64,000 nt of DNA from the NCBI RefSeq assembly GCF_000376565.1, contig NZ_BARG01000044.1, positions 124,001 through 188,000 on the forward strand, read 5' to 3'. The notes under the pieces are model-generated. The model saw nothing but the letters and a program-made list of their open reading frames with translations. It was not told the origin of the DNA and searched no databases. A program made the position numbers and the translations under genes. This document shows positions 1 through 64,000 of the stretch, piece after piece; position 1 is the first letter of the stretch, and every line of letters starts with the position of its first letter. The DNA comes from Streptomyces hokutonensis (GTDB lineage: Bacteria; Actinomycetota; Actinomycetes; Streptomycetales; Streptomycetaceae).

Positions 1-1
1 C

Positions 2-340
2 GGACGCCTTGAGTCCACCGGCCACCTCGACCGCAAGACCAATCCCGACAACCGGCGCGAGGTCATCCTCCGCCTCACGCCCGCCGGGCGGGATCTGGTG
101 GAGCGCGTCCTCGTACACCGGCGGTCCGAGATCCGCATTCTCGTGCAACGGCTGCCCGCCGAAGCGCGTGCAGCGCTCGTTCCCGCACTGAGGGCGCTGA
201 CCGAGGCTGCCGACGAAATGGCCGTAGACCCCTTTGCCGAAGTCCGCCGCGTCGGTGGCCTTGTCGACGATCCGCTCAACCCGACCCCGCCGGACCCACC
301 ACAGGGAGGCCGTCGTCGCCGGAAGGGTGGAGCAGTCTGA
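2..340 (+). CDS. MarR-family regulator, 3' part (cut by window start)
   Basis: The reading frame is open from base 2 and ends at 340. The visible 112 residues begin inside the wing of a winged-helix domain (GRLESTGHLDRKTNPDNRR) and continue with RLTPAGRDLVERV, the usual wing and alpha-5 region of MarR proteins, then a dimerisation helix and a basic, proline-rich tail. The DNA-recognition helix lies outside the window, so target and ligand cannot be guessed. A second MarR gene lies at 1936. Confidence 0.75.
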   Translation, partial: GRLESTGHLDRKTNPDNRREVILRLTPAGRDLVERVLVHRRSEIRILVQRLPAEARAALVPALRALTEAADEMAVDPFAEVRRVGGLVDDPLNPTPPDPPQGGRRRRKGGAV

Positions 341-465
341 CCCTGACCAGCGGCATCGAGAGGCAGTGGCCGGCTCCGCTCGCCCCGGACCCTCCCTCCG
401 CCCCTGGAGTCCTCGTCACCGTTCGGTCTGGCGTAGTCGTGTTGCGCGGAGACGCCATCCGTTCC

Positions 466-478
466 TTGCATTCTGCAA
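466..478. promoter_or_regulatory. Short palindrome, possible operator
   Basis: TTGCA-TTC-TGCAA is a perfect 5-bp inverted repeat about 70 bases before the small gene at 549. Related sequences (TTGCATTGTCGCA near 1541 and TGCAATACTTGCG near 1943) lie in the upstream regions of the VKOR and MarR genes, so this could be a MarR-type box. The functional assignment is inference. Confidence 0.3.
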
Positions 479-548
479 TGTTCGAGAGGACCATGGGTGG
501 AAAGGCAAGCGGGCCTCAGAGCCCGGCCCCGAATGAGGGGAGAGAGCG

Positions 549-749
549 GTGAACTGCTACGACTGCCCCGACAGCATCGCAACGTCGGCGGTGGCGGTGT
601 GCATCCGCTGCGGCGCGGCGGTCTGTCGCGAACACGCGCACACGAGCCACAATCCGGCCCAGGACGTCGTCGGCACCGGCCGTGCGACACATGACGCACC
701 TCTGAGGCACATCACCTGCCTGGCGTGCCACAAAACAGAGATGAGCTGA
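549..749 (+). CDS. DUF2180-like small zinc-binding protein
   Basis: A 66-residue protein starting at GTG with a purine-rich ribosome site (GGGGAGAGAGCG) just upstream. It opens MNCYDCPD and carries further Cys/His groups (CIRCGAAVC, REHAH, CLACH), the arrangement of the actinobacterial DUF2180 family, which probably binds one or two zinc ions. No biochemical role is established. It stands alone between a MarR gene and the convergent VKOR gene. Confidence 0.8.
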   Translation: MNCYDCPDSIATSAVAVCIRCGAAVCREHAHTSHNPAQDVVGTGRATHDAPLRHITCLACHKTEMS

Positions 750-799
750 ACCGGCGGGGGCACTGGCCCGGCCGGCGTCGAATCAGCGGGGCTGCGACC

Positions 800-1444
800 T
801 CAGCCGGTCCAGAAATCCCACCATCGGACGAGGACAGCGACGCCGATCAGCCCCGTCCACAGCAGAGGCAGTACCCACGGAAACTCCATCACGCTCCGAC
901 GCGCCGCGTCGGGCAACAGCACCACACGATGTCGGACGAGCTGAACAACGATGCAGCTGAAGTCGAGAATCGTGACCGTCCACACCAGGCAGCACCACAG
1001 GCATAGGGAGCCGATGCGGTACAGCGACTGGAACTGCAGCCAGCTGCAGAACGCTACGCCGAATACGGCACCGCAGCCGAGCCCTGCCCAGATCCATGCC
1101 GGATACCGGACGCCCGCGATCATTCCGACCCCGAGAGTGAGCACAACCGCGAAGCAGACCAGGCCGATGAGCGGGTTGGGAAAGCCGAACACATGCGCCT
1201 GAGCGCTCTCCATGATGTTGCCGCAGGACACCACTGGATTGAGACTGCAACCCGGCGTAAAGGTCCGGCCGGCCGCCCGCGCCTCGTAGATCTTGAACTC
1301 GTCGATCGTGATGACCCAGGACGCCAGGAGCCCCAGCCCTGCCGAGACTGCGAGTAGGGCACCCGCGCTGCGTCCACCGGCGGCGATACCGCTCTGGTCG
1401 GCGCCCTGCCGGCTCGCTGGGCCGGTAGCCGGGACTGCTGACAT
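800..1444 (-). CDS. VKOR-family membrane oxidoreductase
   Basis: 214 residues with about four to five hydrophobic segments. A loop cysteine pair (CSLNPVVSCG) and a second motif CLWCC match the two redox-active cysteine pairs of bacterial vitamin K epoxide reductase homologues, which reoxidise a DsbA-like partner and pass electrons to quinone in the cytoplasmic membrane. The start ATG (MSAVPATG) has a purine-rich stretch upstream. No thioredoxin-like partner is adjacent. Length fits stand-alone VKOR proteins. Confidence 0.85.
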   Translation of the reverse strand: MSAVPATGPASRQGADQSGIAAGGRSAGALLAVSAGLGLLASWVITIDEFKIYEARAAGRTFTPGCSLNPVVSCGNIMESAQAHVFGFPNPLIGLVCFAVVLTLGVGMIAGVRYPAWIWAGLGCGAVFGVAFCSWLQFQSLYRIGSLCLWCCLVWTVTILDFSCIVVQLVRHRVVLLPDAARRSVMEFPWVLPLLWTGLIGVAVLVRWWDFWTG

Positions 1445-1935
1445 GACGGGCCGCTCCTTCCCTCGAATGACGGGACAGCAACCTGCTGCGGCACCCGTCC
1501 AGGTATGGCAGTGCACGAGCACCGACTTCGCTGCAAACCATTGCATTGTCGCATGATGGCGGAGGTGCGATCATGCAGCGGCACACCGCACTGAGCTCGC
1601 TGAACACCGGCAGCGATCCAACGAACACGCGGCCGACACAAGGCAGTTCGAGATGATCGGCATGACTCGCGGCCCAGGCGGACGAGCGCTCGACGGGTAC
1701 CTGAACGGCGCGTGGACGTGCCGCGGTACCGGTCTGCGAGATCTCCGACCTGTTGGGCGTCGGGGCGCCGCGGCCAATCCGTTGGAGAGCTGTCCGCCGC
1801 AGCAGGCTTTCCCCGAACGCTGGGTTTGACCTCCCGTGAGCTTGCCGCGCCGACTCCGGGCGACCACGCAGGGCCTCGCCTTGTTGCAGGCGGGCTCCAC
1901 GCGCCCCGCGTCACAATCCTACGCAGGAGCAAGAG
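1445..1935. other. Intergenic region with inverted repeats, no convincing gene
   Basis: This 491-bp gap separates the divergent VKOR and MarR genes. Open frames here translate into Arg/Pro/Ser-rich shadows. It holds an inverted repeat, GCATGAT (1551-1557) and ATCATGC (1570-1576), close to the VKOR start and next to a TTGCATTGTCGCA sequence, which would suit an operator. From about 1620 onward I see no supported element. Confidence 0.4.
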
Positions 1936-2451
1936 TTGCCCTATGCAATACTTGCGTCCGTGCGGAGAACGGTGGCCCACGGGCCGGCCGGCCCGAGCGA
2001 CGAGGAGATCCTGGCCTTCCAGATGACCACACGGGATCTGATCGGTGTCGCGCTGCACAGTCTGGACGCGGCGGGCGAGGGAGTGTCCCTGCCCCAGATG
2101 CGGCTGCTGCTGACGCTGCGCAATGTGGGGCGCTGCCCGTCGCCGCGGGTCGCACAGGCGCTGGGTCTGGGGGCGTCTTCTGTCACCCGGCCGGCAGACC
2201 GCCTTGCCGAGTCGGGGCACCTGCTGCGCGGTGGCGATCCGCACCATCGCAGCGTGGTCACACTGGAGCTCAGCGATCGCGGCCGGACGCTGGTGGCGCG
2301 GGTGCTGGAATGGCGGCGTGAGGAATTGATGCAGATCCTGTCGCGGATCAACCCCGTAGTGCGCGCACAGGCAGCCCAGGCGCTCGTGGACTTCCACTCC
2401 GTGGTCGGTGACGCGTACGCGACCGAACCGCCCGGGCCGGTGCCCTTGTGA
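1936..2451 (+). CDS. MarR-family transcriptional regulator
   Basis: 171 residues. The TTG start is supported by AGGAG seven bases upstream. The winged helix spans about residues 50-120: LPQMRLLLTLRN, then the recognition helix ALGLGASSVTRPADRLAESG, then a wing with HHRSVVTLELSDRGRTL. The helices on both sides form the usual MarR dimer interface. It is divergent from the VKOR gene, with repeats between them, so it may control that gene and itself. The ligand is unknown. Confidence 0.85.
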   Translation: MPYAILASVRRTVAHGPAGPSDEEILAFQMTTRDLIGVALHSLDAAGEGVSLPQMRLLLTLRNVGRCPSPRVAQALGLGASSVTRPADRLAESGHLLRGGDPHHRSVVTLELSDRGRTLVARVLEWRREELMQILSRINPVVRAQAAQALVDFHSVVGDAYATEPPGPVPL

Positions 2452-2627
2452 CCTGCGCCACCGTCAGCGCATCCGGCTCGCACCAGACCCAGAACCCAGG
2501 GCTTCCGGGCGCAGCCGCGATACCGGCCGCACCGCCTGACCCGGTCGAACAAGCAGGTCCGACGCACGCCGGTTCTGGCGGCCCACCTGCACGTGAATCC
2601 ATCCCCGTCAGTGCCGAGGAGCCCCGC

Positions 2628-3032
2628 ATGCCGCCTCATTCCCCTCGTTCCATCGCCGCCGACCTGCGCGACGCCCTGCATTCTGCCGACCCCCGGCTTC
2701 TGGAGGCGCTGCTCCACCCCCAGGTGCTGTGGGTCAATGCCGGCCCCGGCGAACCCCAGCGCCAGGGCCGGGCCGGCGTCCTTCGCTGGCACCAGGACCG
2801 TTATGACCAAGGCGTGCGTGTGCACGCGGAGGAGATCTTCACCTTCCCCGCCGCCATCGTCTTGGCCCTGCGCGTCGCCGATCCTGGCATTGCCGTCAAC
2901 ACGGACGAACTGCCTGCTTTGTACTACCGGGTCTTTCATCTCTTCCACGACCAGGTCATCCGCATCCGCGACTACACCGAACGCACCTCTGCCCTCGCCG
3001 CCGCTCATGGCTCAGCGGCCCCCAGCCTTTGA
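2628..3032 (+). CDS. SnoaL/DUF4440-like small protein
   Basis: 134 residues starting at ATG with GAGGAG seven bases upstream. Features such as DLRDALHSADPRLLEALLHP, VLWVNAG and a C-terminal YYRVFHLFHDQVIRIRDY strand fit the NTF2-like cone fold (SnoaL/DUF4440) used by small isomerases, hydrolases and binding proteins. No catalytic role can be assigned. It follows the MarR gene in the same direction and precedes a strong hairpin. Confidence 0.7.
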   Translation: MPPHSPRSIAADLRDALHSADPRLLEALLHPQVLWVNAGPGEPQRQGRAGVLRWHQDRYDQGVRVHAEEIFTFPAAIVLALRVADPGIAVNTDELPALYYRVFHLFHDQVIRIRDYTERTSALAAAHGSAAPSL

Positions 3033-3153
3033 CACCGGTCGCCGGCCCCCTCGCAGGAGAGCTGATCAAGAGCTGCTACTGGGCAGGAGGGCAAGCTCTT
3101 TCGTGGGCGGAGCCGGAGGGGCCACGACGCCTGGCCTGCGAGCGTCCGTGGCT

Positions 3154-3186
3154 CAGCGTGTCCTTGCCGACAGCAAGGACACGCTG
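3154..3186. terminator. Hairpin between convergent genes
   Basis: A perfect 14-bp stem, CAGCGTGTCCTTGC and GCAAGGACACGCTG, with a 5-base loop (CGACA). It lies between the SnoaL-like gene (ends 3032) and the convergent DoxX gene (ends 3308). There is no strong T-run, as usual for Streptomyces, so it may serve both directions. Confidence 0.7.
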
Positions 3187-3307
3187 GGTCCGCCGAGTGC
3201 CCAACATGCCGTAGCCAGAACCGCGATGCCGCCAACGTCGCCACGAGCCCTGGCGAGCGGCTCCCGAAAGCCCGCCGCCAAGGCCATTCAGCATGAACCG
3301 TGCCGGT

Positions 3308-3739
3308 TCAGTGGCTCCGCTTACCGTGGTAGCGCTCGGCGAGGCGTGCGAGTGCGATGGCGGCGAGGAGAAGGCCGAAGTCGCGCAGCGCGATGTCGAA
3401 GTAGTCGGGGATGGTCAGGAGGTTGACGATGATGCCAGCCAGCAGGCCACCAACCAGGCGCCGAAGCGAGGCGCGAGGGACACAGCGACGCCTGCCACGA
3501 TCTCGATCGCACCCACGGCGTACATGACGGTCTGGGCGCTGCCGGGAACGAGGTCGTTGGATCCAGGGCGCGAGGTAGGCGGGCCAGTCCACGAGCAGGT
3601 TGGCGAACTTGTCCAGGCCGAACAGGATCGGCGCCACCGTGAAGGCGGTGCGCAGGATCACGAACGCCTGATAGCCGGGATCGGCGAGCAGCGCGCGTCG
3701 CGGGGTGGTGGACGGGGTGCTTGTGGCTGCGGGGGACAT
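3308..3739 (-). pseudogene. DoxX-family membrane protein with two compensating frameshifts
   Basis: Start ATG (MSPAATS) has AAAGG upstream. The N-terminal part (FVILRTAFTVAPILFGLDKFANLL) and C-terminal part (the segment ending LLLAAIALARLAERY) are typical DoxX membrane helices. Between them, about 3450-3562, the frame reads an Arg-rich stretch (RPRSRQRPDRHVRRG). The neighbouring frame encodes the expected family sequence (NDLVPGSAQTVMYAVGA and IEIVAGVAVSLAPRFGAW). One extra base near 3562 and one missing base near 3445 would explain this. As written, about 40 residues including a membrane helix are replaced. This is either an inactivated gene or two sequencing errors. Confidence 0.75.
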
Positions 3740-3803
3740 GGCGACCTTTCCTTCTATCGGCAACCTTTGTAATTTATAGAAGTTCGGATCTCTTCTTTAG
3801 TTA
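3740..3803. promoter_or_regulatory. AT-rich divergent promoter with inverted repeat
   Basis: A 64-bp AT-rich region between the divergent DoxX and SufR-like genes. TTCTAT (3752-3757) and ATAGAA (3776-3781) form an inverted repeat 18 bases apart. Such AT-rich islands are rare in this window, so a shared promoter and operator is likely. Confidence 0.5.
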
Positions 3804-4502
3804 ATGGCTGTAGGTTTTACACTGGTGTTCGTAGACGACCCGAAGGAAGTACGTGACGCTGATGTCTCCGCCGTCGCCGCTCTGGACGAGCCGACGCGCA
3901 GGAGGCTGTACGACCATGTGGTGCGTCAGCCCGGCCCCGTCGGCCGGGACGAGGCGGCCACGGCGCTGGGTCTGGCGCGGCAGACCGCGGCGTTCCACCT
4001 TGACCGCCTGGCCGAGGAATCCCTGCTCGACGTGGTCTATGAGCGGCGCAGCGGACGGACGGGCCCGGGGGCGGGCAGGCCGGCCAAGCTGTACCGACGT
4101 TCGACGAAGCAGATCGAGGTCAGCCTGCCGGACCGGCGCTACGAGCTCGCCGGACGGCTCTTGGCACAGTCGGTGGAGGAATCCACGGCAACCGGTGCGC
4201 CGGTGCAGGAGGTGCTGCATCGCAAGGCCGAGGAACTCGGCGGGCAGTTGGGCGCGCCCGGCGACGCGAGCCCTTTCGACCTGCTGGAGCGGTACGGGTT
4301 CGAGCCACGGCATGAGGAAGGCGCGATCGTGCTGGGCAACTGTCCCTTCGACGCCTTGGCCCGTGAGCACACGCAGACGGTGTGCGGCATGAACCTGCAT
4401 CTGCTGCGCGGTGTCCTTCACGGGCTGGACGAGTGCGGGTATGCGGCCTGTCTGTCGCCCAGCCCGGGCCGGTGCTGTGTGCGGCTGGAGCCCGTCGCCT
4501 GA
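3804..4502 (+). CDS. Winged-helix regulator with SufR-like cysteine motif
   Basis: 232 residues from ATG. No good ribosome site precedes it, so it may be leaderless or start slightly downstream. Residues 25-90 form an ArsR/DeoR-like wHTH (ALDEPTRRRLYDHVV, ALGLARQTAAFHLDRLAEE) with a GRPAKLYRR wing. The C-terminal domain carries four clustered cysteines (GNCPF, TVCGMN, DECGYAAC) and a final GRCCVRL. This resembles the Fe-S-binding region of SufR-type repressors, so a redox or iron-sulphur signal is plausible. It is divergent from DoxX and probably controls it. Confidence 0.8.
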   Translation: MAVGFTLVFVDDPKEVRDADVSAVAALDEPTRRRLYDHVVRQPGPVGRDEAATALGLARQTAAFHLDRLAEESLLDVVYERRSGRTGPGAGRPAKLYRRSTKQIEVSLPDRRYELAGRLLAQSVEESTATGAPVQEVLHRKAEELGGQLGAPGDASPFDLLERYGFEPRHEEGAIVLGNCPFDALAREHTQTVCGMNLHLLRGVLHGLDECGYAACLSPSPGRCCVRLEPVA

Positions 4503-4532
4503 TCGGCTCACGCGACAGAACCGGCAGCTCGC

Positions 4533-6764
4533 CTATGTGTGGCGTTTGTGCAGTTCGATGGCCAGTGGTGTGGCGGTGAACATCGAGGAGTAGGTGCCCA
4601 CCGCGAGGCCGATGAGGAGGGCGAGGGCGAAGTCGGTCAGGCTGTCGCCGCCGAGGACGGCCAGCACGCTGAGGATGAATGCGGCGCCCATGCCGGTGTT
4701 GACAGTGCGGGGCAGGGTCTGCAGGAGCGCATGGTTGGCGATGCAGGCGAAGGGCATCTTGCGGTCGCGGCGGCTCAGTTCCCGGATTCGGTCGAAGACG
4801 ACGACGGAGTCGTTGACGGAGTAGCCGATGACGGTCAGCAGCGCGGCCAGGAAGACACCGTCGACGGGTTTGCCGAGCCAGGCGAAGATGCCGATGAGGA
4901 TCACGATGTCGTGGGCGAGGGCGGCGACCGCGGAGGTGCCCAGCAGCCAGCGGAACCGTGCCGCGAGATAGATCAGCTGGGCGGCGAGGGCGACAGCGAG
5001 GGCGATGAGGGCGCCTTGGCGTAGTTCCTTGCCGAGGCTGGGTCCGATGGCTTCGTCGCGGATCTTGTCGGCTTGGTGGGTCAGGTCAGTGATGGTGTCG
5101 GTGATGGTCGCTGCCTGGGTGTTGCTCAGGTGGTGGGTACGGACGGTGAGCTGGTTCTCGCCGGAGGTCTGGACGACGGCCCGGGGGAACCCCGCGTCGG
5201 CGAGCGCGGTGCGGGCCCGGTCGGCGTCGACGGGGGTGGCCGTGGTGTATTCGATGAGGCGGCCACCGGTGAATTCGACGCCGAGGTCGAGGCCGCGCAC
5301 AGCGATGCCCGAGGCGGCAAGGACGAGGGCGGCGGCGGAGGCGGCCAGCCACCGGCGCGGATGGCGCATCAGGTCCGGATTGGTGCGGGCGAGGCGATCG
5401 CGGACGGTGCCGGTGTGGGCGATGCCGGTGAGGCGGGGTCGGCGGCGCAGGCGGGGCCGTGCGACGGCGTAGTCGGCTAGGGCGCGGGTGATGACGAGAC
5501 CGCTGAGCATGGAGGCGAGGACGCCGATGCCCAGCGTGACGCCGAACCCGCGCACAGGCCCGGAGGCGAGGAAGAACAGCAGGCCAGCGGCGATGAGGGT
5601 GGTGATGTTGGAGTCGGCGATCGCGCTGAAGGCCCTGCGGAATCCGGCGGTCAGGCACGACCGCGGGGTGGGGCGGTGGCGAGAGGCATACTCCTCACGG
5701 GCGCGCTCGAAGACGAGCACGTTGGCGTCCACCGCCATGCCGATGGCCAGCACGAAGCCGGCGAGGCCGGGCAGGGTGAGGGTGGCGCCGAGGCCGGCGA
5801 GGGCAGCGTAGGAGATGAGGCCGTAGCAGGCCAGGGCGACGGTGGCCAGGGCGCCCATGAGCCGGTAGACGGCGATGATGAACAGCGAGGTCAGGGCGGT
5901 GCCGATGACGGCCGCCCAGGCGCTGGCCCTGATGGCTTCCGCGCCCAGGGTGGGGCCGACGGTGCGCTGCTCGACGGTCTCGACCGGCACCGGCAGGGCG
6001 CCGCCGTTGATGAGCAGGGCCAGCTCTTTCGCTTCGCTGTCGTTGAAGGTGCCGGTGATCTGGGTGGAGCCGCCGCTGATGCCGGAGCGGCAGGCGACGG
6101 ACGGGTCGACCTGCGGCGAAGAGATGATCTTGTCGTCCAGGACGATGGCGACCCGGCGAGCCGAATGTCCGGCCGCGTGGCAGGCGGCCTCGCCGGTCAG
6201 GCGGGCCCACCCCTGTTCGCCCGATCCCCTGAAGTCGACGGTGACATGCCATCCGGCACCGCCCTGCTGGTCGAAACGGGCCGCTGCTCTCTCGACGTCC
6301 TTGCCGGTCAGTGAAGGTGCCTGAAGGCGCAGAAGTTGGCCGGACTCGTTGGCCAACACCTCCTCGCGGGGCCGCTTGGGCAGCGGATTCGGCAGGTCGT
6401 CGGCGTTGGCTGCGGTGCCGAGCACTTGGTGGAAGGTGAGCTGGGCGGTGCGGCCGAGCACGTCGGCCGCCTCCCGGGGATCCTGCAGACCGGGCAGCTC
6501 GACGACGATCCGGTCGCTGCCGGAGCGGGCGATGGTGGGCTCGGTGACACCGAGCGCGTCGATACGGCCACGCAGCACCTCCACGGTGCGATCCGTCGCC
6601 TCTCCGTCGGCGTCGGCACCGGTGGTGGGGCGGGTTTCCAGCACGATCTGGGTGCCGCCCCGCAGATCGAGTCCGAGGTGGACGGGCACGGTGAGCGCGA
6701 CGTACAGCGACAGGGCGACAGCGGCGAGGGCGATCAGCCCTCTGATGTGCGGGGATCGGTTCAC
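4533..6764 (-). CDS. secDF: SecDF fusion, protein-export accessory membrane protein
   Basis: 743 residues. The GTG start (VNRSPHIRGL) is preferred because GGAAGG lies seven bases upstream; an in-frame GTG at 6785 lacks a site. The SecD half (about 1-430) has the GLDLRGGTQIVLE signature, the P1 periplasmic domain and the GMAVDANVLVFERAREE membrane motif. The SecF half has LGVEFTGGRLIEY and GYSVNDSVVVFDRIRE. SecDF uses proton-motive force to pull exported proteins from the Sec channel. Streptomycetes usually keep separate secD and secF, so this fused copy is probably a paralogue. It converges with the SufR-like gene. Confidence 0.93.
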   Translation of the reverse strand: MNRSPHIRGLIALAAVALSLYVALTVPVHLGLDLRGGTQIVLETRPTTGADADGEATDRTVEVLRGRIDALGVTEPTIARSGSDRIVVELPGLQDPREAADVLGRTAQLTFHQVLGTAANADDLPNPLPKRPREEVLANESGQLLRLQAPSLTGKDVERAAARFDQQGGAGWHVTVDFRGSGEQGWARLTGEAACHAAGHSARRVAIVLDDKIISSPQVDPSVACRSGISGGSTQITGTFNDSEAKELALLINGGALPVPVETVEQRTVGPTLGAEAIRASAWAAVIGTALTSLFIIAVYRLMGALATVALACYGLISYAALAGLGATLTLPGLAGFVLAIGMAVDANVLVFERAREEYASRHRPTPRSCLTAGFRRAFSAIADSNITTLIAAGLLFFLASGPVRGFGVTLGIGVLASMLSGLVITRALADYAVARPRLRRRPRLTGIAHTGTVRDRLARTNPDLMRHPRRWLAASAAALVLAASGIAVRGLDLGVEFTGGRLIEYTTATPVDADRARTALADAGFPRAVVQTSGENQLTVRTHHLSNTQAATITDTITDLTHQADKIRDEAIGPSLGKELRQGALIALAVALAAQLIYLAARFRWLLGTSAVAALAHDIVILIGIFAWLGKPVDGVFLAALLTVIGYSVNDSVVVFDRIRELSRRDRKMPFACIANHALLQTLPRTVNTGMGAAFILSVLAVLGGDSLTDFALALLIGLAVGTYSSMFTATPLAIELHKRHT

Positions 6765-6842
6765 AGCGGGCCTTCCGGCAGGCACACCGCGGCCAGAGCA
6801 GTGGCTGCGGTCGAGAAAGTCGAGAAAGGAAGAGGCAGAGGT

Positions 6843-7271
6843 TCAGATGCCGGAGAGTGAGGGCGGTCCCCTCACCCCGTGATGATGTGCCGGTTGCTCC
6901 GATGCGGGTGGGCCTACCGCCGGGACCGGGCACCGCGCGGGCTGGAGCGGGCCAGTCGCTGCCACAGCTGACGCGGCCGGGGTGGAGAGCGGCGGAGCAT
7001 GACGCTCCCCGGTGACATCCCGATGGCTCCGTACAGCGGCGGCGGAGACGGCCGCGTCCGCGTTGTCCGCGGACGGCTCGCCGGAATGCGCGGGACCGTA
7101 CGGCGACTCGGCCTCGGCCGTGAGCACTGCGCCGCCGGATACACGGGGGTGCTCGCTGCTGAGAACCGAGGAGCTGAACAGGGTGACGAGGACGGTGAGC
7201 AGGACGGCCCACACGGCTGCCGAACCCGGGCCGTGCGTGCGCGGAACGGTGTGCCGCGCCGAGCGGGCCAT
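6843..7271 (-). CDS. Small single-span membrane or secreted protein, unknown
   Basis: 142 residues, start ATG with GGGAGAGG seven bases upstream. One hydrophobic segment (AAVWAVLLTVLVTLFSS, about residues 18-34) is followed by an Ala/Pro/Ser-rich tail ending His-rich (QPAHHHG). It could be a signal anchor with an extracytoplasmic disordered tail. The gene sits just upstream of secDF on the same strand. I do not recognise a family. The ribosome site and helix support a real gene, but its low-complexity composition leaves doubt. Confidence 0.5.
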   Translation of the reverse strand: MARSARHTVPRTHGPGSAAVWAVLLTVLVTLFSSSVLSSEHPRVSGGAVLTAEAESPYGPAHSGEPSADNADAAVSAAAVRSHRDVTGERHAPPLSTPAASAVAATGPLQPARCPVPAVGPPASEQPAHHHGVRGPPSLSGI

Positions 7272-7375
7272 CGTCCTCTCCCTTCCCTGCAGGTGGCGGC
7301 CTGCCAGCAGCGGTCCGGAGCCGCAAGGCCCGGTGGGGGAGCCGGCAGCCGGAGCCCTGAAGCAGTCAGGCCGGC

Positions 7376-8041
7376 TCAGGCTTCGATGAGGCCGGCGCGG
7401 ATCGCGTAGCGGGTGAGCTCCAGCCGGTCACGCAGGCCGAGCTTGTGCAGCAGGTTCTCCCGATGCCGGTGGACGGTATTGATGCTGATGAACAGCATCT
7501 CGGCGATCTCCTTGGAGGAGTGGCCCTCGGCCACGAGCTTGAGGACCTCCTCTTCGCGCGCGGTCAGTACCTGATCGGGCGGCTCCTCACCGCGGCGGAC
7601 CCGGTCGAGATAGTTGCGGATGAGTGCGGTGACCGCACCCGGATACAGAAAGGGCTCGTCGCGCATGGCGGCCCGGCATGCTGCTACCAGATCGCGATCC
7701 GCCACGGATTTGAGTACATATCCGCTGGCGCCGGCCTTCAGCGCCTGGAAGAAGTACTGCTCGTTGTCGTGCATCGTCAGCATCAGCACCCGCACCCTGG
7801 GCTTGACCGCGAGGAGTTCCCTGGTGGCCTGCAGGCCGGTCATCCGGGGCATGGCGATGTCCATCACCGCCAGGTCGACCTCATGGGTGCGGGCCAGCTC
7901 GATGGCCTCCGCGCCGTCACCGGCCTCGACGACGACCTCCAGGTCCGGCTCCCGGTCGAGGATAAGCCGCACCCCACGACGTACCAGCGCATGGTCATCG
8001 GCCAGAAGGATACGGATCACGGTGGTGTCGGGCGTGGTCAT
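7376..8041 (-). CDS. NarL/LuxR-type response regulator
   Basis: 221 residues. The receiver domain has the acidic pair (LLADDHALVRRG), the phospho-acceptor Asp in VMDIAMPRMTG and the conserved Lys in GYVLKSV. The C-terminal HTH reads LTAREEEVLKLVAEG, SSKEIAEMLFISINTVHRH. The start overlaps the kinase stop by ATGA, so the pair is translationally coupled. The stimulus is unknown. Nearby DksA/TraR and redox genes would suit a stress regulon, but that is inference. Confidence 0.95.
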   Translation of the reverse strand: MTTPDTTVIRILLADDHALVRRGVRLILDREPDLEVVVEAGDGAEAIELARTHEVDLAVMDIAMPRMTGLQATRELLAVKPRVRVLMLTMHDNEQYFFQALKAGASGYVLKSVADRDLVAACRAAMRDEPFLYPGAVTALIRNYLDRVRRGEEPPDQVLTAREEEVLKLVAEGHSSKEIAEMLFISINTVHRHRENLLHKLGLRDRLELTRYAIRAGLIEA

Positions 8042-8991
8042 GGCTGCTTCCTGAGGAGGGGCACGGTCAGCCGGACGGTCGTACCGGCCTGTGGTGTGGC
8101 GACAACGTCCAGGGTGGCTCCGATCAGCAGGGCCCGCTCCCGCATTCCGCGGATTCCCGCCCCCTCGCGGGCGACCACGTTGCCGCGGCCGTCGTCGACG
8201 ACGGCCAGCACCACCACTCCGTCGGCGTGGTGCAGGCTCATCTCCACCTGGTCGGCCTCGGCGTGGCGGGCCGCGTTGGTCAGCGCTTCCTGGGCGACGC
8301 GGTACAGCACCAGTTCCGTCTGCCGGTCCAGCGTCGGCAGACCGGTCTCGAAGCGACGCACCACCCGCAATCCGGCGTGGGTGGCGAACTCGGTGGTCAG
8401 CGAGGTCAGGGCGCTGACCAGACCGAGGTCCTCCAATACGCCCGGCCGCAGCCGACGCGCCAGCCGCCGTACCTCGTCCAGGCTCCCCCTGGTGATCTCC
8501 TGTACTTGCCGCAGGTCACCGCGCAGGGGCTCGTCCGCCTCGTCCGCGGCCCGCTCCAGCGACAGCAGTATCGCGGTCATGCTCTGGCCCACCTCGTCGT
8601 GCAGTTCCTGGGCGATGCGGCGCCGCTCTGCCTCCTGCGCGAGCAGGACGCGGGCGCTGCTGGACGCCCGCTCGTGCTCGAGACGCTCTAGCATGGCGTT
8701 GAAGGTGCGGATCAGTTCGGCGGTCTCACCACGTCCCCCTTCCGGCAGCCGTTGCCCGGGACGCAGCAGATCGACCGTGGACATCAGCCGTGTGAGCCGG
8801 TCGAGCGGGGCCAGGCCGATGCGCAGCAGGGCCGCGTTGGCGACCAGCATGACGACCAGGCCGGACACGAGGATGACCGCTTCGGTCAAAACCACCGGCA
8901 CCGAGACGGTCACCGGAGCCCACAGCAGCAGCGCGGTGGCGCTTCCGAGCACGACCGCGTTGAGCGCGAAGATCCGCCAGAACAGGGACAC
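8038..8991 (-). CDS. Sensor histidine kinase (HisKA_3)
   Basis: 317 residues if it starts at GTG (VSLFWRIFALN), chosen for AAGGAAGG upstream; a GTG at 9042 is possible. Two membrane helices with almost no loop (about residues 5-60) lead into a HAMP-like linker (LAPLDRLTRLMSTVD). The phosphorylation site is His in RRRIAQELHDEVGQS, typical of NarX/DesK-type kinases, and the ATPase domain shows NAARHA and DDGRG. With little extracytoplasmic sequence, sensing is probably within the membrane or through partners. Confidence 0.93.
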   Translation of the reverse strand: MSLFWRIFALNAVVLGSATALLLWAPVTVSVPVVLTEAVILVSGLVVMLVANAALLRIGLAPLDRLTRLMSTVDLLRPGQRLPEGGRGETAELIRTFNAMLERLEHERASSSARVLLAQEAERRRIAQELHDEVGQSMTAILLSLERAADEADEPLRGDLRQVQEITRGSLDEVRRLARRLRPGVLEDLGLVSALTSLTTEFATHAGLRVVRRFETGLPTLDRQTELVLYRVAQEALTNAARHAEADQVEMSLHHADGVVVLAVVDDGRGNVVAREGAGIRGMRERALLIGATLDVVATPQAGTTVRLTVPLLRKQP

Positions 8992-9336
8992 CGGGACGAC
9001 GCCTTCCTTTGGTGACACGGCATTGCCTCTACTGTCGGTCACCGCGCACCCCGAGCATGAACTGCGGCCACTTGGCTTGACCGGCCTGCTGCCCAGCCTG
9101 CCCGCTCCCGGTTCCACCGTCGATGGGCTCTCATGCCCATTTCCCGCACCTGGGCGTGCCCACGCCGCGATGGGTCCTGGGCCCTGCCGTAAATGGGTAT
9201 CGCGCCCGATGGGTTTTGCGCGGGATAACGGTCACGGTGGAGACATGAACCGCCACCCGTGATGTCTGGCACTCGCCCCTCTCCCCGACGACTCCCCTGC
9301 CCGGCATGATCCGCCTCGTAGAAAGTAGGAGCCACC
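8992..9336. other. Upstream region of kinase and TraR genes
   Basis: No supported gene. It is the divergent control region for the kinase (minus) and the TraR gene (plus). It contains an imperfect GGGTCC-TG-GGCCCT repeat near 9172-9185 and a GGTGGAG purine run near 9236 ahead of a six-codon open frame starting at 9245. Any of these may be regulatory; none is proven. Confidence 0.3.
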
Positions 9337-9663
9337 ATGTCACTCGATATGCGTCAGGCCGAAACCCGCCTTGAGCGGCTGACGGTGCACGAGGCCCTCC
9401 AGCGCCTCGAACACGAACGTGCCTCCCGCCTCACGCAGTTGCGGGCCATCGACGAGGCCGAGGCGGAAGCGGAGGAACATGTGATGGCCGCGCAGAAAGG
9501 CACCATCCTGCGGGTCCTTACCGAGGTCGAGGCCGCCCTCGCCCGTGTCCAGGACGGCAGCTACGGCAGCTGCCAGGGCTGCGCCAAGCCCATCCCGGTC
9601 GAGCGCCTGGAAATCCTGCCCCACACCCGGTTCTGCGTGCCCTGCCAGCGCAACGCCCGCTGA
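9337..9663 (+). CDS. DksA/TraR-family zinc-finger protein 1
   Basis: 108 residues, start ATG preceded by TAGGAGCC. The first 60 residues are a charged coiled coil (EALQRLEHERASRLTQL, EAEAEEHVM). The C-terminus is the TraR/DksA zinc finger, CQGC then FCVPC, following ARVQDGSYGSC. Family members bind RNA polymerase in the secondary channel and tune transcription under stress. It leads a three-gene set with a second TraR and an MreB-like protein. Confidence 0.9.
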   Translation: MSLDMRQAETRLERLTVHEALQRLEHERASRLTQLRAIDEAEAEAEEHVMAAQKGTILRVLTEVEAALARVQDGSYGSCQGCAKPIPVERLEILPHTRFCVPCQRNAR

Positions 9664-9712
9664 CGACGACCGCCCGTCCGCCCTCCGTCTCCCGCGCTGC
9701 CCAAGGGGTGAA

Positions 9713-10090
9713 ATGGTGAACCATCAGATCATCGACGGCGACCGCAGAACGACCCTGTCGACCCAAGACCTCGCCGCACTGCGCGAAAACCTGCACGAGC
9801 AACGCCTGTTCCGCCAGGAACAGCTGCAGCAGCTCTCAGCCGCCGCCACGACCCGCACCGACGCGTTGCGCTCCCGGCAGACCGCCTCCCAGCTTGAGGT
9901 CCGCGTCAAGCTCGCCGCCTCCGCCCGCATGGTCCTGGCCGACGTCGAAGCCGCCCTCACGCGGATGGACCAAGACCGCTACGGCCCCTGCCACCTGTGC
10001 TGCGCGCCCATCGCCCGCGAGCGACTGATGATCGTGCCGCAGGCCCGCTACTGCGCCCGTTGCCAACAGGTCAGGCAGGCCAACCGATGA
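9713..10090 (+). CDS. DksA/TraR-family zinc-finger protein 2
   Basis: 125 residues from ATG (MVNHQIIDG) with AAGGGGTGA directly upstream. The N-terminal half is predicted coiled coil (LRENLHEQRLFRQEQLQQL). The C-terminal finger has CHLCC and YCARCQ after MDQDRYGPC. It is a diverged paralogue of the gene 50 bases upstream. Its stop overlaps the start of the MreB-like gene (ATGA), so the two products are likely made together. Confidence 0.88.
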   Translation: MVNHQIIDGDRRTTLSTQDLAALRENLHEQRLFRQEQLQQLSAAATTRTDALRSRQTASQLEVRVKLAASARMVLADVEAALTRMDQDRYGPCHLCCAPIARERLMIVPQARYCARCQQVRQANR

Positions 10091-10905
10091 GTACCCCGTC
10101 CGTGTCCCCCCTCACCGCCCGGCATCGCACCTGGCCCTGCTGCCGGCAGTGCTTCGGCATCGCCCTTGATCTGGGCAGCGCCCGCACCCGGGCCTGGATA
10201 TCCGGCCGACGGATGATCCTCGACGTACCCACGGTCACCTTCCCAGGCACCGGTGCCACGTACCCCATTCAGCGCGGCACCATCGTCGACACCCCCGGAA
10301 CCGCCCGAATGCTCGACCGGCTGCTCGGCCACCGCCTGCCCCGCATCGGCCGCCCCCTACTCATCCTCACCACCCCCGTCTTGGGCGGAGTCGCCTACCG
10401 GACCGAAGCCCGCACCGCGGTCGAGATCTTGCGCCCGCACACGGTCCTGACCGTCCCCACTGCACGAGCCGTGGCCACGGCCGCAGACGCCGACCTGACC
10501 CGCCCCCTGCTCGTCGTGGACGTCGGCGCCCACGTCACCGAGGCCACGCTCCTCGCCGACGGTGTGGTGATCGACGCCCACCACAGCGCCCTGGGCACCA
10601 GCGACCTGGACAGCCGCACCCCGCCTGCACAGATCGCCGACGCGGTCGTCGAGATGGTGACCACCATGCTGGACCAGGACCACACCTCCCAGACCCTCGA
10701 CGCCCTCCAGCGAGGCGCCCTCCTGGCTGGAGGAGGCGCGTTGCGCCCCGACATCATTTACCGCCTCACCAGCCGACTGTGTGCCCCCGTCGACCAAGTT
10801 CCCGCTCCGCACACCGCCGCAGTCCGCGGCGCCGCGAAACTCCTCCGGGCCGCCCACGCCCACCCAGCCGCCACCGGAATCACCAACGCTACGCACCCCC
10901 ACTAG
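10087..10905 (+). CDS. Short MreB-like actin-fold ATPase
   Basis: 272 residues, shorter than the usual 330-345 of MreB. Actin-fold motifs are recognisable: phosphate 1 (FGIALDLGSARTRAWI), YPIQRGTIVDT matching MreB's YPIxDGVI, phosphate 2 (LLVVDVGAHVTEATLL) and the adenosine motif ALLAGGGALRPD. The missing length lies in the middle, suggesting reduced subdomains. A histidine/alanine tail follows. It is translationally coupled to a TraR-type protein, an unusual partner. It may be a non-polymerising regulator; function unknown. Confidence 0.75.
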   Translation: MSTPSVSPLTARHRTWPCCRQCFGIALDLGSARTRAWISGRRMILDVPTVTFPGTGATYPIQRGTIVDTPGTARMLDRLLGHRLPRIGRPLLILTTPVLGGVAYRTEARTAVEILRPHTVLTVPTARAVATAADADLTRPLLVVDVGAHVTEATLLADGVVIDAHHSALGTSDLDSRTPPAQIADAVVEMVTTMLDQDHTSQTLDALQRGALLAGGGALRPDIIYRLTSRLCAPVDQVPAPHTAAVRGAAKLLRAAHAHPAATGITNATHPH

Positions 10906-10957
10906 CTCATCAACCGTCCGCGGCTGCGCCCGGGCGACGCTCATGCGAAAGAAGAAG

Positions 10958-11334
10958 CCCGTGGTGAGCGTGAAAAGCGGCAGCGCCGCCTGCGCGGTAC
11001 GCGAGCCCAGCCCGTGCGCGCCGTGCCCCGCCGCGTACCCAATGCTGTACACCGCGACCGCCACTACGACCGCCCCGGCCACCGCCATGAACAGACCCGC
11101 CAGCGCGTCCACCGCCAGATGCACCCCGGCCAGCGGCAACACCTCCGGGAACGTGGCTGCCCAGCTGCTTCCGCCCAGTGCGGCCACCCCCGCCGCACAA
11201 CCGCCCACCCCCACACCAGCCGTCAGGGCTCCAACGACAGGAACGCGCAGCCGGTACGGCAGTACGACTCCGGCCAGCGCGCCCGCGCCGCCCAGCGCGA
11301 TGGCCGTCGCGAGAGCGGCCGGAATCACACTCAC
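10958..11334 (-). pseudogene. Remnant of hydrogenase-4/NuoL-like membrane subunit (HyfB-like)
   Basis: The GTG start overlaps the upstream gene's stop (GTGA). About 120 residues read as a membrane subunit (VAVYSIGYAAGHGAHGL, ALPLFTLT). Around 10960 the sequence loses family character and the frame runs on antisense through the MreB-like gene to a stop far away. A proton-translocating subunit would be 450-650 residues, so most of the gene is deleted. The junction lies next to the end of the MreB-like gene. Confidence 0.7.
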
Positions 11335-11813
11335 CGCCCGGTCACTCTTCGCAGCGCCGCGACGATCTCGCCCGGTTCCGGAGGGCAGCCGGGAACCTGA
11401 AGATCCACCGGTACGACATCGGAGACCGCGCCTTCGACGCCGTAACCGCCCGCGAACTCACCGCAGTTGATCGCGCAGTCGCCGACCGCGACCACCAAGC
11501 GCGGCTCTGGCATCGCGGCGACCGTGCGGCGCAGCGGCTCGGCCATGTTCCGGGTCACCGGTCCGGTCACGAGGGCCACGTCGGCGTGCCGGGGCGAGGC
11601 CACCAGGCGGGCGCCGTAGCGCTCGGCGTCGTAGACCGGGTTGAAGGCGCCCGCGATCTCGATCTCGCAGCCGTTGCACGAGCCCGCGTCCACGCACCGC
11701 ACCTGCACCGAGCCGCCGAACTCCCTGGCCGCGGGGAGCGGTTCGCCCTCCGGCCTGAGCGGGGCGGGCTCGGCCACCCGTCCGGTGTCGCGGATCTTGC
11801 GCAACAGGCCCAT
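11331..11813 (-). CDS. NuoB/HyfI-like Fe-S subunit of a complex-I-related enzyme
   Basis: 160 residues, ATG with GGAGGG seven bases upstream. Cysteines SCNGCE, GDCAINCGEF and PGCPPEP match the four ligands of the N2-type 4Fe-4S cluster in NuoB and in HycG/HyfI. The family passes electrons to the quinone or hydrogenase site of membrane-bound complexes. Its partner at 10958 is truncated and no large subunit follows, so it is likely an orphan of a lost operon although its own frame is intact. Confidence 0.8.
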   Translation of the reverse strand: MGLLRKIRDTGRVAEPAPLRPEGEPLPAAREFGGSVQVRCVDAGSCNGCEIEIAGAFNPVYDAERYGARLVASPRHADVALVTGPVTRNMAEPLRRTVAAMPEPRLVVAVGDCAINCGEFAGGYGVEGAVSDVVPVDLQVPGCPPEPGEIVAALRRVTGR

Positions 11814-11964
11814 GAACCCTCCCTGACACGGTGAGGACAAGGTCGCGGGCGTCCAACAGGCTGCCCGCGACCGGAGTGACGTCGCTCGGGGGTGAAGCGA
11901 CCGCCTCCCGGTACCAGAGAGCGCTGTCAACTCTCGGGAGGCGGCCGCCGCTTGAGGGCCGTCG

Positions 11965-12315
11965 CTACGACGGCGGTTTCGTCTGCATCTGCGCTGCCTG
12001 CAGATCGGCGAGCAGTTCGGCCTGCCCGGCGAGCACGCCGGACAGGATGGTGCGGGCGACCCGGAGCAGCTCGGCGATGTCCGGGCTGGTCAGCGAGTAG
12101 TACACGGTGGAGCCCTCTTTGCGGGTCACCACCAGGTTCGCCCGCCGCAGCACCGCGAGCTGCTGGGACAGGTGGGCAGCCTCGATGCCCACCTCGGGCA
12201 GCATCTCCGCCACCGCGTGCTCGCGCTCGCTCAGCAGCTCCAGCACCCGGATGCGGGCCGGGTGGCCGAGCGTCTTGAAGAACTCGGCCTTCAGTTGGTA
12301 CAGCGGCGTACTCAT
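11965..12315 (-). CDS. ArsR-family regulator 1
   Basis: 116 residues from ATG (MSTPLYQLKAEFFKTLG). wHTH: HPARIRVLELLSEREHAVAEM, recognition helix AAHLSQQLAVLRRANLV, wing KEGSTVYYSL. There is no CxC metal site in the alpha-3 helix, so it may sense something other than a classical metal. It is clearly paralogous to the ArsR gene at 16578. A palindrome at 12488-12503 lies upstream, suggesting autorepression and control of the divergent small gene. Confidence 0.9.
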   Translation of the reverse strand: MSTPLYQLKAEFFKTLGHPARIRVLELLSEREHAVAEMLPEVGIEAAHLSQQLAVLRRANLVVTRKEGSTVYYSLTSPDIAELLRVARTILSGVLAGQAELLADLQAAQMQTKPPS

Positions 12316-12487
12316 CGTCCCGTCGCCTCCCGCGCGCAGCAGCACGGCCGCACCGGACCGTCCTCGGCCCATCGCATCCACCCACTCGTCACACACATGC
12401 GGCCCATCCTCGCCTGCGGCAGCGGCCACACCGAATCCGCGCACCAGAAACCGGGCCACCCGAAAACAGCAGTGCCGACCTCAACAA

Positions 12488-12503
12488 TTGCTAAGATTAG
12501 CAA
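12488..12503. promoter_or_regulatory. Perfect palindrome, ArsR operator candidate
   Basis: TTGCTAA-GA-TTAGCAA, an AT-rich perfect inverted repeat in a GC-rich background. It lies between the ArsR gene (start 12315) and the divergent zinc-ribbon gene (start 12532), about 30 bases before the latter. The ArsR paralogue at 16578 has a different but equally regular palindrome nearby. Confidence 0.65.
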
Positions 12504-12531
12504 CTCCATAGGTCATGTGAGGGAGGCTTGC

Positions 12532-12720
12532 GTGAGAATCATTCCGCTGCGCGGCCCCGGGGTCTCCTGGTACAAGTGCCCCGCCTGCCGCCTAAAGTGC
12601 CGCCCTACCGCCGTGGGTCCGGAGGGCGCGTGTCCCCGGTGTGGGCACGCCCACATGATGCGGCTGTCCTTCGGCGGTCGGCGCACCTCCTCCACGCCGG
12701 GCGGCGACGACCGGAGCTGA
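12532..12720 (+). CDS. Small zinc-ribbon protein
   Basis: 62 residues, GTG start with GGGAGG six bases upstream. Two Cys pairs (YKCPACRLKC and GACPRCGHAH) form a zinc ribbon, followed by a flexible Ser/Gly/Arg tail. Probably a nucleic-acid or metal-binding small protein. It is divergent from ArsR 1 with a palindrome between them, so it is the likely regulated target. Confidence 0.7.
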   Translation: MRIIPLRGPGVSWYKCPACRLKCRPTAVGPEGACPRCGHAHMMRLSFGGRRTSSTPGGDDRS

Positions 12721-12756
12721 CCCGCGCACGGCAAGCGGACCATAAGGGAGTGGGGC

Positions 12757-13555
12757 ATGGGTGACTGGGCCGGCCAGTCTGGAAATGGGATCCGCTTCGA
12801 GTGGGGGCCGGCCGGAGCGGGCCGCCTCGCCGGGGAGGCCGCCTGTGTGGTCATCGTCGACGTGCTGTCCTTCACCACGGCGCGGTGAGCGTCGCTGTCG
12901 AGGCGGGCATCCAGGTGCTGCCGTTCTGGGTGCCGGACGGCTATGCCGCCCCGGTCGAGCGGGCCGCGGCGGCGAAGGCCGCCGCCGTGTACGCAGGGCA
13001 GTGCGGGGCGCGGCTGGCCCTCCCCCGCCACGCCGTCACCTCCGAGAGTCCCTGGTCCCTCTCCCCGGCCCACCTGCGCCGCGCCCCCACTGCCGCACGC
13101 CTGGTGCTGCCCTCCCCGAGCAGTGCGGCCATCGCGGCGGCTGAGGCGCCGCGCGTGCGGGTGGTCGCCGCCTGCCTGCGCAACAATCCTTGCGGTCGGC
13201 GACTGGCCTCACCGCCCATGGTTATGGCACGTCCAACCGTCCGGTGGCCGTAATTGCCGCGGGTGAGCAGTGGCCGGACGGCAGCCTGCGCCCCGCGCTG
13301 GAGGACCTGCTCGGCGCCGGTGCCCTCATCTGCGACCTGCACGCCCAGGGCGCGGGACCCATGTCCGTTGAGGCAGCCGCCGCGAAAGCGGCCTATGAGG
13401 GCACCGCCGACCTCAGGCGCGTGGTCGCCGGCTGCGCCTCCGGCCGGGAGCTGGCCGCGACGGGTTTCGTCGAGGATGTGGCCATCGCGACGGAGGAGGA
13501 CGTCAGCACCGTCGTATCCGTACGGGACGGCGACGGCGCCTTCGCCCCCGGCTGA
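12757..13555 (+). pseudogene. comB: 2-phosphosulfolactate phosphatase-like gene, frameshifted
   Basis: The three frames together encode one ComB-like protein of about 260 residues: VVIVDVLSFTT, then SVAVEAGIQVLPFWV, then PVAVIAAGEQWPDGSLRPAL and GAGALICDLHAQG. The frame breaks near 12882 (about two extra bases in GCGCG), near 13187, and again near 13205 (one extra C in TGGCCTC). ComB dephosphorylates 2-phosphosulfolactate; streptomycetes carry homologues of uncertain role. Multiple indels make sequencing error unlikely as the only cause, so the gene is probably dead. Confidence 0.8.
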
Positions 13556-13566
13556 CCCCGGCGGAC

Positions 13567-13980
13567 TCACTCCTGTGCGGGGTCTGTGCTCGGCCAGCCT
13601 GTTGTGCGCCACTCGTGGCGGCCCTGTGCCGGTTCGGCGTGCCGCGTGCTGTGTGCCACGAGCGCGCCGGCCAGATCGCTGTGCACGGTGATGGGCGGAC
13701 AGTCCGCGTCGGGCACGAGGGAGCCGTCTGCGGGGATCGCGGCCAGTTCCAGGCCGCGACCCGCTGCGGCGAGATGGCGTGCGGCCTCGGTGATCGCCGT
13801 CTGGCCCTCGGCCGACCAGCCGCGCAGCGCGGTCAGGTCGACGATGACCGGACCGCTCGCGCGCTGGACCACCCAGCCGATGGCACCGGCGAAGCGGTGG
13901 ACGGCGTCCGGGCCCAGATATCCCGAGACGGACAGGACGCCGAGTTCCTGCTCGACGGTGTAACGCCACTCGATGGTCAT
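13567..13980 (-). CDS. STAS-domain anti-sigma factor antagonist-like protein
   Basis: 137 residues. ATG at 13980 is preferred because GGAAG lies nine bases upstream; a TTG at 13989 is too close to it. A STAS fold is indicated by YTVEQELGVLSVSGYLG and PVIVDLTALRGWSAEGQTAI, with Ser at the position usually phosphorylated by a kinase-type anti-sigma factor. The C-terminal extension of about 40 residues is poorly conserved. It follows an HATPase gene, the usual partner, in the same direction. Confidence 0.8.
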   Translation of the reverse strand: MTIEWRYTVEQELGVLSVSGYLGPDAVHRFAGAIGWVVQRASGPVIVDLTALRGWSAEGQTAITEAARHLAAAGRGLELAAIPADGSLVPDADCPPITVHSDLAGALVAHSTRHAEPAQGRHEWRTTGWPSTDPAQE

Positions 13981-14015
13981 GATCGTCAACTTCCTTGCAC
14001 GTCAGCCGGTCTGCT

Positions 14016-14441
14016 TCACAGGGGGAGGGTGATCCAGATGCTCTTGCCCCTGCCGTCGGCATCGCCCCGGACGACCGCCGTGCCGCCCAGGCCGAGGGTG
14101 AGCTCCATGACGGTCGTCAGGCCGCCGGACCCGGCATCGATGAGCGTCGCGTACAGCGCCGGCTGATGGGGGTGACGGTCGTGCACGGCGAAGGCCAGGG
14201 TGTCCTCGCCGGCGGCGTAGATAACAGTCAGCTGAGGAGAGAGTTCCGCGGCGTGCCGGACGCTGTTGGTGACCAGTTCGCTCAGGATCAGCAGGGCCGG
14301 ATCGACGGTGGGATGGCGGGGGTTTATGCCCCACTCGGCCAGTGCCCGCTCGGCGGTCTCCCGGGCCGTGCGGACCGCGGACGGCATCGTGGGCAGGGTC
14401 AGTACATGCCGGTGAGGCAGGGCCTCCAGCCGGGTCCTCAT
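14016..14441 (-). CDS. RsbW-like ATP-binding protein
   Basis: 141 residues. The GHKL ATPase N-box is LILSELVTNSVRHA. The G-box region (IDAGSGGLTTVMELTLGLGG) is weak, ending GKSIWITLPL. Such single-domain kinases are common in Streptomyces and act as anti-sigma factors or serine kinases on STAS proteins such as the neighbour at 13567. ATG overlaps the PPOX stop by one base (TGATG), placing it last but one in the arsR-sulP operon. Confidence 0.8.
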   Translation of the reverse strand: MRTRLEALPHRHVLTLPTMPSAVRTARETAERALAEWGINPRHPTVDPALLILSELVTNSVRHAAELSPQLTVIYAAGEDTLAFAVHDRHPHQPALYATLIDAGSGGLTTVMELTLGLGGTAVVRGDADGRGKSIWITLPL

Positions 14442-14848
14442 CACGCCTCCGCGCGAGCGAAGCGGAATCCGGTGACGGTCCGGGGGTGCAGGCGCAGCAA
14501 GGTGTCGTGCGGGCCGTGCGTCCAGCCGCTGAGAGTGCGCCGGTAGTGGGCGGCCTCGTCGGGGTCGGTGATCATGTCGGCCCGTCCGGCTACGGTGACG
14601 CTCCAGCCCGTGCCGGTGACCACGCGTACCTCGTCCACGTGGTAGGTCACGTCGAAGGGAACCGCAGCGGCAGGGGCGGGGGTACGCACCACCAGCCGCC
14701 CGTACTCCCAGGTGGGATGGCCGGGCCGGATGACGGTCACCTCCCGCTGCGGGTACACCAGCCGCCCCAGGACGCTGCCCTCCAGCAGCCATAGGGCTTC
14801 GGTACCGGAGACCTCGACCATGCGCAGCGATGCGGGCAGAGTGCTCAT
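14441..14848 (-). CDS. Pyridoxamine 5'-phosphate oxidase-like flavin-binding protein
   Basis: 135 residues. The N-terminal segment LLEGSVLGRLVYPQREVTVIR and strand VPFDVTYHVDEV followed by GWSVTVAGRADMITDP fit the split-barrel PPOX-like family common in actinomycetes, which binds FMN, F420 or haem. Start ATG overlaps the SulP stop (ATGA). It belongs to the ArsR 2-controlled operon. Substrate unknown. Confidence 0.78.
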   Translation of the reverse strand: MSTLPASLRMVEVSGTEALWLLEGSVLGRLVYPQREVTVIRPGHPTWEYGRLVVRTPAPAAAVPFDVTYHVDEVRVVTGTGWSVTVAGRADMITDPDEAAHYRRTLSGWTHGPHDTLLRLHPRTVTGFRFARAEA

Positions 14849-16581
14849 CCGACGGTTTCCTCTGTTTCCTCGCTGACGGGCCGGGGCGACTGGGCGGGGA
14901 GCGGCCACATGACACCGGCGCATTCCAGGTAGGTGCGGGCGCCCCGGATCGCCTCGGGTGTGGTGGCGTACTCGCGCCCCTCCAGACACAGCAGCTCCAA
15001 CACGCCGACCGAGTCCAGGACCTGGCGCTGGCCAGGACGTATCCCCGAGGTCATGACGGCGATGCCCCGCCGCTGGAGCTTGTCCACCGCGTCCTTGAGG
15101 ACGAGCGCACCCGTGGCGTCGATGGTGCTCACCCGGGACATGCGCAGGATGACGACGCGGACGTCGGCGACTTCCGCCAGCTCCAGCAGAAAGCGGTGGG
15201 CACCGGCGAAGAACAGCGGGCCGTCGATGCGATAGGCGACGATGTGCTCGGCCAGCAGCGCATGCTCCTCGGCGCTGTGATCACCACGGTCGAGCGGGAC
15301 CTCTTCGAGGCGGGCCTGCAGGGCCACGGCACGCAGGGCGAGGACGCCCGCCACTGCCAGGCCGATGATCACCGCGTAGACGAGGTCGAGGGCGAGCGTG
15401 GCCACGGCGGTCAGCACCAGGATCAGCGCGTCGGAACGGGTCGCCTTCGCCATCGCCCGCAGCGAGCCGACCTCGACCATGCGGACGGCGGTCGCCAGCA
15501 GCACGCCCGCCAGCGCGGCAAGCGGAATCTTCGAGACGAGCGGGGAGGCCGCGAAGACGATCACCGCGAGGACCGCGGCATGGACCAGGGAGGCGAGCCG
15601 CGAGCTCGCACCGGTACGGACGTTGACCGCGGTCCGCGCGATCGCGCCGGTCGCCGGCACACCGCCGAACAGCGGGGCGGCGATGTTGGCCAGCCCCTGA
15701 CCGAACAGCTCCCGGTCCGGATCATGCTTCTGACCGACCGTCATCCCGTCCGCCACCGAGGCCGACAGCAGCGACTCCAGCGCGGCCAGCGCCGCCACCG
15801 CCACCGCCGGGGCAAGCAGCGAGCCGAGTGCCCCCAGGTCCAGGAAGGCGAGGGAAGGCGCGGGCAGGCCGGACGGCAGGTCACCGATCGGCTTCGCCGC
15901 GTCCAGGCCGGCGAGCTGCGCCACCACCGTCGCCGCGATCACCGCGAGGATGGAGAAGGGGACCGTGGGCCGCCAGCGGGCGCCGATCAGCATGACGGCG
16001 GCGACGGCCAGGGCGAAGGCGGCGGCGGTCCAGTTCGGGTGCTGCGCGAACTCCTGCAGTGCGTGCCAGGCCACCACGAGGACGCGGTCGCCCCCCGGCT
16101 TGGGCACGCCCAGGGCGTTGGGGATCTGCTGCAGCCCGATCACGCAGGCGATGCCCAGAGTGAAACCCTCGACGACCGGCGCGGGCACGTACTGCATGTA
16201 CTTGCCGGCCTTCAGCACCGCCAGGACGACGAGCATCACCCCCGCCATCAGGCCGACGGTCAGCACCCCGCCCGTCCCGTGCTCGGCGACGATGGGCACC
16301 AGCACCACCGTCATCGCACCGGTCGGACCGGACACCTGCAGATTCGAGCCGCCGAACACCGCGGCCAGCGCTCCCGCGATCACCGCGGTCGCCAGCCCCG
16401 CCTCCGCGCCGAGCCCGGAGGAGACCCCGAAACCGAGCGCCAGCGGCAGCGCGACGATCGCCACCGTCAGGCCGGCCAGCAGGTCCCGGCGCGGATCCCG
16501 GCGCATCTGGGCCAGATCACCGCGGCCGGGCAGCAGCCCGGCAAGCCGGCCACCCACCCGGCCCAGCAAGACTCTCATCAC
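14845..16581 (-). CDS. SulP-family anion transporter with STAS domain
   Basis: 578 residues. About 10-12 hydrophobic helices (residues 30-420) with SulP signatures SGPTGAMTVVLVPIVA and NIAAPLFGGVPATGAIART are followed by a C-terminal STAS domain (YRIDGPLFFAGAHRFLLEL, VVILRMSRVSTIDATGALVL). Family members carry sulphate, bicarbonate or other anions; the substrate cannot be read. GTG at 16581 gives a GTGA overlap with the ArsR 2 stop; ATG at 16578 is the alternative. There is no carbonic anhydrase neighbour. Confidence 0.93.
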   Translation of the reverse strand: MMRVLLGRVGGRLAGLLPGRGDLAQMRRDPRRDLLAGLTVAIVALPLALGFGVSSGLGAEAGLATAVIAGALAAVFGGSNLQVSGPTGAMTVVLVPIVAEHGTGGVLTVGLMAGVMLVVLAVLKAGKYMQYVPAPVVEGFTLGIACVIGLQQIPNALGVPKPGGDRVLVVAWHALQEFAQHPNWTAAAFALAVAAVMLIGARWRPTVPFSILAVIAATVVAQLAGLDAAKPIGDLPSGLPAPSLAFLDLGALGSLLAPAVAVAALAALESLLSASVADGMTVGQKHDPDRELFGQGLANIAAPLFGGVPATGAIARTAVNVRTGASSRLASLVHAAVLAVIVFAASPLVSKIPLAALAGVLLATAVRMVEVGSLRAMAKATRSDALILVLTAVATLALDLVYAVIIGLAVAGVLALRAVALQARLEEVPLDRGDHSAEEHALLAEHIVAYRIDGPLFFAGAHRFLLELAEVADVRVVILRMSRVSTIDATGALVLKDAVDKLQRRGIAVMTSGIRPGQRQVLDSVGVLELLCLEGREYATTPEAIRGARTYLECAGVMWPLPAQSPRPVSEETEETVG

Positions 16582-16916
16582 GCGGAAACCCCGGTATCCC
16601 GCAGCTGGGCCAGCAGCTCCTTCTGCCCGGCCAGCACGTCACTCAGGATCCGGCGCGCCACCCGCATCAGGTCGGCAACATCCCCGCTGGCCAGCGCATA
16701 CACCACCGTGGAGCCCTCACGCCGGGAGGTGACAATGCCCGAGCGGCGCAGCACCGCCAGCTGCTGCGACAGGCTGGAGGGCTCCACCTCGATCGCAGCC
16801 AGCAGCTCCCGTACCGGCATCGGCCCCTCCTGCAGCAGCTCCAGCACCCGTATCCGTACGGGATGCCCCAGCATCCGGAAGAACTCAGCCTTGGCCTGAT
16901 ACAGCGGAACGGACAC
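16578..16916 (-). CDS. ArsR-family regulator 2
   Basis: 112 residues from GTG (VSVPLYQAKAEFF) with GAGGA five bases upstream. wHTH: HPVRIRVLELLQEG, recognition helix PSSLSQQLAVLRRSGIV, wing REGSTVVYAL. It heads the operon arsR-sulP-PPOX-ATPase, each joined by short overlaps, so it probably represses its own operon through the palindrome at 17012-17035. No obvious metal-ligand cysteines. Paralogue of ArsR 1. Confidence 0.9.
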   Translation of the reverse strand: MSVPLYQAKAEFFRMLGHPVRIRVLELLQEGPMPVRELLAAIEVEPSSLSQQLAVLRRSGIVTSRREGSTVVYALASGDVADLMRVARRILSDVLAGQKELLAQLRDTGVSA

Positions 16917-17011
16917 GGCTTCCTCGCCTTCCCGACGGCGCCCCACCCGGCGCAGACATAACGGCTGTGCCCGCGGCTACCGGCGACGGACACAGCCAGC
17001 ACAGCATCTAA

Positions 17012-17035
17012 TGAATTGCGAAATTTTGCAATTCA
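17012..17035. promoter_or_regulatory. Perfect inverted repeat, ArsR 2 operator candidate
   Basis: TGAATTGC (17012-17019) and GCAATTCA (17028-17035) flank an AT-only 8-base centre apart from one G. It lies about 95 bases upstream of the ArsR 2 start in a strongly AT-rich patch that probably contains the promoter. Confidence 0.65.
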
Positions 17036-17111
17036 GCATCATGTTGCTGCCCGGCAGACTTCTCCATGCAGGACGGCGGACCGAAAGGAAGGCGGTGGCC
17101 GTCGGCTGCGG

Positions 17112-17510
17112 TCAGGCTTTCTTGACCACACTGGACTTGAGCTGCATCGCACCGAAACCGTCGATCCTGCAGTCGATGTCGTGGCCGTCGACCCCGTCGA
17201 CCAGCCGGATGCCGCGCACCTTGGTGCCGGCCTTGATCCCCGAGGGACTCCCCTTGACCTTGAGCGCCTTGACCACGACCACGGCGTCACCGTCCTGCAG
17301 CGCATTGCCCACCGCGTCCTTGACGACCCTCCCCCAGCCTTCGGCCGGGGGGACCCCCATCTCGCTGCGCTCGCCAGCAACGTCCCCGCCCTGTGCGCCA
17401 CTCTCGGCGGGAACCCACTCGTGGCCGCACTCCGGGCACACCACCAGGGCGTTCATCTCGTAGGTGTACTCACACGAACACTTCGGACAAGCAGGAAGGT
17501 TCTCGATCAT
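17112..17510 (-). CDS. phnA: PhnA/YjdM-type zinc-ribbon protein with repeat insertion
   Basis: 132 residues from ATG ([11 protein letters not shown]). A zinc ribbon ([11 protein letters not shown] and [10 protein letters not shown]) is followed by the PhnA C-terminal domain ([25 protein letters not shown]-like strand, [12 protein letters not shown]). The name comes from the alkylphosphonate locus but the protein is not needed for phosphonate breakdown. Between the two domains lies an unusual linker, [16 protein letters not shown], encoded by a dispersed Streptomyces repeat that has entered in frame. Confidence 0.88.
17328..17380. repeat. Dispersed hairpin-forming repeat inside phnA
   Basis: The segment contains CCCCCAGCCTTCGGCCGGGG followed by GGACCCCCATCTCGCTGCGC. 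This G/C-rich hairpin sequence is found many times in intergenic DNA of Streptomyces genomes. Here it reads through in the phnA frame without a stop, adding about 17 residues to the interdomain linker. Confidence 0.6.
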
Positions 17511-17805
17511 CCGCTCAGGGTATCCGGCGCGGGCTTCCGGCCCGGGGGTGAGGCCACAGCCCCCACCCAGCGCCGGGACATGCTATTGCGGCTGCGGGAG
17601 GACGAGACGTTGACGGGCGATCAACTCGTCCGTGCTCGACTTCGCCCGCATGCATCCTCCCAGGCCGCAGACCCACAGTGATCGTCCCACGTGCATTCCC
17701 ACGATCAGTACTGCACCTGTCGTTGATTTGAGACTTATACAGTAGGATGCCAAGGGCCCCCGCGTCGGCCGTCGGTGCGAAGCGCACAAGTTCACGGTGG
17801 CAGGC
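17511..17805. other. Non-coding stretch at the distal end of the recombinase pair
   Basis: No gene supported. It includes an AT-rich patch (TTGATTTGAGACTTATACAG, about 17721-17741) near the end of the second recombinase and may contain one terminus of the inserted element. A partly similar inverted sequence (CCTGCATAAACAG) lies near 21589 just outside the first recombinase. Confidence 0.3.
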
Positions 17806-20268
17806 TCATATGGACGATTCCTCCGTATCGCTGATGCCAGCGGCGAGTTGGCCGATCGAGGGGACCCCAAGGAATACAGGTGAGTCTCTTCGCTCCTGCC
17901 TAGAAAAGAGCTGTGCGATCTTCTCTTCTGCGGCTGCAAGGCTGACCGAGAGCCCTTCGACTTCACCCAACCACCCTTCCCTCTCAGCCTCAGCGATTCT
18001 TTCGCGGAGGTTGTCACGGATCTCTTCGAACCTGGGTCTATCGCTCGGTCCGACGATGAGAACAGGGCAGCGGACGCACGCATGCTCATGAGCGCAGTCT
18101 GTCCCGTAAGCCCGCCCGCATTCTCCGAGTGCCAGTTTCCTTTTCTGCCAGTGTCCAAGAAACTCGTCCCATTCCTGCGAGGTGATCGTGCGGTACTCTT
18201 CAGTCGGCCTGGTCTGGCGACGTCTGGCGATAAACGCACGGTGTGCCTCAATGGCGTCAGACGGGTAGATGGCGGCGTATCCCATTGTGGTGTTGATGCT
18301 CTCGTGGCCCGCGATGATTTGGGCAATGTGCGGGGGCAGGCCATTGAGGATGGCATCGGTGATGAAGATCCTTCGGAAGTCGTGCGGCTGGAAGTGCAAC
18401 GGCTCGCCATCCTTGCCGAGGAGACCGGAGGCTTCTAGCGTGTCGTTCAAGGCTGTTCGGAGAAAGGCGCCTGAGACGGGGCGGCGCTCTCCGCTGACGG
18501 GCCATTGATAGAGGACCGGCATCGGTGGATTCCAGGTCCTCTCGTGTATGTCGTAGGTGGGGATGGCCGGAATCTGGCCGTCGGACTGCCGGACGCGGGT
18601 GACGAGCGCGCTGAGAACGTCGGCGAGTTCGGGGTTGATGAGTAGCAGGCGTTCTTTCTCCGTCTTGGAGGGGGCGATCTGCAGTAGAGGGACGATTTCT
18701 CCGGTGGTGGGCAGTGTGTAGCGGATGATGCTGTGGTGGCTGAGTTCCAGAAGCTCCTCAGCCCTGATGCCTGTATTGCGGAGGATTTCGATGGTTGCCC
18801 AGGCGAAGAAAGCCTGCTTCTCTTCTGCGCGGGGGCTTCGGCGTTTCCCGTGTGCGTCCCAGACATGCCCCGGCCGCCGGTCAGCCCGCCGGGAGGTCTG
18901 AGGCAAGGTGAAGGTCTCGCCGAGAACGGTGACCGCAGTGCCCAACGGCGCGGCGTCGACAGCATCGAGACGGGCTGTGGCCTCTTTGAGGCGGCGATCA
19001 GCGACGCGAACGAGCAGTGGCAGGACGGGCAGACGCTCACGCGTGCGCCGGTCTGATCTGGATTTCTGCTCCCGCTCCATCTTTCTGGCGCCGCAGTCGC
19101 CTTCGCTGATCGGGCTCGGAGCGGCCCACGGGCCCCACCGCTCGGGCTCATCAAGGGCCCATTCAGCGATGTCGAGGTAAAACGCCCGCACGTTCATCTT
19201 CACGGCTGCCGCGCTGGCCCGTGGCGCGGTGATCTCGGCTGTGGTGCCGTCCGGCTGACGCCGCCGGACGGTCTTCACGGCGATGCGGGTCTTCCACGCC
19301 TCGCTCACCTCGCTCGGCAGCCGCAGGCTGTCGACACCGGGGTGGTGGCGTTCCAGGTCAGCCCAGAACAGGCCCACCAGATGGTTGGCCAGGACCAACA
19401 GGGTGGTGTAGTCGAGTGAGGGTTGGCGTTCGGTGAGGTAGTCGACGAGGAGGTCGCGGACTGGTCTGCAACGTAAGGGGAAGCGGTCGACGAGACTTGC
19501 GGGAGCGACCTGTCCGCTCCGGGCCGGGAGGTTCTGCAGCGTGGCCGGGGCGTCTGAAGGGAACTGGTCACGGGCGCGCAGCCACGTGTAGGCGCGCAGG
19601 ACAGGACCATTCTGGGCGTTTTGGATTGCCTTGATCTGTAGGAGTGTGAGCAGGTCGCCCACCACGATGTCATCGACGCCGCCGCCGTGAGACGCGACGA
19701 TCAAGGCGATGACTTTCAGCGCCTCCGAGGCCGGAGAGGTAGCCAACTCACCCGAGGGGATCTGAGCCGACAGGCGCGCGAAGCCGTCAGGATCACGCGC
19801 TGCAGCGATGGCGGGCCGAAGCTGGCGCGACGAGTTGGGAGAAAGCCACTGCAGGCTAGGCCGGATGACGTCCGCGCTGATCAGAGCCAACATGCCGGAG
19901 GGAGCGGCATCCTGGCGAGGCTTCCTCCCCTCACCGAGGCGCCAGGCCATGAGCGCCTCGCTCCAGCCGGCATAGGCGTCAGCGGCGGGGCTGGCTTCCC
20001 ACCGCTGTTGCCAAGTGTCGCCAGGAAAAGTCTCCAGCCAGTCCAGTAGCATCCTGGCGCCGCCCATCCGCACGGACTGAGCACTGTCGGTCGTAGCTCT
20101 GAAGGGCCGCCGTTGCAGTCGGTCGACAACGGCCTCCCGGGAAAGCCGAGTTGCCCGCCATGATGCTGCTCGGAGGCGCGGAGGGAAGGCTCGTAGCAGG
20201 GCCGCGGCCTCTTCTCCTCGCAGATTGGTTACCGCCTCGGCAACCGGTGCGACCAGGAGGTTCGTCAT
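17806..20268 (-). CDS. Large tyrosine recombinase, TnpB-like second member of pair
   Basis: 820 residues from ATG (MTNLLVAPVAEAV), overlapping the first recombinase stop by ATGA. The C-terminal catalytic domain has Arg in NTGIRAEELLEL, the HxxR box in PHDFRRIFITDAI, His in AGHESINTTMGY and the nucleophile Tyr shortly after. A cysteine cluster (GTDCAHEHACVRCP) follows. Size and order match TnpB of Tn554-type systems, where TnpA and TnpB act together. No TnpC-like third gene was found downstream. Confidence 0.85.
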   Translation of the reverse strand: MTNLLVAPVAEAVTNLRGEEAAALLRAFPPRLRAASWRATRLSREAVVDRLQRRPFRATTDSAQSVRMGGARMLLDWLETFPGDTWQQRWEASPAADAYAGWSEALMAWRLGEGRKPRQDAAPSGMLALISADVIRPSLQWLSPNSSRQLRPAIAAARDPDGFARLSAQIPSGELATSPASEALKVIALIVASHGGGVDDIVVGDLLTLLQIKAIQNAQNGPVLRAYTWLRARDQFPSDAPATLQNLPARSGQVAPASLVDRFPLRCRPVRDLLVDYLTERQPSLDYTTLLVLANHLVGLFWADLERHHPGVDSLRLPSEVSEAWKTRIAVKTVRRRQPDGTTAEITAPRASAAAVKMNVRAFYLDIAEWALDEPERWGPWAAPSPISEGDCGARKMEREQKSRSDRRTRERLPVLPLLVRVADRRLKEATARLDAVDAAPLGTAVTVLGETFTLPQTSRRADRRPGHVWDAHGKRRSPRAEEKQAFFAWATIEILRNTGIRAEELLELSHHSIIRYTLPTTGEIVPLLQIAPSKTEKERLLLINPELADVLSALVTRVRQSDGQIPAIPTYDIHERTWNPPMPVLYQWPVSGERRPVSGAFLRTALNDTLEASGLLGKDGEPLHFQPHDFRRIFITDAILNGLPPHIAQIIAGHESINTTMGYAAIYPSDAIEAHRAFIARRRQTRPTEEYRTITSQEWDEFLGHWQKRKLALGECGRAYGTDCAHEHACVRCPVLIVGPSDRPRFEEIRDNLRERIAEAEREGWLGEVEGLSVSLAAAEEKIAQLFSRQERRDSPVFLGVPSIGQLAAGISDTEESSI

Positions 20269-21560
20269 CGGAGCGGACCTCCGAACAGGATGTTGAGGGA
20301 GTCGGGGCTGTAGGCCGGCGAGAGCGGGGCCGGTGGCGGATTGTCGCGCTGTTGCTGCTGTCGACCGTGGTGAGCAAGACCTGCGGCAATGACGCCGTCC
20401 CTGGTGGGACGATTGTAGATGTCCAGGGTGGAGAGGTGTTTGTGGCCAAGGATGTGCTGGACGTAGGCCGGCGGCATCGCCGGATCGTCGAGCATCAAGA
20501 ACGCCGCGGTGTGCCTCAGGTCGTGAAGCGTCCAGTTGGAGCCGAGGATCTGGTTGGCGCGGTTGAACATGGCGCGGGCCGCGTCGTAGCTCAGTGGCCG
20601 CCAGGGGCGGCGCAGAGTCCACCAAAGCCGCTGCTTGCGTCCGCGGGGAACTCCCTTGTGCCAGGCTTCTTCCTGGTAGAGCCGTAGCCAGACGAACGCG
20701 TCAGGTGTCGCGGGCAGTTCCTGGTACTCGCGAGTGCCCTTGCGAATCACCCCAATGGTCTGCCGGCCGACGACCGCGTCGTCCTGGGATGAGGTGAGCA
20801 GTTCTTCGGCACGGGCCCCAGTAGCGACCCAGAAGGCGAGCAGAGCCCGATCGCGGTGCGACCGTAAGCTGGTAAAGACCTCGGTGTACTTGTCATCGGG
20901 AATCCGGCGCGGAACCCGCTGCACGACAGTGGGACGATAAAGGCCGACGCGCTGGCGCTGATACTCGCGCTCCGGATTGTGATGAGACTGAGCACGCCCG
21001 GAGCGACGGCTGCGGACCAGGGGGAAGGGATTGACCAACAGCGCGCCGGTGTTGCACTCCAGGTGAAAGTCGTAGAACGTGCGCAGGACCGTCTCACAGT
21101 GTGCCCGCGTGCTCGCCGCGTACTTCGTGCCAACCGTCGGCTTCCCCGTCACCGGGTTCGGAGTTCCTGGCGCCGACCCGCCGCTCGGGCGTTGGAGAGA
21201 AGAAGACTCGGCAGGCCCCTTACCGCGGTGGCGCCAGTGGGGGCGTATGGGCTTGTCCACCAGTTGCATCCACAGCGTGAAGTCCCGGGCGTCCCTACGT
21301 ACCGCGCGATCCCAGCGAATGCCTAATGACCACAAGAACCGCCACCACCTCAGCAGGTCCATTCCATACGAACGCACCGTCAGCGGAGAGCTGTCGGCCG
21401 CCATCAGCTCCTTGAAGTACACCGTCACCGGTTCCACCGGGGATCCGTGCACATCCAACATCCGGTACGGCTCCCAGGGATCCTCGGTCCTCAGCAACCG
21501 GCCGATCTCGGGCAGGACAAAGCTCTTCAGATCCCTTTCAGGACCATTCCGCTGGCGCAT
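20265..21560 (-). CDS. Tyrosine recombinase, TnpA-like first member of pair
   Basis: 431 residues. The N-terminal core-binding region (TVRSYGMDLLRWWRFLWSLG) precedes a catalytic domain with Arg in WVATGARAEELL, LHDLRHTAAFLML, and LGHKHLSTLDIYNRP supplying His and Tyr; all key residues are present. It starts 56 bases from the abrupt end of a truncated methyltransferase, which suggests that this side of the element is its insertion junction. Confidence 0.88.
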   Translation of the reverse strand: MRQRNGPERDLKSFVLPEIGRLLRTEDPWEPYRMLDVHGSPVEPVTVYFKELMAADSSPLTVRSYGMDLLRWWRFLWSLGIRWDRAVRRDARDFTLWMQLVDKPIRPHWRHRGKGPAESSSLQRPSGGSAPGTPNPVTGKPTVGTKYAASTRAHCETVLRTFYDFHLECNTGALLVNPFPLVRSRRSGRAQSHHNPEREYQRQRVGLYRPTVVQRVPRRIPDDKYTEVFTSLRSHRDRALLAFWVATGARAEELLTSSQDDAVVGRQTIGVIRKGTREYQELPATPDAFVWLRLYQEEAWHKGVPRGRKQRLWWTLRRPWRPLSYDAARAMFNRANQILGSNWTLHDLRHTAAFLMLDDPAMPPAYVQHILGHKHLSTLDIYNRPTRDGVIAAGLAHHGRQQQQRDNPPPAPLSPAYSPDSLNILFGGPLR

Positions 21561-21615
21561 GACGGGAAGCTAGCAGAACAGCATCTGACCTGCATAAACA
21601 GCGAAGTTGGTTCGG

Positions 21616-22179
21616 TCAACACACCCACATCTCGACCGTGAGTTGGCCGCCGCCGGCCAGCGGCAGAATCTCGGGCCGCGCAGCGACGGTCGTCGAGGGG
21701 CCGACACCGTCGGAGTTGGTGTGCAGGACGGAGAAGACCAGGCGCCCTCCGGGTGCCAGGGCTGCGGCGAGGGCGGGCAGCAGCCGCCAGGGGTCGACGT
21801 AGGCGAAGCCGTGGATGGAGTAGATGACGTCGTACTGCTCGCACTGCCGGAGGTGCTCGACGGCGTCGCCGAGGATCAGGTTCAGGCCGGGCTGCGAACC
21901 GTAGCGAGCGGTCGCGCGCTGGTGCTGCGTCGTGGAGACGTCGACGGCGTCGACCAGAGCGCCGTGCTCGCGCGCGAGGTATGCGGCGTACTTGCCCAGG
22001 CCCGAGCCGAGGTCCAGTACCCGGCGGCCGGTGACATCGCCGAGGACCTCGACGCCGGGACCGGTCGGCCAGAATCCCCAGGTGAGACGGTCGACCTCGG
22101 CGACGGCGGTGGCTCTTTCGAGGTGGCGCGTCCCGTACGCCGTCCAGGCCGTCACGTTGGCCAGTTCCTCGCCGTTCAT
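21616..22179 (-). CDS. SAM-dependent methyltransferase, probably truncated at C-terminus
   Basis: 187 residues from ATG with GGAGAG six bases upstream. Class I fold: RVLDLGSGLGKYAAYLAREHG (motif I), LVDAVDVS, and YDVIYSIHGFAYVDPW. It ends abruptly at LTVEMWVC, before the last strands expected of relatives (usually 240-280 residues). The stop lies next to the recombinase pair, so insertion probably cut the gene. It closely resembles the protein at 28298, which is shortened at nearly the same depth. Confidence 0.8.
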   Translation of the reverse strand: MNGEELANVTAWTAYGTRHLERATAVAEVDRLTWGFWPTGPGVEVLGDVTGRRVLDLGSGLGKYAAYLAREHGALVDAVDVSTTQHQRATARYGSQPGLNLILGDAVEHLRQCEQYDVIYSIHGFAYVDPWRLLPALAAALAPGGRLVFSVLHTNSDGVGPSTTVAARPEILPLAGGGQLTVEMWVC

Positions 22180-22325
22180 CTGCACTCTCCGTTTCCGACG
22201 TGGTCGAGCTGGTGCTACGGTTACCGGCTGCCTGGGCCGTTGTGGGCGAGTCCTGGTTGGGCCGGCCGGGATGGAGAACGCGGGGCCAACTCCTGAGCCG
22301 GGGCTGGGTATGTGATCCGATCCGC

Positions 22326-24659
22326 TCAGGAGCCCTCGGTGTTCCAGGTGAAGACGAGGCGGCTGTGCGGCTTGTCCAGCACATGCCCGGCGGGCAGCTC
22401 TCGGTCGGCGGTGCCTGCGGGGAACACGGCCAGTTCGGGGTAGCCGGTGCCACGAAGCTGCTGGTCCCACGAGCGCACCGCGGCGGCGAGCTGTTCGGCG
22501 AGGCGGGTGCCGTCGGGGCCGTAGGCGTGGGCGATGAACTCGGCCCGTCCCTCGTCGGAGCTTGCGGTGCCGGTGACCGGGGTGTGGGTGAGGTAGGCCA
22601 GGGAACCGCCACCGAGCACGGCGGCTGCGTCGGCCCCACGGGGCACGGCAGCGATGGCGGTGTCCCGGGCACGGTCGAGCGCGAGGCGGCAGAAGCCGGG
22701 CAGGGTGGTGGCGAGGTAGAGCTGCAGTGTTTCGAAGGATTCCATGGGTGCGACGGTCACGCCGGTGGGCAGTTCGTGCCGTGCACCGTGCAGTGCGTCC
22801 TCGATGCCGGACACGTCGGCCGGTTCGCCGTCCTCGAAGCGCAGTTGCAGCTCCCCGCCGCGCAGGTCGGCGACCGGGGTGGTGCGGGATGCACTGCCGA
22901 GGTCCCGTACGAACCCGCAGAACGTGAAGCCGCGGGCATGCAGCACGTCGCCGTGCTTCTGGAGGGTGATGGCGCGGGTATAGCCGTGGATCTCCAACGG
23001 CACTACCAGGTACCGGCCTTGGGCGAGCTGTTCGCGCCAGGAGGGGGCGATGTCCCAGCAGTTGTGGGTGATGACGCAGCCGTCGAACCCGGCGGCCGGA
23101 ACGTGGCCGGGGGCGCCGAGGTGTCCGTCGCCGAGGAGCGCGGTGACCCGGCCGCTGCCGGCCTCGGCGGTGAACCGGCGGGTGCGCGCGACGACGTACG
23201 GGTCGATGTCGACACTCACCACCCGGCCGCCCCCGCCAACGACGTGGGCGAGGAGTTCGGCGTTATAGCCGCCCGATCCCACCTCGCACACCGTCATCCC
23301 CGGCTCCAGACGGAGGCTTTCGATCATGTCGGCCTGGAGCCAGGCGGCGGACACCGAGCTGGTGGCCTGCTCCTCGTCGTCGCGGCGCGTGACGACGGCA
23401 AGGTCGTCGTCGTACGCCGTGGCCAGGGGGCTCTCGGGCGTGAACCGGTGACGGGGCACCGCCCGCAGGGCCGCCCGGACCGCGTTCGAAGGCGCCCATC
23501 CGCCGACGATGACCCTCGCGGTCATGTCCAGCCGTAGCCTCACTGCCTGGGGCGGTTCGCCGTCCACGCGCGGGTGGATGATCGCGTGCTGGTAGGCGTG
23601 CATGGGCGGCAGACCGGGGAGGACGCCGGGCCAGACGGCATCCAGCGCCTGCGCCGACGGGGCGAAGATCCGGTCGAGGTGGGCCAGGGTGTGCAGGGGA
23701 TGCCACTCCCACCGTGTGAACTTGTCCGGCTCGCGGCAGGCGAGCGTGCCGGAATGGGCGGTGACGCGGACCACGGCGGTCAGGCGGGAGATGCCCCGGT
23801 TGTCGTCCCAGAGCATGCTCAGCACATGCGCGTCGGCGGGGTCGGCGATAAGGCCGGTCTCCTCGGCCAGTTCACGCACCGCCGTCTGCTCGAACGGCTC
23901 GGACCCCTCCGTGCGCCCGCCCGGCAGTTCCCACATCCCGCTGGTGGAACGACCCAGGAGGACCCGGCCGTGGGCGTCGGTCACGACCGCGCAAGCGCCG
24001 GTCACCGCGTGCACGGAAGGCCGGTCCTTCTCCGCCAAGGCAATCTGGTTGAGGCGCGGGCCGCGCAGGACCATCATGGCGAGCCCGTCCGCGTCGAACC
24101 GCTGGACTCGTTCCCAGCTGGCACTGAGCAAGCTGATCTCGTCTTCCGCCAAGGCGATGTCCCGCTTCTCGGTAGGGGTGTTCGCGGCGAGCGGGGCGAT
24201 CACGACGATCGCGCCGCCCTCGCGCAGCCGGCGTCCGAGATCGTGCATGACCCGGGTGCGGTCGCTGAGGAACGCGTACGCGAGCCGGATCGTGATCAGG
24301 TCGTAGGTGTTGTCCTCCAAGGCGGCGAGGTCGTCGCGTTCGACGTCGAGCCGGAGCCAGCGCACACCGGCCGGACCGCTGCCTTGGGCGTGTCCGAGGG
24401 CGCTGTCGGCCCAGTCCACGGCGTCGACCGTGTAACCCGTCGATGCCAGGTGGAGGGCCAACTCGCCGGTGCCGCAGCCGACTTCCAGGGCGCGACCACC
24501 GTCGCCGGGGGCTGGTACGTGTTCGGCCAGCAGTGCCCGTTCCGTGTCTCCGAGGGGGCGGAAGCGTCGTCCCTCGGCGTAGTGCGTGTCCCACTCGCCC
24601 TGCTGTGTGTATCCCAACGGGGTTGCTCCTTCTGGCGGTTCGGGTGACGGGTGGGTCAT
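22326..24659 (-). CDS. Triple fusion: methyltransferase, NUDIX hydrolase, isoaspartyl-type methyltransferase
   Basis: 777 residues in one uninterrupted frame. Residues 50-205 are a class I methyltransferase (ALEVGCGTGELALHLA, TIRLAYAFLSDRTR). Residues 215-345 are a NUDIX domain whose box GGRTEGSEPFEQTAV plus RELAEETGL fits the consensus exactly. Residues 378-777 are a protein-L-isoaspartate O-methyltransferase homologue (VCEVGSGGYNAELLAHV) with the long C-terminal domain of 'methyltransferase, FxLD system' proteins linked to lanthipeptides. ATG overlaps the ABC stop (ATGA); a TTG at 24617 has a better site (AGAAGGAG). The substrate is unknown. Confidence 0.85.
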   Translation of the reverse strand: MTHPSPEPPEGATPLGYTQQGEWDTHYAEGRRFRPLGDTERALLAEHVPAPGDGGRALEVGCGTGELALHLASTGYTVDAVDWADSALGHAQGSGPAGVRWLRLDVERDDLAALEDNTYDLITIRLAYAFLSDRTRVMHDLGRRLREGGAIVVIAPLAANTPTEKRDIALAEDEISLLSASWERVQRFDADGLAMMVLRGPRLNQIALAEKDRPSVHAVTGACAVVTDAHGRVLLGRSTSGMWELPGGRTEGSEPFEQTAVRELAEETGLIADPADAHVLSMLWDDNRGISRLTAVVRVTAHSGTLACREPDKFTRWEWHPLHTLAHLDRIFAPSAQALDAVWPGVLPGLPPMHAYQHAIIHPRVDGEPPQAVRLRLDMTARVIVGGWAPSNAVRAALRAVPRHRFTPESPLATAYDDDLAVVTRRDDEEQATSSVSAAWLQADMIESLRLEPGMTVCEVGSGGYNAELLAHVVGGGGRVVSVDIDPYVVARTRRFTAEAGSGRVTALLGDGHLGAPGHVPAAGFDGCVITHNCWDIAPSWREQLAQGRYLVVPLEIHGYTRAITLQKHGDVLHARGFTFCGFVRDLGSASRTTPVADLRGGELQLRFEDGEPADVSGIEDALHGARHELPTGVTVAPMESFETLQLYLATTLPGFCRLALDRARDTAIAAVPRGADAAAVLGGGSLAYLTHTPVTGTASSDEGRAEFIAHAYGPDGTRLAEQLAAAVRSWDQQLRGTGYPELAVFPAGTADRELPAGHVLDKPHSRLVFTWNTEGS

Positions 24660-26581
24660 CGGTCGGTGGACAGGGCGAGGAGTTCGGCGAACAGACCGCC
24701 GCCGTGGGCGAGTTGGTCGTAGGTGCCCTGCTCGGCGATCCGGCCGCGCGTCATGACGATGATCGTGTCGGCGATCTGGGTGTTGATTAGCTGGTGGGTG
24801 ACCACGATCGTCATGCGGCTGGCGGCGATCGACTTGATCTGTTCGAGGATGGCGTGCTCCCCGCGGGCGTCCATCTGGCTGGTCGGCTCGTCCAGGATCA
24901 GCAGCTCCGGCTGCCGGTACAGGGCCCGCGCGCACGCCAGGCGCTGCCACTGCCCGCCCGAGAGCTCGGTTCCGCCCCAGAACTCCCGCGCCAGCAGGGT
25001 GTCCAGGCCGTTTGGCAGTTCCTCGACGGCCTCTAGCAGGCCGACGGCTTCCAGTGCCTGCCACACCAAGTCGTCGTCGAAGGTGCGGGGTTGGCCGAGG
25101 GTGACGTTGTCGCGGACGTTCAGCGGCCACTGCGCGAAGTTCTGCGGCACGAGTCCGGAGCGTTCCCACAGTCTGTCCGGGTCGAGACCGGTGAGGTCGT
25201 GGCCGTTCCAGCGGACGGTGCCCTTGTCTGCGAGGAAGATGCCCGCGAGGAGTCGGGTCAGCGTGGACTTTCCGGAGCCGTTCTCGCCGACCACGGCGAG
25301 GATCTCCCCGCGGCGCACCGTCAGCGACACTCCGGCCACGGCCGGGGTCTCCTTGCCGGGGTAGCGGTAGACGGCCTCGTCGAGGCGGATCTCCTCCACC
25401 GGCCCGGCCAGAGCCAACTCGCCGCGTTTCGGGGCACGTTCGGCGGCGAAGGCGAGGAAGGCTTCCATGTCCGCGAGGTAGAGGGCGGTGTGGAACATGG
25501 CGGCGCCGTAGATGACGAGCTGGCTCAGGGCGGCGAGCGTGGTCTGCACGGCGACGACCGCAGTCGCGGCGATCGCCGGCTCGATGCGCCCGGTGGCGGC
25601 CAGCCAGGCGAGCGCGGCCCAGGTGACGGTGAGGAAGACACCGCCGATCGCGGAACTGGCCAGCACGACCCGCAGCGTCCTCGGCGCCATCGACAGGGTG
25701 CGCCGGTCGATGCGTTCGGAGATCGTACGGTGCCAGAACCCCAGGTAGGGGACCATGCCGTTGGCGCGGATCTCGTCGGTGAACTTCGGGCTGGTCACCC
25801 AACCCCGCATGTTCTGGCGGACGTTGCGGTCTCCGACATTGGCGTAATGCGTCTCGTAGTTGATGCGCGCGTGCAGGATCGCACCCACGGCGGCGGGTAC
25901 GACGGCGAGCAGGAGTAGCGGCAGCATCAGCGGGTTCAGCACCAGGAGCACCCCGCTCGCGGTGACCATGCGGGCCACGGCTGCGGCGAAGCGGGTGGCG
26001 TCCTGCACCATCACATGGCCACGGACCACCCCCATCTCCGCGGCCTCCTGGCGGTCCGCGAAGCCGTCCTCGGCCCGGGCTGCGGCCTCCACCCGGCACA
26101 CCGCCTCGACGAGCGCGCTGTCCGCCTCCGTGGTCAGCCGGGGTGTGATCCGCCCGTCCGCGTACGCGGAGAACGCGCTCGCGATCCGGCCGGCTGCCGC
26201 GGCGATGGCGATGCCCAGCAGCGCGGGCAGCGCCTGGTGCAGCCGTTCGGCCACTGGCCCGGCGGCCAGGATCGGCTGCATGGCGTGCCGGGTGTAGGTC
26301 AGCAGCAGGCCGGCAGCTACGGCGGTCAGTACCGTGCAGGCGGCCAGCAGCAGGACCGCGGACCGGTCGGTGGCCCACGCCATCCGCGCGGTCTGGCCCA
26401 GCACCCGAGGCAGCCGGGCGCACATCTGCCCGAACGACGCCTCGTCCAGAGGGTTCTTGGCATACCGGCCCTCGTAGCGGATCTCCGCCGGCGCCGGCGG
26501 CGGCACGGCCGCCCGCGCACCGCGGCCAGGCGGTCCGGCGTTGGGCGGGGTGTTCTGGGCGGGGACGAGATTGCGGTTCAC
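24656..26581 (-). CDS. ABC exporter half-transporter (TMD-NBD)
   Basis: 641 residues. GTG start overlaps the NUDIX stop (GTGA). About six membrane helices (residues 70-340, e.g. AVLLLAACTVLTAVAAGLLL) precede the ATPase: Walker A VGENGSGKSTLTRLL, signature LSGGQWQRLACARAL, Walker B LLILDEPTSQMD, switch His in VVTHQL. As a homodimer it would export a small molecule or peptide. It is tightly coupled to the triple fusion downstream and NUDIX upstream, suggesting one modification-and-export operon. Confidence 0.93.
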   Translation of the reverse strand: MNRNLVPAQNTPPNAGPPGRGARAAVPPPAPAEIRYEGRYAKNPLDEASFGQMCARLPRVLGQTARMAWATDRSAVLLLAACTVLTAVAAGLLLTYTRHAMQPILAAGPVAERLHQALPALLGIAIAAAAGRIASAFSAYADGRITPRLTTEADSALVEAVCRVEAAARAEDGFADRQEAAEMGVVRGHVMVQDATRFAAAVARMVTASGVLLVLNPLMLPLLLLAVVPAAVGAILHARINYETHYANVGDRNVRQNMRGWVTSPKFTDEIRANGMVPYLGFWHRTISERIDRRTLSMAPRTLRVVLASSAIGGVFLTVTWAALAWLAATGRIEPAIAATAVVAVQTTLAALSQLVIYGAAMFHTALYLADMEAFLAFAAERAPKRGELALAGPVEEIRLDEAVYRYPGKETPAVAGVSLTVRRGEILAVVGENGSGKSTLTRLLAGIFLADKGTVRWNGHDLTGLDPDRLWERSGLVPQNFAQWPLNVRDNVTLGQPRTFDDDLVWQALEAVGLLEAVEELPNGLDTLLAREFWGGTELSGGQWQRLACARALYRQPELLILDEPTSQMDARGEHAILEQIKSIAASRMTIVVTHQLINTQIADTIIVMTRGRIAEQGTYDQLAHGGGLFAELLALSTDR

Positions 26582-27042
26582 GAGCCACCCCCGCTCGCGG
26601 GGACGGTGATGGTGCCGAACCGCCGGCCGGCGCGGAAATTCTCCAGAACCTGCCGGGTGTAGGGGTGGCAGTCGGCGGGCGGATCTGCGGGATCGACCCA
26701 CAGGATCTGGTCGTGCTTGCGGGGCTCGGCGTTGTGCGGCTCTCCCTGCCACCGGTACGCAACGAACACGACCCCGATCACCCGCACACCGTCGCCGTCG
26801 AGGTAGTGCACCACCTGCCCGAACTCCAGGTCGTCGGCGGCGACACGGATCCCGGTCTCCTCGGCCAGTTCACGCAGGGCACCCTCGTCGAGGAACTCGC
26901 CGGCTTCGAGTTTTCCGCCGACCACGGTGACCTGGTTCGCGCTGGTCTTCGACGTCGCGTTGTGCCGCACCGCCAGGATGCGCCCGTCGCCGCGCACCAG
27001 TAGCACCATCACGTTCGACGGACTCAGATACGGATCACTCAC
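26578..27042 (-). CDS. NUDIX hydrolase
   Basis: 154 residues. Box GGKLEAGEFLDEGALR followed by ELAEETGI matches the consensus. The N-terminal strand is VMVLLVRGDGRILAVRHNA and the C-terminal part has WVDPADPPADCHPYTRQVL. It hydrolyses a nucleoside-diphosphate-linked compound of unknown identity. Start overlaps the kinase-like gene's stop (ATGA) and its own stop overlaps the ABC start. Confidence 0.9.
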   Translation of the reverse strand: MSDPYLSPSNVMVLLVRGDGRILAVRHNATSKTSANQVTVVGGKLEAGEFLDEGALRELAEETGIRVAADDLEFGQVVHYLDGDGVRVIGVVFVAYRWQGEPHNAEPRKHDQILWVDPADPPADCHPYTRQVLENFRAGRRFGTITVPASGGGS

Positions 27043-27932
27043 GCGGGCTGCACCTCCAGCCGGGCCAGCGTCGCCCGCCCGCGCTCGACGATCTCGCGGT
27101 CCTCGTTGGGCACGCCCCAGGAAATGGCGCTCGCCGCATCCAGCGCAGACAGGCAGCGCAGCGCCCGCTCCTCCTCGCCGGTGAGCTCCCGGCCGTACCC
27201 GGTCCAGAACGCCTCCCCCAGAACGGGATGCCCGGCCCAGGGGCCGCAGGCGAGGGGGACGACATCGGCGACCACGGCGTGCGGGCGGGCGCGCTCCAGG
27301 TCCACAGCCCCGAACACACTGCTCCGCCGGTCCGTGTCCAGCAGCCAGTTGCGGGCCTGGAAGTCTCCGTGGATGTATCCGGCGGGGAGCGCTCCGACGT
27401 GTTCGAGCGCGGCGGCATGCCGACGAACGGTCCGCTGTTCGACGGGGCTGATCAGGTCACCGGCCCGTTCCAGGTGCTTGTCGGCGCCAGCAGCGGCGCG
27501 GGCGATCTCGGCGGCGGCGTCCAAGCGGTCCTGGACGCAGAGATCGCCCTCTCCGCCGTGGAAGCGCCGCAGCCAACTGCCGGCCTGCCGGTGCAGGGCG
27601 CACTGCTCGGCGGAGGTGAGGGACAGCGACTTCACCGGGCAGCCCGCGACCGGGGAGAGGAGCAGCGCCTGCTGAAGCGGGTCGGCTCCCCGAAGTAAGG
27701 GGACGGTGCCTGGTTGAAGACCGGGTGCCACTTCGCGCAGGGCGCGGGTCTCCCGGCCGAAGAACGCCGGGTTCGGGGACAGCTTCGCGAAGACCCGACC
27801 GGTATCACAAGTCAGCTCCCACACACGGGAGTCGGGGCGGTCGTGGGAGAAATTGCGTGCGGACCGTACCGGGCCGGCGACGCCCTGGGCCCATTCCCGG
27901 AGAGCGGGCGGGATCGGATGGCCGACGCTCAT
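27039..27932 (-). CDS. Aminoglycoside-phosphotransferase-fold kinase
   Basis: 297 residues from ATG (MSVGHPIPPALREW) with GGTGGGGGG upstream. The catalytic loop reads YIHGDFQARNWLL and the metal-binding Asp is in FGAVDLERARPH, matching HGDxxxxN and the DxD/E motif of choline/aminoglycoside kinases. The N-lobe Lys is in RVFAKLSPN. It would phosphorylate a small alcohol. The small ORF at 27929 ends inside its start codon. Confidence 0.85.
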   Translation of the reverse strand: MSVGHPIPPALREWAQGVAGPVRSARNFSHDRPDSRVWELTCDTGRVFAKLSPNPAFFGRETRALREVAPGLQPGTVPLLRGADPLQQALLLSPVAGCPVKSLSLTSAEQCALHRQAGSWLRRFHGGEGDLCVQDRLDAAAEIARAAAGADKHLERAGDLISPVEQRTVRRHAAALEHVGALPAGYIHGDFQARNWLLDTDRRSSVFGAVDLERARPHAVVADVVPLACGPWAGHPVLGEAFWTGYGRELTGEEERALRCLSALDAASAISWGVPNEDREIVERGRATLARLEVQPA

Positions 27933-28078
27933 GCCCCCCACCTCGGTGTCGGACGTGACATATCCGCGAGGGGCGACACGGCAACACAGGCACCGACCGG
28001 CACACGGGAACGAGCAGCCGCGCGCGCGGCCTCGGGCCGTCCAGGGACACGATGGGTGAAAACGGGGGTGGGGCGCAT
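27929..28078 (-). CDS. 49-residue ORF with very strong ribosome site, possible peptide
   Basis: ATG is preceded by GCAGGAGGAATC, the best Shine-Dalgarno sequence in this operon. The product begins MRPTPVFTHRVPGRPEAA and ends VSPLADMSRPTPRWGA, with one Cys. Its TGA overlaps the kinase ATG (ATGA), the same coupling used by the annotated genes downstream. It could be a precursor peptide, a leader that drives translation, or a chance frame over an untranslated leader. No family recognised. Confidence 0.4.
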   Translation of the reverse strand: MRPTPVFTHRVPGRPEAARAAARSRVPVGACVAVSPLADMSRPTPRWGA

Positions 28079-28297
28079 GATTCCTCCTGCGATCGACGGT
28101 GCGAACGAACGAGCGTGTACCGGTGCCAGCACGGACGACGGCCACCGGTATCAATCGCCAACAGGGCGGCGGGCAGGCCAGGTTGGGGATGACTGATGAT
28201 GACCGGGACAACGAGCCGACCGCCGCTTTCGAACGCGCGTGTTTGAGTCGCGTCCCCACCCCACAGTTACGGGGCGCGGGCATCGCGCACCCCGAAT

Positions 28298-28786
28298 TCA
28301 GCGGCCCACGGGGGTCCCGGTCGTGGCCGAATCGCCGAGGACCGGCACCCCCAAGCCACGAAACGCGACGGCGTTGACGGCATAGATCAGGTCGTACGGC
28401 ACGGCGGTGCTGAGATACTTGGCGGCATCCGCCACGACCAGCCGCAGCCCGGGTAGATCGCCGTAACGGGAGCGGGCACGCTGGATCTGCGTGGGTGAGG
28501 AGTCGACGGCGTCCACCACCGCGCTGAGGTCGCGGGCGAGATGGGCGGCGTGGCGGGCGGGACCGCAGCCCAGATTTAGCACTCGCCGGGCTTCGAGGAC
28601 ACCGAGGATCGCGTCGCCCGGCCCGGTATAGGAAGGGCCCCAGCCGATCTGCTCCACCTCCGTGAGCGGGGTGAGGCGCTGGATGTGGTGGTGGCCGTAG
28701 GCAGTCCAGGCGTCTGTGTTGATCGACTCCGGGGAATTGCCTGCGCTACGTGGATCCTCGGGGCCCCAATTGTGGAGCTGCTCCAT
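28298..28786 (-). CDS. SAM-dependent methyltransferase, shortened
   Basis: 162 residues. ATG at 28786 is preferred because GGGAGG lies seven bases upstream; the ATG at 28792 is too close to it. Motif I is RVLNLGCGPARHAAHLARD, followed by VVDAVDSSPTQIQRARSRYG and PYDLIYAVNAVAF. After that the sequence turns into GLGVPVLGDSATTGTPVGR, unrelated to the family, and stops. It is paralogous to the gene at 21616. It has the SAM-binding half but lacks the C-terminal strands, so activity is doubtful. Confidence 0.7.
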   Translation of the reverse strand: MEQLHNWGPEDPRSAGNSPESINTDAWTAYGHHHIQRLTPLTEVEQIGWGPSYTGPGDAILGVLEARRVLNLGCGPARHAAHLARDLSAVVDAVDSSPTQIQRARSRYGDLPGLRLVVADAAKYLSTAVPYDLIYAVNAVAFRGLGVPVLGDSATTGTPVGR

Positions 28787-29170
28787 CAACATGCCTCCCA
28801 GCGCGGAAAGTTGGGGCCTCTAGGTGAGTGCTGTCCATCGTGTTGCGGTCCCGAAGTTGTTGCGGCGCAAGGACTGTCGGCGCCGGTGAGTACAGCCGTG
28901 TGAACGGCCGCACCGCATGCTCCAGCAGCCGGAACTGCGCGGACGGGGCGCGTAGTTGTGGCGTGCGTGGACAATTCCGCCAAGGAAACCTTCAGCCGTG
29001 GAGTGGGCAAGACTGGCCCGTGCCGTGCCGGCGGCGCGGCAACCGGGAGTCCGTGGATGGCGGACAAGGCGGGCAGCGCCGGTAACAGAAGAACGCGGGA
29101 GGTGGAACGTGCCGTGTGGGCCGTATCGAGACTGATCGCCGCCATCATCGGTTCCGATCATCCCGTGGGC
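28787..29170. other. 384-bp gap in a minus-strand gene series, no convincing gene
   Basis: Minus-strand frames here give Arg- and Pro-rich translations without ribosome sites or family motifs. I looked for an FxLD-type precursor peptide because of the methyltransferase fusion downstream and found none. A promoter for the methyltransferase-kinase-ABC operon is expected here. Confidence 0.35.
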
Positions 29171-29908
29171 TTACAGCCGCAGGATGGTGCCCTTGCGATC
29201 CGAGGGTCCGCCGCCCTGCGGTCCCTGCGCGCCGCCGGTTCCGGCTTCGGCCGTGCTGGTGCCGGGAGGCTCAGCCATGAGCCGGGTGAGCGCTTTGGCC
29301 AGTTTGCCCTGGACCTCCTCGGTGAGGTCTTTCCCCTCTGCGGTGACCACGCGGACTGAGTTGGTGCTGGCGACGCAGACGCCTTTCCTCCCGCTGCGGC
29401 GCTGGGTCTCGAAGGCCAGGTGCAGGGCCGCCTTCGAGGAAGAGATGGCGATCACGTACCGCCCCTTGTCATCACGTCCGACGCAGACGGCAATGTCCTC
29501 CCGTCCGGCCAACCGCCTCTCGCACTGCTCCAGGTTTTGGAGGATCTCCATCGGGAGCGCGTCCTGTTCGCTGAGCGGGGTCAGGACGGGAAGTACTGCC
29601 GGCTGGGACGCGTCAGAGGACAGACGCTCCAGGAGTGCGTCGTACTCCTCCCACGTTGCCGTGGCGAGGCGTCGTTCGCCGTCCTGGAACAACTGGTAGT
29701 CGGACCGCTTCCATCCTCTGCTGCTACGTCGGAAGACGGTCTCGATCCGCAGACGGCCGTTGACGTGGGTGAGGCGGATGGCAGCCTCGCCATCATGGGT
29801 GATCACCGGAGAGACCGCGGTCCTGCGGGTCATCACATCGGCCTCGCGCTGCACCGGCAGCGGTATGAACGGTCTCTGCTCCGAGGTGATTTGGTGTGTG
29901 ACGGGCAC
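29171..29908 (-). CDS. Conserved-looking protein of unknown function
   Basis: 245 residues from GTG (VPVTHQITSEQR), chosen because AAGGAA lies nine bases upstream. The middle contains ordered segments (AIRLTHVNGRLRIETVFRR, DIAVCVGRDDKGRYVIAI, KGVCVASTNSVRVV) and the tail is Gly/Pro-rich (GTGGAQGPQGGGPSDRKG). No known domain or active site recognised. Codon use matches neighbours. Probably cytoplasmic. Confidence 0.6.
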   Translation of the reverse strand: MPVTHQITSEQRPFIPLPVQREADVMTRRTAVSPVITHDGEAAIRLTHVNGRLRIETVFRRSSRGWKRSDYQLFQDGERRLATATWEEYDALLERLSSDASQPAVLPVLTPLSEQDALPMEILQNLEQCERRLAGREDIAVCVGRDDKGRYVIAISSSKAALHLAFETQRRSGRKGVCVASTNSVRVVTAEGKDLTEEVQGKLAKALTRLMAEPPGTSTAEAGTGGAQGPQGGGPSDRKGTILRL

Positions 29909-30076
29909 TGCTGGTGTTTCCTTCTGGTCGAAAGAATGGAAAGGGCGTGCATGGTCCTGCACTACGCGGCGAGGGCCATGCGCATGAGCGAGCCGAAACG
30001 GCACCGCGGGTCCATGGCGAACAGCCAGATAACCGGAGTGATGCGGTCGACCAGTCGGCTGGTCCTACCGTTCATC

Positions 30077-30808
30077 TCATTGGCTGGCGCTACTCGACGG
30101 GTCTGCGTCCGGGACCCGAGTGAGTCCGAGGCGGAGGGTCAGGAGGCGGGCCTGGTCGAGCGTGAGGCCCAGAGTCACCTGGTCGGGTTCGTGTGCGCAC
30201 CCAGGGACAGCCCCGGCCAGTACGAGGGAGCCGACGGCACCCGTGATGAGCAAGGCGAGATGGTCGGCGAAGCGGCGCAGGTCGCCGTCAAGGTTGAGGT
30301 CGAGTCCGGCGTCGAGGTGCGGAGCACCGAGCAGGCCAGCGAGCGTGGTCGCAGTGCCCTGTTCGGCGCTGTCCCTCAGAATTACGACGATGCTGTCGAC
30401 GAGTACGTGGACGGTGTGTTCCAGTCCGTGATCGGCCAGCACCTTGTGCAAGCCAGTGGCCGTGGTCTGGGCACGGATGTGAGGCCCCAGCAGCACGCTG
30501 ATCAGAAGCTCGACAGCGGAGGCGGTGCGCAGGTCGATGACGATGTTGTCCATGTCGTCGAGGCGCGCACTCGCATCAACGGCCTCCTTCTCCAGCCAGG
30601 CCGCAGCCTCCTCAGGCGAGGCGAAGGGCATCTTGCTGCCCGTGTACAGCGTTGCGGAAACGAGAGCGGGGGCGAGGCCGGTGTCGACGCGTGCAGTGAA
30701 GTCGGCGCCTTCGAACGCCTCATCGAGCCGACGGCGCAGGCACGCAGGGCCAGCGGCTTCGGCACCATCGTGATTGTGCGGGTGGTGGGGTGCGAGTGGA
30801 TCGGACAT
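30077..30808 (-). CDS. Protein of unknown function
   Basis: 243 residues from ATG (MSDPLAPHHPHNHDG). It has a His-rich N-terminus, then a soluble alpha/beta pattern (LVSATLYTGSKMPFASPEEA, MDNIVIDLRTASAVELLISV, HTVHVLVDSIVVILRDSA) and a hydrophobic stretch LLITGAVGSLVLAGAVPG. No family recognised. It lies between the EEP-family gene upstream and the unknown gene at 29171, all on the minus strand. Confidence 0.6.
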   Translation of the reverse strand: MSDPLAPHHPHNHDGAEAAGPACLRRRLDEAFEGADFTARVDTGLAPALVSATLYTGSKMPFASPEEAAAWLEKEAVDASARLDDMDNIVIDLRTASAVELLISVLLGPHIRAQTTATGLHKVLADHGLEHTVHVLVDSIVVILRDSAEQGTATTLAGLLGAPHLDAGLDLNLDGDLRRFADHLALLITGAVGSLVLAGAVPGCAHEPDQVTLGLTLDQARLLTLRLGLTRVPDADPSSSASQ

Positions 30809-30885
30809 CGGACCGTACCGTGCCCCTTCTGTCTCTTCATCGGCTTAGAGCGTGTCTGGCAGGACGGCCTGACGCGCGGGTCGGG

Positions 30886-31785
30886 CTACGCGGCCCTGCC
30901 CAGTTGGCGATCGACTCGGTCGAGGTCGTAGCAGCTGATGGTGATGGCGTGATCAGTCCACCGCGGCACGTCGCCGGTGGCGATGACCTCGAAGTCGATC
31001 AGAGCCGATGCCAGGTCCGGGGTGCTGAGCTGCCAGTCGATGCGCCGCAGGGGGCCTTGGTCGGTTCGTTGGAGGCTGGAGGTGGGGGTCAGGGCCTGGC
31101 GACGGCCCAGGACGGTGGCGGCGTGGTGGGCGAGGTCGGTGTAGACGGGCCGCGCGCCGCCGGTGAGGATCTCGCTGGGGCGGGTGTCGGAGACCCGTCG
31201 GCCGTCGCGCTCGATGGTGCGGTGCTGGAAGTGCACGCGGTCCTCGACCATGTCCCAGTCGATCGGGTCAGAGATCTCGTCGGCGGTGCGGTGGGGGTAG
31301 CTGTTGGCGTCCATGCCGATCAGGACAGTGTTGCCGTGGTCGGCATAGGTGGTGAGCCGGCGGGCTTCGGTGGCCCGCAGGTCGGGATCGAAATGGGTCA
31401 GGTGGGCCGAGGCGAGGTGCAGTGTTCTGTGACTGCCCTTGCGGCGGATCTGGACGTGGCAGATCTGTTTCCAGGGCAGGTCGTCGGTGGTGTGGGCGAC
31501 GATGTCGAACAGGCCGGGGTCGACCATCACCCCCGTAGGATTCTTGCTGCGCCCTTCGATTTCGTCGCCCATGAACGGGATCAGGCCGCCGAGCGCGTGC
31601 GCCTCCGCGTACAGGGCGCGTTTGCCGTTGGCGCCCGCTCCCGACAGTTCCTGCCGGTGGACGATGTGCGGCTTGTACTGCGCGAGGATCTCGGTCGGAC
31701 TGGGAGAGTGGTTCCGGCCATCGACCGGGGCTTGTCCGTTTTTCTGGATGTTCCAGGACGCGACTACGAGCACGTCAGGCTTCAT
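30886..31785 (-). CDS. Endonuclease/exonuclease/phosphatase-family protein
   Basis: 299 residues, ATG with GGAGA upstream. EEP-fold motifs: VASWNIQKNG (first metal-binding Asn), HRQEL (Glu), SAHLTHFDPD, GMDANSY (Asp/Asn) and the terminal WTDHA with the catalytic His. The fold cleaves phosphodiesters in DNA, inositol phosphates or sphingolipids; the substrate is unclear. No signal peptide, so cytoplasmic. Confidence 0.82.
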   Translation of the reverse strand: MKPDVLVVASWNIQKNGQAPVDGRNHSPSPTEILAQYKPHIVHRQELSGAGANGKRALYAEAHALGGLIPFMGDEIEGRSKNPTGVMVDPGLFDIVAHTTDDLPWKQICHVQIRRKGSHRTLHLASAHLTHFDPDLRATEARRLTTYADHGNTVLIGMDANSYPHRTADEISDPIDWDMVEDRVHFQHRTIERDGRRVSDTRPSEILTGGARPVYTDLAHHAATVLGRRQALTPTSSLQRTDQGPLRRIDWQLSTPDLASALIDFEVIATGDVPRWTDHAITISCYDLDRVDRQLGRAA

Positions 31786-31881
31786 GTGGTCTCCGTGTTC
31801 TGGGGCAGCAGTGGGATGAACGGGTCAGGAGTGGCCCTACGGCGAGCGCGGCCGTCCGGGTGCAGGCCGCGCCGACCGTGC

Positions 31882-32379
31882 TCATCGGGAGCGGCGGTTC
31901 CCGGCCGAAGGAGTGGTGATGGCCTTTTCGACGTCCCAGCGGTCGGTGTGAATCCGCTGGTGGAGACGGATGAGGTCCACTCGGCATCGCCGATCAGCGA
32001 CCCACTGGGTCAACGTCTTGTTCTCGCCGAACGCCGGGTAGTACTGCGCCCAGCCCGCGGGCCTCTCGGGCGGCTTCCTGGGTGAGGCCCTGCCCCCAGA
32101 AGGACGATCCAATGAGGCTGCGACGTGTACGGATCGCCCATGCTCGCTGGTGAGGCCGGCCAGGGCGAGGCCCTTGAGTACGGCGTGGACGACCTCGCCG
32201 CCGGTCTTGTATCCCGTCGCGATGACGGCGCTGTTGAGGATGGCGCCGGGCGGTATCTCGCCGTCGAGGATGGACTCGCTCAGCCTGCGGTACACCCCCT
32301 CAGCCTGGCTGGCAGCTTTCGGATCGAGGCCGCTGACCTCGCTCAGGCGGAGGCCGGCCGAATCGGCATCGGTGGACAC
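31882..32379 (-). CDS. GntR-like winged-helix protein
   Basis: 165 residues from GTG (VSTDADSAGLRL) with AAAGGA upstream. Residues 30-90 resemble a GntR wHTH (GVYRRLSESILDGEIPPGAIL, VVHAVLKGLALAGLTSEHG). The C-terminal part (ENKTLTQWVADRRCRVDLIRL) has no recognised effector domain. It may regulate the adjacent EEP gene or act as a DNA-binding accessory. Confidence 0.6.
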   Translation of the reverse strand: MSTDADSAGLRLSEVSGLDPKAASQAEGVYRRLSESILDGEIPPGAILNSAVIATGYKTGGEVVHAVLKGLALAGLTSEHGRSVHVAASLDRPSGGRASPRKPPERPAGWAQYYPAFGENKTLTQWVADRRCRVDLIRLHQRIHTDRWDVEKAITTPSAGNRRSR

Positions 32380-32528
32380 GGGATTCCTTTGGTGGCCCGA
32401 CAGGACGGATGGACACGGTGACCTGGCCAAGGTCAGCGGCGTACGGCGCGCGTGCCGTACGGCCGGATCTGCCCTTCTGCGGCGAAGTGCCGTCGGAGGC
32501 AGCGTGGCGATGAACGAGGTTCGGCGTG

Positions 32529-33314
32529 CTAGCGCTTGAGGGCGATGCCGCCGTGGATGTTCGTGGGCTTCGGGGAGGTGGTGGGATCGGGGTCGGGGCG
32601 CCACAGGGGGCAGGAGACGATGCCGGGGAGCAGCACGTCCAAACCCTCGTAGAACGCGGCGAGTTGCTCCGGATTGCGCAGGACGTAGGGAATGGCTCCG
32701 GTGTCGTCGTAGCCCTGTTGGGCGTCCCGGAGATCGGCGTCGGTGTCGACGCCGTCGTAGTGCACGAAATAGCTGCCGGAGGGTAGGGCGGCCTGAAGAT
32801 AGCGGGCGATGGACGTGGCTTCGTCGTAGTCCTGGATGTGCCCGAGGATCCCCATGAGCATCAGGGCGATGGGCTGCTCGAAGTCCAGGATGCCGCGCGC
32901 CGTGTGGAGGATCTTCTCGGGCTCGTGGAGATCCGCGTCGATGTAGTCGGTGACGCCCTGGGGTGTCGTGCTGTAGAGGAGGGCCCGCGCATGGGCCAGG
33001 ACCTGCGGGTCGTTGTCGACGTACACGATCCGGGCTTCCGGCGCGATGCGTTGGGCGACCTCGTGGGTGTTGTTGCCTGAGGGCAGGCCGGTGCCGATGT
33101 CCAAAAACTGCCGGATGCCCAGCTCACGGGTGAGCGCCGTGACCGCGCGGACCAGGTACTCGCGGGACTCACGGGCCATCGTCGCGACCTGGGGGGCGAT
33201 CGCAAGATAGGCGTCGCCCGCCTCTTGGTCCACGTCGTAGTAGTCCTTGCCGCCCGCCCAGTAGTTCCAGACGCGTGCCGAGTTGGCGACGGAGGAGTCG
33301 ATGATGTCGGGCAA
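32529..33314 (-). CDS. DUF574-family SAM-dependent methyltransferase
   Basis: 261 residues. The TTG start is supported by GGAGAACC six bases upstream. Typical features: SVANSARVWNYWAGGKDYY near the N-terminus, motif I RQFLDIGTGLPSGNNTHEVA, VYVDNDPQVLAHARALL, and ALMLMGILGHIQD. This family is numerous in Streptomyces and often lies beside conservons and HATPase genes; substrates are mostly unknown. It lies downstream of the conservon but beyond a strong hairpin. Confidence 0.9.
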   Translation of the reverse strand: MPDIIDSSVANSARVWNYWAGGKDYYDVDQEAGDAYLAIAPQVATMARESREYLVRAVTALTRELGIRQFLDIGTGLPSGNNTHEVAQRIAPEARIVYVDNDPQVLAHARALLYSTTPQGVTDYIDADLHEPEKILHTARGILDFEQPIALMLMGILGHIQDYDEATSIARYLQAALPSGSYFVHYDGVDTDADLRDAQQGYDDTGAIPYVLRNPEQLAAFYEGLDVLLPGIVSCPLWRPDPDPTTSPKPTNIHGGIALKR

Positions 33315-33417
33315 GAGGTTCTCCGGGGGTGTGCTGCGGTCCGGCCGGTGACCGGACGCAAGCCGCGGGGGTGTGGAGGGGCCGGTTCCCGGAGGCGGGA
33401 ACCGGGGTGGCGCGGGG

Positions 33418-33459
33418 CCCGTCGTGGTGTCCGCCGCCGTCGGCGGACACCACGACGGG
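33418..33459. terminator. Strong hairpin closing the conservon-P450 operon
   Basis: Perfect 19-bp arms (left CCCGTCGTGGTGTCCGCCG) around a CCGT loop, twelve bases past the CYP154-like stop on the minus strand. It separates the conservon from the DUF574 gene. Confidence 0.85.
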
Positions 33460-33470
33460 GGTCTGTCGGT

Positions 33471-34721
33471 TCAGGCGGCGGCGCGGCCGAGGACGACGGG
33501 CAGGCGCTGGTGGCCGTTGGAGACGAAGCTCGTCAAGGGCTGGAGGCTGCCGGGGTCGGTGGCGAGCCGAAGGTTGGGGAAGCGCGCGAAGAGGGCCGCT
33601 AGGGCAATCCGGCCCTCCGTGCGGGCGAGTTCGGAGCCCACGCAGAGGTGGGTTGCGTAGCCGAAGGCGAGGTGGTCGCGGGGGCGTTCGCGGGTCACGT
33701 CGAAGGCGTCAGCATTGTCGTGGTGCTGCGGATCGCGGCCGGCCGCCGCGTAGTTGATGACGATGACGTCGCCCTGGGCGAAAACTAGACCGGTCGGCCG
33801 GTCGACGACCTCGCGGACGGCGAAACGCGCGGGGATCGTCGCGATGGGCGCTTGGTGACGCAGGATCTCCTCGACGACCAGGGCCCATGAGATCTCGCCG
33901 GTGGTAGCGAGGGCGAGCTGTTCAGGGTGGGTGATGAGGCTGACGATGCCGTTGTCCAGCAGGTTGACCGTCGTTTCGTGTCCCGCGCCGATCAGGAGCA
34001 GGAGGCTGTCCGCCAACTCCTGCTCCGTCAGGCTGCCCTCGTCGTGCGCAGTGATGAGCCCGGAGGTGACGTCCTCACCAGGGGTGCGGCGCTTGTGGTC
34101 GATCAGCTTGGCGATGAGCTCGTAGACGCGGCCAGGGGCGGCCTTCGCCGCGTCGGGAGTCAGATTGGTGGCGAAGAGCAAGCCAATCGCGTCGCGGAAG
34201 GGGTCGTGCAGCTCTTCGGGGGCGCCGAGCATGATGTTGGCGACCAGCAGCGGCAGACGCCAGGCGAAGCGGGCGCGCAGGTCCACGACCTCGTCCGGGC
34301 CGGCGGTCTGGAGGTCGTCGAGGAGGGCGTGCGTGATGGCGTCGACCTGCGGGATCAGTACCTTCACCCGGCGCGGGCTGAAGGCGGCGGCCAGGGGGCG
34401 GCGCAGCCGGGTGTGCTCGCTCCCGTACGCGGTCAGGGCGTTGATGACGTCGACCCACGGGCGGAACACCCACGTGTCGGGTATCTGCCCGTTGATGTAG
34501 GCGGGCCAGTGCTGGTGGGCGTCCTTGGAGATGTCGGGGTGCAGGAGCAGGCGGCGGATGAGGTCGGGGTCGGTGACCGACCAGGCGGGGATGTTGTCGG
34601 GGAGCAGGACGCGGGTGGCCGGGCCGAGAGCGCGCAGGGCGGCGGCTTCGCCGTGGATGTCCGAGCCGGTGGTGTCGAGGCGGTAGGGGCATCCGGTGGC
34701 GGGGGTCTGGGCGGTGGTCAT
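33471..34721 (-). CDS. Cytochrome P450, CYP154-like
   Basis: 416 residues. ATG at 34721 (MTTAQTPATGC) is chosen for AAGGTGA six bases upstream; the GTG at 34730 overlaps the previous stop. I-helix LLIGAGHETTVNLL has the acid-alcohol pair. The ExxR motif is EEILRH. The haem loop FGYATHLCVGSELA carries the Cys ligand but has Ala where FGxG normally has Gly. All catalytic elements are present. Its position after a CYP157-like gene at the end of a conservon is the classical CYP157-CYP154 arrangement. Substrate unknown. Confidence 0.9.
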   Translation of the reverse strand: MTTAQTPATGCPYRLDTTGSDIHGEAAALRALGPATRVLLPDNIPAWSVTDPDLIRRLLLHPDISKDAHQHWPAYINGQIPDTWVFRPWVDVINALTAYGSEHTRLRRPLAAAFSPRRVKVLIPQVDAITHALLDDLQTAGPDEVVDLRARFAWRLPLLVANIMLGAPEELHDPFRDAIGLLFATNLTPDAAKAAPGRVYELIAKLIDHKRRTPGEDVTSGLITAHDEGSLTEQELADSLLLLIGAGHETTVNLLDNGIVSLITHPEQLALATTGEISWALVVEEILRHQAPIATIPARFAVREVVDRPTGLVFAQGDVIVINYAAAGRDPQHHDNADAFDVTRERPRDHLAFGYATHLCVGSELARTEGRIALAALFARFPNLRLATDPGSLQPLTSFVSNGHQRLPVVLGRAAA

Positions 34722-34726
34722 GGCGG

Positions 34727-36004
34727 TCACCTTCCGTACAGGGCGGGTCGGGTCGTGTCTGGCTGGAACTGGGCGGGCAGTGACGTGGGCCCGGCCAGGA
34801 ACGGTCCGGGCAGGGTGGGCACGTCGGACCGGTTGATGGTGAGAGCGAGTTTGGGCAGGCGGTCGAGGGCGCGTTCGACGGCGGTCTGGCCGATGATCCG
34901 TGCGATGCCCGGGGCCGGGCAGCCGTGGGCGCCGGCGGAGAAGGCGTGGTGGCCGCGGTTGCCCGCGAAGCTGCTGGGCGAGGTGCCGACGAAGAGGTCC
35001 GGGTCGTTGTTGGCGGCGGCGAACGAGCAGAGAATCGGGTAGCCGGGCTGGACGAGGACGCCCTGGATCAGCTGGGGGCCGCGCGCGTACAGGGGGGAGT
35101 AGTTGGCGACGGGCGGGTTCTTCCACAGCACCGCTTCGAGGGCGGCTTCCACGGGGCGGACGCCGGTGTGGACGCTGCCGGCGAACTGCGGGTCGGTGAT
35201 GATGTCGAGCAGGGCGCTGCCGATGTATTCGGTCGTGGGGGGAGCGGCTGCGCCGAACAGGAGAAGGAGGGTCTGCACCATCTCCTCGTCGGTGAGGCCG
35301 CCTTGGATCAGGTAGCTGATGACGTCCGAGCCGGGGCGGGCGCGCTTGCGGCGGGTGAGTTCCAGGCAGGCCGCTTCAAGGTCCGCGTTGGCCTGGGCCG
35401 CGTCGTCGCCGGCGTCGAAGACACGGCTGACCGCGTGGATGATGCGTTCGCCGAGGGCGGGTGGGCAGTCGAACATGCCGATCACGGTCAGCATCGGCAG
35501 CGGGCCCGCGTACTGGGCCATGAGATCCGCGTGCCCCGCCGCGGCGATGGCGTCGAGCAGTTGGTCGGCGATCTGGGCGACGGAGTCGCCCAGCGCGAAT
35601 GTGTCGACCCGGTCGAGGGCACTGGTGATGGCGTGGCGCAGCCGGAGGTGTTCGGCGCCGTCCTTCCACAGGGCGTTGTCGCGCGGCCCCATCATCATGA
35701 GGGCTGGACTGTTGGCCGGGACCTGGCCGAGCTGGAGTGCCCTCCAGTGTGCCGGGTCCTTTGCGAACAGGTCCGGGTTGTTGCGCACGAGGTAGCTGAC
35801 GGACCAGTGGGTGACGGCCAGGTATCCGTAGACACCGTGGTGGATCTCGACCGGAGCGACCGGGGCCTGTGCGCGCAGGCGGGCGTAGGTGGCGTGGGGG
35901 TCGGCGCTGAAGGTGGGGCCGAAGATGGGCAGCGGCCTGTCGGGCGGCGGGGCCGGCGCGGACACCGGGCACTGCGGGACTCCGGGCTGGGGACGGGTGG
36001 TCAT
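34727..36004 (-). CDS. Cytochrome P450, CYP157-like, ExxR motif altered
   Basis: 425 residues. The haem-binding loop FSAGAHGCPAPGIA is intact. The K-helix reads LEAVLWKNPPV, so ExxR becomes E-x-x-L-W, the hallmark of CYP157 proteins in Streptomyces conservons. The I-helix FGAAAPPTTEYI also lacks the usual acidic residue. CYP157 enzymes can still bind haem despite lacking the ExxR arginine. ATGA overlap with cvnD. It may work together with the following CYP154-like protein. Confidence 0.9.
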   Translation of the reverse strand: MTTRPQPGVPQCPVSAPAPPPDRPLPIFGPTFSADPHATYARLRAQAPVAPVEIHHGVYGYLAVTHWSVSYLVRNNPDLFAKDPAHWRALQLGQVPANSPALMMMGPRDNALWKDGAEHLRLRHAITSALDRVDTFALGDSVAQIADQLLDAIAAAGHADLMAQYAGPLPMLTVIGMFDCPPALGERIIHAVSRVFDAGDDAAQANADLEAACLELTRRKRARPGSDVISYLIQGGLTDEEMVQTLLLLFGAAAPPTTEYIGSALLDIITDPQFAGSVHTGVRPVEAALEAVLWKNPPVANYSPLYARGPQLIQGVLVQPGYPILCSFAAANNDPDLFVGTSPSSFAGNRGHHAFSAGAHGCPAPGIARIIGQTAVERALDRLPKLALTINRSDVPTLPGPFLAGPTSLPAQFQPDTTRPALYGR

Positions 36005-36546
36005 CGGCTGGGCTCCGGCGTCAGGGTGAGGAGGTGTGTGATGAGTGCGATCAGCGCGTCGCGGCAGCTGCTTCGGTCGCGGGCGTCGCAGGTCACGACC
36101 GGGGTCGTGGCCTCCAGGCGCATCACCTCGCGCAGCCGGTCCGCGGTCGGCTCGGGAGCGCCGTCGAACCGGTTGATGGCCACCGCGTAGGGCAGGCCGA
36201 GGTCCTCAATGAGTTCGAGGATGGGATAGGTGTCGTCGAGGCGACGAGTGTCGGCCAGGAGGAGCACGCCGAGCGCACCGTGGGCCAGGTCCTGGAGGAT
36301 GGGGAAGAAGCGGGGCTGCCCTGGTGCACCGAACAGATAGAGGACGAGGTTGTCATTCAGGTGCAGGCGGCCGAAGTCCATGGCCACCGTGGTCTTCGTC
36401 TTGCCGGGCAGGTCCGTGCGGTCGACGTCCGCACCTGCGCTCGTCATGGTTTCCTCGGTCGTGACGGGCCGGATCTGGGACACGCTGCCGATCAGCGTGG
36501 TCTTCCCGGCCGAGAGGTGACCGGCGACGAGGATCTTCGTGGTCAC
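36001..36546 (-). CDS. cvnD: Conservon GTP-binding protein CvnD
   Basis: 181 residues from GTG (VTTKILVAGHLSAGKTT). P-loop AGHLSAGKTT, switch region TTVAMDFGRLHL, APGQPRF replacing the DxxG context, and NRFDG for guanine. Small Ras-like GTPases end each conservon core and are released or recruited by the CvnA-B-C membrane complex. An in-frame TTG at 36597 would overlap cvnC but is a weaker start. Confidence 0.9.
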   Translation of the reverse strand: MTTKILVAGHLSAGKTTLIGSVSQIRPVTTEETMTSAGADVDRTDLPGKTKTTVAMDFGRLHLNDNLVLYLFGAPGQPRFFPILQDLAHGALGVLLLADTRRLDDTYPILELIEDLGLPYAVAINRFDGAPEPTADRLREVMRLEATTPVVTCDARDRSSCRDALIALITHLLTLTPEPSR

Positions 36547-36574
36547 CTCGGTCCCGCGCAGGACCGGCGCGGGT

Positions 36575-36943
36575 TCAGAGCTTGTGCAGCCCTTCAAGGA
36601 CAGCCTCCAGCAGCGTTCGGTCGGGGGCTTCGGCGGCTTCGTGGATGCGCCCCGCGGTCGTGATGTGTCCGGTTTCCATGAGGTCCGCGAGCAGGATGCG
36701 GACTACGCATATGGGCAGGTTCAGGAGGGCGCCGAGTTCGGCGACCGACTGGGCACTGCGGGCGAGCAGGTCGAGGATCGCGTTCTGCTCGTGATTGAGC
36801 TGGGCCCGGCCGGGCTGAGGGGAATAGGGAGACAGGGCAACGAGGGTGACGAAGTCAAACGTGTTGCGGCTGGCCGTGGCACGGCCACCGGTGACCACGT
36901 ATGTCCGTACCAGCGGGTCACCGCCGTGCCCTGCGGACGTCAT
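36575..36943 (-). CDS. cvnC: Conservon DUF742 protein CvnC
   Basis: 122 residues. Typical DUF742: GGDPLVRTYVVTGGRATASRN at the N-terminus, then a winged-helix-like C-terminus (AILDLLARSAQSVAELGALL, VRILLADLMETGHI). It binds CvnB/CvnA in the heterotrimeric-G-protein-like complex. ATGA overlap with cvnB. Confidence 0.92.
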   Translation of the reverse strand: MTSAGHGGDPLVRTYVVTGGRATASRNTFDFVTLVALSPYSPQPGRAQLNHEQNAILDLLARSAQSVAELGALLNLPICVVRILLADLMETGHITTAGRIHEAAEAPDRTLLEAVLEGLHKL

Positions 36944-37362
36944 CCCTGCTCGGCGGACGGTCGCGGATCGACCGCCAGCGCGTCACTCAGGCGTTTGACG
37001 ATGTCGGCCATGGTGTAAGAGAAGTGGTCGATCTCCACTGCCGTACCGGCCGAGGCCACCAGGAACGAGCCGTTGCCGGCGGCGATGACGAACAGGTACC
37101 CGTCCCGGTACTGGACCATCGTCTGTTGCCAGGGAGTGTCCAGGTCGCTGACGAATTCGGCGCCGTTGCGGCTGAGGGACTGGAGCCCGGTCGTGGTCGC
37201 CGCGATCCTTTCGGCGAGCACCCGGCCGACGCCGTCCGAGGCCGACATCGCGAGCCCGTCGGCGGACAGCAGGACGGCGTGCCGGGCATGGGGGACCTTC
37301 ACGAGTTCATCGAGGATCCAGCTCAGGTCGGGGCGTTGCTTCGACTCCGGGTAGGCGTTCAT
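36940..37362 (-). CDS. cvnB: Conservon roadblock/LC7 protein CvnB
   Basis: 140 residues. Roadblock fold: LSWILDELVKVPHARHAVLL, SADGLAMSASDGV, FVIAAGNGSFLVASAG. Roadblock proteins in conservons are thought to control the small GTPase. ATGA overlaps join it to cvnA and cvnC. Confidence 0.93.
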   Translation of the reverse strand: MNAYPESKQRPDLSWILDELVKVPHARHAVLLSADGLAMSASDGVGRVLAERIAATTTGLQSLSRNGAEFVSDLDTPWQQTMVQYRDGYLFVIAAGNGSFLVASAGTAVEIDHFSYTMADIVKRLSDALAVDPRPSAEQG

Positions 37363-38672
37363 CGCGTCGGCTCCTCGGGAGCGGTGGGGGTTTCGGTGGT
37401 GGGGTTGTGCACGGACTGGGTGCCCTGCGCGAACGCGGCGAGCCCGCGGCCGGAACCCGGGGGCGGGGGTTCCGACGCGACCAGTTCCGGAGCCCTGTGG
37501 CGGGGCCCCCCGCGCCGCGGGCCGCGGGCCGCGAGTCCGTCGGGCGTCACCTGGTATCCGCCGTTGGAGACGGGCTGGTTGTCGTCGGCGGCCGGGGAAG
37601 CCGCCTGTGCCGGCTGAGTCGTACCGGGCTCGGAGGCGTCGGTCGGCGGAGCGGCGAGCATGGTGCGGGGCAGATGCACCACGACCCGGATTCCGCCGTG
37701 GACCGAGTGCGCATGGTCGAGAAACACGCGGAAGCCGTACCGATGGGCGAGCGCTCCCACGCCCAGATGGCCAAAGGCGGGCGGTGTGCGCAGCTCCGTG
37801 AGCCTGACGGGGTGATCTCCGGACAGACGCCGGGCTGCTTCTTCGCGGACTTCGGCCGTCATGCCGGACCCGGCGTCGTGGATCTCGATGCTGATGCCCT
37901 GGTGGGCATCTACGAAGGTCACCTCGACCGGTGTGTTCGGTGCGCTGTGCCGGGCGGCGTTGTCCAGCAGTTCCGCCACCGCGAGCACCACCGGTTCCAC
38001 GAACCGGCTGGACAGGTGATAGGGGATTTCCCTGGGAACCCGCACTCTGGAGTAGTCGCGGATTCGTGACACGCCTCCCCGGACCGCGTCCAGCATCGGC
38101 ACGTCCTCACGCTGACGGCCCGGCCACTTGTCGATGATCACCGCGAGGATCTGCAGGCGCCGGGCCAGCTGGCTCGCCGCGTGGTCGATCGGCTGGACCC
38201 GCGCCAGGACCTTCTCGTCGTGCTCTGCGTTCAGCAGGTCGGTGATCGCGGTCTGTATCTCGTAGACCAGTGGCTGAACCGAGCTGGTGGCAGCATGTAC
38301 GGCGGCGCGGGCGGACGCCTCGGCCCGAGCGGCGGCCTCCGTGAGCGCGGCATCGAGCTGCTCCAGGATCGCCTGATACGCCCTGCCGGTCTCGGTCCCG
38401 GCCAGGTGCGGGTGCAACATCAGCCCGGCGGAGGAGGCGAGGGTGCCGGTACCGTTCTGGAGGGCGTACACCAGCCCCGGAATCCTGGCTTTGGCCAGGT
38501 GCCAGGCTTCCTCGTCCCGCTCGGCCAACTGCCGCTCGATGTCAATCTCGGCACCCTCGATGTCGGCCTCAGCGCGTTTGGCCTTGCCCCGGTAGTGCAG
38601 CGCGGCCAAACTCGCGGCACCGAGACCGGCAGACGGCGCCCAGAGCAGCGCGTTCTGTATCAGGGACGTCAT
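37359..38672 (-). CDS. cvnA: Conservon sensor kinase-like protein CvnA
   Basis: 437 residues from ATG (MTSLIQNALLWAPSAG) with GAGGA upstream. A short hydrophobic N-terminus, a long coiled coil (residues 30-150), and a GHKL ATPase (LAVAELLDNAARHSAPNTP, IHDAGSGMT) are followed by a Pro-rich tail. CvnA lacks a canonical phosphorylated His and recruits the other Cvn proteins. This copy has a weak membrane anchor compared with CvnA proteins that have large extracellular loops. Confidence 0.92.
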   Translation of the reverse strand: MTSLIQNALLWAPSAGLGAASLAALHYRGKAKRAEADIEGAEIDIERQLAERDEEAWHLAKARIPGLVYALQNGTGTLASSAGLMLHPHLAGTETGRAYQAILEQLDAALTEAAARAEASARAAVHAATSSVQPLVYEIQTAITDLLNAEHDEKVLARVQPIDHAASQLARRLQILAVIIDKWPGRQREDVPMLDAVRGGVSRIRDYSRVRVPREIPYHLSSRFVEPVVLAVAELLDNAARHSAPNTPVEVTFVDAHQGISIEIHDAGSGMTAEVREEAARRLSGDHPVRLTELRTPPAFGHLGVGALAHRYGFRVFLDHAHSVHGGIRVVVHLPRTMLAAPPTDASEPGTTQPAQAASPAADDNQPVSNGGYQVTPDGLAARGPRRGGPRHRAPELVASEPPPPGSGRGLAAFAQGTQSVHNPTTETPTAPEEPTR

Positions 38673-38748
38673 CAGATCCTCACGGACGTACGGGAGTCGG
38701 GGACGGGACACTCGGCGACGCGCAGCAGCGGCAGTACGGGATGCAGCA

Positions 38749-39228
38749 TCATCGGCGCGGTGAAGGCCCGGCCGGCGCGCGCCCGGCGTTGCCGAGGCGG
38801 ACCCACCGCAGGTGCCCGTCGGCCGGGGCCAGTACCGGCGGCACCTGAAGCGTGCCGCTGTCCCTGTGAACCGCCGGCGTCGGCCAGTACGTCTCGAAGC
38901 CCGACCCGGGCGGGAGGAACAGCACCCACTCACCAGGGCGGGCAAGGACTGCACCCACGGGATGGGGACGGTGATGAGCGAGACGAGCGAGGACCTGCCG
39001 AGCCTGCGGTTCGGGCAGAACCAAGGTGTCGAACAGGTCGCCGACCGAGACCTCGACAGGTAACGAGGCCAGACAGGCGGCCGGGAGCACGCTGGCCAGC
39101 GTGGGGTTCGATGCCACTGCTACGTGCATCTTCCGGCTCGGCAGTGAGACACCGCTGTCCCGGCTGACCATCGCGGCGATGTGCGGGTCTGCGACAGGCC
39201 CGAAGTCCTTGATGCGGGCGCGAGTCAT
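38749..39228 (-). CDS. Unknown protein upstream of conservon
   Basis: 159 residues from ATG (MTRARIKDFG). Segments with strand/helix character include KMHVAVASNPTLASVLPAAC, EVSVGDLFDTLVLPEPQAR and GEWVLFLPPGSGFETYW. The last resembles part of small prim-pol-like or regulatory proteins of streptomycetes but is too weak for assignment. It precedes cvnA by 76 bases and may be co-transcribed. Confidence 0.55.
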   Translation of the reverse strand: MTRARIKDFGPVADPHIAAMVSRDSGVSLPSRKMHVAVASNPTLASVLPAACLASLPVEVSVGDLFDTLVLPEPQARQVLARLAHHRPHPVGAVLARPGEWVLFLPPGSGFETYWPTPAVHRDSGTLQVPPVLAPADGHLRWVRLGNAGRAPAGPSPRR

Positions 39229-39757
39229 GTTTTCGTTTCGGGGAAGGCCCGGACGGTCCGGGCGTACGGATGGTGTGGCACAGGAGGGATCAGCAGCACT
39301 CGCCGGACCGCTGGAAGGGAGAACCGGATCTCCCTCACACGTGGCGGGAGCACGGACTTGGGCCCGTCCTTCCAGCGTCGGTAGGCCCAAGAACCGGGCG
39401 GGACGAAGCCGGCAGAGGGACAGCGCCCGTCCCTGCGACTGGTTAGCGGGCCAGTCGTGCGGAGTGGACGGGCGGCGGTTGGATCAGGAGCCGGAGCATG
39501 GAAGCGGAAGTCCTTCCGAGTGGAGTGATTTCACATGACCGGAGGACGAAGGCGCGGGACTGCCCCGGCGGGCGAAGCCATATCGATCGGGTCGCTCCGA
39601 AGGAAGCCCTGTACGGATCGTGGTCACACAGTGACCGTCTCGCGAGCCGGGGCGCCTCACCAGGGGAATTCGGAGGGGGAAAAAATCTGTCAAGGGGGAA
39701 ACGGAAGAGGGAAGTTGCAGCCATGATTGGCACACACACGAGGACAAGGTCACGCTC
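39229..39757. other. Divergent intergenic region upstream of XRE-TPR regulator
   Basis: 529 bp without a supported gene. Besides the 70-bp leader (39661-39730) it contains an imperfect inverted sequence GGAAGTCCTTCC at 39508-39519. It must hold promoters for the minus-strand gene at 39228 and the plus-strand regulator. Confidence 0.4.
39661..39730 (+). promoter_or_regulatory. Leader motif copy 1, shared by two regulators
   Basis: Starts CAGGGGAATTCGGAGGGGGA, then an A-run, TCTGTCAA, a second G-run with AAAC, and ends CCATGATTGG. Direct repeats of GGGGGAAA lie 19 bases apart. The reverse strand reads TTGACAGA, a perfect -35-like hexamer. It lies 28-98 bases before the regulator start at 39758. 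The almost identical sequence at 58606-58674 precedes the paralogue at 58703. Confidence 0.7.
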
Positions 39758-41164
39758 ATGGCAACAGACCCGTTCGCGGAACTGCTGATCCAGCTCCGGA
39801 AGGGAGCAGGCCGGACGCAAGAGCAGCAGGCCGACGCGATCAACGCTGCCTCGGGCCGGGAAACCGTGACCCGACGTGAGATCACCCGCTACGAGAACTC
39901 CAGAACCATCCCGACAAACCACACGCTTGTGTACATCGCGATGGCCTGTGGCACATCCACCGAATGCTTACAGCGGGAGGCGGCAGCCGCCCGTGCGCGG
40001 CGCAGACAGAGCGCCCAGGGGGAAGGAGAGAGCCAAGACAGCACGAAACGCCACACCCTGCTTGAGGGTGCCGTAGTCGACACGGTCGCCGTCGAGCCAC
40101 TCTGGGACAGTCCCGTAGACATCACATCGACTCTTGACGTCCTGCTGGCATCCAATACTGCGTTGGCCGCCCTTCAGGCATCGAGCGACGTACTGCTGCG
40201 CATCATCGAGGAGTACGAGTCTGACGGCCCCACGGGCCCCTTCCAGCTCGCGGCCGAGACACGCCGGCTCCGCTCCCGTCTGCACAAACTGTTGCAAGGG
40301 CACCAGCCGCCTTCCCACCGTACCGAGCTATTCCGGATCGCCTCACGCACCTCGGCGGTCCTGGGTTATATGGCCGTCAACGCCGGACGCCACAACCTGA
40401 CCACGGCCTACTGCACTGAAGCAGTGGCCATGGCGGTGGACATCGGCGATCTGGAAACAGTGATGTGGGCCCACGGCACGCTGTCGCTGTCGGCTTACTA
40501 CCGAGGAAACCTCACGGACGCAGTTCGCTGGGCCAGCGCGGGTATCGACCTTGCTCCCGACCATCCGCAGGCGATCCGCTTACAAGTCAACGGACTTGCC
40601 CGCGCACTCGCCCGCCAAGGCGACCGTCCTGGCACGCTCAAAGCGATCTTGGCGGCCGAAGACCTCACCGCCCGACACGACGTCAGCTCCGCTCTCACTC
40701 CATGTATTTCTCTGGAGCCCTACGGTCTTCCCCGCACTCTGGCAAACGCGATCACCGGCCATGTCGCCCTCGGTGACACCGCTGACGTCCTGCGCTACGA
40801 GAACGAGATCAGCGGACACGTCGCCACCTCCGAATCGGATTGGACCCGCTCCCTTGTGGCACTCGACGTCGCAACCGTCCTCGTCTCCGGCCGTAGTACG
40901 GATGTCGAGCAGGCCATGCTCCTGGGGTGTCAGGTCCTGGACGACGCACAGCAAGGCCCCCTGATCCTTTCAGTCGTCCAGCGTGCCCACGCCCTGCACC
41001 GCAGTGCCAAGAGCTGGAAGGAGACTGCGGCCGTACGCGAGTACGGCGAGGCCCTGCGGGCGTGGTCAGATACCCCTCGCGTACGACAGTTGACCGAATC
41101 TGTCACGATGTCCGCATCAGGAGATGCCTCAGGAAGGACGTCGCCAACGGAATGGCTCCGCTGA
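39758..41164 (+). CDS. XRE-family regulator with TPR-like domain (1)
   Basis: 468 residues from ATG (MATDPFAELLIQLRK), AAGG upstream. The HTH occupies residues 8-70 (RTQEQQADAINAASGRETVT, RREITRYENSRTIPTNHT). The remainder is helical and TPR-like (YMAVNAGRHNLTTAYCTEAV, WAHGTLSLSAYYRGNLTDAV). Such proteins often control neighbouring secondary-metabolite genes. It is a clear paralogue of the protein at 58703, including the leader. It overlaps the 2H-phosphoesterase-like gene downstream by 13 bases. Confidence 0.87.
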   Translation: MATDPFAELLIQLRKGAGRTQEQQADAINAASGRETVTRREITRYENSRTIPTNHTLVYIAMACGTSTECLQREAAAARARRRQSAQGEGESQDSTKRHTLLEGAVVDTVAVEPLWDSPVDITSTLDVLLASNTALAALQASSDVLLRIIEEYESDGPTGPFQLAAETRRLRSRLHKLLQGHQPPSHRTELFRIASRTSAVLGYMAVNAGRHNLTTAYCTEAVAMAVDIGDLETVMWAHGTLSLSAYYRGNLTDAVRWASAGIDLAPDHPQAIRLQVNGLARALARQGDRPGTLKAILAAEDLTARHDVSSALTPCISLEPYGLPRTLANAITGHVALGDTADVLRYENEISGHVATSESDWTRSLVALDVATVLVSGRSTDVEQAMLLGCQVLDDAQQGPLILSVVQRAHALHRSAKSWKETAAVREYGEALRAWSDTPRVRQLTESVTMSASGDASGRTSPTEWLR

Positions 41165-41883
41165 TATCGCACCCGGACGCGTTCCCCGCCACGCCTCCTC
41201 CGGACCTCGATGATCCCGCGGTCATCGTTGCCCACGAGTGGCAGGCTTTCGATGAGCTGGTCCAGATGCAAGACCACTGGCAGCGCCCGGGATGGACTGC
41301 GGAGACCCGGGCCTACTACTGGCTGATCACCATCCCCGACGACCACACCTTCGTCGCCCACGCTCTGCGCAGTCAGCACTTCGTCCGCGATCTCGGAGTG
41401 TTCGATCTGATCGGCGTGGGGGACTTCCACCTCACGCTCGGTCGCATTGGTCGCACTGATGAAGTCGATGAGGACCAACTCAGGTATATCGCCGAGGCTG
41501 TTCAGGCCAGTGCGCCGCACACGTTCAAGCTGTCGGCCCTGCCCCTGACCGGATCCCGCGGAGCCCTGCGCTACAGCGTTGCTCCCTGGACTCCAGTCAT
41601 TTCTCTCCACCAGCTCCTGGTCGAGACGTCGGCCGGATGCGGCCTACCCCCCATGAAGAGCACCAGCAGGCTCAGACCGCACATTGGGATTGGCTACTGC
41701 CACACAGCGGGTCCGGCCGGCCCCGTCCATGCAGCTGTGAAGCCCCTCCGATCGTTGCCACCCATAGACCTGCTGGTCGATCGCATCGATCTTGTTGAAA
41801 TGCGACGTGAGTGTGCTTCCTACAAGTGGCGCGTCGTCCAGACCGTTCGGCTGCCACGCGCCGATGGCGTGGGACTCGCCTGA
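41152..41883 (+). CDS. 2H phosphoesterase (2'-5' RNA ligase-like)
   Basis: 243 residues from ATG (MAPLISHPDAFPA) with AGGAAGG twelve bases upstream, overlapping the regulator by 13 bases. The two motifs are GDFHLTLGRIG and LRPHIGIGYC, matching the paired HxT/S boxes although the second has Gly for Ser/Thr. Members cleave or join 2',3'-cyclic phosphates and 2'-5' links. Coupling to a regulator suggests a shared response. It ends convergent to the kdsB operon. Confidence 0.75.
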   Translation: MAPLISHPDAFPATPPPDLDDPAVIVAHEWQAFDELVQMQDHWQRPGWTAETRAYYWLITIPDDHTFVAHALRSQHFVRDLGVFDLIGVGDFHLTLGRIGRTDEVDEDQLRYIAEAVQASAPHTFKLSALPLTGSRGALRYSVAPWTPVISLHQLLVETSAGCGLPPMKSTSRLRPHIGIGYCHTAGPAGPVHAAVKPLRSLPPIDLLVDRIDLVEMRRECASYKWRVVQTVRLPRADGVGLA

Positions 41884-41989
41884 TCTGCACGAATTTGTGC
41901 ACGAGTCCATGGTCGATGAGGCGACGGACAGCGTGGCCCCGCCACTGATCAGGAGATAGACGTCAAACCGGGGGTGCAGGCGAGTGAAG

Positions 41990-42796
41990 TCACTGCAGGC
42001 CGCCCGAGGCGGGGCAACCGCGGGTTCCGGCAGCGATCGCTCGGCTACGCAGGATTTTGAAGGCCCTTGCGAGATCCTCGGGAGTGTCAACGGCTACGCC
42101 CTCGTCCGTGACGGGAAGCATCCGAACGCCGTACCCGTTCTCGATGAAACGCAGCATCTCCACGCCCTCAGCCTTCTCCAAGGGCCCCTGAGGGAGCTGT
42201 TGGAATTGCCGGAGAGCCTCACCCGTGAAGCCGTAGAGGCCGAGTTGGCGCAGGTATGTGGGGCGGGTCCCTCGCGGGTAGGGGATCGGCTGGCGCGAGA
42301 ACATCAAGGCGCTGCCGCTCGTTCCCACCACGGTTTTGACGACGTTGTGGTCGAGCACGGCAGCGGCGTCGACCAGTTCCGTATAGGCGTTCACCGCGAG
42401 GTTGCCGGTGGTGAGGTGGTGCAGAGCGTCGGAGACGGCGTCGATCGCGGCCGGCGAGATGAATGGCTCGTCGCCCTGGACGTTGATGTAGCCGTCGGCG
42501 GACACACGCTCGGCGCACTCCGCGACGCGGTCGGTGCCGGTGAGATGTTCCCGGGTGCGCATGGACTCGATGCCCAGGCGGCGGCAGACGGCCTCGATGC
42601 GTGCGTCGTCGGTCGCGACCACCACGCCGTCGAGACGCGTGGCCTCCAAGCATCGCTGGTGCACGTGCCACAGCAGAGGTTTGTCCCCGAGCAGGGCCAA
42701 GGGTTTTCCGGGGAAGCGTGAGGCGCCCCACCGGCAGGGGATGACCGCGATGTGGCGGCGTACGGTGCGTGGTTGTGCTGGTGAGGCGGCGGACAT
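41990..42796 (-). CDS. kdsB: KdsB-like 3-deoxy-sugar-acid cytidylyltransferase
   Basis: 268 residues. Diagnostic KdsB features: AVIPCRWGASRFPGKPLA (CTP-binding loop), VVATDDARIEA, LTGTDRVAECAE, YINVQGDEPFI, LGLYGFTGEALRQF, PLEKAEGVEMLRF and AVDTPEDLARAF. The enzyme couples CMP from CTP to a Kdo-like sugar acid. Gram-positive bacteria have no Kdo lipopolysaccharide, so a role in a natural product or cell-surface sugar is likely. Last gene of a 14-gene minus-strand operon. Confidence 0.92.
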   Translation of the reverse strand: MSAASPAQPRTVRRHIAVIPCRWGASRFPGKPLALLGDKPLLWHVHQRCLEATRLDGVVVATDDARIEAVCRRLGIESMRTREHLTGTDRVAECAERVSADGYINVQGDEPFISPAAIDAVSDALHHLTTGNLAVNAYTELVDAAAVLDHNVVKTVVGTSGSALMFSRQPIPYPRGTRPTYLRQLGLYGFTGEALRQFQQLPQGPLEKAEGVEMLRFIENGYGVRMLPVTDEGVAVDTPEDLARAFKILRSRAIAAGTRGCPASGGLQ

Positions 42797-42823
42797 GGCA
42801 AATACCCCCGGTTGGTTGGCGTT

Positions 42824-43399
42824 TCAGGAACGTGCGGGACGTTGAAGGAGCGCGAGCTTGGCGCGGACGGTCGGTGACGCGGTCTCCTCAAACGGCCGCC
42901 AGTCGTAGCCGCTGACCTCTTCGGTCTGGAGTGTCACCGTGTGCTGCGCTGTGAGCCGGAAGGCGAATCGGAAGTCGATGTGCTGGTGCGCCGGTTCCTC
43001 TTTGGCGGGGTTGGCGTCGATGTCGTGCACGTCGATGTCGAGGGGAACCGTCTCGAACCCGGGGAGCGGGGCGACCGCGTGGTCGGGGAGGCCGGCTTCC
43101 TCGAAGAGTTCGCGGAGGGCGGCGTGGAGGAGGTCCTGGTCGCCCGGTTCGATGTGGCCGCCCGGCGCGAGGTACTTGCCGGTGGCGTTGTGATGGATGT
43201 GCAGCACGCGGTCGGCGGCGTCGAGGACGATGGCGCTGCACGTGACGTGAGCGGGGAACGTCTTGCGGTGCGCGGGGTCCTGCGGGCCGGCCAGAGCGGT
43301 GAACAGCGGGGCGAGCAGCTGCTGTTCGCCCGCGTTGCGGACGAGATACGCCTCGGCGGTCGCGCGGATGCGGTCGGGGGACGGCGGCACGAGGGTCAC
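42824..43399 (-). CDS. NUDIX hydrolase
   Basis: 191 residues, GTG overlapping the previous stop (GTGA). The box region GGHIEPGDQDLLHAAL then RELFEEAGL keeps the REL-x-EE-x-GL core but has a one-residue shift in its first half. HVTCSAIVLDAADRVLHIHH gives the N-terminal strand. Probably hydrolyses a nucleotide-sugar or related diphosphate intermediate of the operon. Confidence 0.85.
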   Translation of the reverse strand: MTLVPPSPDRIRATAEAYLVRNAGEQQLLAPLFTALAGPQDPAHRKTFPAHVTCSAIVLDAADRVLHIHHNATGKYLAPGGHIEPGDQDLLHAALRELFEEAGLPDHAVAPLPGFETVPLDIDVHDIDANPAKEEPAHQHIDFRFAFRLTAQHTVTLQTEEVSGYDWRPFEETASPTVRAKLALLQRPARS

Positions 43400-44517
43400 C
43401 TTTCGAAGTGGTCGAGCCAGATCCCGGCGATGGCCTGGCGGTCGGTGGTGGGCATGGTGTGCAGGCCGGGCTCGAAGAGTCCGTGGCTGAGGGCGGCGGT
43501 GGCGGCGAGGATCTCGGCCTGGACGAGGTGGATGTAGGTGCCGACGGCCGCTCCGTGGACGAAGTTGACGGCGCCGCCGTCGGCGAGCACGTAGAAGTAG
43601 TGACCGGTGATCTCGTAGCGCGTCAGCTGATCACCCACCGGTACGCGCTGGTAGAGGTCGTGGAGGGGCGCGAGTTCCAGCTCGTCTTCCGAGGAGGTCA
43701 CCGATGCGAGGTAGGCGCCGTTGCGCAGGGCGGCGAAGTCGTGCTGGCGCAGGGCGAGATTCCCGGTGGCGCACAGGACGAGTTCGGCGTCCCTGACCGC
43801 CTCGGTGGTGGTCGTGGTCGTACGGAAGCCGTGCGAGTGCGCCTGCACGCGCCGGATGGGGTCCCTGTCGTAGACCGTGACCCGCAGGTCGTGGGCGCGG
43901 AGGGTCTGCGCGATGGCGCGGCCGACCTTGCCGAAGCCCAGGACGCAGGCGTTGCGGCTGGTCAAAATGTCTCCGCGGGCGCGGACCAGAGCGTCGGTGG
44001 AGAAGACGATGGACTGGCCGACCAGGTGGTCTTCGCAGTCTTTGAGGGGTGAGCGGGCTACCGAGATAACGGGGCATCTGAGCTGGTCGAGTCCGGCGTA
44101 GCGCTGGTGGCCATTCTCCGTGTCCTCCACGACGCCCAGGACACGGCCGGAGAACTTCTCGACCACCGTGGCGAGGCTGGGTGCGAAGTAGCCGCCGATG
44201 TCCGCCAGGACGATGTCCTGGCCGCCCGCGGTCTCCTCGACGTACTCCAGCGCACGGGTGGGGTCGGCGAACAGGTCCCGGCTGAGTTCGTGGACGGGGT
44301 AGAGATCCCGGACCGTGTCCAGGGTTCGCTGGTTGATGGACTTGGGCTTGGGCAGGACGGCACCGATGGTCGAGGTCGCGGCCATGGCGCGCAGAAATGC
44401 CGGGCGTTCGGAGAGCAGGTGCGTGATGATCAGTGAGGTGATCGGGCCGGCGGCGGGGAATTGCTCGGTGATGCGCCGGAAGAAGGTGTCGAGTCGTGCT
44501 CGCTCGGGGCTCTCCAC
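43396..44517 (-). CDS. S-adenosylhomocysteine-hydrolase-like NAD enzyme
   Basis: 373 residues, shorter than true SahH (430-490). GTG start with AAGGAG eight bases upstream. Its Rossmann motif is ACVLGFGKVGRAIAQTLRAH, followed by VTVYDRDPIRRVQAHSHGF, LVLCATGNLALRQHDFAAL and YLASVTSSEDELEL, all as in the SahH NAD domain. The adenosine-recognition N-terminus is diverged (LPKPKSINQRTLDTV). In the angustmycin pathway a SahH-like enzyme acts on the sugar of a nucleoside, so redox-assisted sugar chemistry is plausible here. Confidence 0.82.
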   Translation of the reverse strand: MESPERARLDTFFRRITEQFPAAGPITSLIITHLLSERPAFLRAMAATSTIGAVLPKPKSINQRTLDTVRDLYPVHELSRDLFADPTRALEYVEETAGGQDIVLADIGGYFAPSLATVVEKFSGRVLGVVEDTENGHQRYAGLDQLRCPVISVARSPLKDCEDHLVGQSIVFSTDALVRARGDILTSRNACVLGFGKVGRAIAQTLRAHDLRVTVYDRDPIRRVQAHSHGFRTTTTTTEAVRDAELVLCATGNLALRQHDFAALRNGAYLASVTSSEDELELAPLHDLYQRVPVGDQLTRYEITGHYFYVLADGGAVNFVHGAAVGTYIHLVQAEILAATAALSHGLFEPGLHTMPTTDRQAIAGIWLDHFER

Positions 44518-44543
44518 AGCAACTCCTTCTGAATTCCCGCTTG

Positions 44544-45545
44544 TTAGGCGGCCTGCGCGCGCACAGTGGGCGCGGCGGTGAGGGTCTGCATGTGGGCGCG
44601 CATGCCGCTGTGGAGGTCGACCTGTGGCTGCCAGCCCAGAACCTCGTGGGCGCGACCGGGGTGAGCGCGGGTGGTGAGGACGTCACCGTGGCGGGGGCCG
44701 TCCTGAAGCATCTCGATGTCGCGGCCGACGAGGCTGTTGGCGATGTGGATCACTTCGAGGAGGGAGGCGTTCGCTCCTCCCCCTACGTTGATCACCCCGT
44801 TTGCGTGGGGTGCGGTGGCCGCAGCGATGGTGGCGGCGACCGCGTCGTCGATGTAGGTGAAGTCCCGGCGCTGGTGACCGTCGCCGTACAGGCGTAGGGG
44901 CTGGCCGGTCAGGGCGGCCAGCAGAGCGCGGTGGGTGAACATGTCGGTGCGCTGGCGGGGGCCGTACACGGTGAAGTAGCGCAGTGCGACGACGGTGGTG
45001 GGGCAGTGCGGTTGCGCGGCGTGGGCGAGGCAGAGCTGTTCCTCGGCGAGCTTGGTGACGGCGTACGGCGAGGCAGGCCGCGGCTGGTCGGTCTCGACGC
45101 TCGGTCCGCCGTCGGTGGAGCCGTACACGCTAGAGGAGGAGGCGACGACCAGGCGGGGAACGCGCAAGCGGAGGGCGGCGTCCAGCAAGCGCTTGGTGGC
45201 CACGATGTTGGAGGCAACGTACTCGCCGAACTGCGCTCCCCAGGAAGGACGGACGCCAGGGATGCCGGCGAGGTGGAAGACGGCGTCCGCATCGACGAGA
45301 AGGGGATCAATCGCACAGCCGATCAGATCGGCCGTGACGTTCATGTACCCGGGCAGCGACCGCAGAGGGGCAAGGTTGGCTGCGGCAGTCGGGTCGGCGG
45401 CCGGGTCACGGCGGTCGACGCCGATGACCGTGGTCCCGGCCTGGACGAGGGCGTGGGCGAGGTGGGAGCCGATGAAACCGGCGGCGCCGGTCACGACGGC
45501 ACGGCGCGGAAGTTGGGGGTGTTGAGGGCTCAACTGCTGTGTCAC
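44544..45545 (-). CDS. NAD-dependent sugar epimerase/dehydratase
   Basis: 333 residues, GTG with GGAGA eight bases upstream. Extended SDR: VVTGAAGFIGSHLAHALV for NAD, catalytic SSSSVYG Ser with YAVTK Tyr/Lys, RYFTVYGPRQR, and DFTYIDDAVAA typical of NDP-sugar 4-epimerases and uronate epimerases. It would act on a nucleotide sugar in the operon's pathway. Confidence 0.9.
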   Translation of the reverse strand: MTQQLSPQHPQLPRRAVVTGAAGFIGSHLAHALVQAGTTVIGVDRRDPAADPTAAANLAPLRSLPGYMNVTADLIGCAIDPLLVDADAVFHLAGIPGVRPSWGAQFGEYVASNIVATKRLLDAALRLRVPRLVVASSSSVYGSTDGGPSVETDQPRPASPYAVTKLAEEQLCLAHAAQPHCPTTVVALRYFTVYGPRQRTDMFTHRALLAALTGQPLRLYGDGHQRRDFTYIDDAVAATIAAATAPHANGVINVGGGANASLLEVIHIANSLVGRDIEMLQDGPRHGDVLTTRAHPGRAHEVLGWQPQVDLHSGMRAHMQTLTAAPTVRAQAA

Positions 45546-45578
45546 GGTGAGGTCTCCAGAAGCGGTGGGGTCGGCGGT

Positions 45579-46415
45579 TCAGCTCAGCCGGGCCAAGACG
45601 GTGCGGCCGTGGGCGGTGAGGGCGAGATCCTGCTGCTCGTATCCGCGGACGAGAGCGGTGACCGCCTCGATGGCACCGAAGGATTCGAGAAGGCGCTGCT
45701 CGGTGTCGTTGGGACGGCGGCCATAACCGGAGTAGAACGCGTCCCTAAGTTGGGGAGCCGCCTGCCAGCGGCGGAATTCGAGACGGGCGAAATCACGGAT
45801 GCGGGCATCGCGCCGCATGTGTTCCAGGTCGTACATGCCGAAGAACTCGCCGATGTTCCAGTTCCGCGGCTGGTAGTCGAGGTGACAGGCCGTACTGTCC
45901 ATGAGCGTGCCCGCCAGGATGTCCCGGTGGGCGGACAGCAGGAGACGCTCGACAGCGGAAATGAGGCCGGCCTCATCGGCCCGCTGGATCCAGCGGGCGA
46001 GACGGTTCGCCAGGTCGGGGCCGATGGCTCCGGAGCGCGGGATGAGGGTGGCCTGGTGGAGCAGGCGCAGGATGCGGCCCGCCTCGTAGTGGGCCAGTTC
46101 CTCCTCGGACGATCCCGGGGCGACGGTGTCGGCCGACGTGCCGGACAGCGCGGTCACCAGCAGCGTGCGTGTGGTGTCGTGGCTGCCGACCAGCTTGGGC
46201 ACGTGCCCGGTCAGGTGCGGCGCCCAGGTGCGGTAGGCGTGGACCTCCTGGAGGTACCGGGTCCTGCCGGTGTGCTGCTTGGCGAAGTATCTACGTCCCG
46301 TGCCGTCGGCAAGCTGGAGCAGGTGGGGCGGAAGGGATGGGTCCGGTATGACGCGGACGGCGCCAACCCGGTCGCGGGCCAGTTCCAGGCGCGGATCGGC
46401 GGGGGCCGTGATCAC
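45579..46415 (-). CDS. Phosphotransferase-fold kinase-like protein
   Basis: 278 residues from GTG (VITAPADPRLEL), overlapping the upstream stop (GTGA). N-lobe Lys in RRYFAKQHTG. The catalytic loop is STACHLDYQPRNWNIG, with Leu in place of Gly of HGD; metal Asp in GMYDLEHMRRD. Similar to small-molecule kinases. A second kinase-like protein lies at 47071. Confidence 0.78.
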   Translation of the reverse strand: MITAPADPRLELARDRVGAVRVIPDPSLPPHLLQLADGTGRRYFAKQHTGRTRYLQEVHAYRTWAPHLTGHVPKLVGSHDTTRTLLVTALSGTSADTVAPGSSEEELAHYEAGRILRLLHQATLIPRSGAIGPDLANRLARWIQRADEAGLISAVERLLLSAHRDILAGTLMDSTACHLDYQPRNWNIGEFFGMYDLEHMRRDARIRDFARLEFRRWQAAPQLRDAFYSGYGRRPNDTEQRLLESFGAIEAVTALVRGYEQQDLALTAHGRTVLARLS

Positions 46416-47068
46416 GAGGCAGCCTCCTGCGCCGGGAGGGCCTGGTGGGAGGTGTCGTTGTGCCGGTCGAGGATCCACCGCCTCTGGTCGAGGCGGTTGC
46501 GGTGGTGCTGCCAGCAGGTGATGGAGGCGTGGGTGATGGTGAAGCCCGCCGGGGAGCCGGGCGGGAGGCCCAGGAGCAGGGTGTGGGCGGCGATCACGGT
46601 CTCGCCGTGCGCGGCGAACAGGACGCGGTCGCCCTCGTGTTCGTCGATGAGCTGTGCCAGGTGGGCGCCGGCCCGTTCCAGGTAGCCGTTCCAGGTGTCG
46701 GAGCCCAGCGCCCAGGGCGTGTCGGGGTGGGCGTGGGGGCCGCCGTTGGCGGCGGTCTTCACCTCGGCCCAAGGTCGGCCGTCGGCGTCGCCGTGGACAG
46801 GGCCGTCGAGCCGGGTGTCCGTGGTGAGCGGGATCCGGAGGGCCTGGCTGATGATCTCGCCGGTCTGGCGCAGGCGCAGGCGCGGTCCGGCGTACAGCGC
46901 GTCGAACGACCTGTCGCGGTGTTCGTCGGCGAGCCGGCGGGTGACCTGTGCCACCTGGGCGTAGCCGCGGTTGGTCAGTCCGGTGCAGCTCCGAGGTCCT
47001 CCGACTAGGCCGTCGGCGTTGCACTGGGCCTCGCCGTGGCGGACGAAGACGAGTTCGGTGGCGATCAT
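46412..47068 (-). CDS. Histidine-phosphatase-superfamily protein
   Basis: 218 residues, ATG. Phosphohistidine motif LVFVRHGEAQCNADG, second catalytic His in VLFAAHGETVIAAH, and YAGPRLRLRQTGEI. Phosphoglycerate-mutase-like fold, probably a phosphatase acting on a sugar or nucleotide phosphate. GTGA overlap with the kinase-like gene downstream. Confidence 0.88.
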   Translation of the reverse strand: MIATELVFVRHGEAQCNADGLVGGPRSCTGLTNRGYAQVAQVTRRLADEHRDRSFDALYAGPRLRLRQTGEIISQALRIPLTTDTRLDGPVHGDADGRPWAEVKTAANGGPHAHPDTPWALGSDTWNGYLERAGAHLAQLIDEHEGDRVLFAAHGETVIAAHTLLLGLPPGSPAGFTITHASITCWQHHRNRLDQRRWILDRHNDTSHQALPAQEAAS

Positions 47069-47070
47069 GC

Positions 47071-47829
47071 TCAACCTCGGAGTCGGGGGTAGGCGGGGGG
47101 CCAGCCGTAGCTGTAGCCGTGACGCCCGATGTAGGGGGCGGTCAGGACGGCGTGCAGGGCGAGGAAGTCGTCGAGGCGGTGGCGGTCCGTGACCCCCAGA
47201 CGGGTGTCGTGGTGTCCGGCGGCCTCGTTGTAGGCGTCCAGGGCTGCGCCGACAGCCAGTTCGGGGAGCGGCCCGTAGGTCAGCAGCAGCGTGGCAATCA
47301 GCTTCGCGAGGTCGTACGCCATCGGCGCGAGGGTGAGGTCGTCGGTGTCGACAGTGACGACGTCCCCGGCCGGCGTGATGAGAAAGTTGCGGGGGTTGCT
47401 GTCCTTGTAGAAGGCGGTAGGCCCCTCCGCAGTCTTCTCCAACAGCGCCAACACCGCGTGCAGAGCGGCCTTGTTGGGCAAGTAGCCCTGCTCCAGGCGG
47501 CGTTGGAGGGCGGTCCGGCGGGGAGTGAGGTAGTCGGCGAAGGCGGTGCCGTCCTCGAAGCGGTGCGGTACGGCCAGGTCGGCGGCGTGCAAATCGCTCT
47601 CCCAGGCACTTCCGTGGGCATGGCCGAGCAGCGTGGCCAGCGCGGGCAGGTCGTCCGGCTGAACCGAGCGGCCCTCGATCCGCCGGTAGGTCAGGCTGCC
47701 CGTCCCGATCACCACGAACGCCGGCAGCCGCATTGGGCGCGCGTGTTCGGTGAGCCACCAGTGGTGGCGGACGGCCGCGCCGACCTGAGCGGGCGTCGCG
47801 TAGAACTTGGTGAACTGCTCCTTCGTCAT
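47071..47829 (-). CDS. Kinase-like phosphotransferase
   Basis: 252 residues, ATGA overlap with the methyltransferase stop. Putative catalytic loop AFYKDSNPRNFLIT and metal site VVTVDTDDLTLAPMAYDLAK resemble APH/HSK-type kinases with Lys-Asp in place of His-Gly-Asp. It sits between the phosphatase and methyltransferase genes. Substrate unknown. Confidence 0.7.
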   Translation of the reverse strand: MTKEQFTKFYATPAQVGAAVRHHWWLTEHARPMRLPAFVVIGTGSLTYRRIEGRSVQPDDLPALATLLGHAHGSAWESDLHAADLAVPHRFEDGTAFADYLTPRRTALQRRLEQGYLPNKAALHAVLALLEKTAEGPTAFYKDSNPRNFLITPAGDVVTVDTDDLTLAPMAYDLAKLIATLLLTYGPLPELAVGAALDAYNEAAGHHDTRLGVTDRHRLDDFLALHAVLTAPYIGRHGYSYGWPPAYPRLRG

Positions 47830-48671
47830 GCCCGGGCCTCCCGAGGGCGGGCCACGACGAACGTGATGACGGACCCGGTCGTCAGCGGCCGGTCCGGCAC
47901 GAACTCGTGCAGCACGGCAGCCAGGGCGTCCGGCTGGCCGTACAGGCCCGGGGCGAGGTCGTACTTCGGGTTGGTGGCCACGTACTCGGCGACGTGGTCG
48001 AGGCTGTCGAAGGTGAAGACGTGCTCCTCGTTCTCAACGCTTACTACGTCGAGCGACGTGGAGGCTAGCGCGGCGAGGTTCCCGCTGTGCGCCGAGACGT
48101 ACAGGCTCTCGTGTCGCTCGGCGCGAGGGTCGAGGCCCGCGGCGGTGACCAGCTGGTCCAGCTCCCGGTAGCTGTCGAGGCTCTTGGTGACCAGCACGGC
48201 CAGCCCGCCGGGGGCGAGGACCCGGTTGATCTCCGCGATCACCGTTTCCGGGCGCGAGGAGTGGTAGAGGCAGAACGCGGCCACCGCCAGGTCGCACGAG
48301 GCGGTGGGCAGGGGCAGGTGATGGAAGTCGCCCTGGAGGAAGCTCACCTGCCCGCCCGGCAGATGGCGGGTCCGCTCGCGGGCCTGCCCGATCAGGGCCG
48401 GGGCCGCGTCGAGACCGACGACCCGCTGAGGGCGCAGCAACGTGGCCAGCACCGCGCTGCTCGTGCCACGACCGCAGCCGATGTCCAGGGCCACACCGAG
48501 ACGGCCGGCGCGCACGTGATGGGCCCGCACCAGCTCGACGATCGTGTCCGGAACGGGCCGGCCCGCGGTCTTGGCCCGCATCAGAGCGTTGGACCGGCCG
48601 GCGAGCCGGGACGCGTCGCCGTACAGCTCCGTCTGCCGTTCGGGGTCGAGGAACGGATTGATGACGCTCAT
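47826..48671 (-). CDS. Class I SAM-dependent methyltransferase
   Basis: 281 residues from ATG (MSVINPFLDPER). Motif I VALDIGCGRGTSSAVLATLL, motif II VVGLDAAPALIGQARER, GDFHHLPLPTASCDLAVAAF and APGGLAVLVTKSL are typical UbiE/Methyltransf_11 features. It may methylate the product or an intermediate. Follows the adenylate-kinase-like gene by 31 bases. Confidence 0.9.
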   Translation of the reverse strand: MSVINPFLDPERQTELYGDASRLAGRSNALMRAKTAGRPVPDTIVELVRAHHVRAGRLGVALDIGCGRGTSSAVLATLLRPQRVVGLDAAPALIGQARERTRHLPGGQVSFLQGDFHHLPLPTASCDLAVAAFCLYHSSRPETVIAEINRVLAPGGLAVLVTKSLDSYRELDQLVTAAGLDPRAERHESLYVSAHSGNLAALASTSLDVVSVENEEHVFTFDSLDHVAEYVATNPKYDLAPGLYGQPDALAAVLHEFVPDRPLTTGSVITFVVARPREARA

Positions 48672-48702
48672 GCCGGACCCTCCCGCCAAGGGCGCGGACG
48701 GC

Positions 48703-49215
48703 TCAGCGGTGCTCGGCGGCCACCGTCTCCAGCCAGCGGCGCGTCTGGCGCCGGTTGGCCAGCAACACCACGTCGGCCCGGCCGGAGGCGAACTCCTCGA
48801 TCTTGGCCATGACCCGCGGGCGCATCTTGCGGCGGTACGTCGCCACGTACTGGATCACACCCCAGTGAATGCGGTTGTGCACCCCGTTGCCCTTGTGCCC
48901 GGCCCCGTGCCTCAGCTGCCGCGAGAAGATCCCGTACAGCGCGGAGATCGTGGACACGTCCATAAGCACCACGGTGTCGCAGGCTTCGAGCCGGGTCTGG
49001 AGCGTCGAGTTGTAGTTGCCGTCGATCACCCACCGCGGCTGCGCGACCAGCTCCCGCTGCAGCTCGGTGAACTTCTCCATGGGTAGCGGGGTCCATTCGT
49101 CGTCGTAGAACGCGGCGTCCAGGTGCGTCACCGGGGCGTCGAGGATCTTCCCCAGCGCTCGGGCCAGATAGGACTTGCCGCTGCCTCCGCAGCCGACGAT
49201 TGCGACCTTCTCCAT
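48703..49215 (-). CDS. P-loop kinase, adenylate-kinase/topology-modulation-like
   Basis: 170 residues. Walker A VAIVGCGGSGKSYLARAL, then THLDAAFYDDEWTPL and WVIDGNYNSTLQTRLEACD, the signatures of FlaR/'topology modulation' proteins, a branch of adenylate-kinase-like NTPases of unsure substrate. In this operon a nucleotide or sugar kinase role is likely. A 96-bp gap with a palindrome precedes it, the only sizeable break in the operon. Confidence 0.85.
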   Translation of the reverse strand: MEKVAIVGCGGSGKSYLARALGKILDAPVTHLDAAFYDDEWTPLPMEKFTELQRELVAQPRWVIDGNYNSTLQTRLEACDTVVLMDVSTISALYGIFSRQLRHGAGHKGNGVHNRIHWGVIQYVATYRRKMRPRVMAKIEEFASGRADVVLLANRRQTRRWLETVAAEHR

Positions 49216-49234
49216 GGTGCTCCAGCCTAGAGTC

Positions 49235-49250
49235 GCTCGGGCGCCCGAGC
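49235..49250. promoter_or_regulatory. 16-bp perfect palindrome in operon gap
   Basis: GCTCGGGCGCCCGAGC lies 20 bases upstream of the kinase start at 49215, inside the only large gap of the operon. It may be an operator for an internal promoter or an attenuating hairpin. Confidence 0.45.
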
Positions 49251-49311
49251 GGGCCGGCCGCCAGAACGCATTCGGATGATCCGGGCACGGTGGCCCGGGT
49301 GGTCTGTCGCA

Positions 49312-50361
49312 TCATGCCGCTCCTCGCTCGGCCGAGGGGGCGACGAGTGTGTTCAGCACGCTCTCCAGGGCGTCGACCTGCCTGCTCAGCCGGAACAGAT
49401 CCAGGTGGTCCAGACAGGACGCGATCAGCTCCTCGTGCTGCTGGCCGCCGGCGATCTGCCTAAGGAAGGCGAGGCGCTCGATCGCCTCCCGACCGGAGGA
49501 CACGATCAGCTCGGCAGGCACGAACTGCTCGACGTGGAGGATGTCGGCCGGCGCCAGCGGCAGGCAGCCGGCCAGTACCGCTTCGAAGATCCGCTGGGTC
49601 ATCTGCCCGACGACGGTGTACCGCTCGGGCAGCATCAGGACGGTGGCCAGGGACCTGCTGTACAGCTCGTGGACTTGAGGGAAGGGGATCCGGCCGAGGA
49701 AGCGGACCTGCGGCCAGCGCTCGGTCCGGGTCCACTTGCCGCCGACCTGGTGCGCGACGTGGGCGGCGGCCGGGGCGAAGTAACGGTCGAAGTGGTGGTC
49801 GCGGTCGTACTGATTGCCCACATAGCCGAGGTCGAGATCGCGGGGTGTCGCGGCCAGCGCGAGCGGATCTGCCTGATCCAGGAGCCGGTCGCTGACCGGG
49901 AAGAGCAGGCGGTGCGCGCCGGGCGAGAGGGCGAGGGCTGCTTCGCACACGGCGGTCCGCGGTGCGCGGCGCCATATGCTGTCGATCCGCAGGGTGCGGT
50001 CCTTGTCCCAGATCACGGTCGGCGTGCCGCGCCGTACGGCGTAGTGCATGAGGAGTTCGCCCTGGCGGTGCAGGTCGCAGGTGTGCCCCTCGGTACCGCA
50101 CGCGCTGGTGTTGCGTCCGCTGATCAGCCAGCGCCACTCCAGGAACAGGACATCGATCTCCGGAAGGCCGTTGTCGAAGACGTAGGCACCGCCGAGGTCG
50201 TCTCCTGCTTCGAGCAGGTCGCGGTTGGCCTGGAGGAAGACAAGTTCGTGCCCACGGTCGCGGAGGGCGTCGATGAAGGGGCGGCGGTGGCTGCGGCCCC
50301 CGTCCGGCGTGTCAGTGATCCCGTTGCCGAGGAACCCCCAGAAGCTGTATCCGATCCTCAT
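49312..50361 (-). CDS. CgeB-like GT-B glycosyltransferase
   Basis: 349 residues from ATG (MRIGYSFWGFLGN); ATGA overlap with the carbamoyltransferase stop. The C-terminal half is informative: LGYVGNQYDRDHHFDRYF, VRFLGRIPFPQVHELYSRS and RIFEAVLAGCLPLAPAD resemble the nucleotide-sugar-binding domain of CgeB-type glycosyltransferases, with Glu in the EAVLAGCLP acceptor loop. It probably transfers a sugar in the pathway. Confidence 0.75.
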   Translation of the reverse strand: MRIGYSFWGFLGNGITDTPDGGRSHRRPFIDALRDRGHELVFLQANRDLLEAGDDLGGAYVFDNGLPEIDVLFLEWRWLISGRNTSACGTEGHTCDLHRQGELLMHYAVRRGTPTVIWDKDRTLRIDSIWRRAPRTAVCEAALALSPGAHRLLFPVSDRLLDQADPLALAATPRDLDLGYVGNQYDRDHHFDRYFAPAAAHVAHQVGGKWTRTERWPQVRFLGRIPFPQVHELYSRSLATVLMLPERYTVVGQMTQRIFEAVLAGCLPLAPADILHVEQFVPAELIVSSGREAIERLAFLRQIAGGQQHEELIASCLDHLDLFRLSRQVDALESVLNTLVAPSAERGAA

Positions 50362-52076
50362 TTGGTGATCCACCGGCCTTCCAGCAGCAGAGCGTCCAGG
50401 CCGGAGCCGGTCAGGCAGTCCAGGGCCATGGCCGGTGTCCCGCAGATCGGCTTTCCCTTGACGTTGAGCGAGGTGTTGATCAGCACCGGGACCCCGGTTC
50501 GGCGGGCAAAGGCGGTCAGCACCGCATGCATGAACGGATTCTGTTCAGCGGTCACGGTCTGCAGACGGGAGGTGCCGTTGGCGTGGACGATGGCCGACAC
50601 CCGCTCGCGCGCGGTGTCCGTGACGCCGGATGCCATCGACATATAGGGCGCCTCCTGGCCGAGGGTGAAAAACTCCTCGGCGCGCGCGGCCAGGACCATT
50701 GGGGCGAAGGGCCTAAACGGCTCCCGGAACTTCACGGTCGCGTTCAGCCGCTCCACCACTCCCGGCTCAAGGGGCGAGGCGAGAATGGAGCGGTTGCCCA
50801 GGGCACGGGGGCCGGCTTCCACCCGGCCCTGGAACAAGCCGACGATCATGCCGTGGGCGAGCTGGTCGGCGAGGAACTCGGCCGTCTCGATCCCCAGCAT
50901 CTTCTGCTGCAGCCCGGGCCACGCGGTGAGGTCGAGGGGCTGGTCCTCAAAGGACGGCCCGAGGTAGCAGCTTCGCGCGATGCCCGACAACGGACGCTGG
51001 TTGCCGCTGTCGATGTGCACGGCGACCGCGGCACCGACCGCCGTGCCGGCGTCACCGGGGGCAGGCGGCACGAAGACGTCGTCGAAGATGCCGGCCTCGA
51101 TGATCCGGCCGATGCTCACGCAGTTCGTGGCGACCCCGCCACCCGCGCACAGCCGGCGCGAGCCGGTGAGCAACCTTGCTCGGCGGGCCAGGTGCAGCAT
51201 GACCTGCTCGGTGCGCTCCTGGAGGGCTGCCGCCAGGTCCTGATGTACATACGCGACCGGCTCGGCCACATGGCGCGCAGGACACGTCTCGGCGAGGAAG
51301 CGACGCGAGGTGCGCGGGTAGCCGGAGGACAGCGTGCGCGGGGGGAAATAGGAGGGGTCGACGTAGAAGCCACTCGGTGTGGTGCGGACGGCGCGTGCGA
51401 AGAGATGCCGGAACCGTTTCGGGTCGCCGAGGGCGGCGAGCGCCATCACGGTGCCTTCCTCATCACCGCGGCGCCATCCCAGATGCTCGGTGACCGCGCC
51501 GTACACGTAGCCCAGCGAGGCCGGGTCGTTGAGGGATTCCAGGGTGCGGTTGCTCGGGCGCAGCGCGTTGTGGCCGTGGGCGATGGTGGTGGTCTGCCGT
51601 TCGCCGAGGCTGTCGACGACCAGCACCGCGGACTCCGTCCACCCCGACCATGCGAAGGCCGCCAGCTGGTGGGCCCGGTGGTGCAGGACCGGCATCACGC
51701 GGGCGGAGGGGAACAACCGACCCAGGGCGCCGACGCGCCGCTGGGTACGCAGCCCGACCTTGGCGAACCCGTGGGCCCTGGGCAGCGCCCGCTCGCGGGT
51801 CGTCGCCGACAGCGCCAGACGCAGCGCGGCCGGGGACTCCACCAGGTAGTGAGCGGGCTGGAAGTTGTAGGCGACGGCGTCTACATCGCCGGGGGTGAGT
51901 CCGGCTTCCTTCAGCAGCCAGTCGACCGCGTGCTGCGGGAACGCCTTGGTGTGTTTGTCCTCGGACAGGCGCTCTTCCTCGACGAATCCGACCAGCTCCC
52001 CCTCGACCAGCAGGGCGGCGGACGAGTCATGAGTGTAGGAGCACAGACCGAGGATGACGGAAGGGGTGTGGTCCAT
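50358..52076 (-). CDS. NodU/CmcH/TobZ-family O-carbamoyltransferase
   Basis: 572 residues. ATG at 52076 is chosen because AGGTGA lies eight bases upstream; a GTG at 52088 overlaps the previous stop. The Kae1-like N-terminal domain has ILGLCSYTHDSSAALL, VLHHRAHQLAAFAWSG, VVDSLGERQTTTI and LCAGGGVATNC. The C-terminal YrdC-like part has QGRVEAGPRALGNRSILA, FRPFAPMVL and PVLINTSLNVKGKPI. It makes carbamoyl adenylate from carbamoyl phosphate and ATP and carbamoylates a hydroxyl. Located next to the TS-like gene. Confidence 0.93.
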   Translation of the reverse strand: MDHTPSVILGLCSYTHDSSAALLVEGELVGFVEEERLSEDKHTKAFPQHAVDWLLKEAGLTPGDVDAVAYNFQPAHYLVESPAALRLALSATTRERALPRAHGFAKVGLRTQRRVGALGRLFPSARVMPVLHHRAHQLAAFAWSGWTESAVLVVDSLGERQTTTIAHGHNALRPSNRTLESLNDPASLGYVYGAVTEHLGWRRGDEEGTVMALAALGDPKRFRHLFARAVRTTPSGFYVDPSYFPPRTLSSGYPRTSRRFLAETCPARHVAEPVAYVHQDLAAALQERTEQVMLHLARRARLLTGSRRLCAGGGVATNCVSIGRIIEAGIFDDVFVPPAPGDAGTAVGAAVAVHIDSGNQRPLSGIARSCYLGPSFEDQPLDLTAWPGLQQKMLGIETAEFLADQLAHGMIVGLFQGRVEAGPRALGNRSILASPLEPGVVERLNATVKFREPFRPFAPMVLAARAEEFFTLGQEAPYMSMASGVTDTARERVSAIVHANGTSRLQTVTAEQNPFMHAVLTAFARRTGVPVLINTSLNVKGKPICGTPAMALDCLTGSGLDALLLEGRWITK

Positions 52077-52084
52077 GGCGGTTG

Positions 52085-53041
52085 TCACCTGGCCCCGGCT
52101 GTGGTGCGCGCGGACGAGGAGGCGGCGCGGCGGTTCAGTTCCTGGTACCAGGACGTCAGCGCTGGGCCGAGAGGGCCGTCGACCTGTTCCGCTTGGCGCC
52201 ACGCCGTGTCGCGCAGGTTGATCTTCCACAACTGGTAGCTGCGCATCGTGGCGGTCATGGCGTCCCAACCTGGATGCCCGGTGAGGTCCAGGGCCTGCAC
52301 GTGCCGGAGCAGTTCGTCGAAGCCTTCCCAGGGCGTGCGCAGGTCGGGCATGACCTCGCTCGCGGTGAGCGAGGTGAGCTGCTCGGCCTGGTCGAGATGG
52401 TCTTCGTAGATGTGCAGGGACCCGACGTGGTGGTGGAAGTTGCCGAGCTCGGCGCCCAGCCACCCGGCGACCAGCTCGTGCAGGACCGTGTAGAAGAACA
52501 GGTCGTACGGCATGCCGACCCACGCGTCCTGGCCGCGCATGGAGGTCGTCATATGGAGGTGGCCGGCGCGAAGGCGGAAGCCGAAACCGAGCGTGCAGGG
52601 CACATCCTTGTGCCCGGCCGCGTCCAGAGCCGGGTCGTACAGCTGGATCAGAGCCCGGCGCGAGTCGGCATCCTCCGTGAGGATTTCGACGACGCGGCGC
52701 AACTGGTCGACCTTCCCTGCCCAGTTCCGCATCCGTGGCCCGTACGCACCGCGCAGGACACCGTCATCGGCGTACTTCCTTAACCGGCCGTTGTAGTTAA
52801 ATATCCAGTCGGCGTCCGAGCCGGAGAGGTGCCAGACGGTCTCGGCCACCGCGAACGCCGGATTGAGGATCCTCGACGGCGGCGCAGACAGCAGACGGGC
52901 CCGGGGCTGGGTCAGCAGCATGTGGACATCGAAGACCTCGCGGGTCGCCATGCCGCGCGGTGCGACCTTCACACCGTTCTTCGCCAGGGCGACGGCCCCG
53001 GCGAAGAGTTCGGCGACGCTGTCGCCGGTCAACTGGGTCAT
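52085..53041 (-). CDS. Thymidylate-synthase-family enzyme, probable CMP/dCMP hydroxymethylase
   Basis: 318 residues. TS landmarks: VAPRGMATREVF (phosphate loop), LRGAYGPRMRNW, Arg128-Arg129 (DSRRALI), catalytic Cys149 in KDVPCT, Arg169 and Asp172 (MRGQDAW), His210 and Tyr212 (LHIYEDH). The uracil-reading Asn of ThyA is Asp180 (VGMPYDL), the replacement seen in T4 dCMP hydroxymethylase and in cytosine-specific relatives such as MilA. So a 5-hydroxymethyl-cytosine nucleotide product is more likely than dTMP. Its position inside a biosynthetic operon also argues against a housekeeping role. ATGA overlap with the upstream gene. Confidence 0.87.
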   Translation of the reverse strand: MTQLTGDSVAELFAGAVALAKNGVKVAPRGMATREVFDVHMLLTQPRARLLSAPPSRILNPAFAVAETVWHLSGSDADWIFNYNGRLRKYADDGVLRGAYGPRMRNWAGKVDQLRRVVEILTEDADSRRALIQLYDPALDAAGHKDVPCTLGFGFRLRAGHLHMTTSMRGQDAWVGMPYDLFFYTVLHELVAGWLGAELGNFHHHVGSLHIYEDHLDQAEQLTSLTASEVMPDLRTPWEGFDELLRHVQALDLTGHPGWDAMTATMRSYQLWKINLRDTAWRQAEQVDGPLGPALTSWYQELNRRAASSSARTTAGAR

Positions 53042-54879
53042 CGGGCACGGACTCCTTCTCCCTGCGCCTGCGTGCGATCAGCGCCGGGGGCATCGTGGTG
53101 GACGGGGGCAGGGCGCGCGACGGTGTCGGCGCGGCCGAGGATGAGGTGTGCGATGTCGGCAGCGCTGTTGCCGCGCCACCGGCACACCGCATCCGGCACC
53201 GTCAAGTCGGTGGACTGGCCGGGCCGGGCCAGGGCGGAGAGAACGTCGGCGACCTCCTCGGCACTGGTGCAGCGCGAGGCGAGGCCGTGGTCGGCCAGAC
53301 CGAGGGTGCGCTCGCCGGCCGCGCCGATTTCGAGGACCGTCACGTTCAGGAGGGCCGCCTCGATACCGCAGGTCGAGTACGCGCTGGCCAGAGCATCGGC
53401 ACCGGCAAAGCACCCCCGTGCACCGACTTGCAGGTCGGCCACGGCCACGAGCGGTCCATCGTTCTGCCGGGTCAGGGCGGAGAACGCGTCGGCGCTCTGC
53501 GCGGGGTGGGGGGCGATGACGAGTCCCCAGTCGCCGTCGGCTCTACGGAGTCCGTCCATGAGCACGTTGGCCTGGGCGCGGAGTCGGTCAGGACCGAAGG
53601 GCTGACAGGCCCAGACCGCGATCCGCTCGGGCTGTCTCCCTGCGGTGGAGGCCATCAGCCGTGCCAGATAGCGCCGTTGGGCCTCGGGGTCGAGATGAGC
53701 CAGGCCGTCGAAGCGAGGCTGGCCCAGGACGTGGACCTCGGCGTCGGGATGCCGCGCCCAGGCGTTCGCGAGGGCGACGTCGCGTTCTCCCATGACGACG
53801 ATGTGACGGCTGTGCAGCGCGGGCCAGGCAACGGCCTCTGCCGTCCACGCACCGTGCTGAACGTGCACCGTGCTGATGCCGTGGCGCTCAGCCGCGTGCA
53901 CGGCGAGCGCTCCCAGCGGGCTGGTGTCGTTGCTGACCAGCAGAGTGTGCGGCCGGGCCGAGGCAAGGACATCGTCCAACCAGGCTTCCGCTTCCACGAC
54001 GGAGCGCCACGACGGCTGGGTGCAACCCCCGCTTGTCTCCATCAGCACCGACAAGAGCTGGAGCAGCCGGTCCAGCAGGACCGTGTGCTCCTTCACCCGC
54101 ACGCCGCCGCCGTCCGTCGTCCGAAGCGCTTCCACGGCACTGCTCAGCCCGAAGAGTCCAGCCGGCGGCGAGCACAGCCCCACGTCCTCGGAATCTGGAG
54201 CCGGACTCCGCTCCGCCGCATCGGTGGCGAGGTCGATCAGAAGGGTCCTTCGCCCGTCACGTGCGAGCACGTCGAGCACGGGGAGCAGAGTGGCCGCGTG
54301 ACGAGAGGACCATGACAGCGCCACCACGTCACTGCTCAAGTCCCCTAAGACAGCCGAGGCACCAGCAGCCACCTGAGGAGCGGGAAGGGTGCGCAATGGC
54401 GCGGAGCGCAGCGGGTTGTGCGGGGCTGCCGCGCCCAGCACGAAGGCCACACCGGACCAGCTGACGGTGTAGGACCGGTACTCTCGCGAACTGCTCGACC
54501 GCACCCCGACGAGCCCCTCGTACGGCGCGAGTGCCATCGGTCCCGGGGCCGTCGCGAACGGTTCCCAGGCGCTGAGCGCTAAGAGCTTGCGTACCAGCTG
54601 CGCGACCAGGCGCCGGGCCGGCACATGCTGCACATGGAGCCAACCCGCACCGCCCTGTGTCGTCACGAGGTGCGCGCCGTGCGTCTCAAGGGCACCCATG
54701 ATCCGGTCGACGTGTTCGTCCACCTCGCCCGAATTCAGTGGCAGAGCCTCCAGGTCCCGAGTGGTGATCTGCTCCGTCCGCATGTGGGCGAGAGAGCCCT
54801 CTCCTACCAAAGCCCACAACGACTGGCCCGTGGCACCGGTCTGCACGAGGCCGAGTGCGCTGTGCCCAACTGCCCTCAC
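53038..54879 (-). CDS. Large capsule/Kdo-transferase-like glycosyltransferase
   Basis: 613 residues from GTG (VRAVGHSALGLVQ), overlapping the HAD stop (GTGA). The C-terminal 350 residues show GT-B features similar to capsule polysaccharide and CDP-glycerol-type transferases: GISTVHVQHGAWTAEAVAWP, HIVVMGERDVALANAW, VHVLGQPRFDGLAHL, IAPHPAQSADAF and STCGIEAALLNVTVLEIGAA. The N-terminal half is unassigned. With KdsB in the same operon, transfer of a CMP-linked sugar acid is a reasonable guess. Confidence 0.7.
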   Translation of the reverse strand: MRAVGHSALGLVQTGATGQSLWALVGEGSLAHMRTEQITTRDLEALPLNSGEVDEHVDRIMGALETHGAHLVTTQGGAGWLHVQHVPARRLVAQLVRKLLALSAWEPFATAPGPMALAPYEGLVGVRSSSSREYRSYTVSWSGVAFVLGAAAPHNPLRSAPLRTLPAPQVAAGASAVLGDLSSDVVALSWSSRHAATLLPVLDVLARDGRRTLLIDLATDAAERSPAPDSEDVGLCSPPAGLFGLSSAVEALRTTDGGGVRVKEHTVLLDRLLQLLSVLMETSGGCTQPSWRSVVEAEAWLDDVLASARPHTLLVSNDTSPLGALAVHAAERHGISTVHVQHGAWTAEAVAWPALHSRHIVVMGERDVALANAWARHPDAEVHVLGQPRFDGLAHLDPEAQRRYLARLMASTAGRQPERIAVWACQPFGPDRLRAQANVLMDGLRRADGDWGLVIAPHPAQSADAFSALTRQNDGPLVAVADLQVGARGCFAGADALASAYSTCGIEAALLNVTVLEIGAAGERTLGLADHGLASRCTSAEEVADVLSALARPGQSTDLTVPDAVCRWRGNSAADIAHLILGRADTVARPAPVHHDAPGADRTQAQGEGVRAR

Positions 54880-55595
54880 ACCAGGCCCCCTTCGATAAAC
54901 GGGGCCGGAGAGGCGGTGACGTCGAGCAGGTGTAACAGTTCCCTGGGAGATTCAGCGACCACGGTGGAGGGACCAATCGGAGCCCCGTACCCCCAACCCG
55001 CATGGATATAGGGGACGCCGGCTCGGTGGGCGGTCTCCTGGTCGACCGCCATGTCGCCGACGTATGTCGCCTTGGCCGGATCGGTGCCGAGCTCGATCAA
55101 GGCGAGCAGGATCGGGTCCGGCGCCGGCTTACCGCGCCCCGGCCCGTCGGGCCCGCGAACCACGGCGAACGGGCAGCCCAGCTCCGAGAGAAGAGGCGTT
55201 GCCCGGAGCAGCGGCTTGGACGTGACGACCCCGAGCGACCAGCCGGCAGCAGCGACGGCGAGCAGCACGTCCGTGATGCCATCGAACACTCGGGCCAGGT
55301 GGGCCACGGCAGTTGACGTTTCCGTGTATGTCCGGTGAATCGCCTCGGCGTTGGCCAGGCCGAGACGTTCCATGATGACGTCGAAGGGGCGGCCGAGATG
55401 CTCCTGGTACGCCGTGAATGGCACGTCGAGACCATGGGTCGCCTGCACCGCGTGCCACGCGCTCTCCATCACGGGAAGTGTGTCGACGAGGACCCCGTCC
55501 AAGTCGAGGAGCAGGCTGCGCGGTGCCTCGGAGTCGGCGTCGGACTTGCTCTCCGTCGCGGTGGACGGAGTAGGGAGAGGTAGCTGAGGGGGCAT
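54876..55595 (-). CDS. HAD-family phosphatase (PGP/Gph-like)
   Basis: 239 residues from ATG (MPPQLPLPTPSTAT) with GGAG upstream. HAD motifs: I LLLDLDGVLVDTLP, II SLGVVTSKP, III and IV GKPAPDPILLALI and YVGDMAVDQETAHRAGVPY. Probably removes phosphate from a sugar or nucleotide intermediate, possibly Kdo-8-phosphate-like. First gene of the 14-gene operon, 38 bases after the HATPase stop. Confidence 0.88.
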   Translation of the reverse strand: MPPQLPLPTPSTATESKSDADSEAPRSLLLDLDGVLVDTLPVMESAWHAVQATHGLDVPFTAYQEHLGRPFDVIMERLGLANAEAIHRTYTETSTAVAHLARVFDGITDVLLAVAAAGWSLGVVTSKPLLRATPLLSELGCPFAVVRGPDGPGRGKPAPDPILLALIELGTDPAKATYVGDMAVDQETAHRAGVPYIHAGWGYGAPIGPSTVVAESPRELLHLLDVTASPAPFIEGGLV

Positions 55596-55633
55596 GACGG
55601 AGGGCTCCAATGAGGACGAGGGGATGACGAGGT

Positions 55634-56122
55634 TCAGGAGGCGGGAGTCGGCTCGGGGCGCCTGATGAAGGCGAGCACCCGCTTGCCGGTCCCGTCCTCG
55701 GTGGGACACGTGGTCCAGCTGTCGGCGGTCGCCGACACGAGGTGGAGGCCGCGCCCGCTGATCGAGTCTTCATCGGCAGCGTGCTCCACCGGGGCGTGAG
55801 GCGAGTTGTCCTGCACCTCGATCGTCACCACATCCGCCTGGACCACGAGCGTCAGCGTGATCTCCTCGTGGCCCTCGCCCTGTCCTGTGGACCGGTCTCT
55901 CGCGGGAGCCTCGCAGGCCCGGCCATAGCGCTCGGCGTTGGTGGTGAGTTCACTGACGATGAGCACGGCATCGTCCAAGAGGTCGGCCAGCCCCCAGGCA
56001 CTGAGGGCATCCCGGGTGAAGGAACGGGCCATCCGAGGGGCACTGTCGTTTGCGGCCAGCGTCAGACTCTTCTGGTGCTCGGGGATGTCGACCCAGCCGT
56101 CTTTGGCCTGAGATTGATTCAT
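55634..56122 (-). CDS. RsbW-like ATP-binding regulatory protein
   Basis: 162 residues from ATG (MNQSQAKDGWVDIPEHQ). GHKL motifs: DDAVLIVSELTTNAERYG, VTIEVQDNSPHAP and SISGRGLHLVSATADSW. Single-domain anti-sigma-type kinases like this are often paired with XRE proteins in Streptomyces. It is divergent from the XRE-TPR gene at 56399 and precedes the HAD gene, so it may be the first gene of the operon. Confidence 0.85.
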   Translation of the reverse strand: MNQSQAKDGWVDIPEHQKSLTLAANDSAPRMARSFTRDALSAWGLADLLDDAVLIVSELTTNAERYGRACEAPARDRSTGQGEGHEEITLTLVVQADVVTIEVQDNSPHAPVEHAADEDSISGRGLHLVSATADSWTTCPTEDGTGKRVLAFIRRPEPTPAS

Positions 56123-56398
56123 GCCCGGCTCCTGACGGCGCGTCCCTGGGGGGAACGGTGGCTCCCAGCCCTCTTTCGCCCCTGAGACCGCGGTAGCGGT
56201 TGTCGAGGCCCCGGGATAGGTTCTGGCGTCGGCACCAGACGTGTGGCTGGTCTTCACCGGATTTCCTCCCGGGCAAAGGCAGATGGTGGTTTCGTTGACC
56301 TTGAGCGAACCGTGAATGACGACGGGTTGGTATCCCCGACCAGTCCTCGATGCCGTCAAACCCGTCAAAGATTGTTCTCTTGTGAACGGGGACGCAGG
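56123..56398. promoter_or_regulatory. Divergent control region at operon head
   Basis: 276 bp between the HATPase gene (minus) and an XRE-TPR gene (plus). It contains two GTCAAA repeats at ten-base spacing and GTTC-TCTTGT-GAAC immediately before the plus-strand start. Promoters for both transcripts, including the 14-gene operon, probably lie here. Confidence 0.5.
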
Positions 56399-57784
56399 AT
56401 GGCACCCAGGAACGAACAACTGGCCGCTGTGATCGCGGAGACTGGCTGGTCGCAGCCCAAGGTGGCCGCAGCGGTGGTCAGGGTTGCGGCGGAGGTTGGC
56501 GCGGACGAACTGTTCAGCACGAGCCGTTCGCACATCGCGATGTGGATCTCTGGAACCCGCCCCACTGGCAGGGCGCCCCGTATCTTGTGTGAGACGTTGT
56601 CCCGGCGGCTGCAACGCCCGGTCACACTGGCGGAGATTGGACTCCCGGGATCGACTCCCGAGGCCGCCCCGGCATCCGAATGGCGCGTCGATACGCTGAC
56701 AGCGCTGGTGGATCTGGGGAGGAGCGACGTGGACTTGGAACGCCGCCAACTGCTGGCTGGGGCCGCCTACTCGGTAGGCGGCCTGGTGCTGCCCGGGCAG
56801 CAGTGGTGGGACGACGCCCCACAGCGAGCCAGGTCCCGTCCAGCGGCAACAAGCCGTCGGATCGGCGCTAGCGAGGTCACCGCCGTCCGCGAGATGACCG
56901 AGTTCTTCTCCAAGCGAGACCAGCGGCACGGCGGGATGGACGGCCGCACAGCTCTGCGGCAGTACATCCTCGACGACGTCGCCGGGTACGTGGGTGGGGT
57001 CTTCGCGAGCGAAGAGACACGCCGAGACCTTCTCGCTGCCGCCTCTGAAGCCGTGTATGTGGCCGCTTGGATGAGCTTCGACGCCTCTCAACACGAGGCA
57101 GCGCGCCGCTACTTCACCCTTGCCCTGAAGCTCGCTGCCGAATCCGACGAAGCCCCGCTGGCGGGTCACATTCTGCGCGCCATGGCCCATCAGGCAACCG
57201 ACTTGGGCCATCCCAGGGCGGGAGTGAGACTCGCGGCGGCTTCTGTGGACCAAAAGCGGTACACCCTGGCCAAGCCCCGAGAGCGCGCGCTGCTCGGCGT
57301 CGTGCAGGCACGCAGTCTCGCGACGGACGGACAGAAGCGCGAGGCGATCGCGGCACTTCTCCGGGCCGAGGACGACCTCGCTGCGGCACAGCCCGGCGAC
57401 GAAGATCCCCACCGGGTGTGGTTCTTCCAACAAGCGTCGCTGGCTCATGAGACGGCACGCACCCTGTGGACCCTCGGCGACCTCGAAGGAGCGCTCCGCG
57501 AGTTCAACAACAGCGTGCTCACAAGAAAGGCCGACACATTCAGCCGGACCCACGCTGTGACACTGGGCTACATGGGCACCGTCCAGGCCAAGCAGGGCAA
57601 CGTCGAGGCAGCCTGCCACACGTGGGCCCAAGCCCTGGACGCCATGGAAGGCGTCCAGTCGGGACGAGCACGGGAAGCCGTCGTGAACATGCGCCGAGTG
57701 CTGTCTCCTTTCCGGAACCGCGGAATCCACGCAGCAGCGGAGATCGACGAGCGAGCCAAGGCCGTACTCGAACGAGTAGCCTGA
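56399..57784 (+). CDS. XRE-family regulator with TPR-like domain (2)
   Basis: 461 residues from ATG (MAPRNEQLAAVIAETG). The HTH is a variant form (WSQPKVAAAVVRVAAEVG, SRSHIAMWISGTRPTGRAP) spanning about 75 residues, followed by ERRQLLAGAAYSVGGLVLPG, a Tat-like hydrophobic patch common in these regulators, then TPR-like helices (EAARRYFTLALKLAAESDEA, TLWTLGDLEGALREFNNS). Likely pathway regulator; divergent from the operon head. Confidence 0.85.
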   Translation: MAPRNEQLAAVIAETGWSQPKVAAAVVRVAAEVGADELFSTSRSHIAMWISGTRPTGRAPRILCETLSRRLQRPVTLAEIGLPGSTPEAAPASEWRVDTLTALVDLGRSDVDLERRQLLAGAAYSVGGLVLPGQQWWDDAPQRARSRPAATSRRIGASEVTAVREMTEFFSKRDQRHGGMDGRTALRQYILDDVAGYVGGVFASEETRRDLLAAASEAVYVAAWMSFDASQHEAARRYFTLALKLAAESDEAPLAGHILRAMAHQATDLGHPRAGVRLAAASVDQKRYTLAKPRERALLGVVQARSLATDGQKREAIAALLRAEDDLAAAQPGDEDPHRVWFFQQASLAHETARTLWTLGDLEGALREFNNSVLTRKADTFSRTHAVTLGYMGTVQAKQGNVEAACHTWAQALDAMEGVQSGRAREAVVNMRRVLSPFRNRGIHAAAEIDERAKAVLERVA

Positions 57785-57859
57785 CGGCGCCGTGATGGCG
57801 AGGACGAGCACGGTACAGCCGTGCCTCCCGCTCTGCTCTAAACCGAGAAGGGGAAAGCC

Positions 57860-58345
57860 GTGTCCGCACAGTCCATTGAAGTGCCTGTCGTCGCCACAGT
57901 GGTTGGAGGCCATACCGGGCGGCTCGACGACTTCAAGGGCGGCGTGGAATCGATTATTCGATTGCGGCCGGACTACCCGGTGGAGACCCTGCAGGGCATC
58001 GAGGAGTTCTCGCACCTCCAGGTCACCTGGTCCTTCAACTTTGGGTCCCCTGATGACGTAGCCCTGCACGCCCGTAGCCCACGGGACAATCCGGCGTGGC
58101 CGGCGACCGGCACGTTCGTACACCACAACCACCGGCGGCCAGCTCGGCTGGCGACCTCGTTTCCTCGACTTCTCCGCGTTGACGGGCGCGATCTGCACGT
58201 GACCGATCTCGACGCAGATGAGGGTACGGAGGTGGTGGATCTGGTGGCGGTGTTCGAGGAGATGCTTCCTCGCGGCCCCATTACTCAGCCCTCTTGGCCG
58301 AGCGAGATGCTGACGGACTACTGGCGAAACGCCACCGAACGCTGA
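57860..58345 (+). CDS. trmO: TrmO/TsaA-like (UPF0066) protein
   Basis: 161 residues from GTG with AAGGGGA seven bases upstream. TrmO-like landmarks: LQGIEEFSHLQVTWSF (LEEFSH), TFVHHNHRRPARLATSFPRL in place of RSPFRPNPIGLS, VDGRDLHVTDLDADEGTEVV and a final SWPSEMLTDYW. Typical TrmO methylates N6-threonylcarbamoyladenosine in tRNA. Here the central motif is diverged (HHNHRRPARLA), so the substrate may differ. Confidence 0.75.
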   Translation: MSAQSIEVPVVATVVGGHTGRLDDFKGGVESIIRLRPDYPVETLQGIEEFSHLQVTWSFNFGSPDDVALHARSPRDNPAWPATGTFVHHNHRRPARLATSFPRLLRVDGRDLHVTDLDADEGTEVVDLVAVFEEMLPRGPITQPSWPSEMLTDYWRNATER

Positions 58346-58605
58346 AACGGCGGAATTGGTCGTCACCGCGCCCCCTTGGAGAGTGTGGAGCCGATCAACG
58401 GCTCCGACGCTCGGTAGCGTCGGCGACCTGCTCTCCGGCGGTACGCAAAGAGCCAGCCGCGGCCTGACGGCTTGGCTGCGTTGCAGGGATACCTATTCCT
58501 GGTCCAGCTTCTGCCCGCCAGGTTGGTCCTACCCGCGAGCAGGAGCGGTGCCACCCTGCGGAACATCGTCATGGGCTCATCGCATCGTGTGCCCCGGCCT
58601 CGGAC
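58346..58605. other. Spacer before leader motif 2
   Basis: No gene supported between the TrmO-like stop and the leader motif at 58606. Frames in this stretch are shadows. It may hold the terminator of the TrmO-like gene and the upstream part of the regulator's promoter. Confidence 0.3.
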
Positions 58606-58674
58606 CAGGGGAATTCGGAGGGGGAAAAATCTGTCAAGGGGGGAAACTGGAGGGGGAATTGAGGCCATGATTGG
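58606..58674 (+). promoter_or_regulatory. Leader motif copy 2, shared by two regulators
   Basis: Nearly identical to 39661-39730 with only a few single-base gaps and changes. It has CAGGGGAATTCGGAGGGGGA, an A-run, TCTGTCAA, a second G-run and GGCCATGATTGG. It ends 28 bases before the start of the XRE-TPR gene at 58703. It is conserved far better than expected for neutral intergenic DNA, including the segment between the two G-runs. Confidence 0.7.
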
Positions 58675-58702
58675 ATTCCGCCCACCAACAGAGGTCAGAC
58701 TC

Positions 58703-59944
58703 ATGCCAGATCCGTTCGCCGACTTGCTCCTCCAACTTCGGCAAGATGCGGGCAGAACGCAGGAGGAGCAGGCAGAGGCGATTAACGTGGTCTCCGGCCG
58801 GGAGACCATGACCCGCCGAGAGATCAGTCGTTATGAGAACTTTGAGACCATTCCCACCAATCACACGATCGGCCATATTGCGGTGGCCTGTGGTGTCCCT
58901 TGTGGGGAGCTACAGCAGTTGGCGAAGGAAGCCCGCGCTCGGAAGGGAAGGGGGCGTGCCAATGCAGGGGAGGATCAGGACGTCGTGAAGCGCCGCACTT
59001 TGCTGGGTGGCGCTGCGATCGGCGTGAGCGCAGCTGCCGAGCCCTGGGGGCGCCTCGCATTCGCTCTCCGCAAGGGGGCCAAGATCGATAGGGTCGCTGC
59101 CATCGCGCTCGTCGACCGGGCCGCTGATCTGCACGTTCAGGAACTCAGCCTCAGCGCCCGGCGGCTACAGAACACGGTTGAGTCGCATCTTGACGCGATC
59201 ACCGCGGCCTTACCTCATGCCGGCGAGCATGAACGCGCGCTCACCATCGCGGCCGGGGAGACCGCCGCCCTGGCCGGATGGGTGGCCTGGGACCTGGGGG
59301 AGTGTGACAAAGCCGACGCCTACTACAAGGTCACGTCGCAGTGTGCGTCGACCGCTGGGCACCCTCCACTCCGAGCTCTGGCCTTGACCTACGCCAGCTA
59401 CGGCACCTCGACGCCGAGGGCGAAGGCTGAACTCCTCTCCCAAGCGGCCAGGGACGTACGAGGCCATGGCAACGCAACGGCTGCCGCCTGGGTCCTGGGC
59501 AGGCATGCCGAGGAAGCTGCGGCGGCCGACGATGAGGTGGGTGCACTCCGGGCGTTGGAGCGAGCGCGGTTCGTCTACGACTTCGCGGATCACACCAGCG
59601 AGCAGGCATGGGTTCGGTTTGTGACCCCATACCGCATGGACTCGTTGGCGCTCTCCGTATACGGCCAGCTGAGGCGTCCCGAACTCACGTCCACAGCTGA
59701 TACCGCACTCGACCGCCTCGGAGGGGAACTTTCGGACGGGGGCGTCGTGGTTCTCGGCGATCTTGCTTCGGCGCTCCTGCGCGGGGGCGACGTCGACCAA
59801 GGCGTCTACGTGTCACATCAGTTCGTCGTGGCGGCTCAGGCTAAGCCCAACACGATGGGCAAGGAGCGCGCATCAGCCATCGCTGCTTCCCTTCCGGCAG
59901 GAGAGCAAGAACTAGCCCTTCACCTCGCGCAATTCGCAGCATGA
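58703..59944 (+). CDS. XRE-family regulator with TPR-like domain (3), paralogue of 39758
   Basis: 413 residues. ATG at 58703 (MPDPFADLLLQLRQ) is chosen by alignment with the paralogue and AGAGG upstream; an in-frame ATG at 58667 lies in the leader motif. The HTH matches copy 1 closely (RTQEEQAEAINVVSGRETMT, RREISRYENFETIPTNHT). After it come KRRTLLGGAAIGVSAAAEP and a TPR-like helical domain (GWVAWDLGECDKADAYYKV). Likely recent duplication. Confidence 0.87.
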   Translation: MPDPFADLLLQLRQDAGRTQEEQAEAINVVSGRETMTRREISRYENFETIPTNHTIGHIAVACGVPCGELQQLAKEARARKGRGRANAGEDQDVVKRRTLLGGAAIGVSAAAEPWGRLAFALRKGAKIDRVAAIALVDRAADLHVQELSLSARRLQNTVESHLDAITAALPHAGEHERALTIAAGETAALAGWVAWDLGECDKADAYYKVTSQCASTAGHPPLRALALTYASYGTSTPRAKAELLSQAARDVRGHGNATAAAWVLGRHAEEAAAADDEVGALRALERARFVYDFADHTSEQAWVRFVTPYRMDSLALSVYGQLRRPELTSTADTALDRLGGELSDGGVVVLGDLASALLRGGDVDQGVYVSHQFVVAAQAKPNTMGKERASAIAASLPAGEQELALHLAQFAA

Positions 59945-60013
59945 GCGCCCCGTCGTGGAGGACGCGGGCGATCGCGGGCAACGAATGACGTCGTACGGCG
60001 GGCTCAGCAATTC

Positions 60014-60337
60014 TCAGACCGATTTCGTTTCCTCGGCAACCCAGGAGAGGTACGCCTCCGACCCCCCGGTCACGGGCAGTGTGATCCACTGGGGAACGTC
60101 GTACGGGTGGTTCTCGTGTAGCCAGGCTTCCAGTGCTGGGAGGCGGTCTGTCGTGGTCATGTACGAGATCCGCCACTCCTGCGCTGCCGCGATCTTGCCC
60201 TCCCACCAGTAGTACGCGGCGACCGGCGCATCGATGTGAACGCCGGCTGCCAACTTGCTCTCAACCGCACCTCGGGCCAGCGCCTTCGCCAGCTCCTCGT
60301 CGTCGCTGGTCGTCTGCGCGATCACGATGTCGGTCAT
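60014..60337 (-). CDS. cutA: CutA1-like divalent-cation tolerance protein
   Basis: 107 residues from ATG (MTDIVIAQTTSDDEE). CutA1 fold: VESKLAAGVHIDAPVAAYYW, ISYMTTTDRLPALEAWLHEN, HPYDVPQWITLPVTGGS and YLSWVAEET. It forms a trimer related to PII signalling proteins; the metal-tolerance role is not firmly established. Stands alone. Confidence 0.88.
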   Translation of the reverse strand: MTDIVIAQTTSDDEELAKALARGAVESKLAAGVHIDAPVAAYYWWEGKIAAAQEWRISYMTTTDRLPALEAWLHENHPYDVPQWITLPVTGGSEAYLSWVAEETKSV

Positions 60338-60793
60338 GCCACTGCCTCTCAAGCCGGGAGTAACCCGACTCTATCCAGCGGCGTCCCGTGGGCACGCAGG
60401 TGCCAGGCTATGCCGCAATCAGAATGGGTACGGCCCTGATCGAGCCTCACGGGTGAGACGAGGATGTGTCGTGTTGCCCCGGCTTCAACGTCGAATGTGA
60501 GATGAGGCAGCATACCCGGGCCAAAGGGCCGTAACTATCTACACCTCATCGTCGTGAGCTAGGGATTCGCCCACGGCAGACAAGAAAGCGCGCCGAAAAA
60601 CTGGATAGTTGCGTCAGGACTATGTCAACGTACAACGTCCCGCAAAAACCAGGTCAACCGGTGCTGCCGTTCGAGTGCGATGAGGATTCCGAAACACCTC
60701 GGAATTACGCGTCGCGTGGATCGGTCCTCTGGCGTGGCTGCTACTTCGGAGGTCTGTCTGTCTGATTCCGCTATCCGATCTGCCCGCTTCACT
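60338..60793. other. Region without a supported gene
   Basis: The sequence is less GC-rich than average (AACTGGATAGTTG, AAAAACCAGGTCAACC near 60600-60660). Short minus frames (for example a 62-residue frame at 60625-60813) lack ribosome sites. This is probably old element DNA. Confidence 0.3.
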
Positions 60794-61114
60794 TCACCCG
60801 TGCTCTTTGCCATCGGAGGACTGAACGCTTGGGTCGGCCAGGCGGCAGGTAACTACCTTGCGGTCTCCACCGGGCTCTGTGTCTGCGTCTGTGCGGCTGG
60901 CCTTTTCGGCGAAGACCTCTTGCAACGAGGGTACCGGGGCGATCGTGTCGTCCTCGCGTACGTGGCACAGCACCCAGGGGTCGTGTCCCGTGTCGTGGTG
61001 TAGGGGATCAAGCGTTGCGCGTTCCGGTACGAGGTCCCTGACGATCTTTGGAGGGGCGGCAGTCCACGAGGCGCCCTGTTGAGGCGAGTTGAGTACCTGG
61101 TCTGGCCGATCCAC
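60794..61114 (-). CDS. Small unknown protein, doubtful
   Basis: 106 residues in a frame with plausible codon use (APPKIVRDLVPERATLDPL, WVLCHVREDDTIAPVPSLQ). No domain or ribosome site recognised. It may be a remnant of the integrative element. A plus-strand frame at 60680-61003 is an alternative but has poor composition. Confidence 0.25.
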   Translation of the reverse strand: MDRPDQVLNSPQQGASWTAAPPKIVRDLVPERATLDPLHHDTGHDPWVLCHVREDDTIAPVPSLQEVFAEKASRTDADTEPGGDRKVVTCRLADPSVQSSDGKEHG

Positions 61115-61166
61115 CGTCCCCGACCTGTGGATTCCGACGCCTTGATTCGGCTACACCACCCGGCGG

Positions 61167-61367
61167 GACGCCATCCACCCAGGCGCCACAACTCGGCAAG
61201 TGGCACAGGCCCTCGGTGTTGCCGAGCGCCGCGTCACGGTGAATCTCGACCGGCTTGCGGGCGACGGCCTTCTAGTGGTCGCCGCGGACAACGAGCCCGG
61301 GGCCTTGCGCTCGTACCTTCTTCCCCCTCCCGCCGATGGCGAGCCCAAGCAGACGTCGGGTACGTGA
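61167..61367 (+). pseudogene. Winged-helix regulator fragment without start
   Basis: A frame without an initiation codon encodes AIHPGATTRQVAQALGVAER, VTVNLDRLAGDGLLVVA and ends LRSYLLPPPADGEPK. This is a clear HTH plus wing, cut off at the N-terminus by a stop at about 61136. Probably the residue of a regulator in a decaying element. Confidence 0.55.
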
Positions 61368-61426
61368 CGCGGCGCGCAACATAGCCGACGATCGCCGGTT
61401 GGCCAAACCGGCGCTTCTTCGGACCA

Positions 61427-62101
61427 TTGAATGACCAGGGGACGCCGAGGCGTCCCGATGTCTCGCGTGAGGAGTCAAGTGGCTTGTCGCAGCTCGCAAT
61501 AGACGAATCGTCCTTGCTCTCTGCGGACCACGTCCGCTCCCTTCTGGAATGGATCCAGGAGGAATCTCCGGGAGCGGTCTTCTCCTTCCTCGCCTCCATG
61601 GCGGGCACCGCGCTGTCGCCGGGCGAGGCGGCCTCGGTTCGGGTGCATGATGTGACGCTTCCGGACGGGGAGTTCGGGGAGGTGCTGGTCCGCGCCGGCG
61701 AGGGCCGGAAGGTTCCTGTCTCCCCGGACCTCGTGGGCGTGCTGAGGCGGTGGATCGACAGGGCGGACTTGAAGACTGGCGATCTGTTGTTCCCCGGTGA
61801 GCGGGGTGGGCCGTTGTCGTCCTCCGAGTACCGGAGGGTGTGGAGGCAGGCTCGTCAGGCGGTGTTGAGTCCGGACGAGGTGCAAGCGGGCTTGGGGGAG
61901 CAGGTCTCCTGTCTGCGTGATTCCTGTCTGGACCGCTGGCTCAAGGCGGGCGTTCCGGCGTGGGGCGTCGCTGAGTGGGCTGGTGTGAGCGCGAGTTGGG
62001 TTGCGCTGCGTTACCCGCATCGCTTCAGACTGGAAGACGTCGAGATCGACTGGGACCATCTGGAAGAGATCATGGGCCTTCGGGACACCTCCGAACGGTA
62101 A
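61427..62101 (+). CDS. Tyrosine-recombinase-like protein lacking catalytic residues
   Basis: 224 residues (ATG 61427; a TTG at 61481 has a better GAGGAG site). The fold follows the catalytic domain of Streptomyces plasmid integrases, but the first Arg position reads GTALSPGEAASVRV, the HxLR box reads SCLRDSCLDRWLKAGVP, and the LGH segment reads EWAGVSASW. Only the second Arg and a Tyr (LRYPHR) remain. It cannot act as a standard recombinase. It could be a regulatory relic or an architecture factor. Confidence 0.65.
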   Translation: MNDQGTPRRPDVSREESSGLSQLAIDESSLLSADHVRSLLEWIQEESPGAVFSFLASMAGTALSPGEAASVRVHDVTLPDGEFGEVLVRAGEGRKVPVSPDLVGVLRRWIDRADLKTGDLLFPGERGGPLSSSEYRRVWRQARQAVLSPDEVQAGLGEQVSCLRDSCLDRWLKAGVPAWGVAEWAGVSASWVALRYPHRFRLEDVEIDWDHLEEIMGLRDTSER

Positions 62102-62329
62102 TTCCCGTCCCGCGCTCCGGCCGACGCGCCGAGCGCGGGGCCACCCGCCGTGCGCATCCCGAACTTCGGCGGTCCACGCCTCGCTGCCGCCATCACATGA
62201 CGATGTCCTTCGGCGATGAGGTCTCACTGTCCCGACGGGGCTGGTTGACCTTCGTCCCGGACCACCCGACAGCCGGCTGAATCGATGCGTCGGCCTGGCC
62301 TATCCCACTCTGTTCCCGAGGACTCGCGC
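62102..62329. other. Gap before excisionase-like gene
   Basis: 228 bp with only very short frames. It contains GGCCACCCGCCGTGCGCATCC-like GC-rich DNA and no recognisable hairpin or promoter. Confidence 0.25.
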
Positions 62330-62536
62330 ATGCCTGCCCGTTTGCTGTCCATCCCCGCTGTCGCCGCCGCCCTGGACGTCGACCGCCGCACCGTCTACCG
62401 CTTCATCGCCGCCGGAGACCTCCCCGTCGTCGATCTGCGTACCGGGACGGAACGCTCCCGCGTCCGTGTCCCCGCTACTGGGCTTGAGGAGTTCATCGCC
62501 AAAAGGCTGGTTGCTTCCCCGCGCACTCGCCGGTGA
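62330..62536 (+). CDS. Excisionase-like HTH protein
   Basis: 68 residues from ATG (MPARLLSIPAVAAALDVD). MerR/BldC-like HTH (AAALDVDRRTVYRFIAAGDL) and wing (RVRVPATGLEEFIAKR). It sits 66 bases upstream of an integrase, the usual place for Xis in actinomycete integrative elements, where it would steer excision. Confidence 0.8.
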   Translation: MPARLLSIPAVAAALDVDRRTVYRFIAAGDLPVVDLRTGTERSRVRVPATGLEEFIAKRLVASPRTRR

Positions 62537-62602
62537 TTTCTCTCCACCAGTCCGGCCCTCACCCATTCCGAACGAAGGAGTAGTACCGCGTACCTGCGCA
62601 AA

Positions 62603-63691
62603 TTGCAGTCCGGCAAGTGGCAGGCGACCGTACGCAACCGGTCAGGAGACCGGTTCAGCGAGTCCTTCCCCCTCAAGACCCAGGCGCGGGCTTGGGGCAT
62701 CGAGCTGGAGACCCAGTTCGCCCGCGGAGGCATGCGCGACCCGCGCGCCGGCGAAATCACATTCCAGGAGTGGCACGATCGATGGTGGAACGCACGCATC
62801 GTCGAGCCTCATACCCTGAGGGGTGACGCGTCCAGCATCAAGAACCACGTCATGCCCTACTGGGCGGACTGGGAGATGCGGGCCATCACCCGTATGGATG
62901 TCCAGAGCTGGATCCGCTCCCTGGTCGAGAAGGGGGCGGGGGCCTCCGCGATCAAGCGGGCATACAACCTGACGTCGTCCATCATGCGCGCGGCAGTGGA
63001 CGACGACGTGATCGCGGTGAGCCCGTGCCGCAGCATCGACCTGCCAGCCATCGCGGTCAAACCGCCGCAGTGGTTCACGCCAGACCAGGCGCAGAGCATC
63101 CTCGACGGACTCGCCCCCGCCTGGCGGACGATGTGCTTGCTCGGCTTCTACACCGGACTGCGTTGGGGTGAACTCTCCGGCCTGCACCGCCACCGCATCG
63201 ACACGCGGCGCTCGCGACTGTTCGTGGTCGAGGTCAACACCAAGAGCGGCATCAAGGAGTATCCCAAGAGCTCCAAGAGCCGTCGGGAAGTCCCTCTCCC
63301 GCCCCACGTCCTGGAGGCCCTCGAACGCCACATCCACCGGCTCGACCGCGACGCGGTGGTGTTCACCACCATCACCAAGGGCCGCACCGGGCGCCTGCTC
63401 GCCGACAGTAACTGGCGCCGGCAGACGTGGTGGCCTGTCGTCGAGGCCGCCTACCACTTCGGCGACGACGGTGAGTTGCAGCTCGTCCCGCACTATCCGC
63501 CGCACTCCATGCGCCACACCTGCGCCTCGTGGCTGGTCCAGAAGGGAGTCTCGCTCTACGAGGTCCAGCACCTCCTCGGCCACGAGAGCTTTCAGACCAC
63601 CCAGCGCTACGCCCACCTCCAGCCGGACGCCCACAAGGCCGTCCTCGGAGCCTGGGAGCGTATGGAAACCCCGCTCACCATCGCCGCATAA
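62603..63691 (+). CDS. int: Site-specific tyrosine integrase, start codon unclear
   Basis: 362 residues from TTG at 62603. Homologues begin MAYLRKL; here that segment reads TAYLRKLQSGKWQ and the expected initiator triplet at 62585 is ACC, although AAGGAG lies four bases before it. All catalytic residues are present: Arg in FYTGLRWGELSGL, Lys-rich hairpin KSSKSRREVPLP, HSMRHTCASWLV, HLLGHESFQTTQRYAHL. The N-terminal SAM-like domain is EWHDRWWNARIVEPHTLRG. The protein may be expressed poorly or from CTG/TTG. Confidence 0.85.
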   Translation: MQSGKWQATVRNRSGDRFSESFPLKTQARAWGIELETQFARGGMRDPRAGEITFQEWHDRWWNARIVEPHTLRGDASSIKNHVMPYWADWEMRAITRMDVQSWIRSLVEKGAGASAIKRAYNLTSSIMRAAVDDDVIAVSPCRSIDLPAIAVKPPQWFTPDQAQSILDGLAPAWRTMCLLGFYTGLRWGELSGLHRHRIDTRRSRLFVVEVNTKSGIKEYPKSSKSRREVPLPPHVLEALERHIHRLDRDAVVFTTITKGRTGRLLADSNWRRQTWWPVVEAAYHFGDDGELQLVPHYPPHSMRHTCASWLVQKGVSLYEVQHLLGHESFQTTQRYAHLQPDAHKAVLGAWERMETPLTIAA

Positions 63692-63694
63692 AAC

Positions 63695-63725
63695 CTTCGC
63701 CCTGTCCTTCCCGGGCAGGGCGAAG
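63695..63725. terminator. Hairpin after integrase
   Basis: Perfect 10-bp stem CTTCGCCCTG and CAGGGCGAAG with an 11-base loop, starting three bases after the integrase stop. It can serve both the integrase and the convergent gene at 63752. Confidence 0.8.
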
Positions 63726-63751
63726 TCGTCTCCGCGCTGGTCCGGGAAGGA

Positions 63752-64000
63752 TCACCCACGAGCGGCGTTCGGGTCGTCGTCGGGACGAGTCCAGCGGCCG
63801 TTGGTGTCGGGACACTGGTAGGCGTAGGCATCGATCTTCGCCAGCTCACGCCATACTTCCCGCCCGGCCGGCGGGCCCGGCAGAGTGCACAAGGGGCCTA
63901 GGAGCGGGTCGAGTTGTTCCGTATACGCCTCGGCCCACTCCAGACAGTTCGCCTCGTCCGCCGCGACCGGTGCGACGGTTCGACTGCGTCGCAGGGCGTC
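63752..64000 (-). CDS. C-terminal part of an unknown protein (cut by window end)
   Basis: The minus frame is open from the window edge to TGA at 63752. The 82 visible residues include VAADEANCLEWAEAYTEQLD, PGPPAGREVWRELAKIDAYA and end YQCPDTNGRWTRPDDDPN. The composition is natural and codon use fits the genome. No family recognised. Beside an integrase it may be element cargo or the host flank. Confidence 0.6.
   Translation of the reverse strand, partial: DALRRSRTVAPVAADEANCLEWAEAYTEQLDPLLGPLCTLPGPPAGREVWRELAKIDAYAYQCPDTNGRWTRPDDDPNAARG

Follow-up and report, generated by a model that had tools for sequence, protein, structure and literature searches.

We propose that a fourteen-gene operon of Streptomyces hokutonensis is a phage-like 5-hydroxymethylcytosine (hmC) glycosylation set to which carbamoylation, methylation and phosphorylation steps have been added, and that it makes a small sugar-decorated 5-hydroxymethylcytosine nucleoside or nucleotide, not modified DNA. 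We put the probability of this reading at about one half, and the product class is one that we infer. A sugar-decorated cytosine compound is possible in these bacteria because the central genes of the operon resemble phage hmC-sugar sets.

The window analysed is a 64,000-nt stretch of assembly GCF_000376565.1 (NZ_BARG01000044.1, positions 124,001–188,000, forward strand), and all coordinates refer to it. As the first-pass annotation had placed them, fourteen open reading frames occupy 41990–55595, every one on the minus strand. Of the 13 junctions, 7 overlap by 4 bases and one by 16 bases, and the other five leave gaps of 13–96 bases. The reading as a single operon is supported. The domains that had been guessed pass their Pfam cut-offs (HAD_2, thymidylate synthase, carbamoyltransferase N and C, Glyco_trans_1_2, methyltransferase, two APH, histidine phosphatase, epimerase, AdoHcyase NAD domain, NUDIX and CTP_transf_3), which upholds the carbamoyltransferase, kinase and phosphatase genes. 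The P-loop kinase matched the NCBIfam model 'DNA topology modulation protein' (NF005994) with E 2e-44 and 151.7 bits, under the cut-off of 215. No transporter, aminotransferase or peptide ligase was found among the operon domains in the Pfam scan. Ten of the 14 proteins were searched against PHROGs, where the thymidylate synthase-type enzyme (TS), the carbamoyltransferase (CarbT) and the HAD phosphatase matched and the P-loop kinase did so weakly; the 10 of 14 proteins submitted to PADLOC (2023 library) gave no defence-model match. A HATPase_c_2 gene absent from the earlier gene list (gene 0) lies directly upstream, with 38 bases between its end and the start of HAD. Similar genes (family F4) occur in 9 of the best 80 of 98 loci and stand upstream of HAD or GT in all four loci inspected (L060, L061, L067 and L099).

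Table 1. Genes of the operon and its flanks, in window coordinates (K and S, add-ons; locus counts are for the best 80 of 98 loci)
Feature	Coordinates	Strand	Part	Evidence
XRE1, NsdA-family HTH-TPR regulator	39758..41164	+		NF053720 120 bits, cut-off 75
LigT/2H phosphoesterase after XRE1, putative start	41113..41883	+		2_5_RNA_ligase2
CMP-ulosonate synthase, KdsB type	41990..42796	-	K	NF003952
NUDIX hydrolase	42824..43399	-	S	PF00293
SAHase-like NAD oxidoreductase (SahH)	43396..44517	-	S	PF00670
NDP-sugar epimerase, nearest MoeE5	44544..45545	-	core	6kv9 E 1.4e-69
APH-fold kinase 1	45579..46415	-	core	PF01636 44.5 bits
Histidine phosphatase	46412..47074	-	core	PF00300 E 4.3e-27
APH-fold kinase 2	47071..47829	-	core	PF01636 32.0 bits, cut-off 23.2
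SAM methyltransferase	47826..48689	-	core	Methyltransf_11
P-loop kinase, proposed nucleoside monophosphate kinase	48703..49215	-	core	NF005994
CgeB-like glycosyltransferase (CgeBGT)	49312..50373	-	core	PF13524; model
O-carbamoyltransferase (CarbT)	50358..52088	-	core	PF02543 + PF16861
TS-type cytosine-nucleotide hydroxymethylase	52085..53041	-	core	MilA 5b6d E 4.7e-39
Large GT-B fold enzyme, 613 aa	53038..54879	-	K	predicted structure
HAD phosphatase	54876..55595	-	K	HAD_2
Gene 0, HATPase_c_2 (RsbW-like), 162 aa	55634..56122	-		PF13581 41.3 bits, cut-off 27.4
XRE2, NsdA-family, divergent from operon; true start may be downstream	56243..57784	+		NF053720 400.6 bits
TrmO-like protein	57860..58345	+		PF01980; 13/80 loci
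XRE3 HTH regulator; true start may be downstream	58472..59944	+		HTH_31; 20/80 loci

Loci were collected with the TS gene, which matched 98, and the best 80 were retained. Among these 80, TS, CarbT and CgeBGT are consecutive in 79 and the P-loop kinase comes next in 75; the gene order is that of the window in 58 and epimerase-first in 22, with no other order seen. Given this conservation of order across the best 80 of 98 loci, the gene grouping exceeds chance. The proposed fourteen-gene set is thus conserved, but not as a single unit: it consists of a nine-gene core, spread across Actinomycetota, plus add-on K (HAD, large GT and KdsB) and add-on S (SahH and NUDIX). Within the best 80 of 98 loci, the 48 with the large GT have HAD in 47 and KdsB in 40, and both are missing from every locus without it. 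In the 70 of 80 loci with full reach, to which the add-on counts apply, 22 retain TS, CarbT and CgeBGT but have neither KdsB nor the large GT. Some NUDIX relatives may have been missed at the threshold of 1e-5. On a quick TS tree, label changes numbered 3 for K, 6 for S and 1 for the epimerase order, with L114, which has no HAD match, scored as core-only. Downstream genes are missing from L060, L061, L074, L096, L099 and L105 though the contig continues, and these loci appear truncated or rearranged; in L100, CarbT is split over two ORFs and one 450-aa ORF is a shortened CgeBGT running into SahH.

The independent scatter of homologues that had been named as a refuting outcome was not seen in a survey of 199 genomes from the genus. 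Core-type TS (E ≤1e-80) occurs in 19 and CgeBGT (E ≤1e-20) in 19, and the 18 genomes with both carry each pair on one contig. A looser E of 1e-20 raised the TS count to 41 of the 199; the genomes gained in this way, 22 in number, have other TS-like genes, and none of them gave a CgeBGT match. In eight weaker TS loci (L148–L155, short stretches), CgeBGT adjoins TS in L149 and L153, while a longer stretch around L154 (L170) has an NDK-like gene near TS and no CgeBGT match. In a second actinobacterial operon (L169), CgeBGT is accompanied by a TS of the CMP type and by an NDK gene, and L156 is alike by eye. Plasmid matches listed for SahH and TS were all below 60% identity, and no operon was seen in seven plasmid stretches inspected. 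No described cluster of this kind was found in open PMC papers, which is short of proof that the cluster is undescribed.

The best solved relative of the TS is MilA, the CMP 5-hydroxymethylase of mildiomycin biosynthesis (5b6d/5jnh), with which it has the catalytic Cys, Glu and cytosine Asp in common. According to PMC5175136, cytosine users are marked by this Asp, the Lys133 and Ala176 pair favours ribose, and Arg with Ser is the dCMP type. The catalytic Cys149 and, at the cytosine-selecting site, Asp180 are invariant in 81/81 TS rows. The Lys133 site is Arg in all 81, so the ribose-favouring pair is absent, and the Ala176 site is Gly in 47/47 window-type rows and Ser in 33/34 others. The latter thus carry the dCMP-type Arg, Ser and Asp triad (33/34), whereas the window TS has Arg, Gly and Asp, a mixed set of sugar-selecting residues (Gly170 and Arg128). 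The Ser and Arg pair is found in 22/22 epimerase-first, 8/9 L104/L106–L113 group and 3/3 L114/L115/L117 rows. Hence, of the cytidine basis first claimed for the pathway, a cytosine nucleotide as TS substrate stands, and 'cytidine' may have to read 'deoxycytidine'. In contrast to the mildiomycin system, the operon has no MilB-type nucleosidase.

The CgeBGT model (pLDDT 91.3) matched T4 beta-glucosyltransferase best (1qkj; Z 23.0, rmsd 3.2, 298 residues aligned). Other GT-B enzymes, among them BshA (6n1x, Z 22.0), score nearly as high, making the match non-specific; because T4 beta-glucosyltransferase resembles many GT-B enzymes (PMC6024577), the acceptor is unproven by the fold alone. Viral Foldseek matches include a 'DNA beta-glucosyltransferase' at rank 9, and an EWRW motif is invariant in 11/11 aligned rows. 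A search of annotated phages turned up no CgeBGT match; the phage relatives were found solely in IMG/VR, on five independent contigs (L157, L221, L224, L225 and L226). Relatives of CgeBGT occur in phage replication cassettes. A P-loop-kinase-like gene lies ≤0.7 kb upstream of the relative in 5/5 contigs; its Pfam score exceeds the cut-off on L221 and L226 and falls short of it on L224 and L225, and on L157 it was recognised by eye. A TS lies within 6 kb in 3/5 (L157, L221 and L226, likewise with the Ser and Arg pair), with none in reach in the other two; a UDP-galactopyranose mutase is encoded on L221 and L226, and RGP on L224. This phage-like hydroxymethylcytosine context, missing from the first-pass picture, supports our proposal that CgeBGT is a hydroxymethylcytosine glycosyltransferase. 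Functions proposed to be common with T4-type phages (as for the arabinosyl-hmC of RB69; PMC6024577) are a TS-type hydroxymethylase, a nucleotide kinase and a GT-B transferase; the operon differs in being cellular and in adding a carbamoyltransferase, APH kinases, phosphatases and regulators. A tblastn search at 1e-4 with the phage kinases and UDP-sugar mutases found no relatives in the best 80 of 98 loci, so these two functions would be filled by other families.

CarbT has decarbamoylnovobiocin carbamoyltransferase, GdmN and TobZ as solved relatives, and its matches in annotated phages are mostly to cyanophages (27–32% identity among 20 matches listed). PMC8670742 describes a carbamoyltransferase, encoded on a viral metagenome contig, that modifies the hydroxymethyl of hmC in DNA and, like CarbT, adjoins a cytosine-specific TS. 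The likeness comes from gene context, whereas the solved relatives of CarbT are antibiotic-tailoring enzymes. The hydroxymethyl group that CgeBGT is proposed to glycosylate might also be the target of CarbT, which would put the two enzymes in competition.

These viral parallels raise the main rival, chromosomal DNA modification, in which the core would supply hydroxymethyl-dCTP for incorporation into chromosomal, plasmid or prophage DNA, to be glycosylated or carbamoylated there as in T4. It draws on the dCMP-type pair in nearly all TS rows outside the window type and in the phage TS, on the replication cassettes and on the DNA-acting viral carbamoyltransferase, but the window type has Gly in place of that Ser. 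Moreover, the same tblastn search with the phage polymerase, dCMP deaminase and MazG of L157 and L221 found none in the best 80 of 98 loci at 1e-4, although divergent forms could escape it. We know of no role in phage cassettes for APH kinases, KdsB or SAHase-like genes, and the NsdA-family regulators flanking the operon presumably point to specialised metabolism. We therefore consider DNA modification unlikely, at somewhat less than one chance in five.

The epimerase family was correctly named and its best solved relative is MoeE5 of moenomycin biosynthesis, with no NCBIfam epimerase model above its cut-off; the remaining operon genes are, to our knowledge, not a moenomycin set. MoeE5 we take to be a UDP-glucuronate 4-epimerase, and the donor sugar is read from this homology. 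A MilA-like TS, a uronate-type epimerase and a GT together also suit a mildiomycin- or gougerotin-type nucleoside antibiotic, a family that combines such enzyme classes, in which hmCMP would yield free hydroxymethylcytosine to be rebuilt on a uronic acid. The PF05014 nucleosidase is absent from the operon, however, with one partial genomic match above the cut-off on another contig, and the lack of aminotransferase, peptide ligase and transporter domains likewise leaves this explanation improbable, at odds of roughly one in eight.

For add-on K, the claimed CMP-sugar activation is sustained by the KdsB-type synthase, which scored 247.8 bits against NF003952 (cut-off 193), fell below the cut-offs of two stricter kdsB equivalog models, retains RxGxxRxPGK and QGDEP, and matches 1gq9 with E 3.1e-49. 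The standard Kdo pathway is unlikely: with no PF00793 (KdsA) match in the genome, conventionally made Kdo is probably not the sugar acid. KdsB could draw its substrate from a NeuB-type synthase encoded at another place in the genome. Pfam gave no above-cut-off match for the large GT; residues 182–589 of its model (pLDDT 83.6) match UDP-GlcNAc 2-epimerases and MurG (best Z 19.6), TagF is among its Foldseek matches, and the expected sialyl- or Kdo-transferases were absent from the 50 matches listed in either structure search, though relatives of that kind may lie beyond these listings. These folds and the NeuB supply would fit a surface glycan or glycolipid, an envelope polymer built by KdsB, epimerase and two GTs and decorated by TS and CarbT, but this is the least probable reading, at about one chance in ten, as TS acts on nucleotides, the Pfam scan of the operon found no flippase, polymerase or lipid-linked step, and the core persists without KdsB and the large GT. 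For add-on S, the SAHase-like enzyme shares with S-adenosylhomocysteine hydrolase the NAD domain and ribose-binding Lys159 and Asp163 (37/37 clade A), and differs in having Ser275 and Val325 (37/37 clade A, 7/7 clade B) aligned with the catalytic His, presumably 301 and 353 in rat numbering.

For the preferred small sugar-decorated hmC compound, homology and residues give good support to a first step in which TS would add a hydroxymethyl to C5 of CMP or dCMP, and homology suggests that the epimerase would convert UDP-glucuronate to UDP-galacturonate. CgeBGT may then move galacturonate onto this hydroxymethyl, in the way that T4 beta-glucosyltransferase places its sugar on DNA. CarbT and the methyltransferase could decorate the sugar or the base, and the P-loop kinase and two APH kinases could phosphorylate intermediates that the histidine phosphatase would trim, perhaps keeping the compound harmless within the cell. 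The add-ons of the Streptomyces form may bring two further activities: attachment of an acidic sugar, activated with CMP, by HAD, KdsB and the large GT, and oxidation of a ribose carbon with cleavage of a pyrophosphate by the SAHase-like enzyme together with NUDIX.

More broadly, we suggest tentatively, at somewhat under even odds, that an hmC glycosylation set, either common to Actinobacteria and phages or acquired by the bacteria from phages, serves as a widespread chromosomal pathway to a (deoxy)cytidine nucleotide bearing a sugar and a carbamoyl group. The outcome would be either a new nucleotide antibiotic or antiviral class or a sugar-modified cytosine in a cellular genome. If so, enzyme logic that hides phage DNA would operate as a cellular pathway in many Actinomycetota, CgeB-type enzymes with the EWRW motif would form a new hydroxymethylcytosine glycosyltransferase family, and the strict order of the operon would be explained. 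We know of no member of the compound class. The operon allows a direct test for sugar-modified cytosine in the bacteria's own DNA.

The flanking XRE-TPR regulators proposed earlier, XRE1 and XRE2, were confirmed as NsdA-family proteins, while the adjoining LigT-like and TrmO-like genes had been overlooked. XRE2 was matched in 24 of the best 80 of 98 loci, several at merely 26–31% identity. An XRE1 relative adjoins the operon in L102, L114, L115 and L117, and the LigT-like gene occurs together with XRE1 in 4 of the best 80 of 98 loci.

The operon is part of an 11.8-Mb genome assembled in 178 contigs, with a completeness of 99.9. The first-pass annotation had assigned all fourteen genes to the minus strand, and every one was located there. 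Seven of the 13 junctions are 4-base overlaps and one is a 16-base overlap, while the others are gaps of 13–96 bases. The flanking regulators, XRE1 and XRE2, had been described as XRE-TPR proteins and indeed are TPR regulators of the NsdA family, adjoined by LigT-like and TrmO-like genes.

Coordinates of the operon, a neighbouring gene and the compared loci
Feature	Sequence	Position	Strand	Remark
Fourteen-gene operon	window	41990-55595	minus	
CgeB-like glycosyltransferase gene	window	49312-50373	minus	
HATPase_c_2 protein gene	window	55634-56122	minus	38 bases ahead of HAD; additional to the fourteen
Second operon type	L169	7297-13291		actinobacterial
Second operon type	L156	2925-9017		actinobacterial, from IMG/VR
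WbqC, DUF218 and HTH genes	L061	1475-3996		Streptomyces
SahH-NUDIX pair	L046	3443-5119		
SAHase-like gene and neighbours	L053	8794-11986		Lactiplantibacillus plantarum plasmid
QueA-like/TS cluster	L056	8489-19802		Geobacillus plasmid
QueA-like/TS cluster	L054	12505-23286		Streptococcus salivarius plasmid
TS gene trio	L058	11932-14183		Streptomyces microflavus plasmid
TS near TIR-domain genes	L059	1894-15601		Sinorhizobium plasmid

The operon is a conserved unit. A 13-row alignment of the thymidylate-synthase-type enzyme (TS) was used to query one genome per species (84,980 species), giving 98 relatives, of which the best 80 were kept; loci were chosen on TS only and the window's other genes were mapped onto them afterwards. 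Among these best 80 of 98, the closest relatives are from Streptomyces, and the hosts include Streptomyces, Nonomuraea, Nocardia, Micromonospora, Frankia, Glycomyces and a Solirubrobacterales bin. TS, the carbamoyltransferase (CarbT) and the CgeB-like glycosyltransferase (CgeBGT) are consecutive in 79 of the 80 loci, and the P-loop kinase follows in 75. Gene order is the window's own in 58/80 and begins with the epimerase in 22/80, with no other order found. A core-type TS (E <= 1e-90) occurs in 9 of 394 sampled genomes of the class, the window's genome counted, and CarbT adjoins TS in all eight other loci (L140-L147, short stretches).

Independent scatter of the homologues, which the first-pass annotation had named as evidence against its reading, was not seen in the genus. 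Core-type TS (E <= 1e-80) and CgeBGT (E <= 1e-20) were each found in 19 of 199 Streptomyces genomes, and 18 genomes carry both on the same contig, a few kilobases apart. The unpaired cases are a truncated TS (G152) and a weak CgeBGT fragment (G054). At a looser threshold (E 1e-20), TS matches rose to 41/199 genomes, the extra 22 being other TS-like genes with no CgeBGT match. Close relatives of the SAHase-like protein (SahH) in the 199 genomes formed two groups, at 72–82% versus about 55–60% identity. The closer group comprises 13 genomes plus the window's own, and its 13 loci (L033-L045) keep the gene order, with all fourteen genes in nine; L042 is cut off by its contig, and L043-L045 are without one or two genes within the fetched stretch. 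Streptomyces tanashiensis JCM 4086 has two copies of the operon (L067, L068), neither of which shows a match to SahH or NUDIX. WbqC, DUF218 and HTH genes (families F17, F8 and F9; 5–6 loci) lie next to the operon in several Streptomyces.

Five genes behave as add-ons, and the nine that are left form the core. Among the 70 loci with full reach (from the best 80 of 98 relatives), the large GT-B fold enzyme (GT), HAD, KdsB and SahH are all present in 34 and all absent in 22; the others have GT, HAD and KdsB without SahH (6), GT and HAD alone (6), only KdsB missing (1) or GT alone (1). GT is present in 48 of the best 80 of 98 loci, accompanied by HAD in 47/48 and KdsB in 40/48, and neither occurs where GT is absent. 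SahH is found in 36 of the same 80, always with GT except in a rearranged Asanoa locus (L100). In otherwise whole full-reach operons, the methyltransferase is missing from L106 and L132, and the histidine phosphatase and APH-fold kinase 1 (APH1) from L121, L137 and L139; all three are missing from L114, L115 and L117. Apparent remnants of the operon (L060, L099, L100) end within or just after CgeBGT, and L100 has a single ORF in which a shortened CgeBGT runs into SahH.

The best solved relatives of the TS are MilA entries (E 4.7e-39), and Cys149, Glu67, Asp180, His210 and Tyr212 are invariant in 81 TS rows. At the site matching MilA Lys133, all 81 rows have Arg. The site matching Ala176 is Gly in all 47 window-type rows and Ser in 22/22 epimerase-first rows, in 8/9 of a mostly Streptosporangiaceae group (L104/L106-L113, L106 being a Glycomyces row) and in L114, L115 and L117 (3/3). 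PMC5175136 reports that A176S/K133R switches MilA from CMP to dCMP and that MilA Asp186 is common to cytosine users. Because of these selecting residues and the mutant report, cytosine is well supported as the base, and dCMP is the likely substrate of core TS enzymes outside the window's type; that type may use either CMP or dCMP.

The predicted CgeBGT model (pLDDT 91.3) best matched T4 beta-glucosyltransferase (1qkj; Z 23.0, rmsd 3.2, 298 aligned) when Foldseek's best 1000 chains were compared again; in that set BshA (Z 22.0) and other GT-B enzymes were nearly equal matches, and T4 AGT scored Z 19.8. When IMG/VR was scanned with two alignments, CgeBGT relatives turned up on five phage contigs that are independent of one another (L157, L221, L224, L225 and L226; L223 is apparently L221 and was counted once). 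All five have a P-loop-kinase-like gene within 0.7 kb upstream, called by Pfam over its cut-off in L221 and L226, under it in L224 and L225, and by eye, with no Pfam match, in L157. By Pfam, L221 and L226 also encode UDP-galactopyranose mutase, and L224 encodes RGP; an L225 ORF resembles the latter by eye, and L157 ends too early to judge. Three of the contigs (L157, L221 and L226) have a TS no more than 6 kb away, each with Arg, Ser and Asp at the selecting sites, and none was found near the CgeBGT relative in L224 or L225. For four of the five contigs, tblastn and inspection by eye also showed polymerase III alpha-like ORFs close by. This gene setting is one of phage DNA modification, and it supports a link between CgeBGT and hydroxymethylcytosine (hmC). 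In 45 actinobacterial CgeBGT rows, Cys92, His97, Cys99 and His102 are invariant, a possible metal site; the set is incomplete in the L157 phage protein.

The TS-CgeBGT pair also recurs alongside different tailoring genes. L169 encodes CgeBGT (54%), TS (38%), NDK (PF00334), an RNase_T exonuclease, a PCMT-like protein and, by eye with no Pfam match, a radical-SAM-like ORF. The gene set of L156, a further IMG/VR contig with phage genes by eye, is similar by eye. Both TS proteins have Lys with Ala or Gly, a CMP-type pair.

Among the remaining enzymes, MoeE5, whose substrate is UDP-glucuronate, is the closest match to the epimerase (E 1.4e-69), which passed the cut-off of no NCBIfam epimerase model. 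The nearest solved proteins to CarbT are decarbamoylnovobiocin carbamoyltransferase, GdmN and TobZ. GT is nearest UDP-GlcNAc 2-epimerases among the matches listed. KdsB exceeds its curated subfamily cut-off and keeps the KdsB signatures; PF00793 was not found in the genome, and the one NeuB-type synthase is on a different contig from the operon. SahH keeps Glu131, Lys159 and Asp163, and has Ser275 and Val325 (clade A 37/37, clade B 7/7 rows) in place of the catalytic His of SAHase, which makes hydrolysis of SAH by this protein unlikely. In all seven loci examined from the more distant SahH group (L046-L052), a SahH-NUDIX pair stands without other operon genes (SahH 57–59%, NUDIX 41–50% identical to the window's); SahH of this group (E < 1e-110) occurs in 21/199 genus genomes. 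WbqC-, DUF218- and HTH-like ORFs were also seen by eye near the pairs of L049 and L051.

Gene content, order and coupling, the cytosine-selecting residue and the predicted folds are established here; for the product, we give about an even chance (roughly 0.5) to a small molecule with hydroxymethylcytosine glycosylation. DNA modification is an improbable alternative: the Arg-Ser pair and the phage context point to deoxycytidine, but the 80 loci (best 80 of 98 relatives) gave no tblastn match to phage polymerase, dCMP deaminase or MazG sequences, and specialised metabolism would account for the kinases, phosphatases and NsdA regulators. Phage kinases and UDP-sugar mutases likewise had no relatives in these 80 loci by tblastn, so any such roles here would fall to other families. 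For the small molecule, TS would hydroxymethylate CMP or dCMP, the epimerase would supply UDP-galacturonate, and the sugar would be moved onto the hydroxymethyl group. The resulting compound would then be carbamoylated and methylated, with phosphorylation and dephosphorylation steps; in the Streptomyces form, a CMP donor may contribute an additional acidic sugar, and the ribose may be oxidised. CarbT might carbamoylate the hydroxymethyl of hmC itself or another hydroxyl; the former is the group used by a carbamoyltransferase found on a viral metagenome contig (PMC8670742). In contrast to the transfer proposed here, PMC12838424 reports a pentose attached to the base without a hydroxymethyl bridge in Shewanella phage Thanatos; the comparison with phage glycosylation also drew on PMC6024577. 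Searches of open PMC papers turned up work on MilA, mildiomycin, bacimethrin and phages, and no such operon.

Several plasmids carry related genes in other settings. On the L. plantarum plasmid, a SAHase-like gene (30% identical) is adjoined by a phosphohydrolase, with an HD match slightly under cut-off, and an MFS transporter; SahH matches were present in 40 Lactiplantibacillus plasmid records. A cluster common to the Geobacillus and S. salivarius plasmids holds QueA-like, TS, AAA ATPase, PqqD, CYTH and ABC-transporter genes, together with phosphotransferase and NUDIX-type genes, in an order unlike the window's operon. Consecutive TS, methyltransferase and nucleoside 2-deoxyribosyltransferase genes on the S. 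microflavus plasmid resemble the bacimethrin set. The Sinorhizobium plasmid has a TS gene with several TIR-domain genes in its neighbourhood, along with genes for a methyltransferase and a nucleotide-kinase-domain protein.
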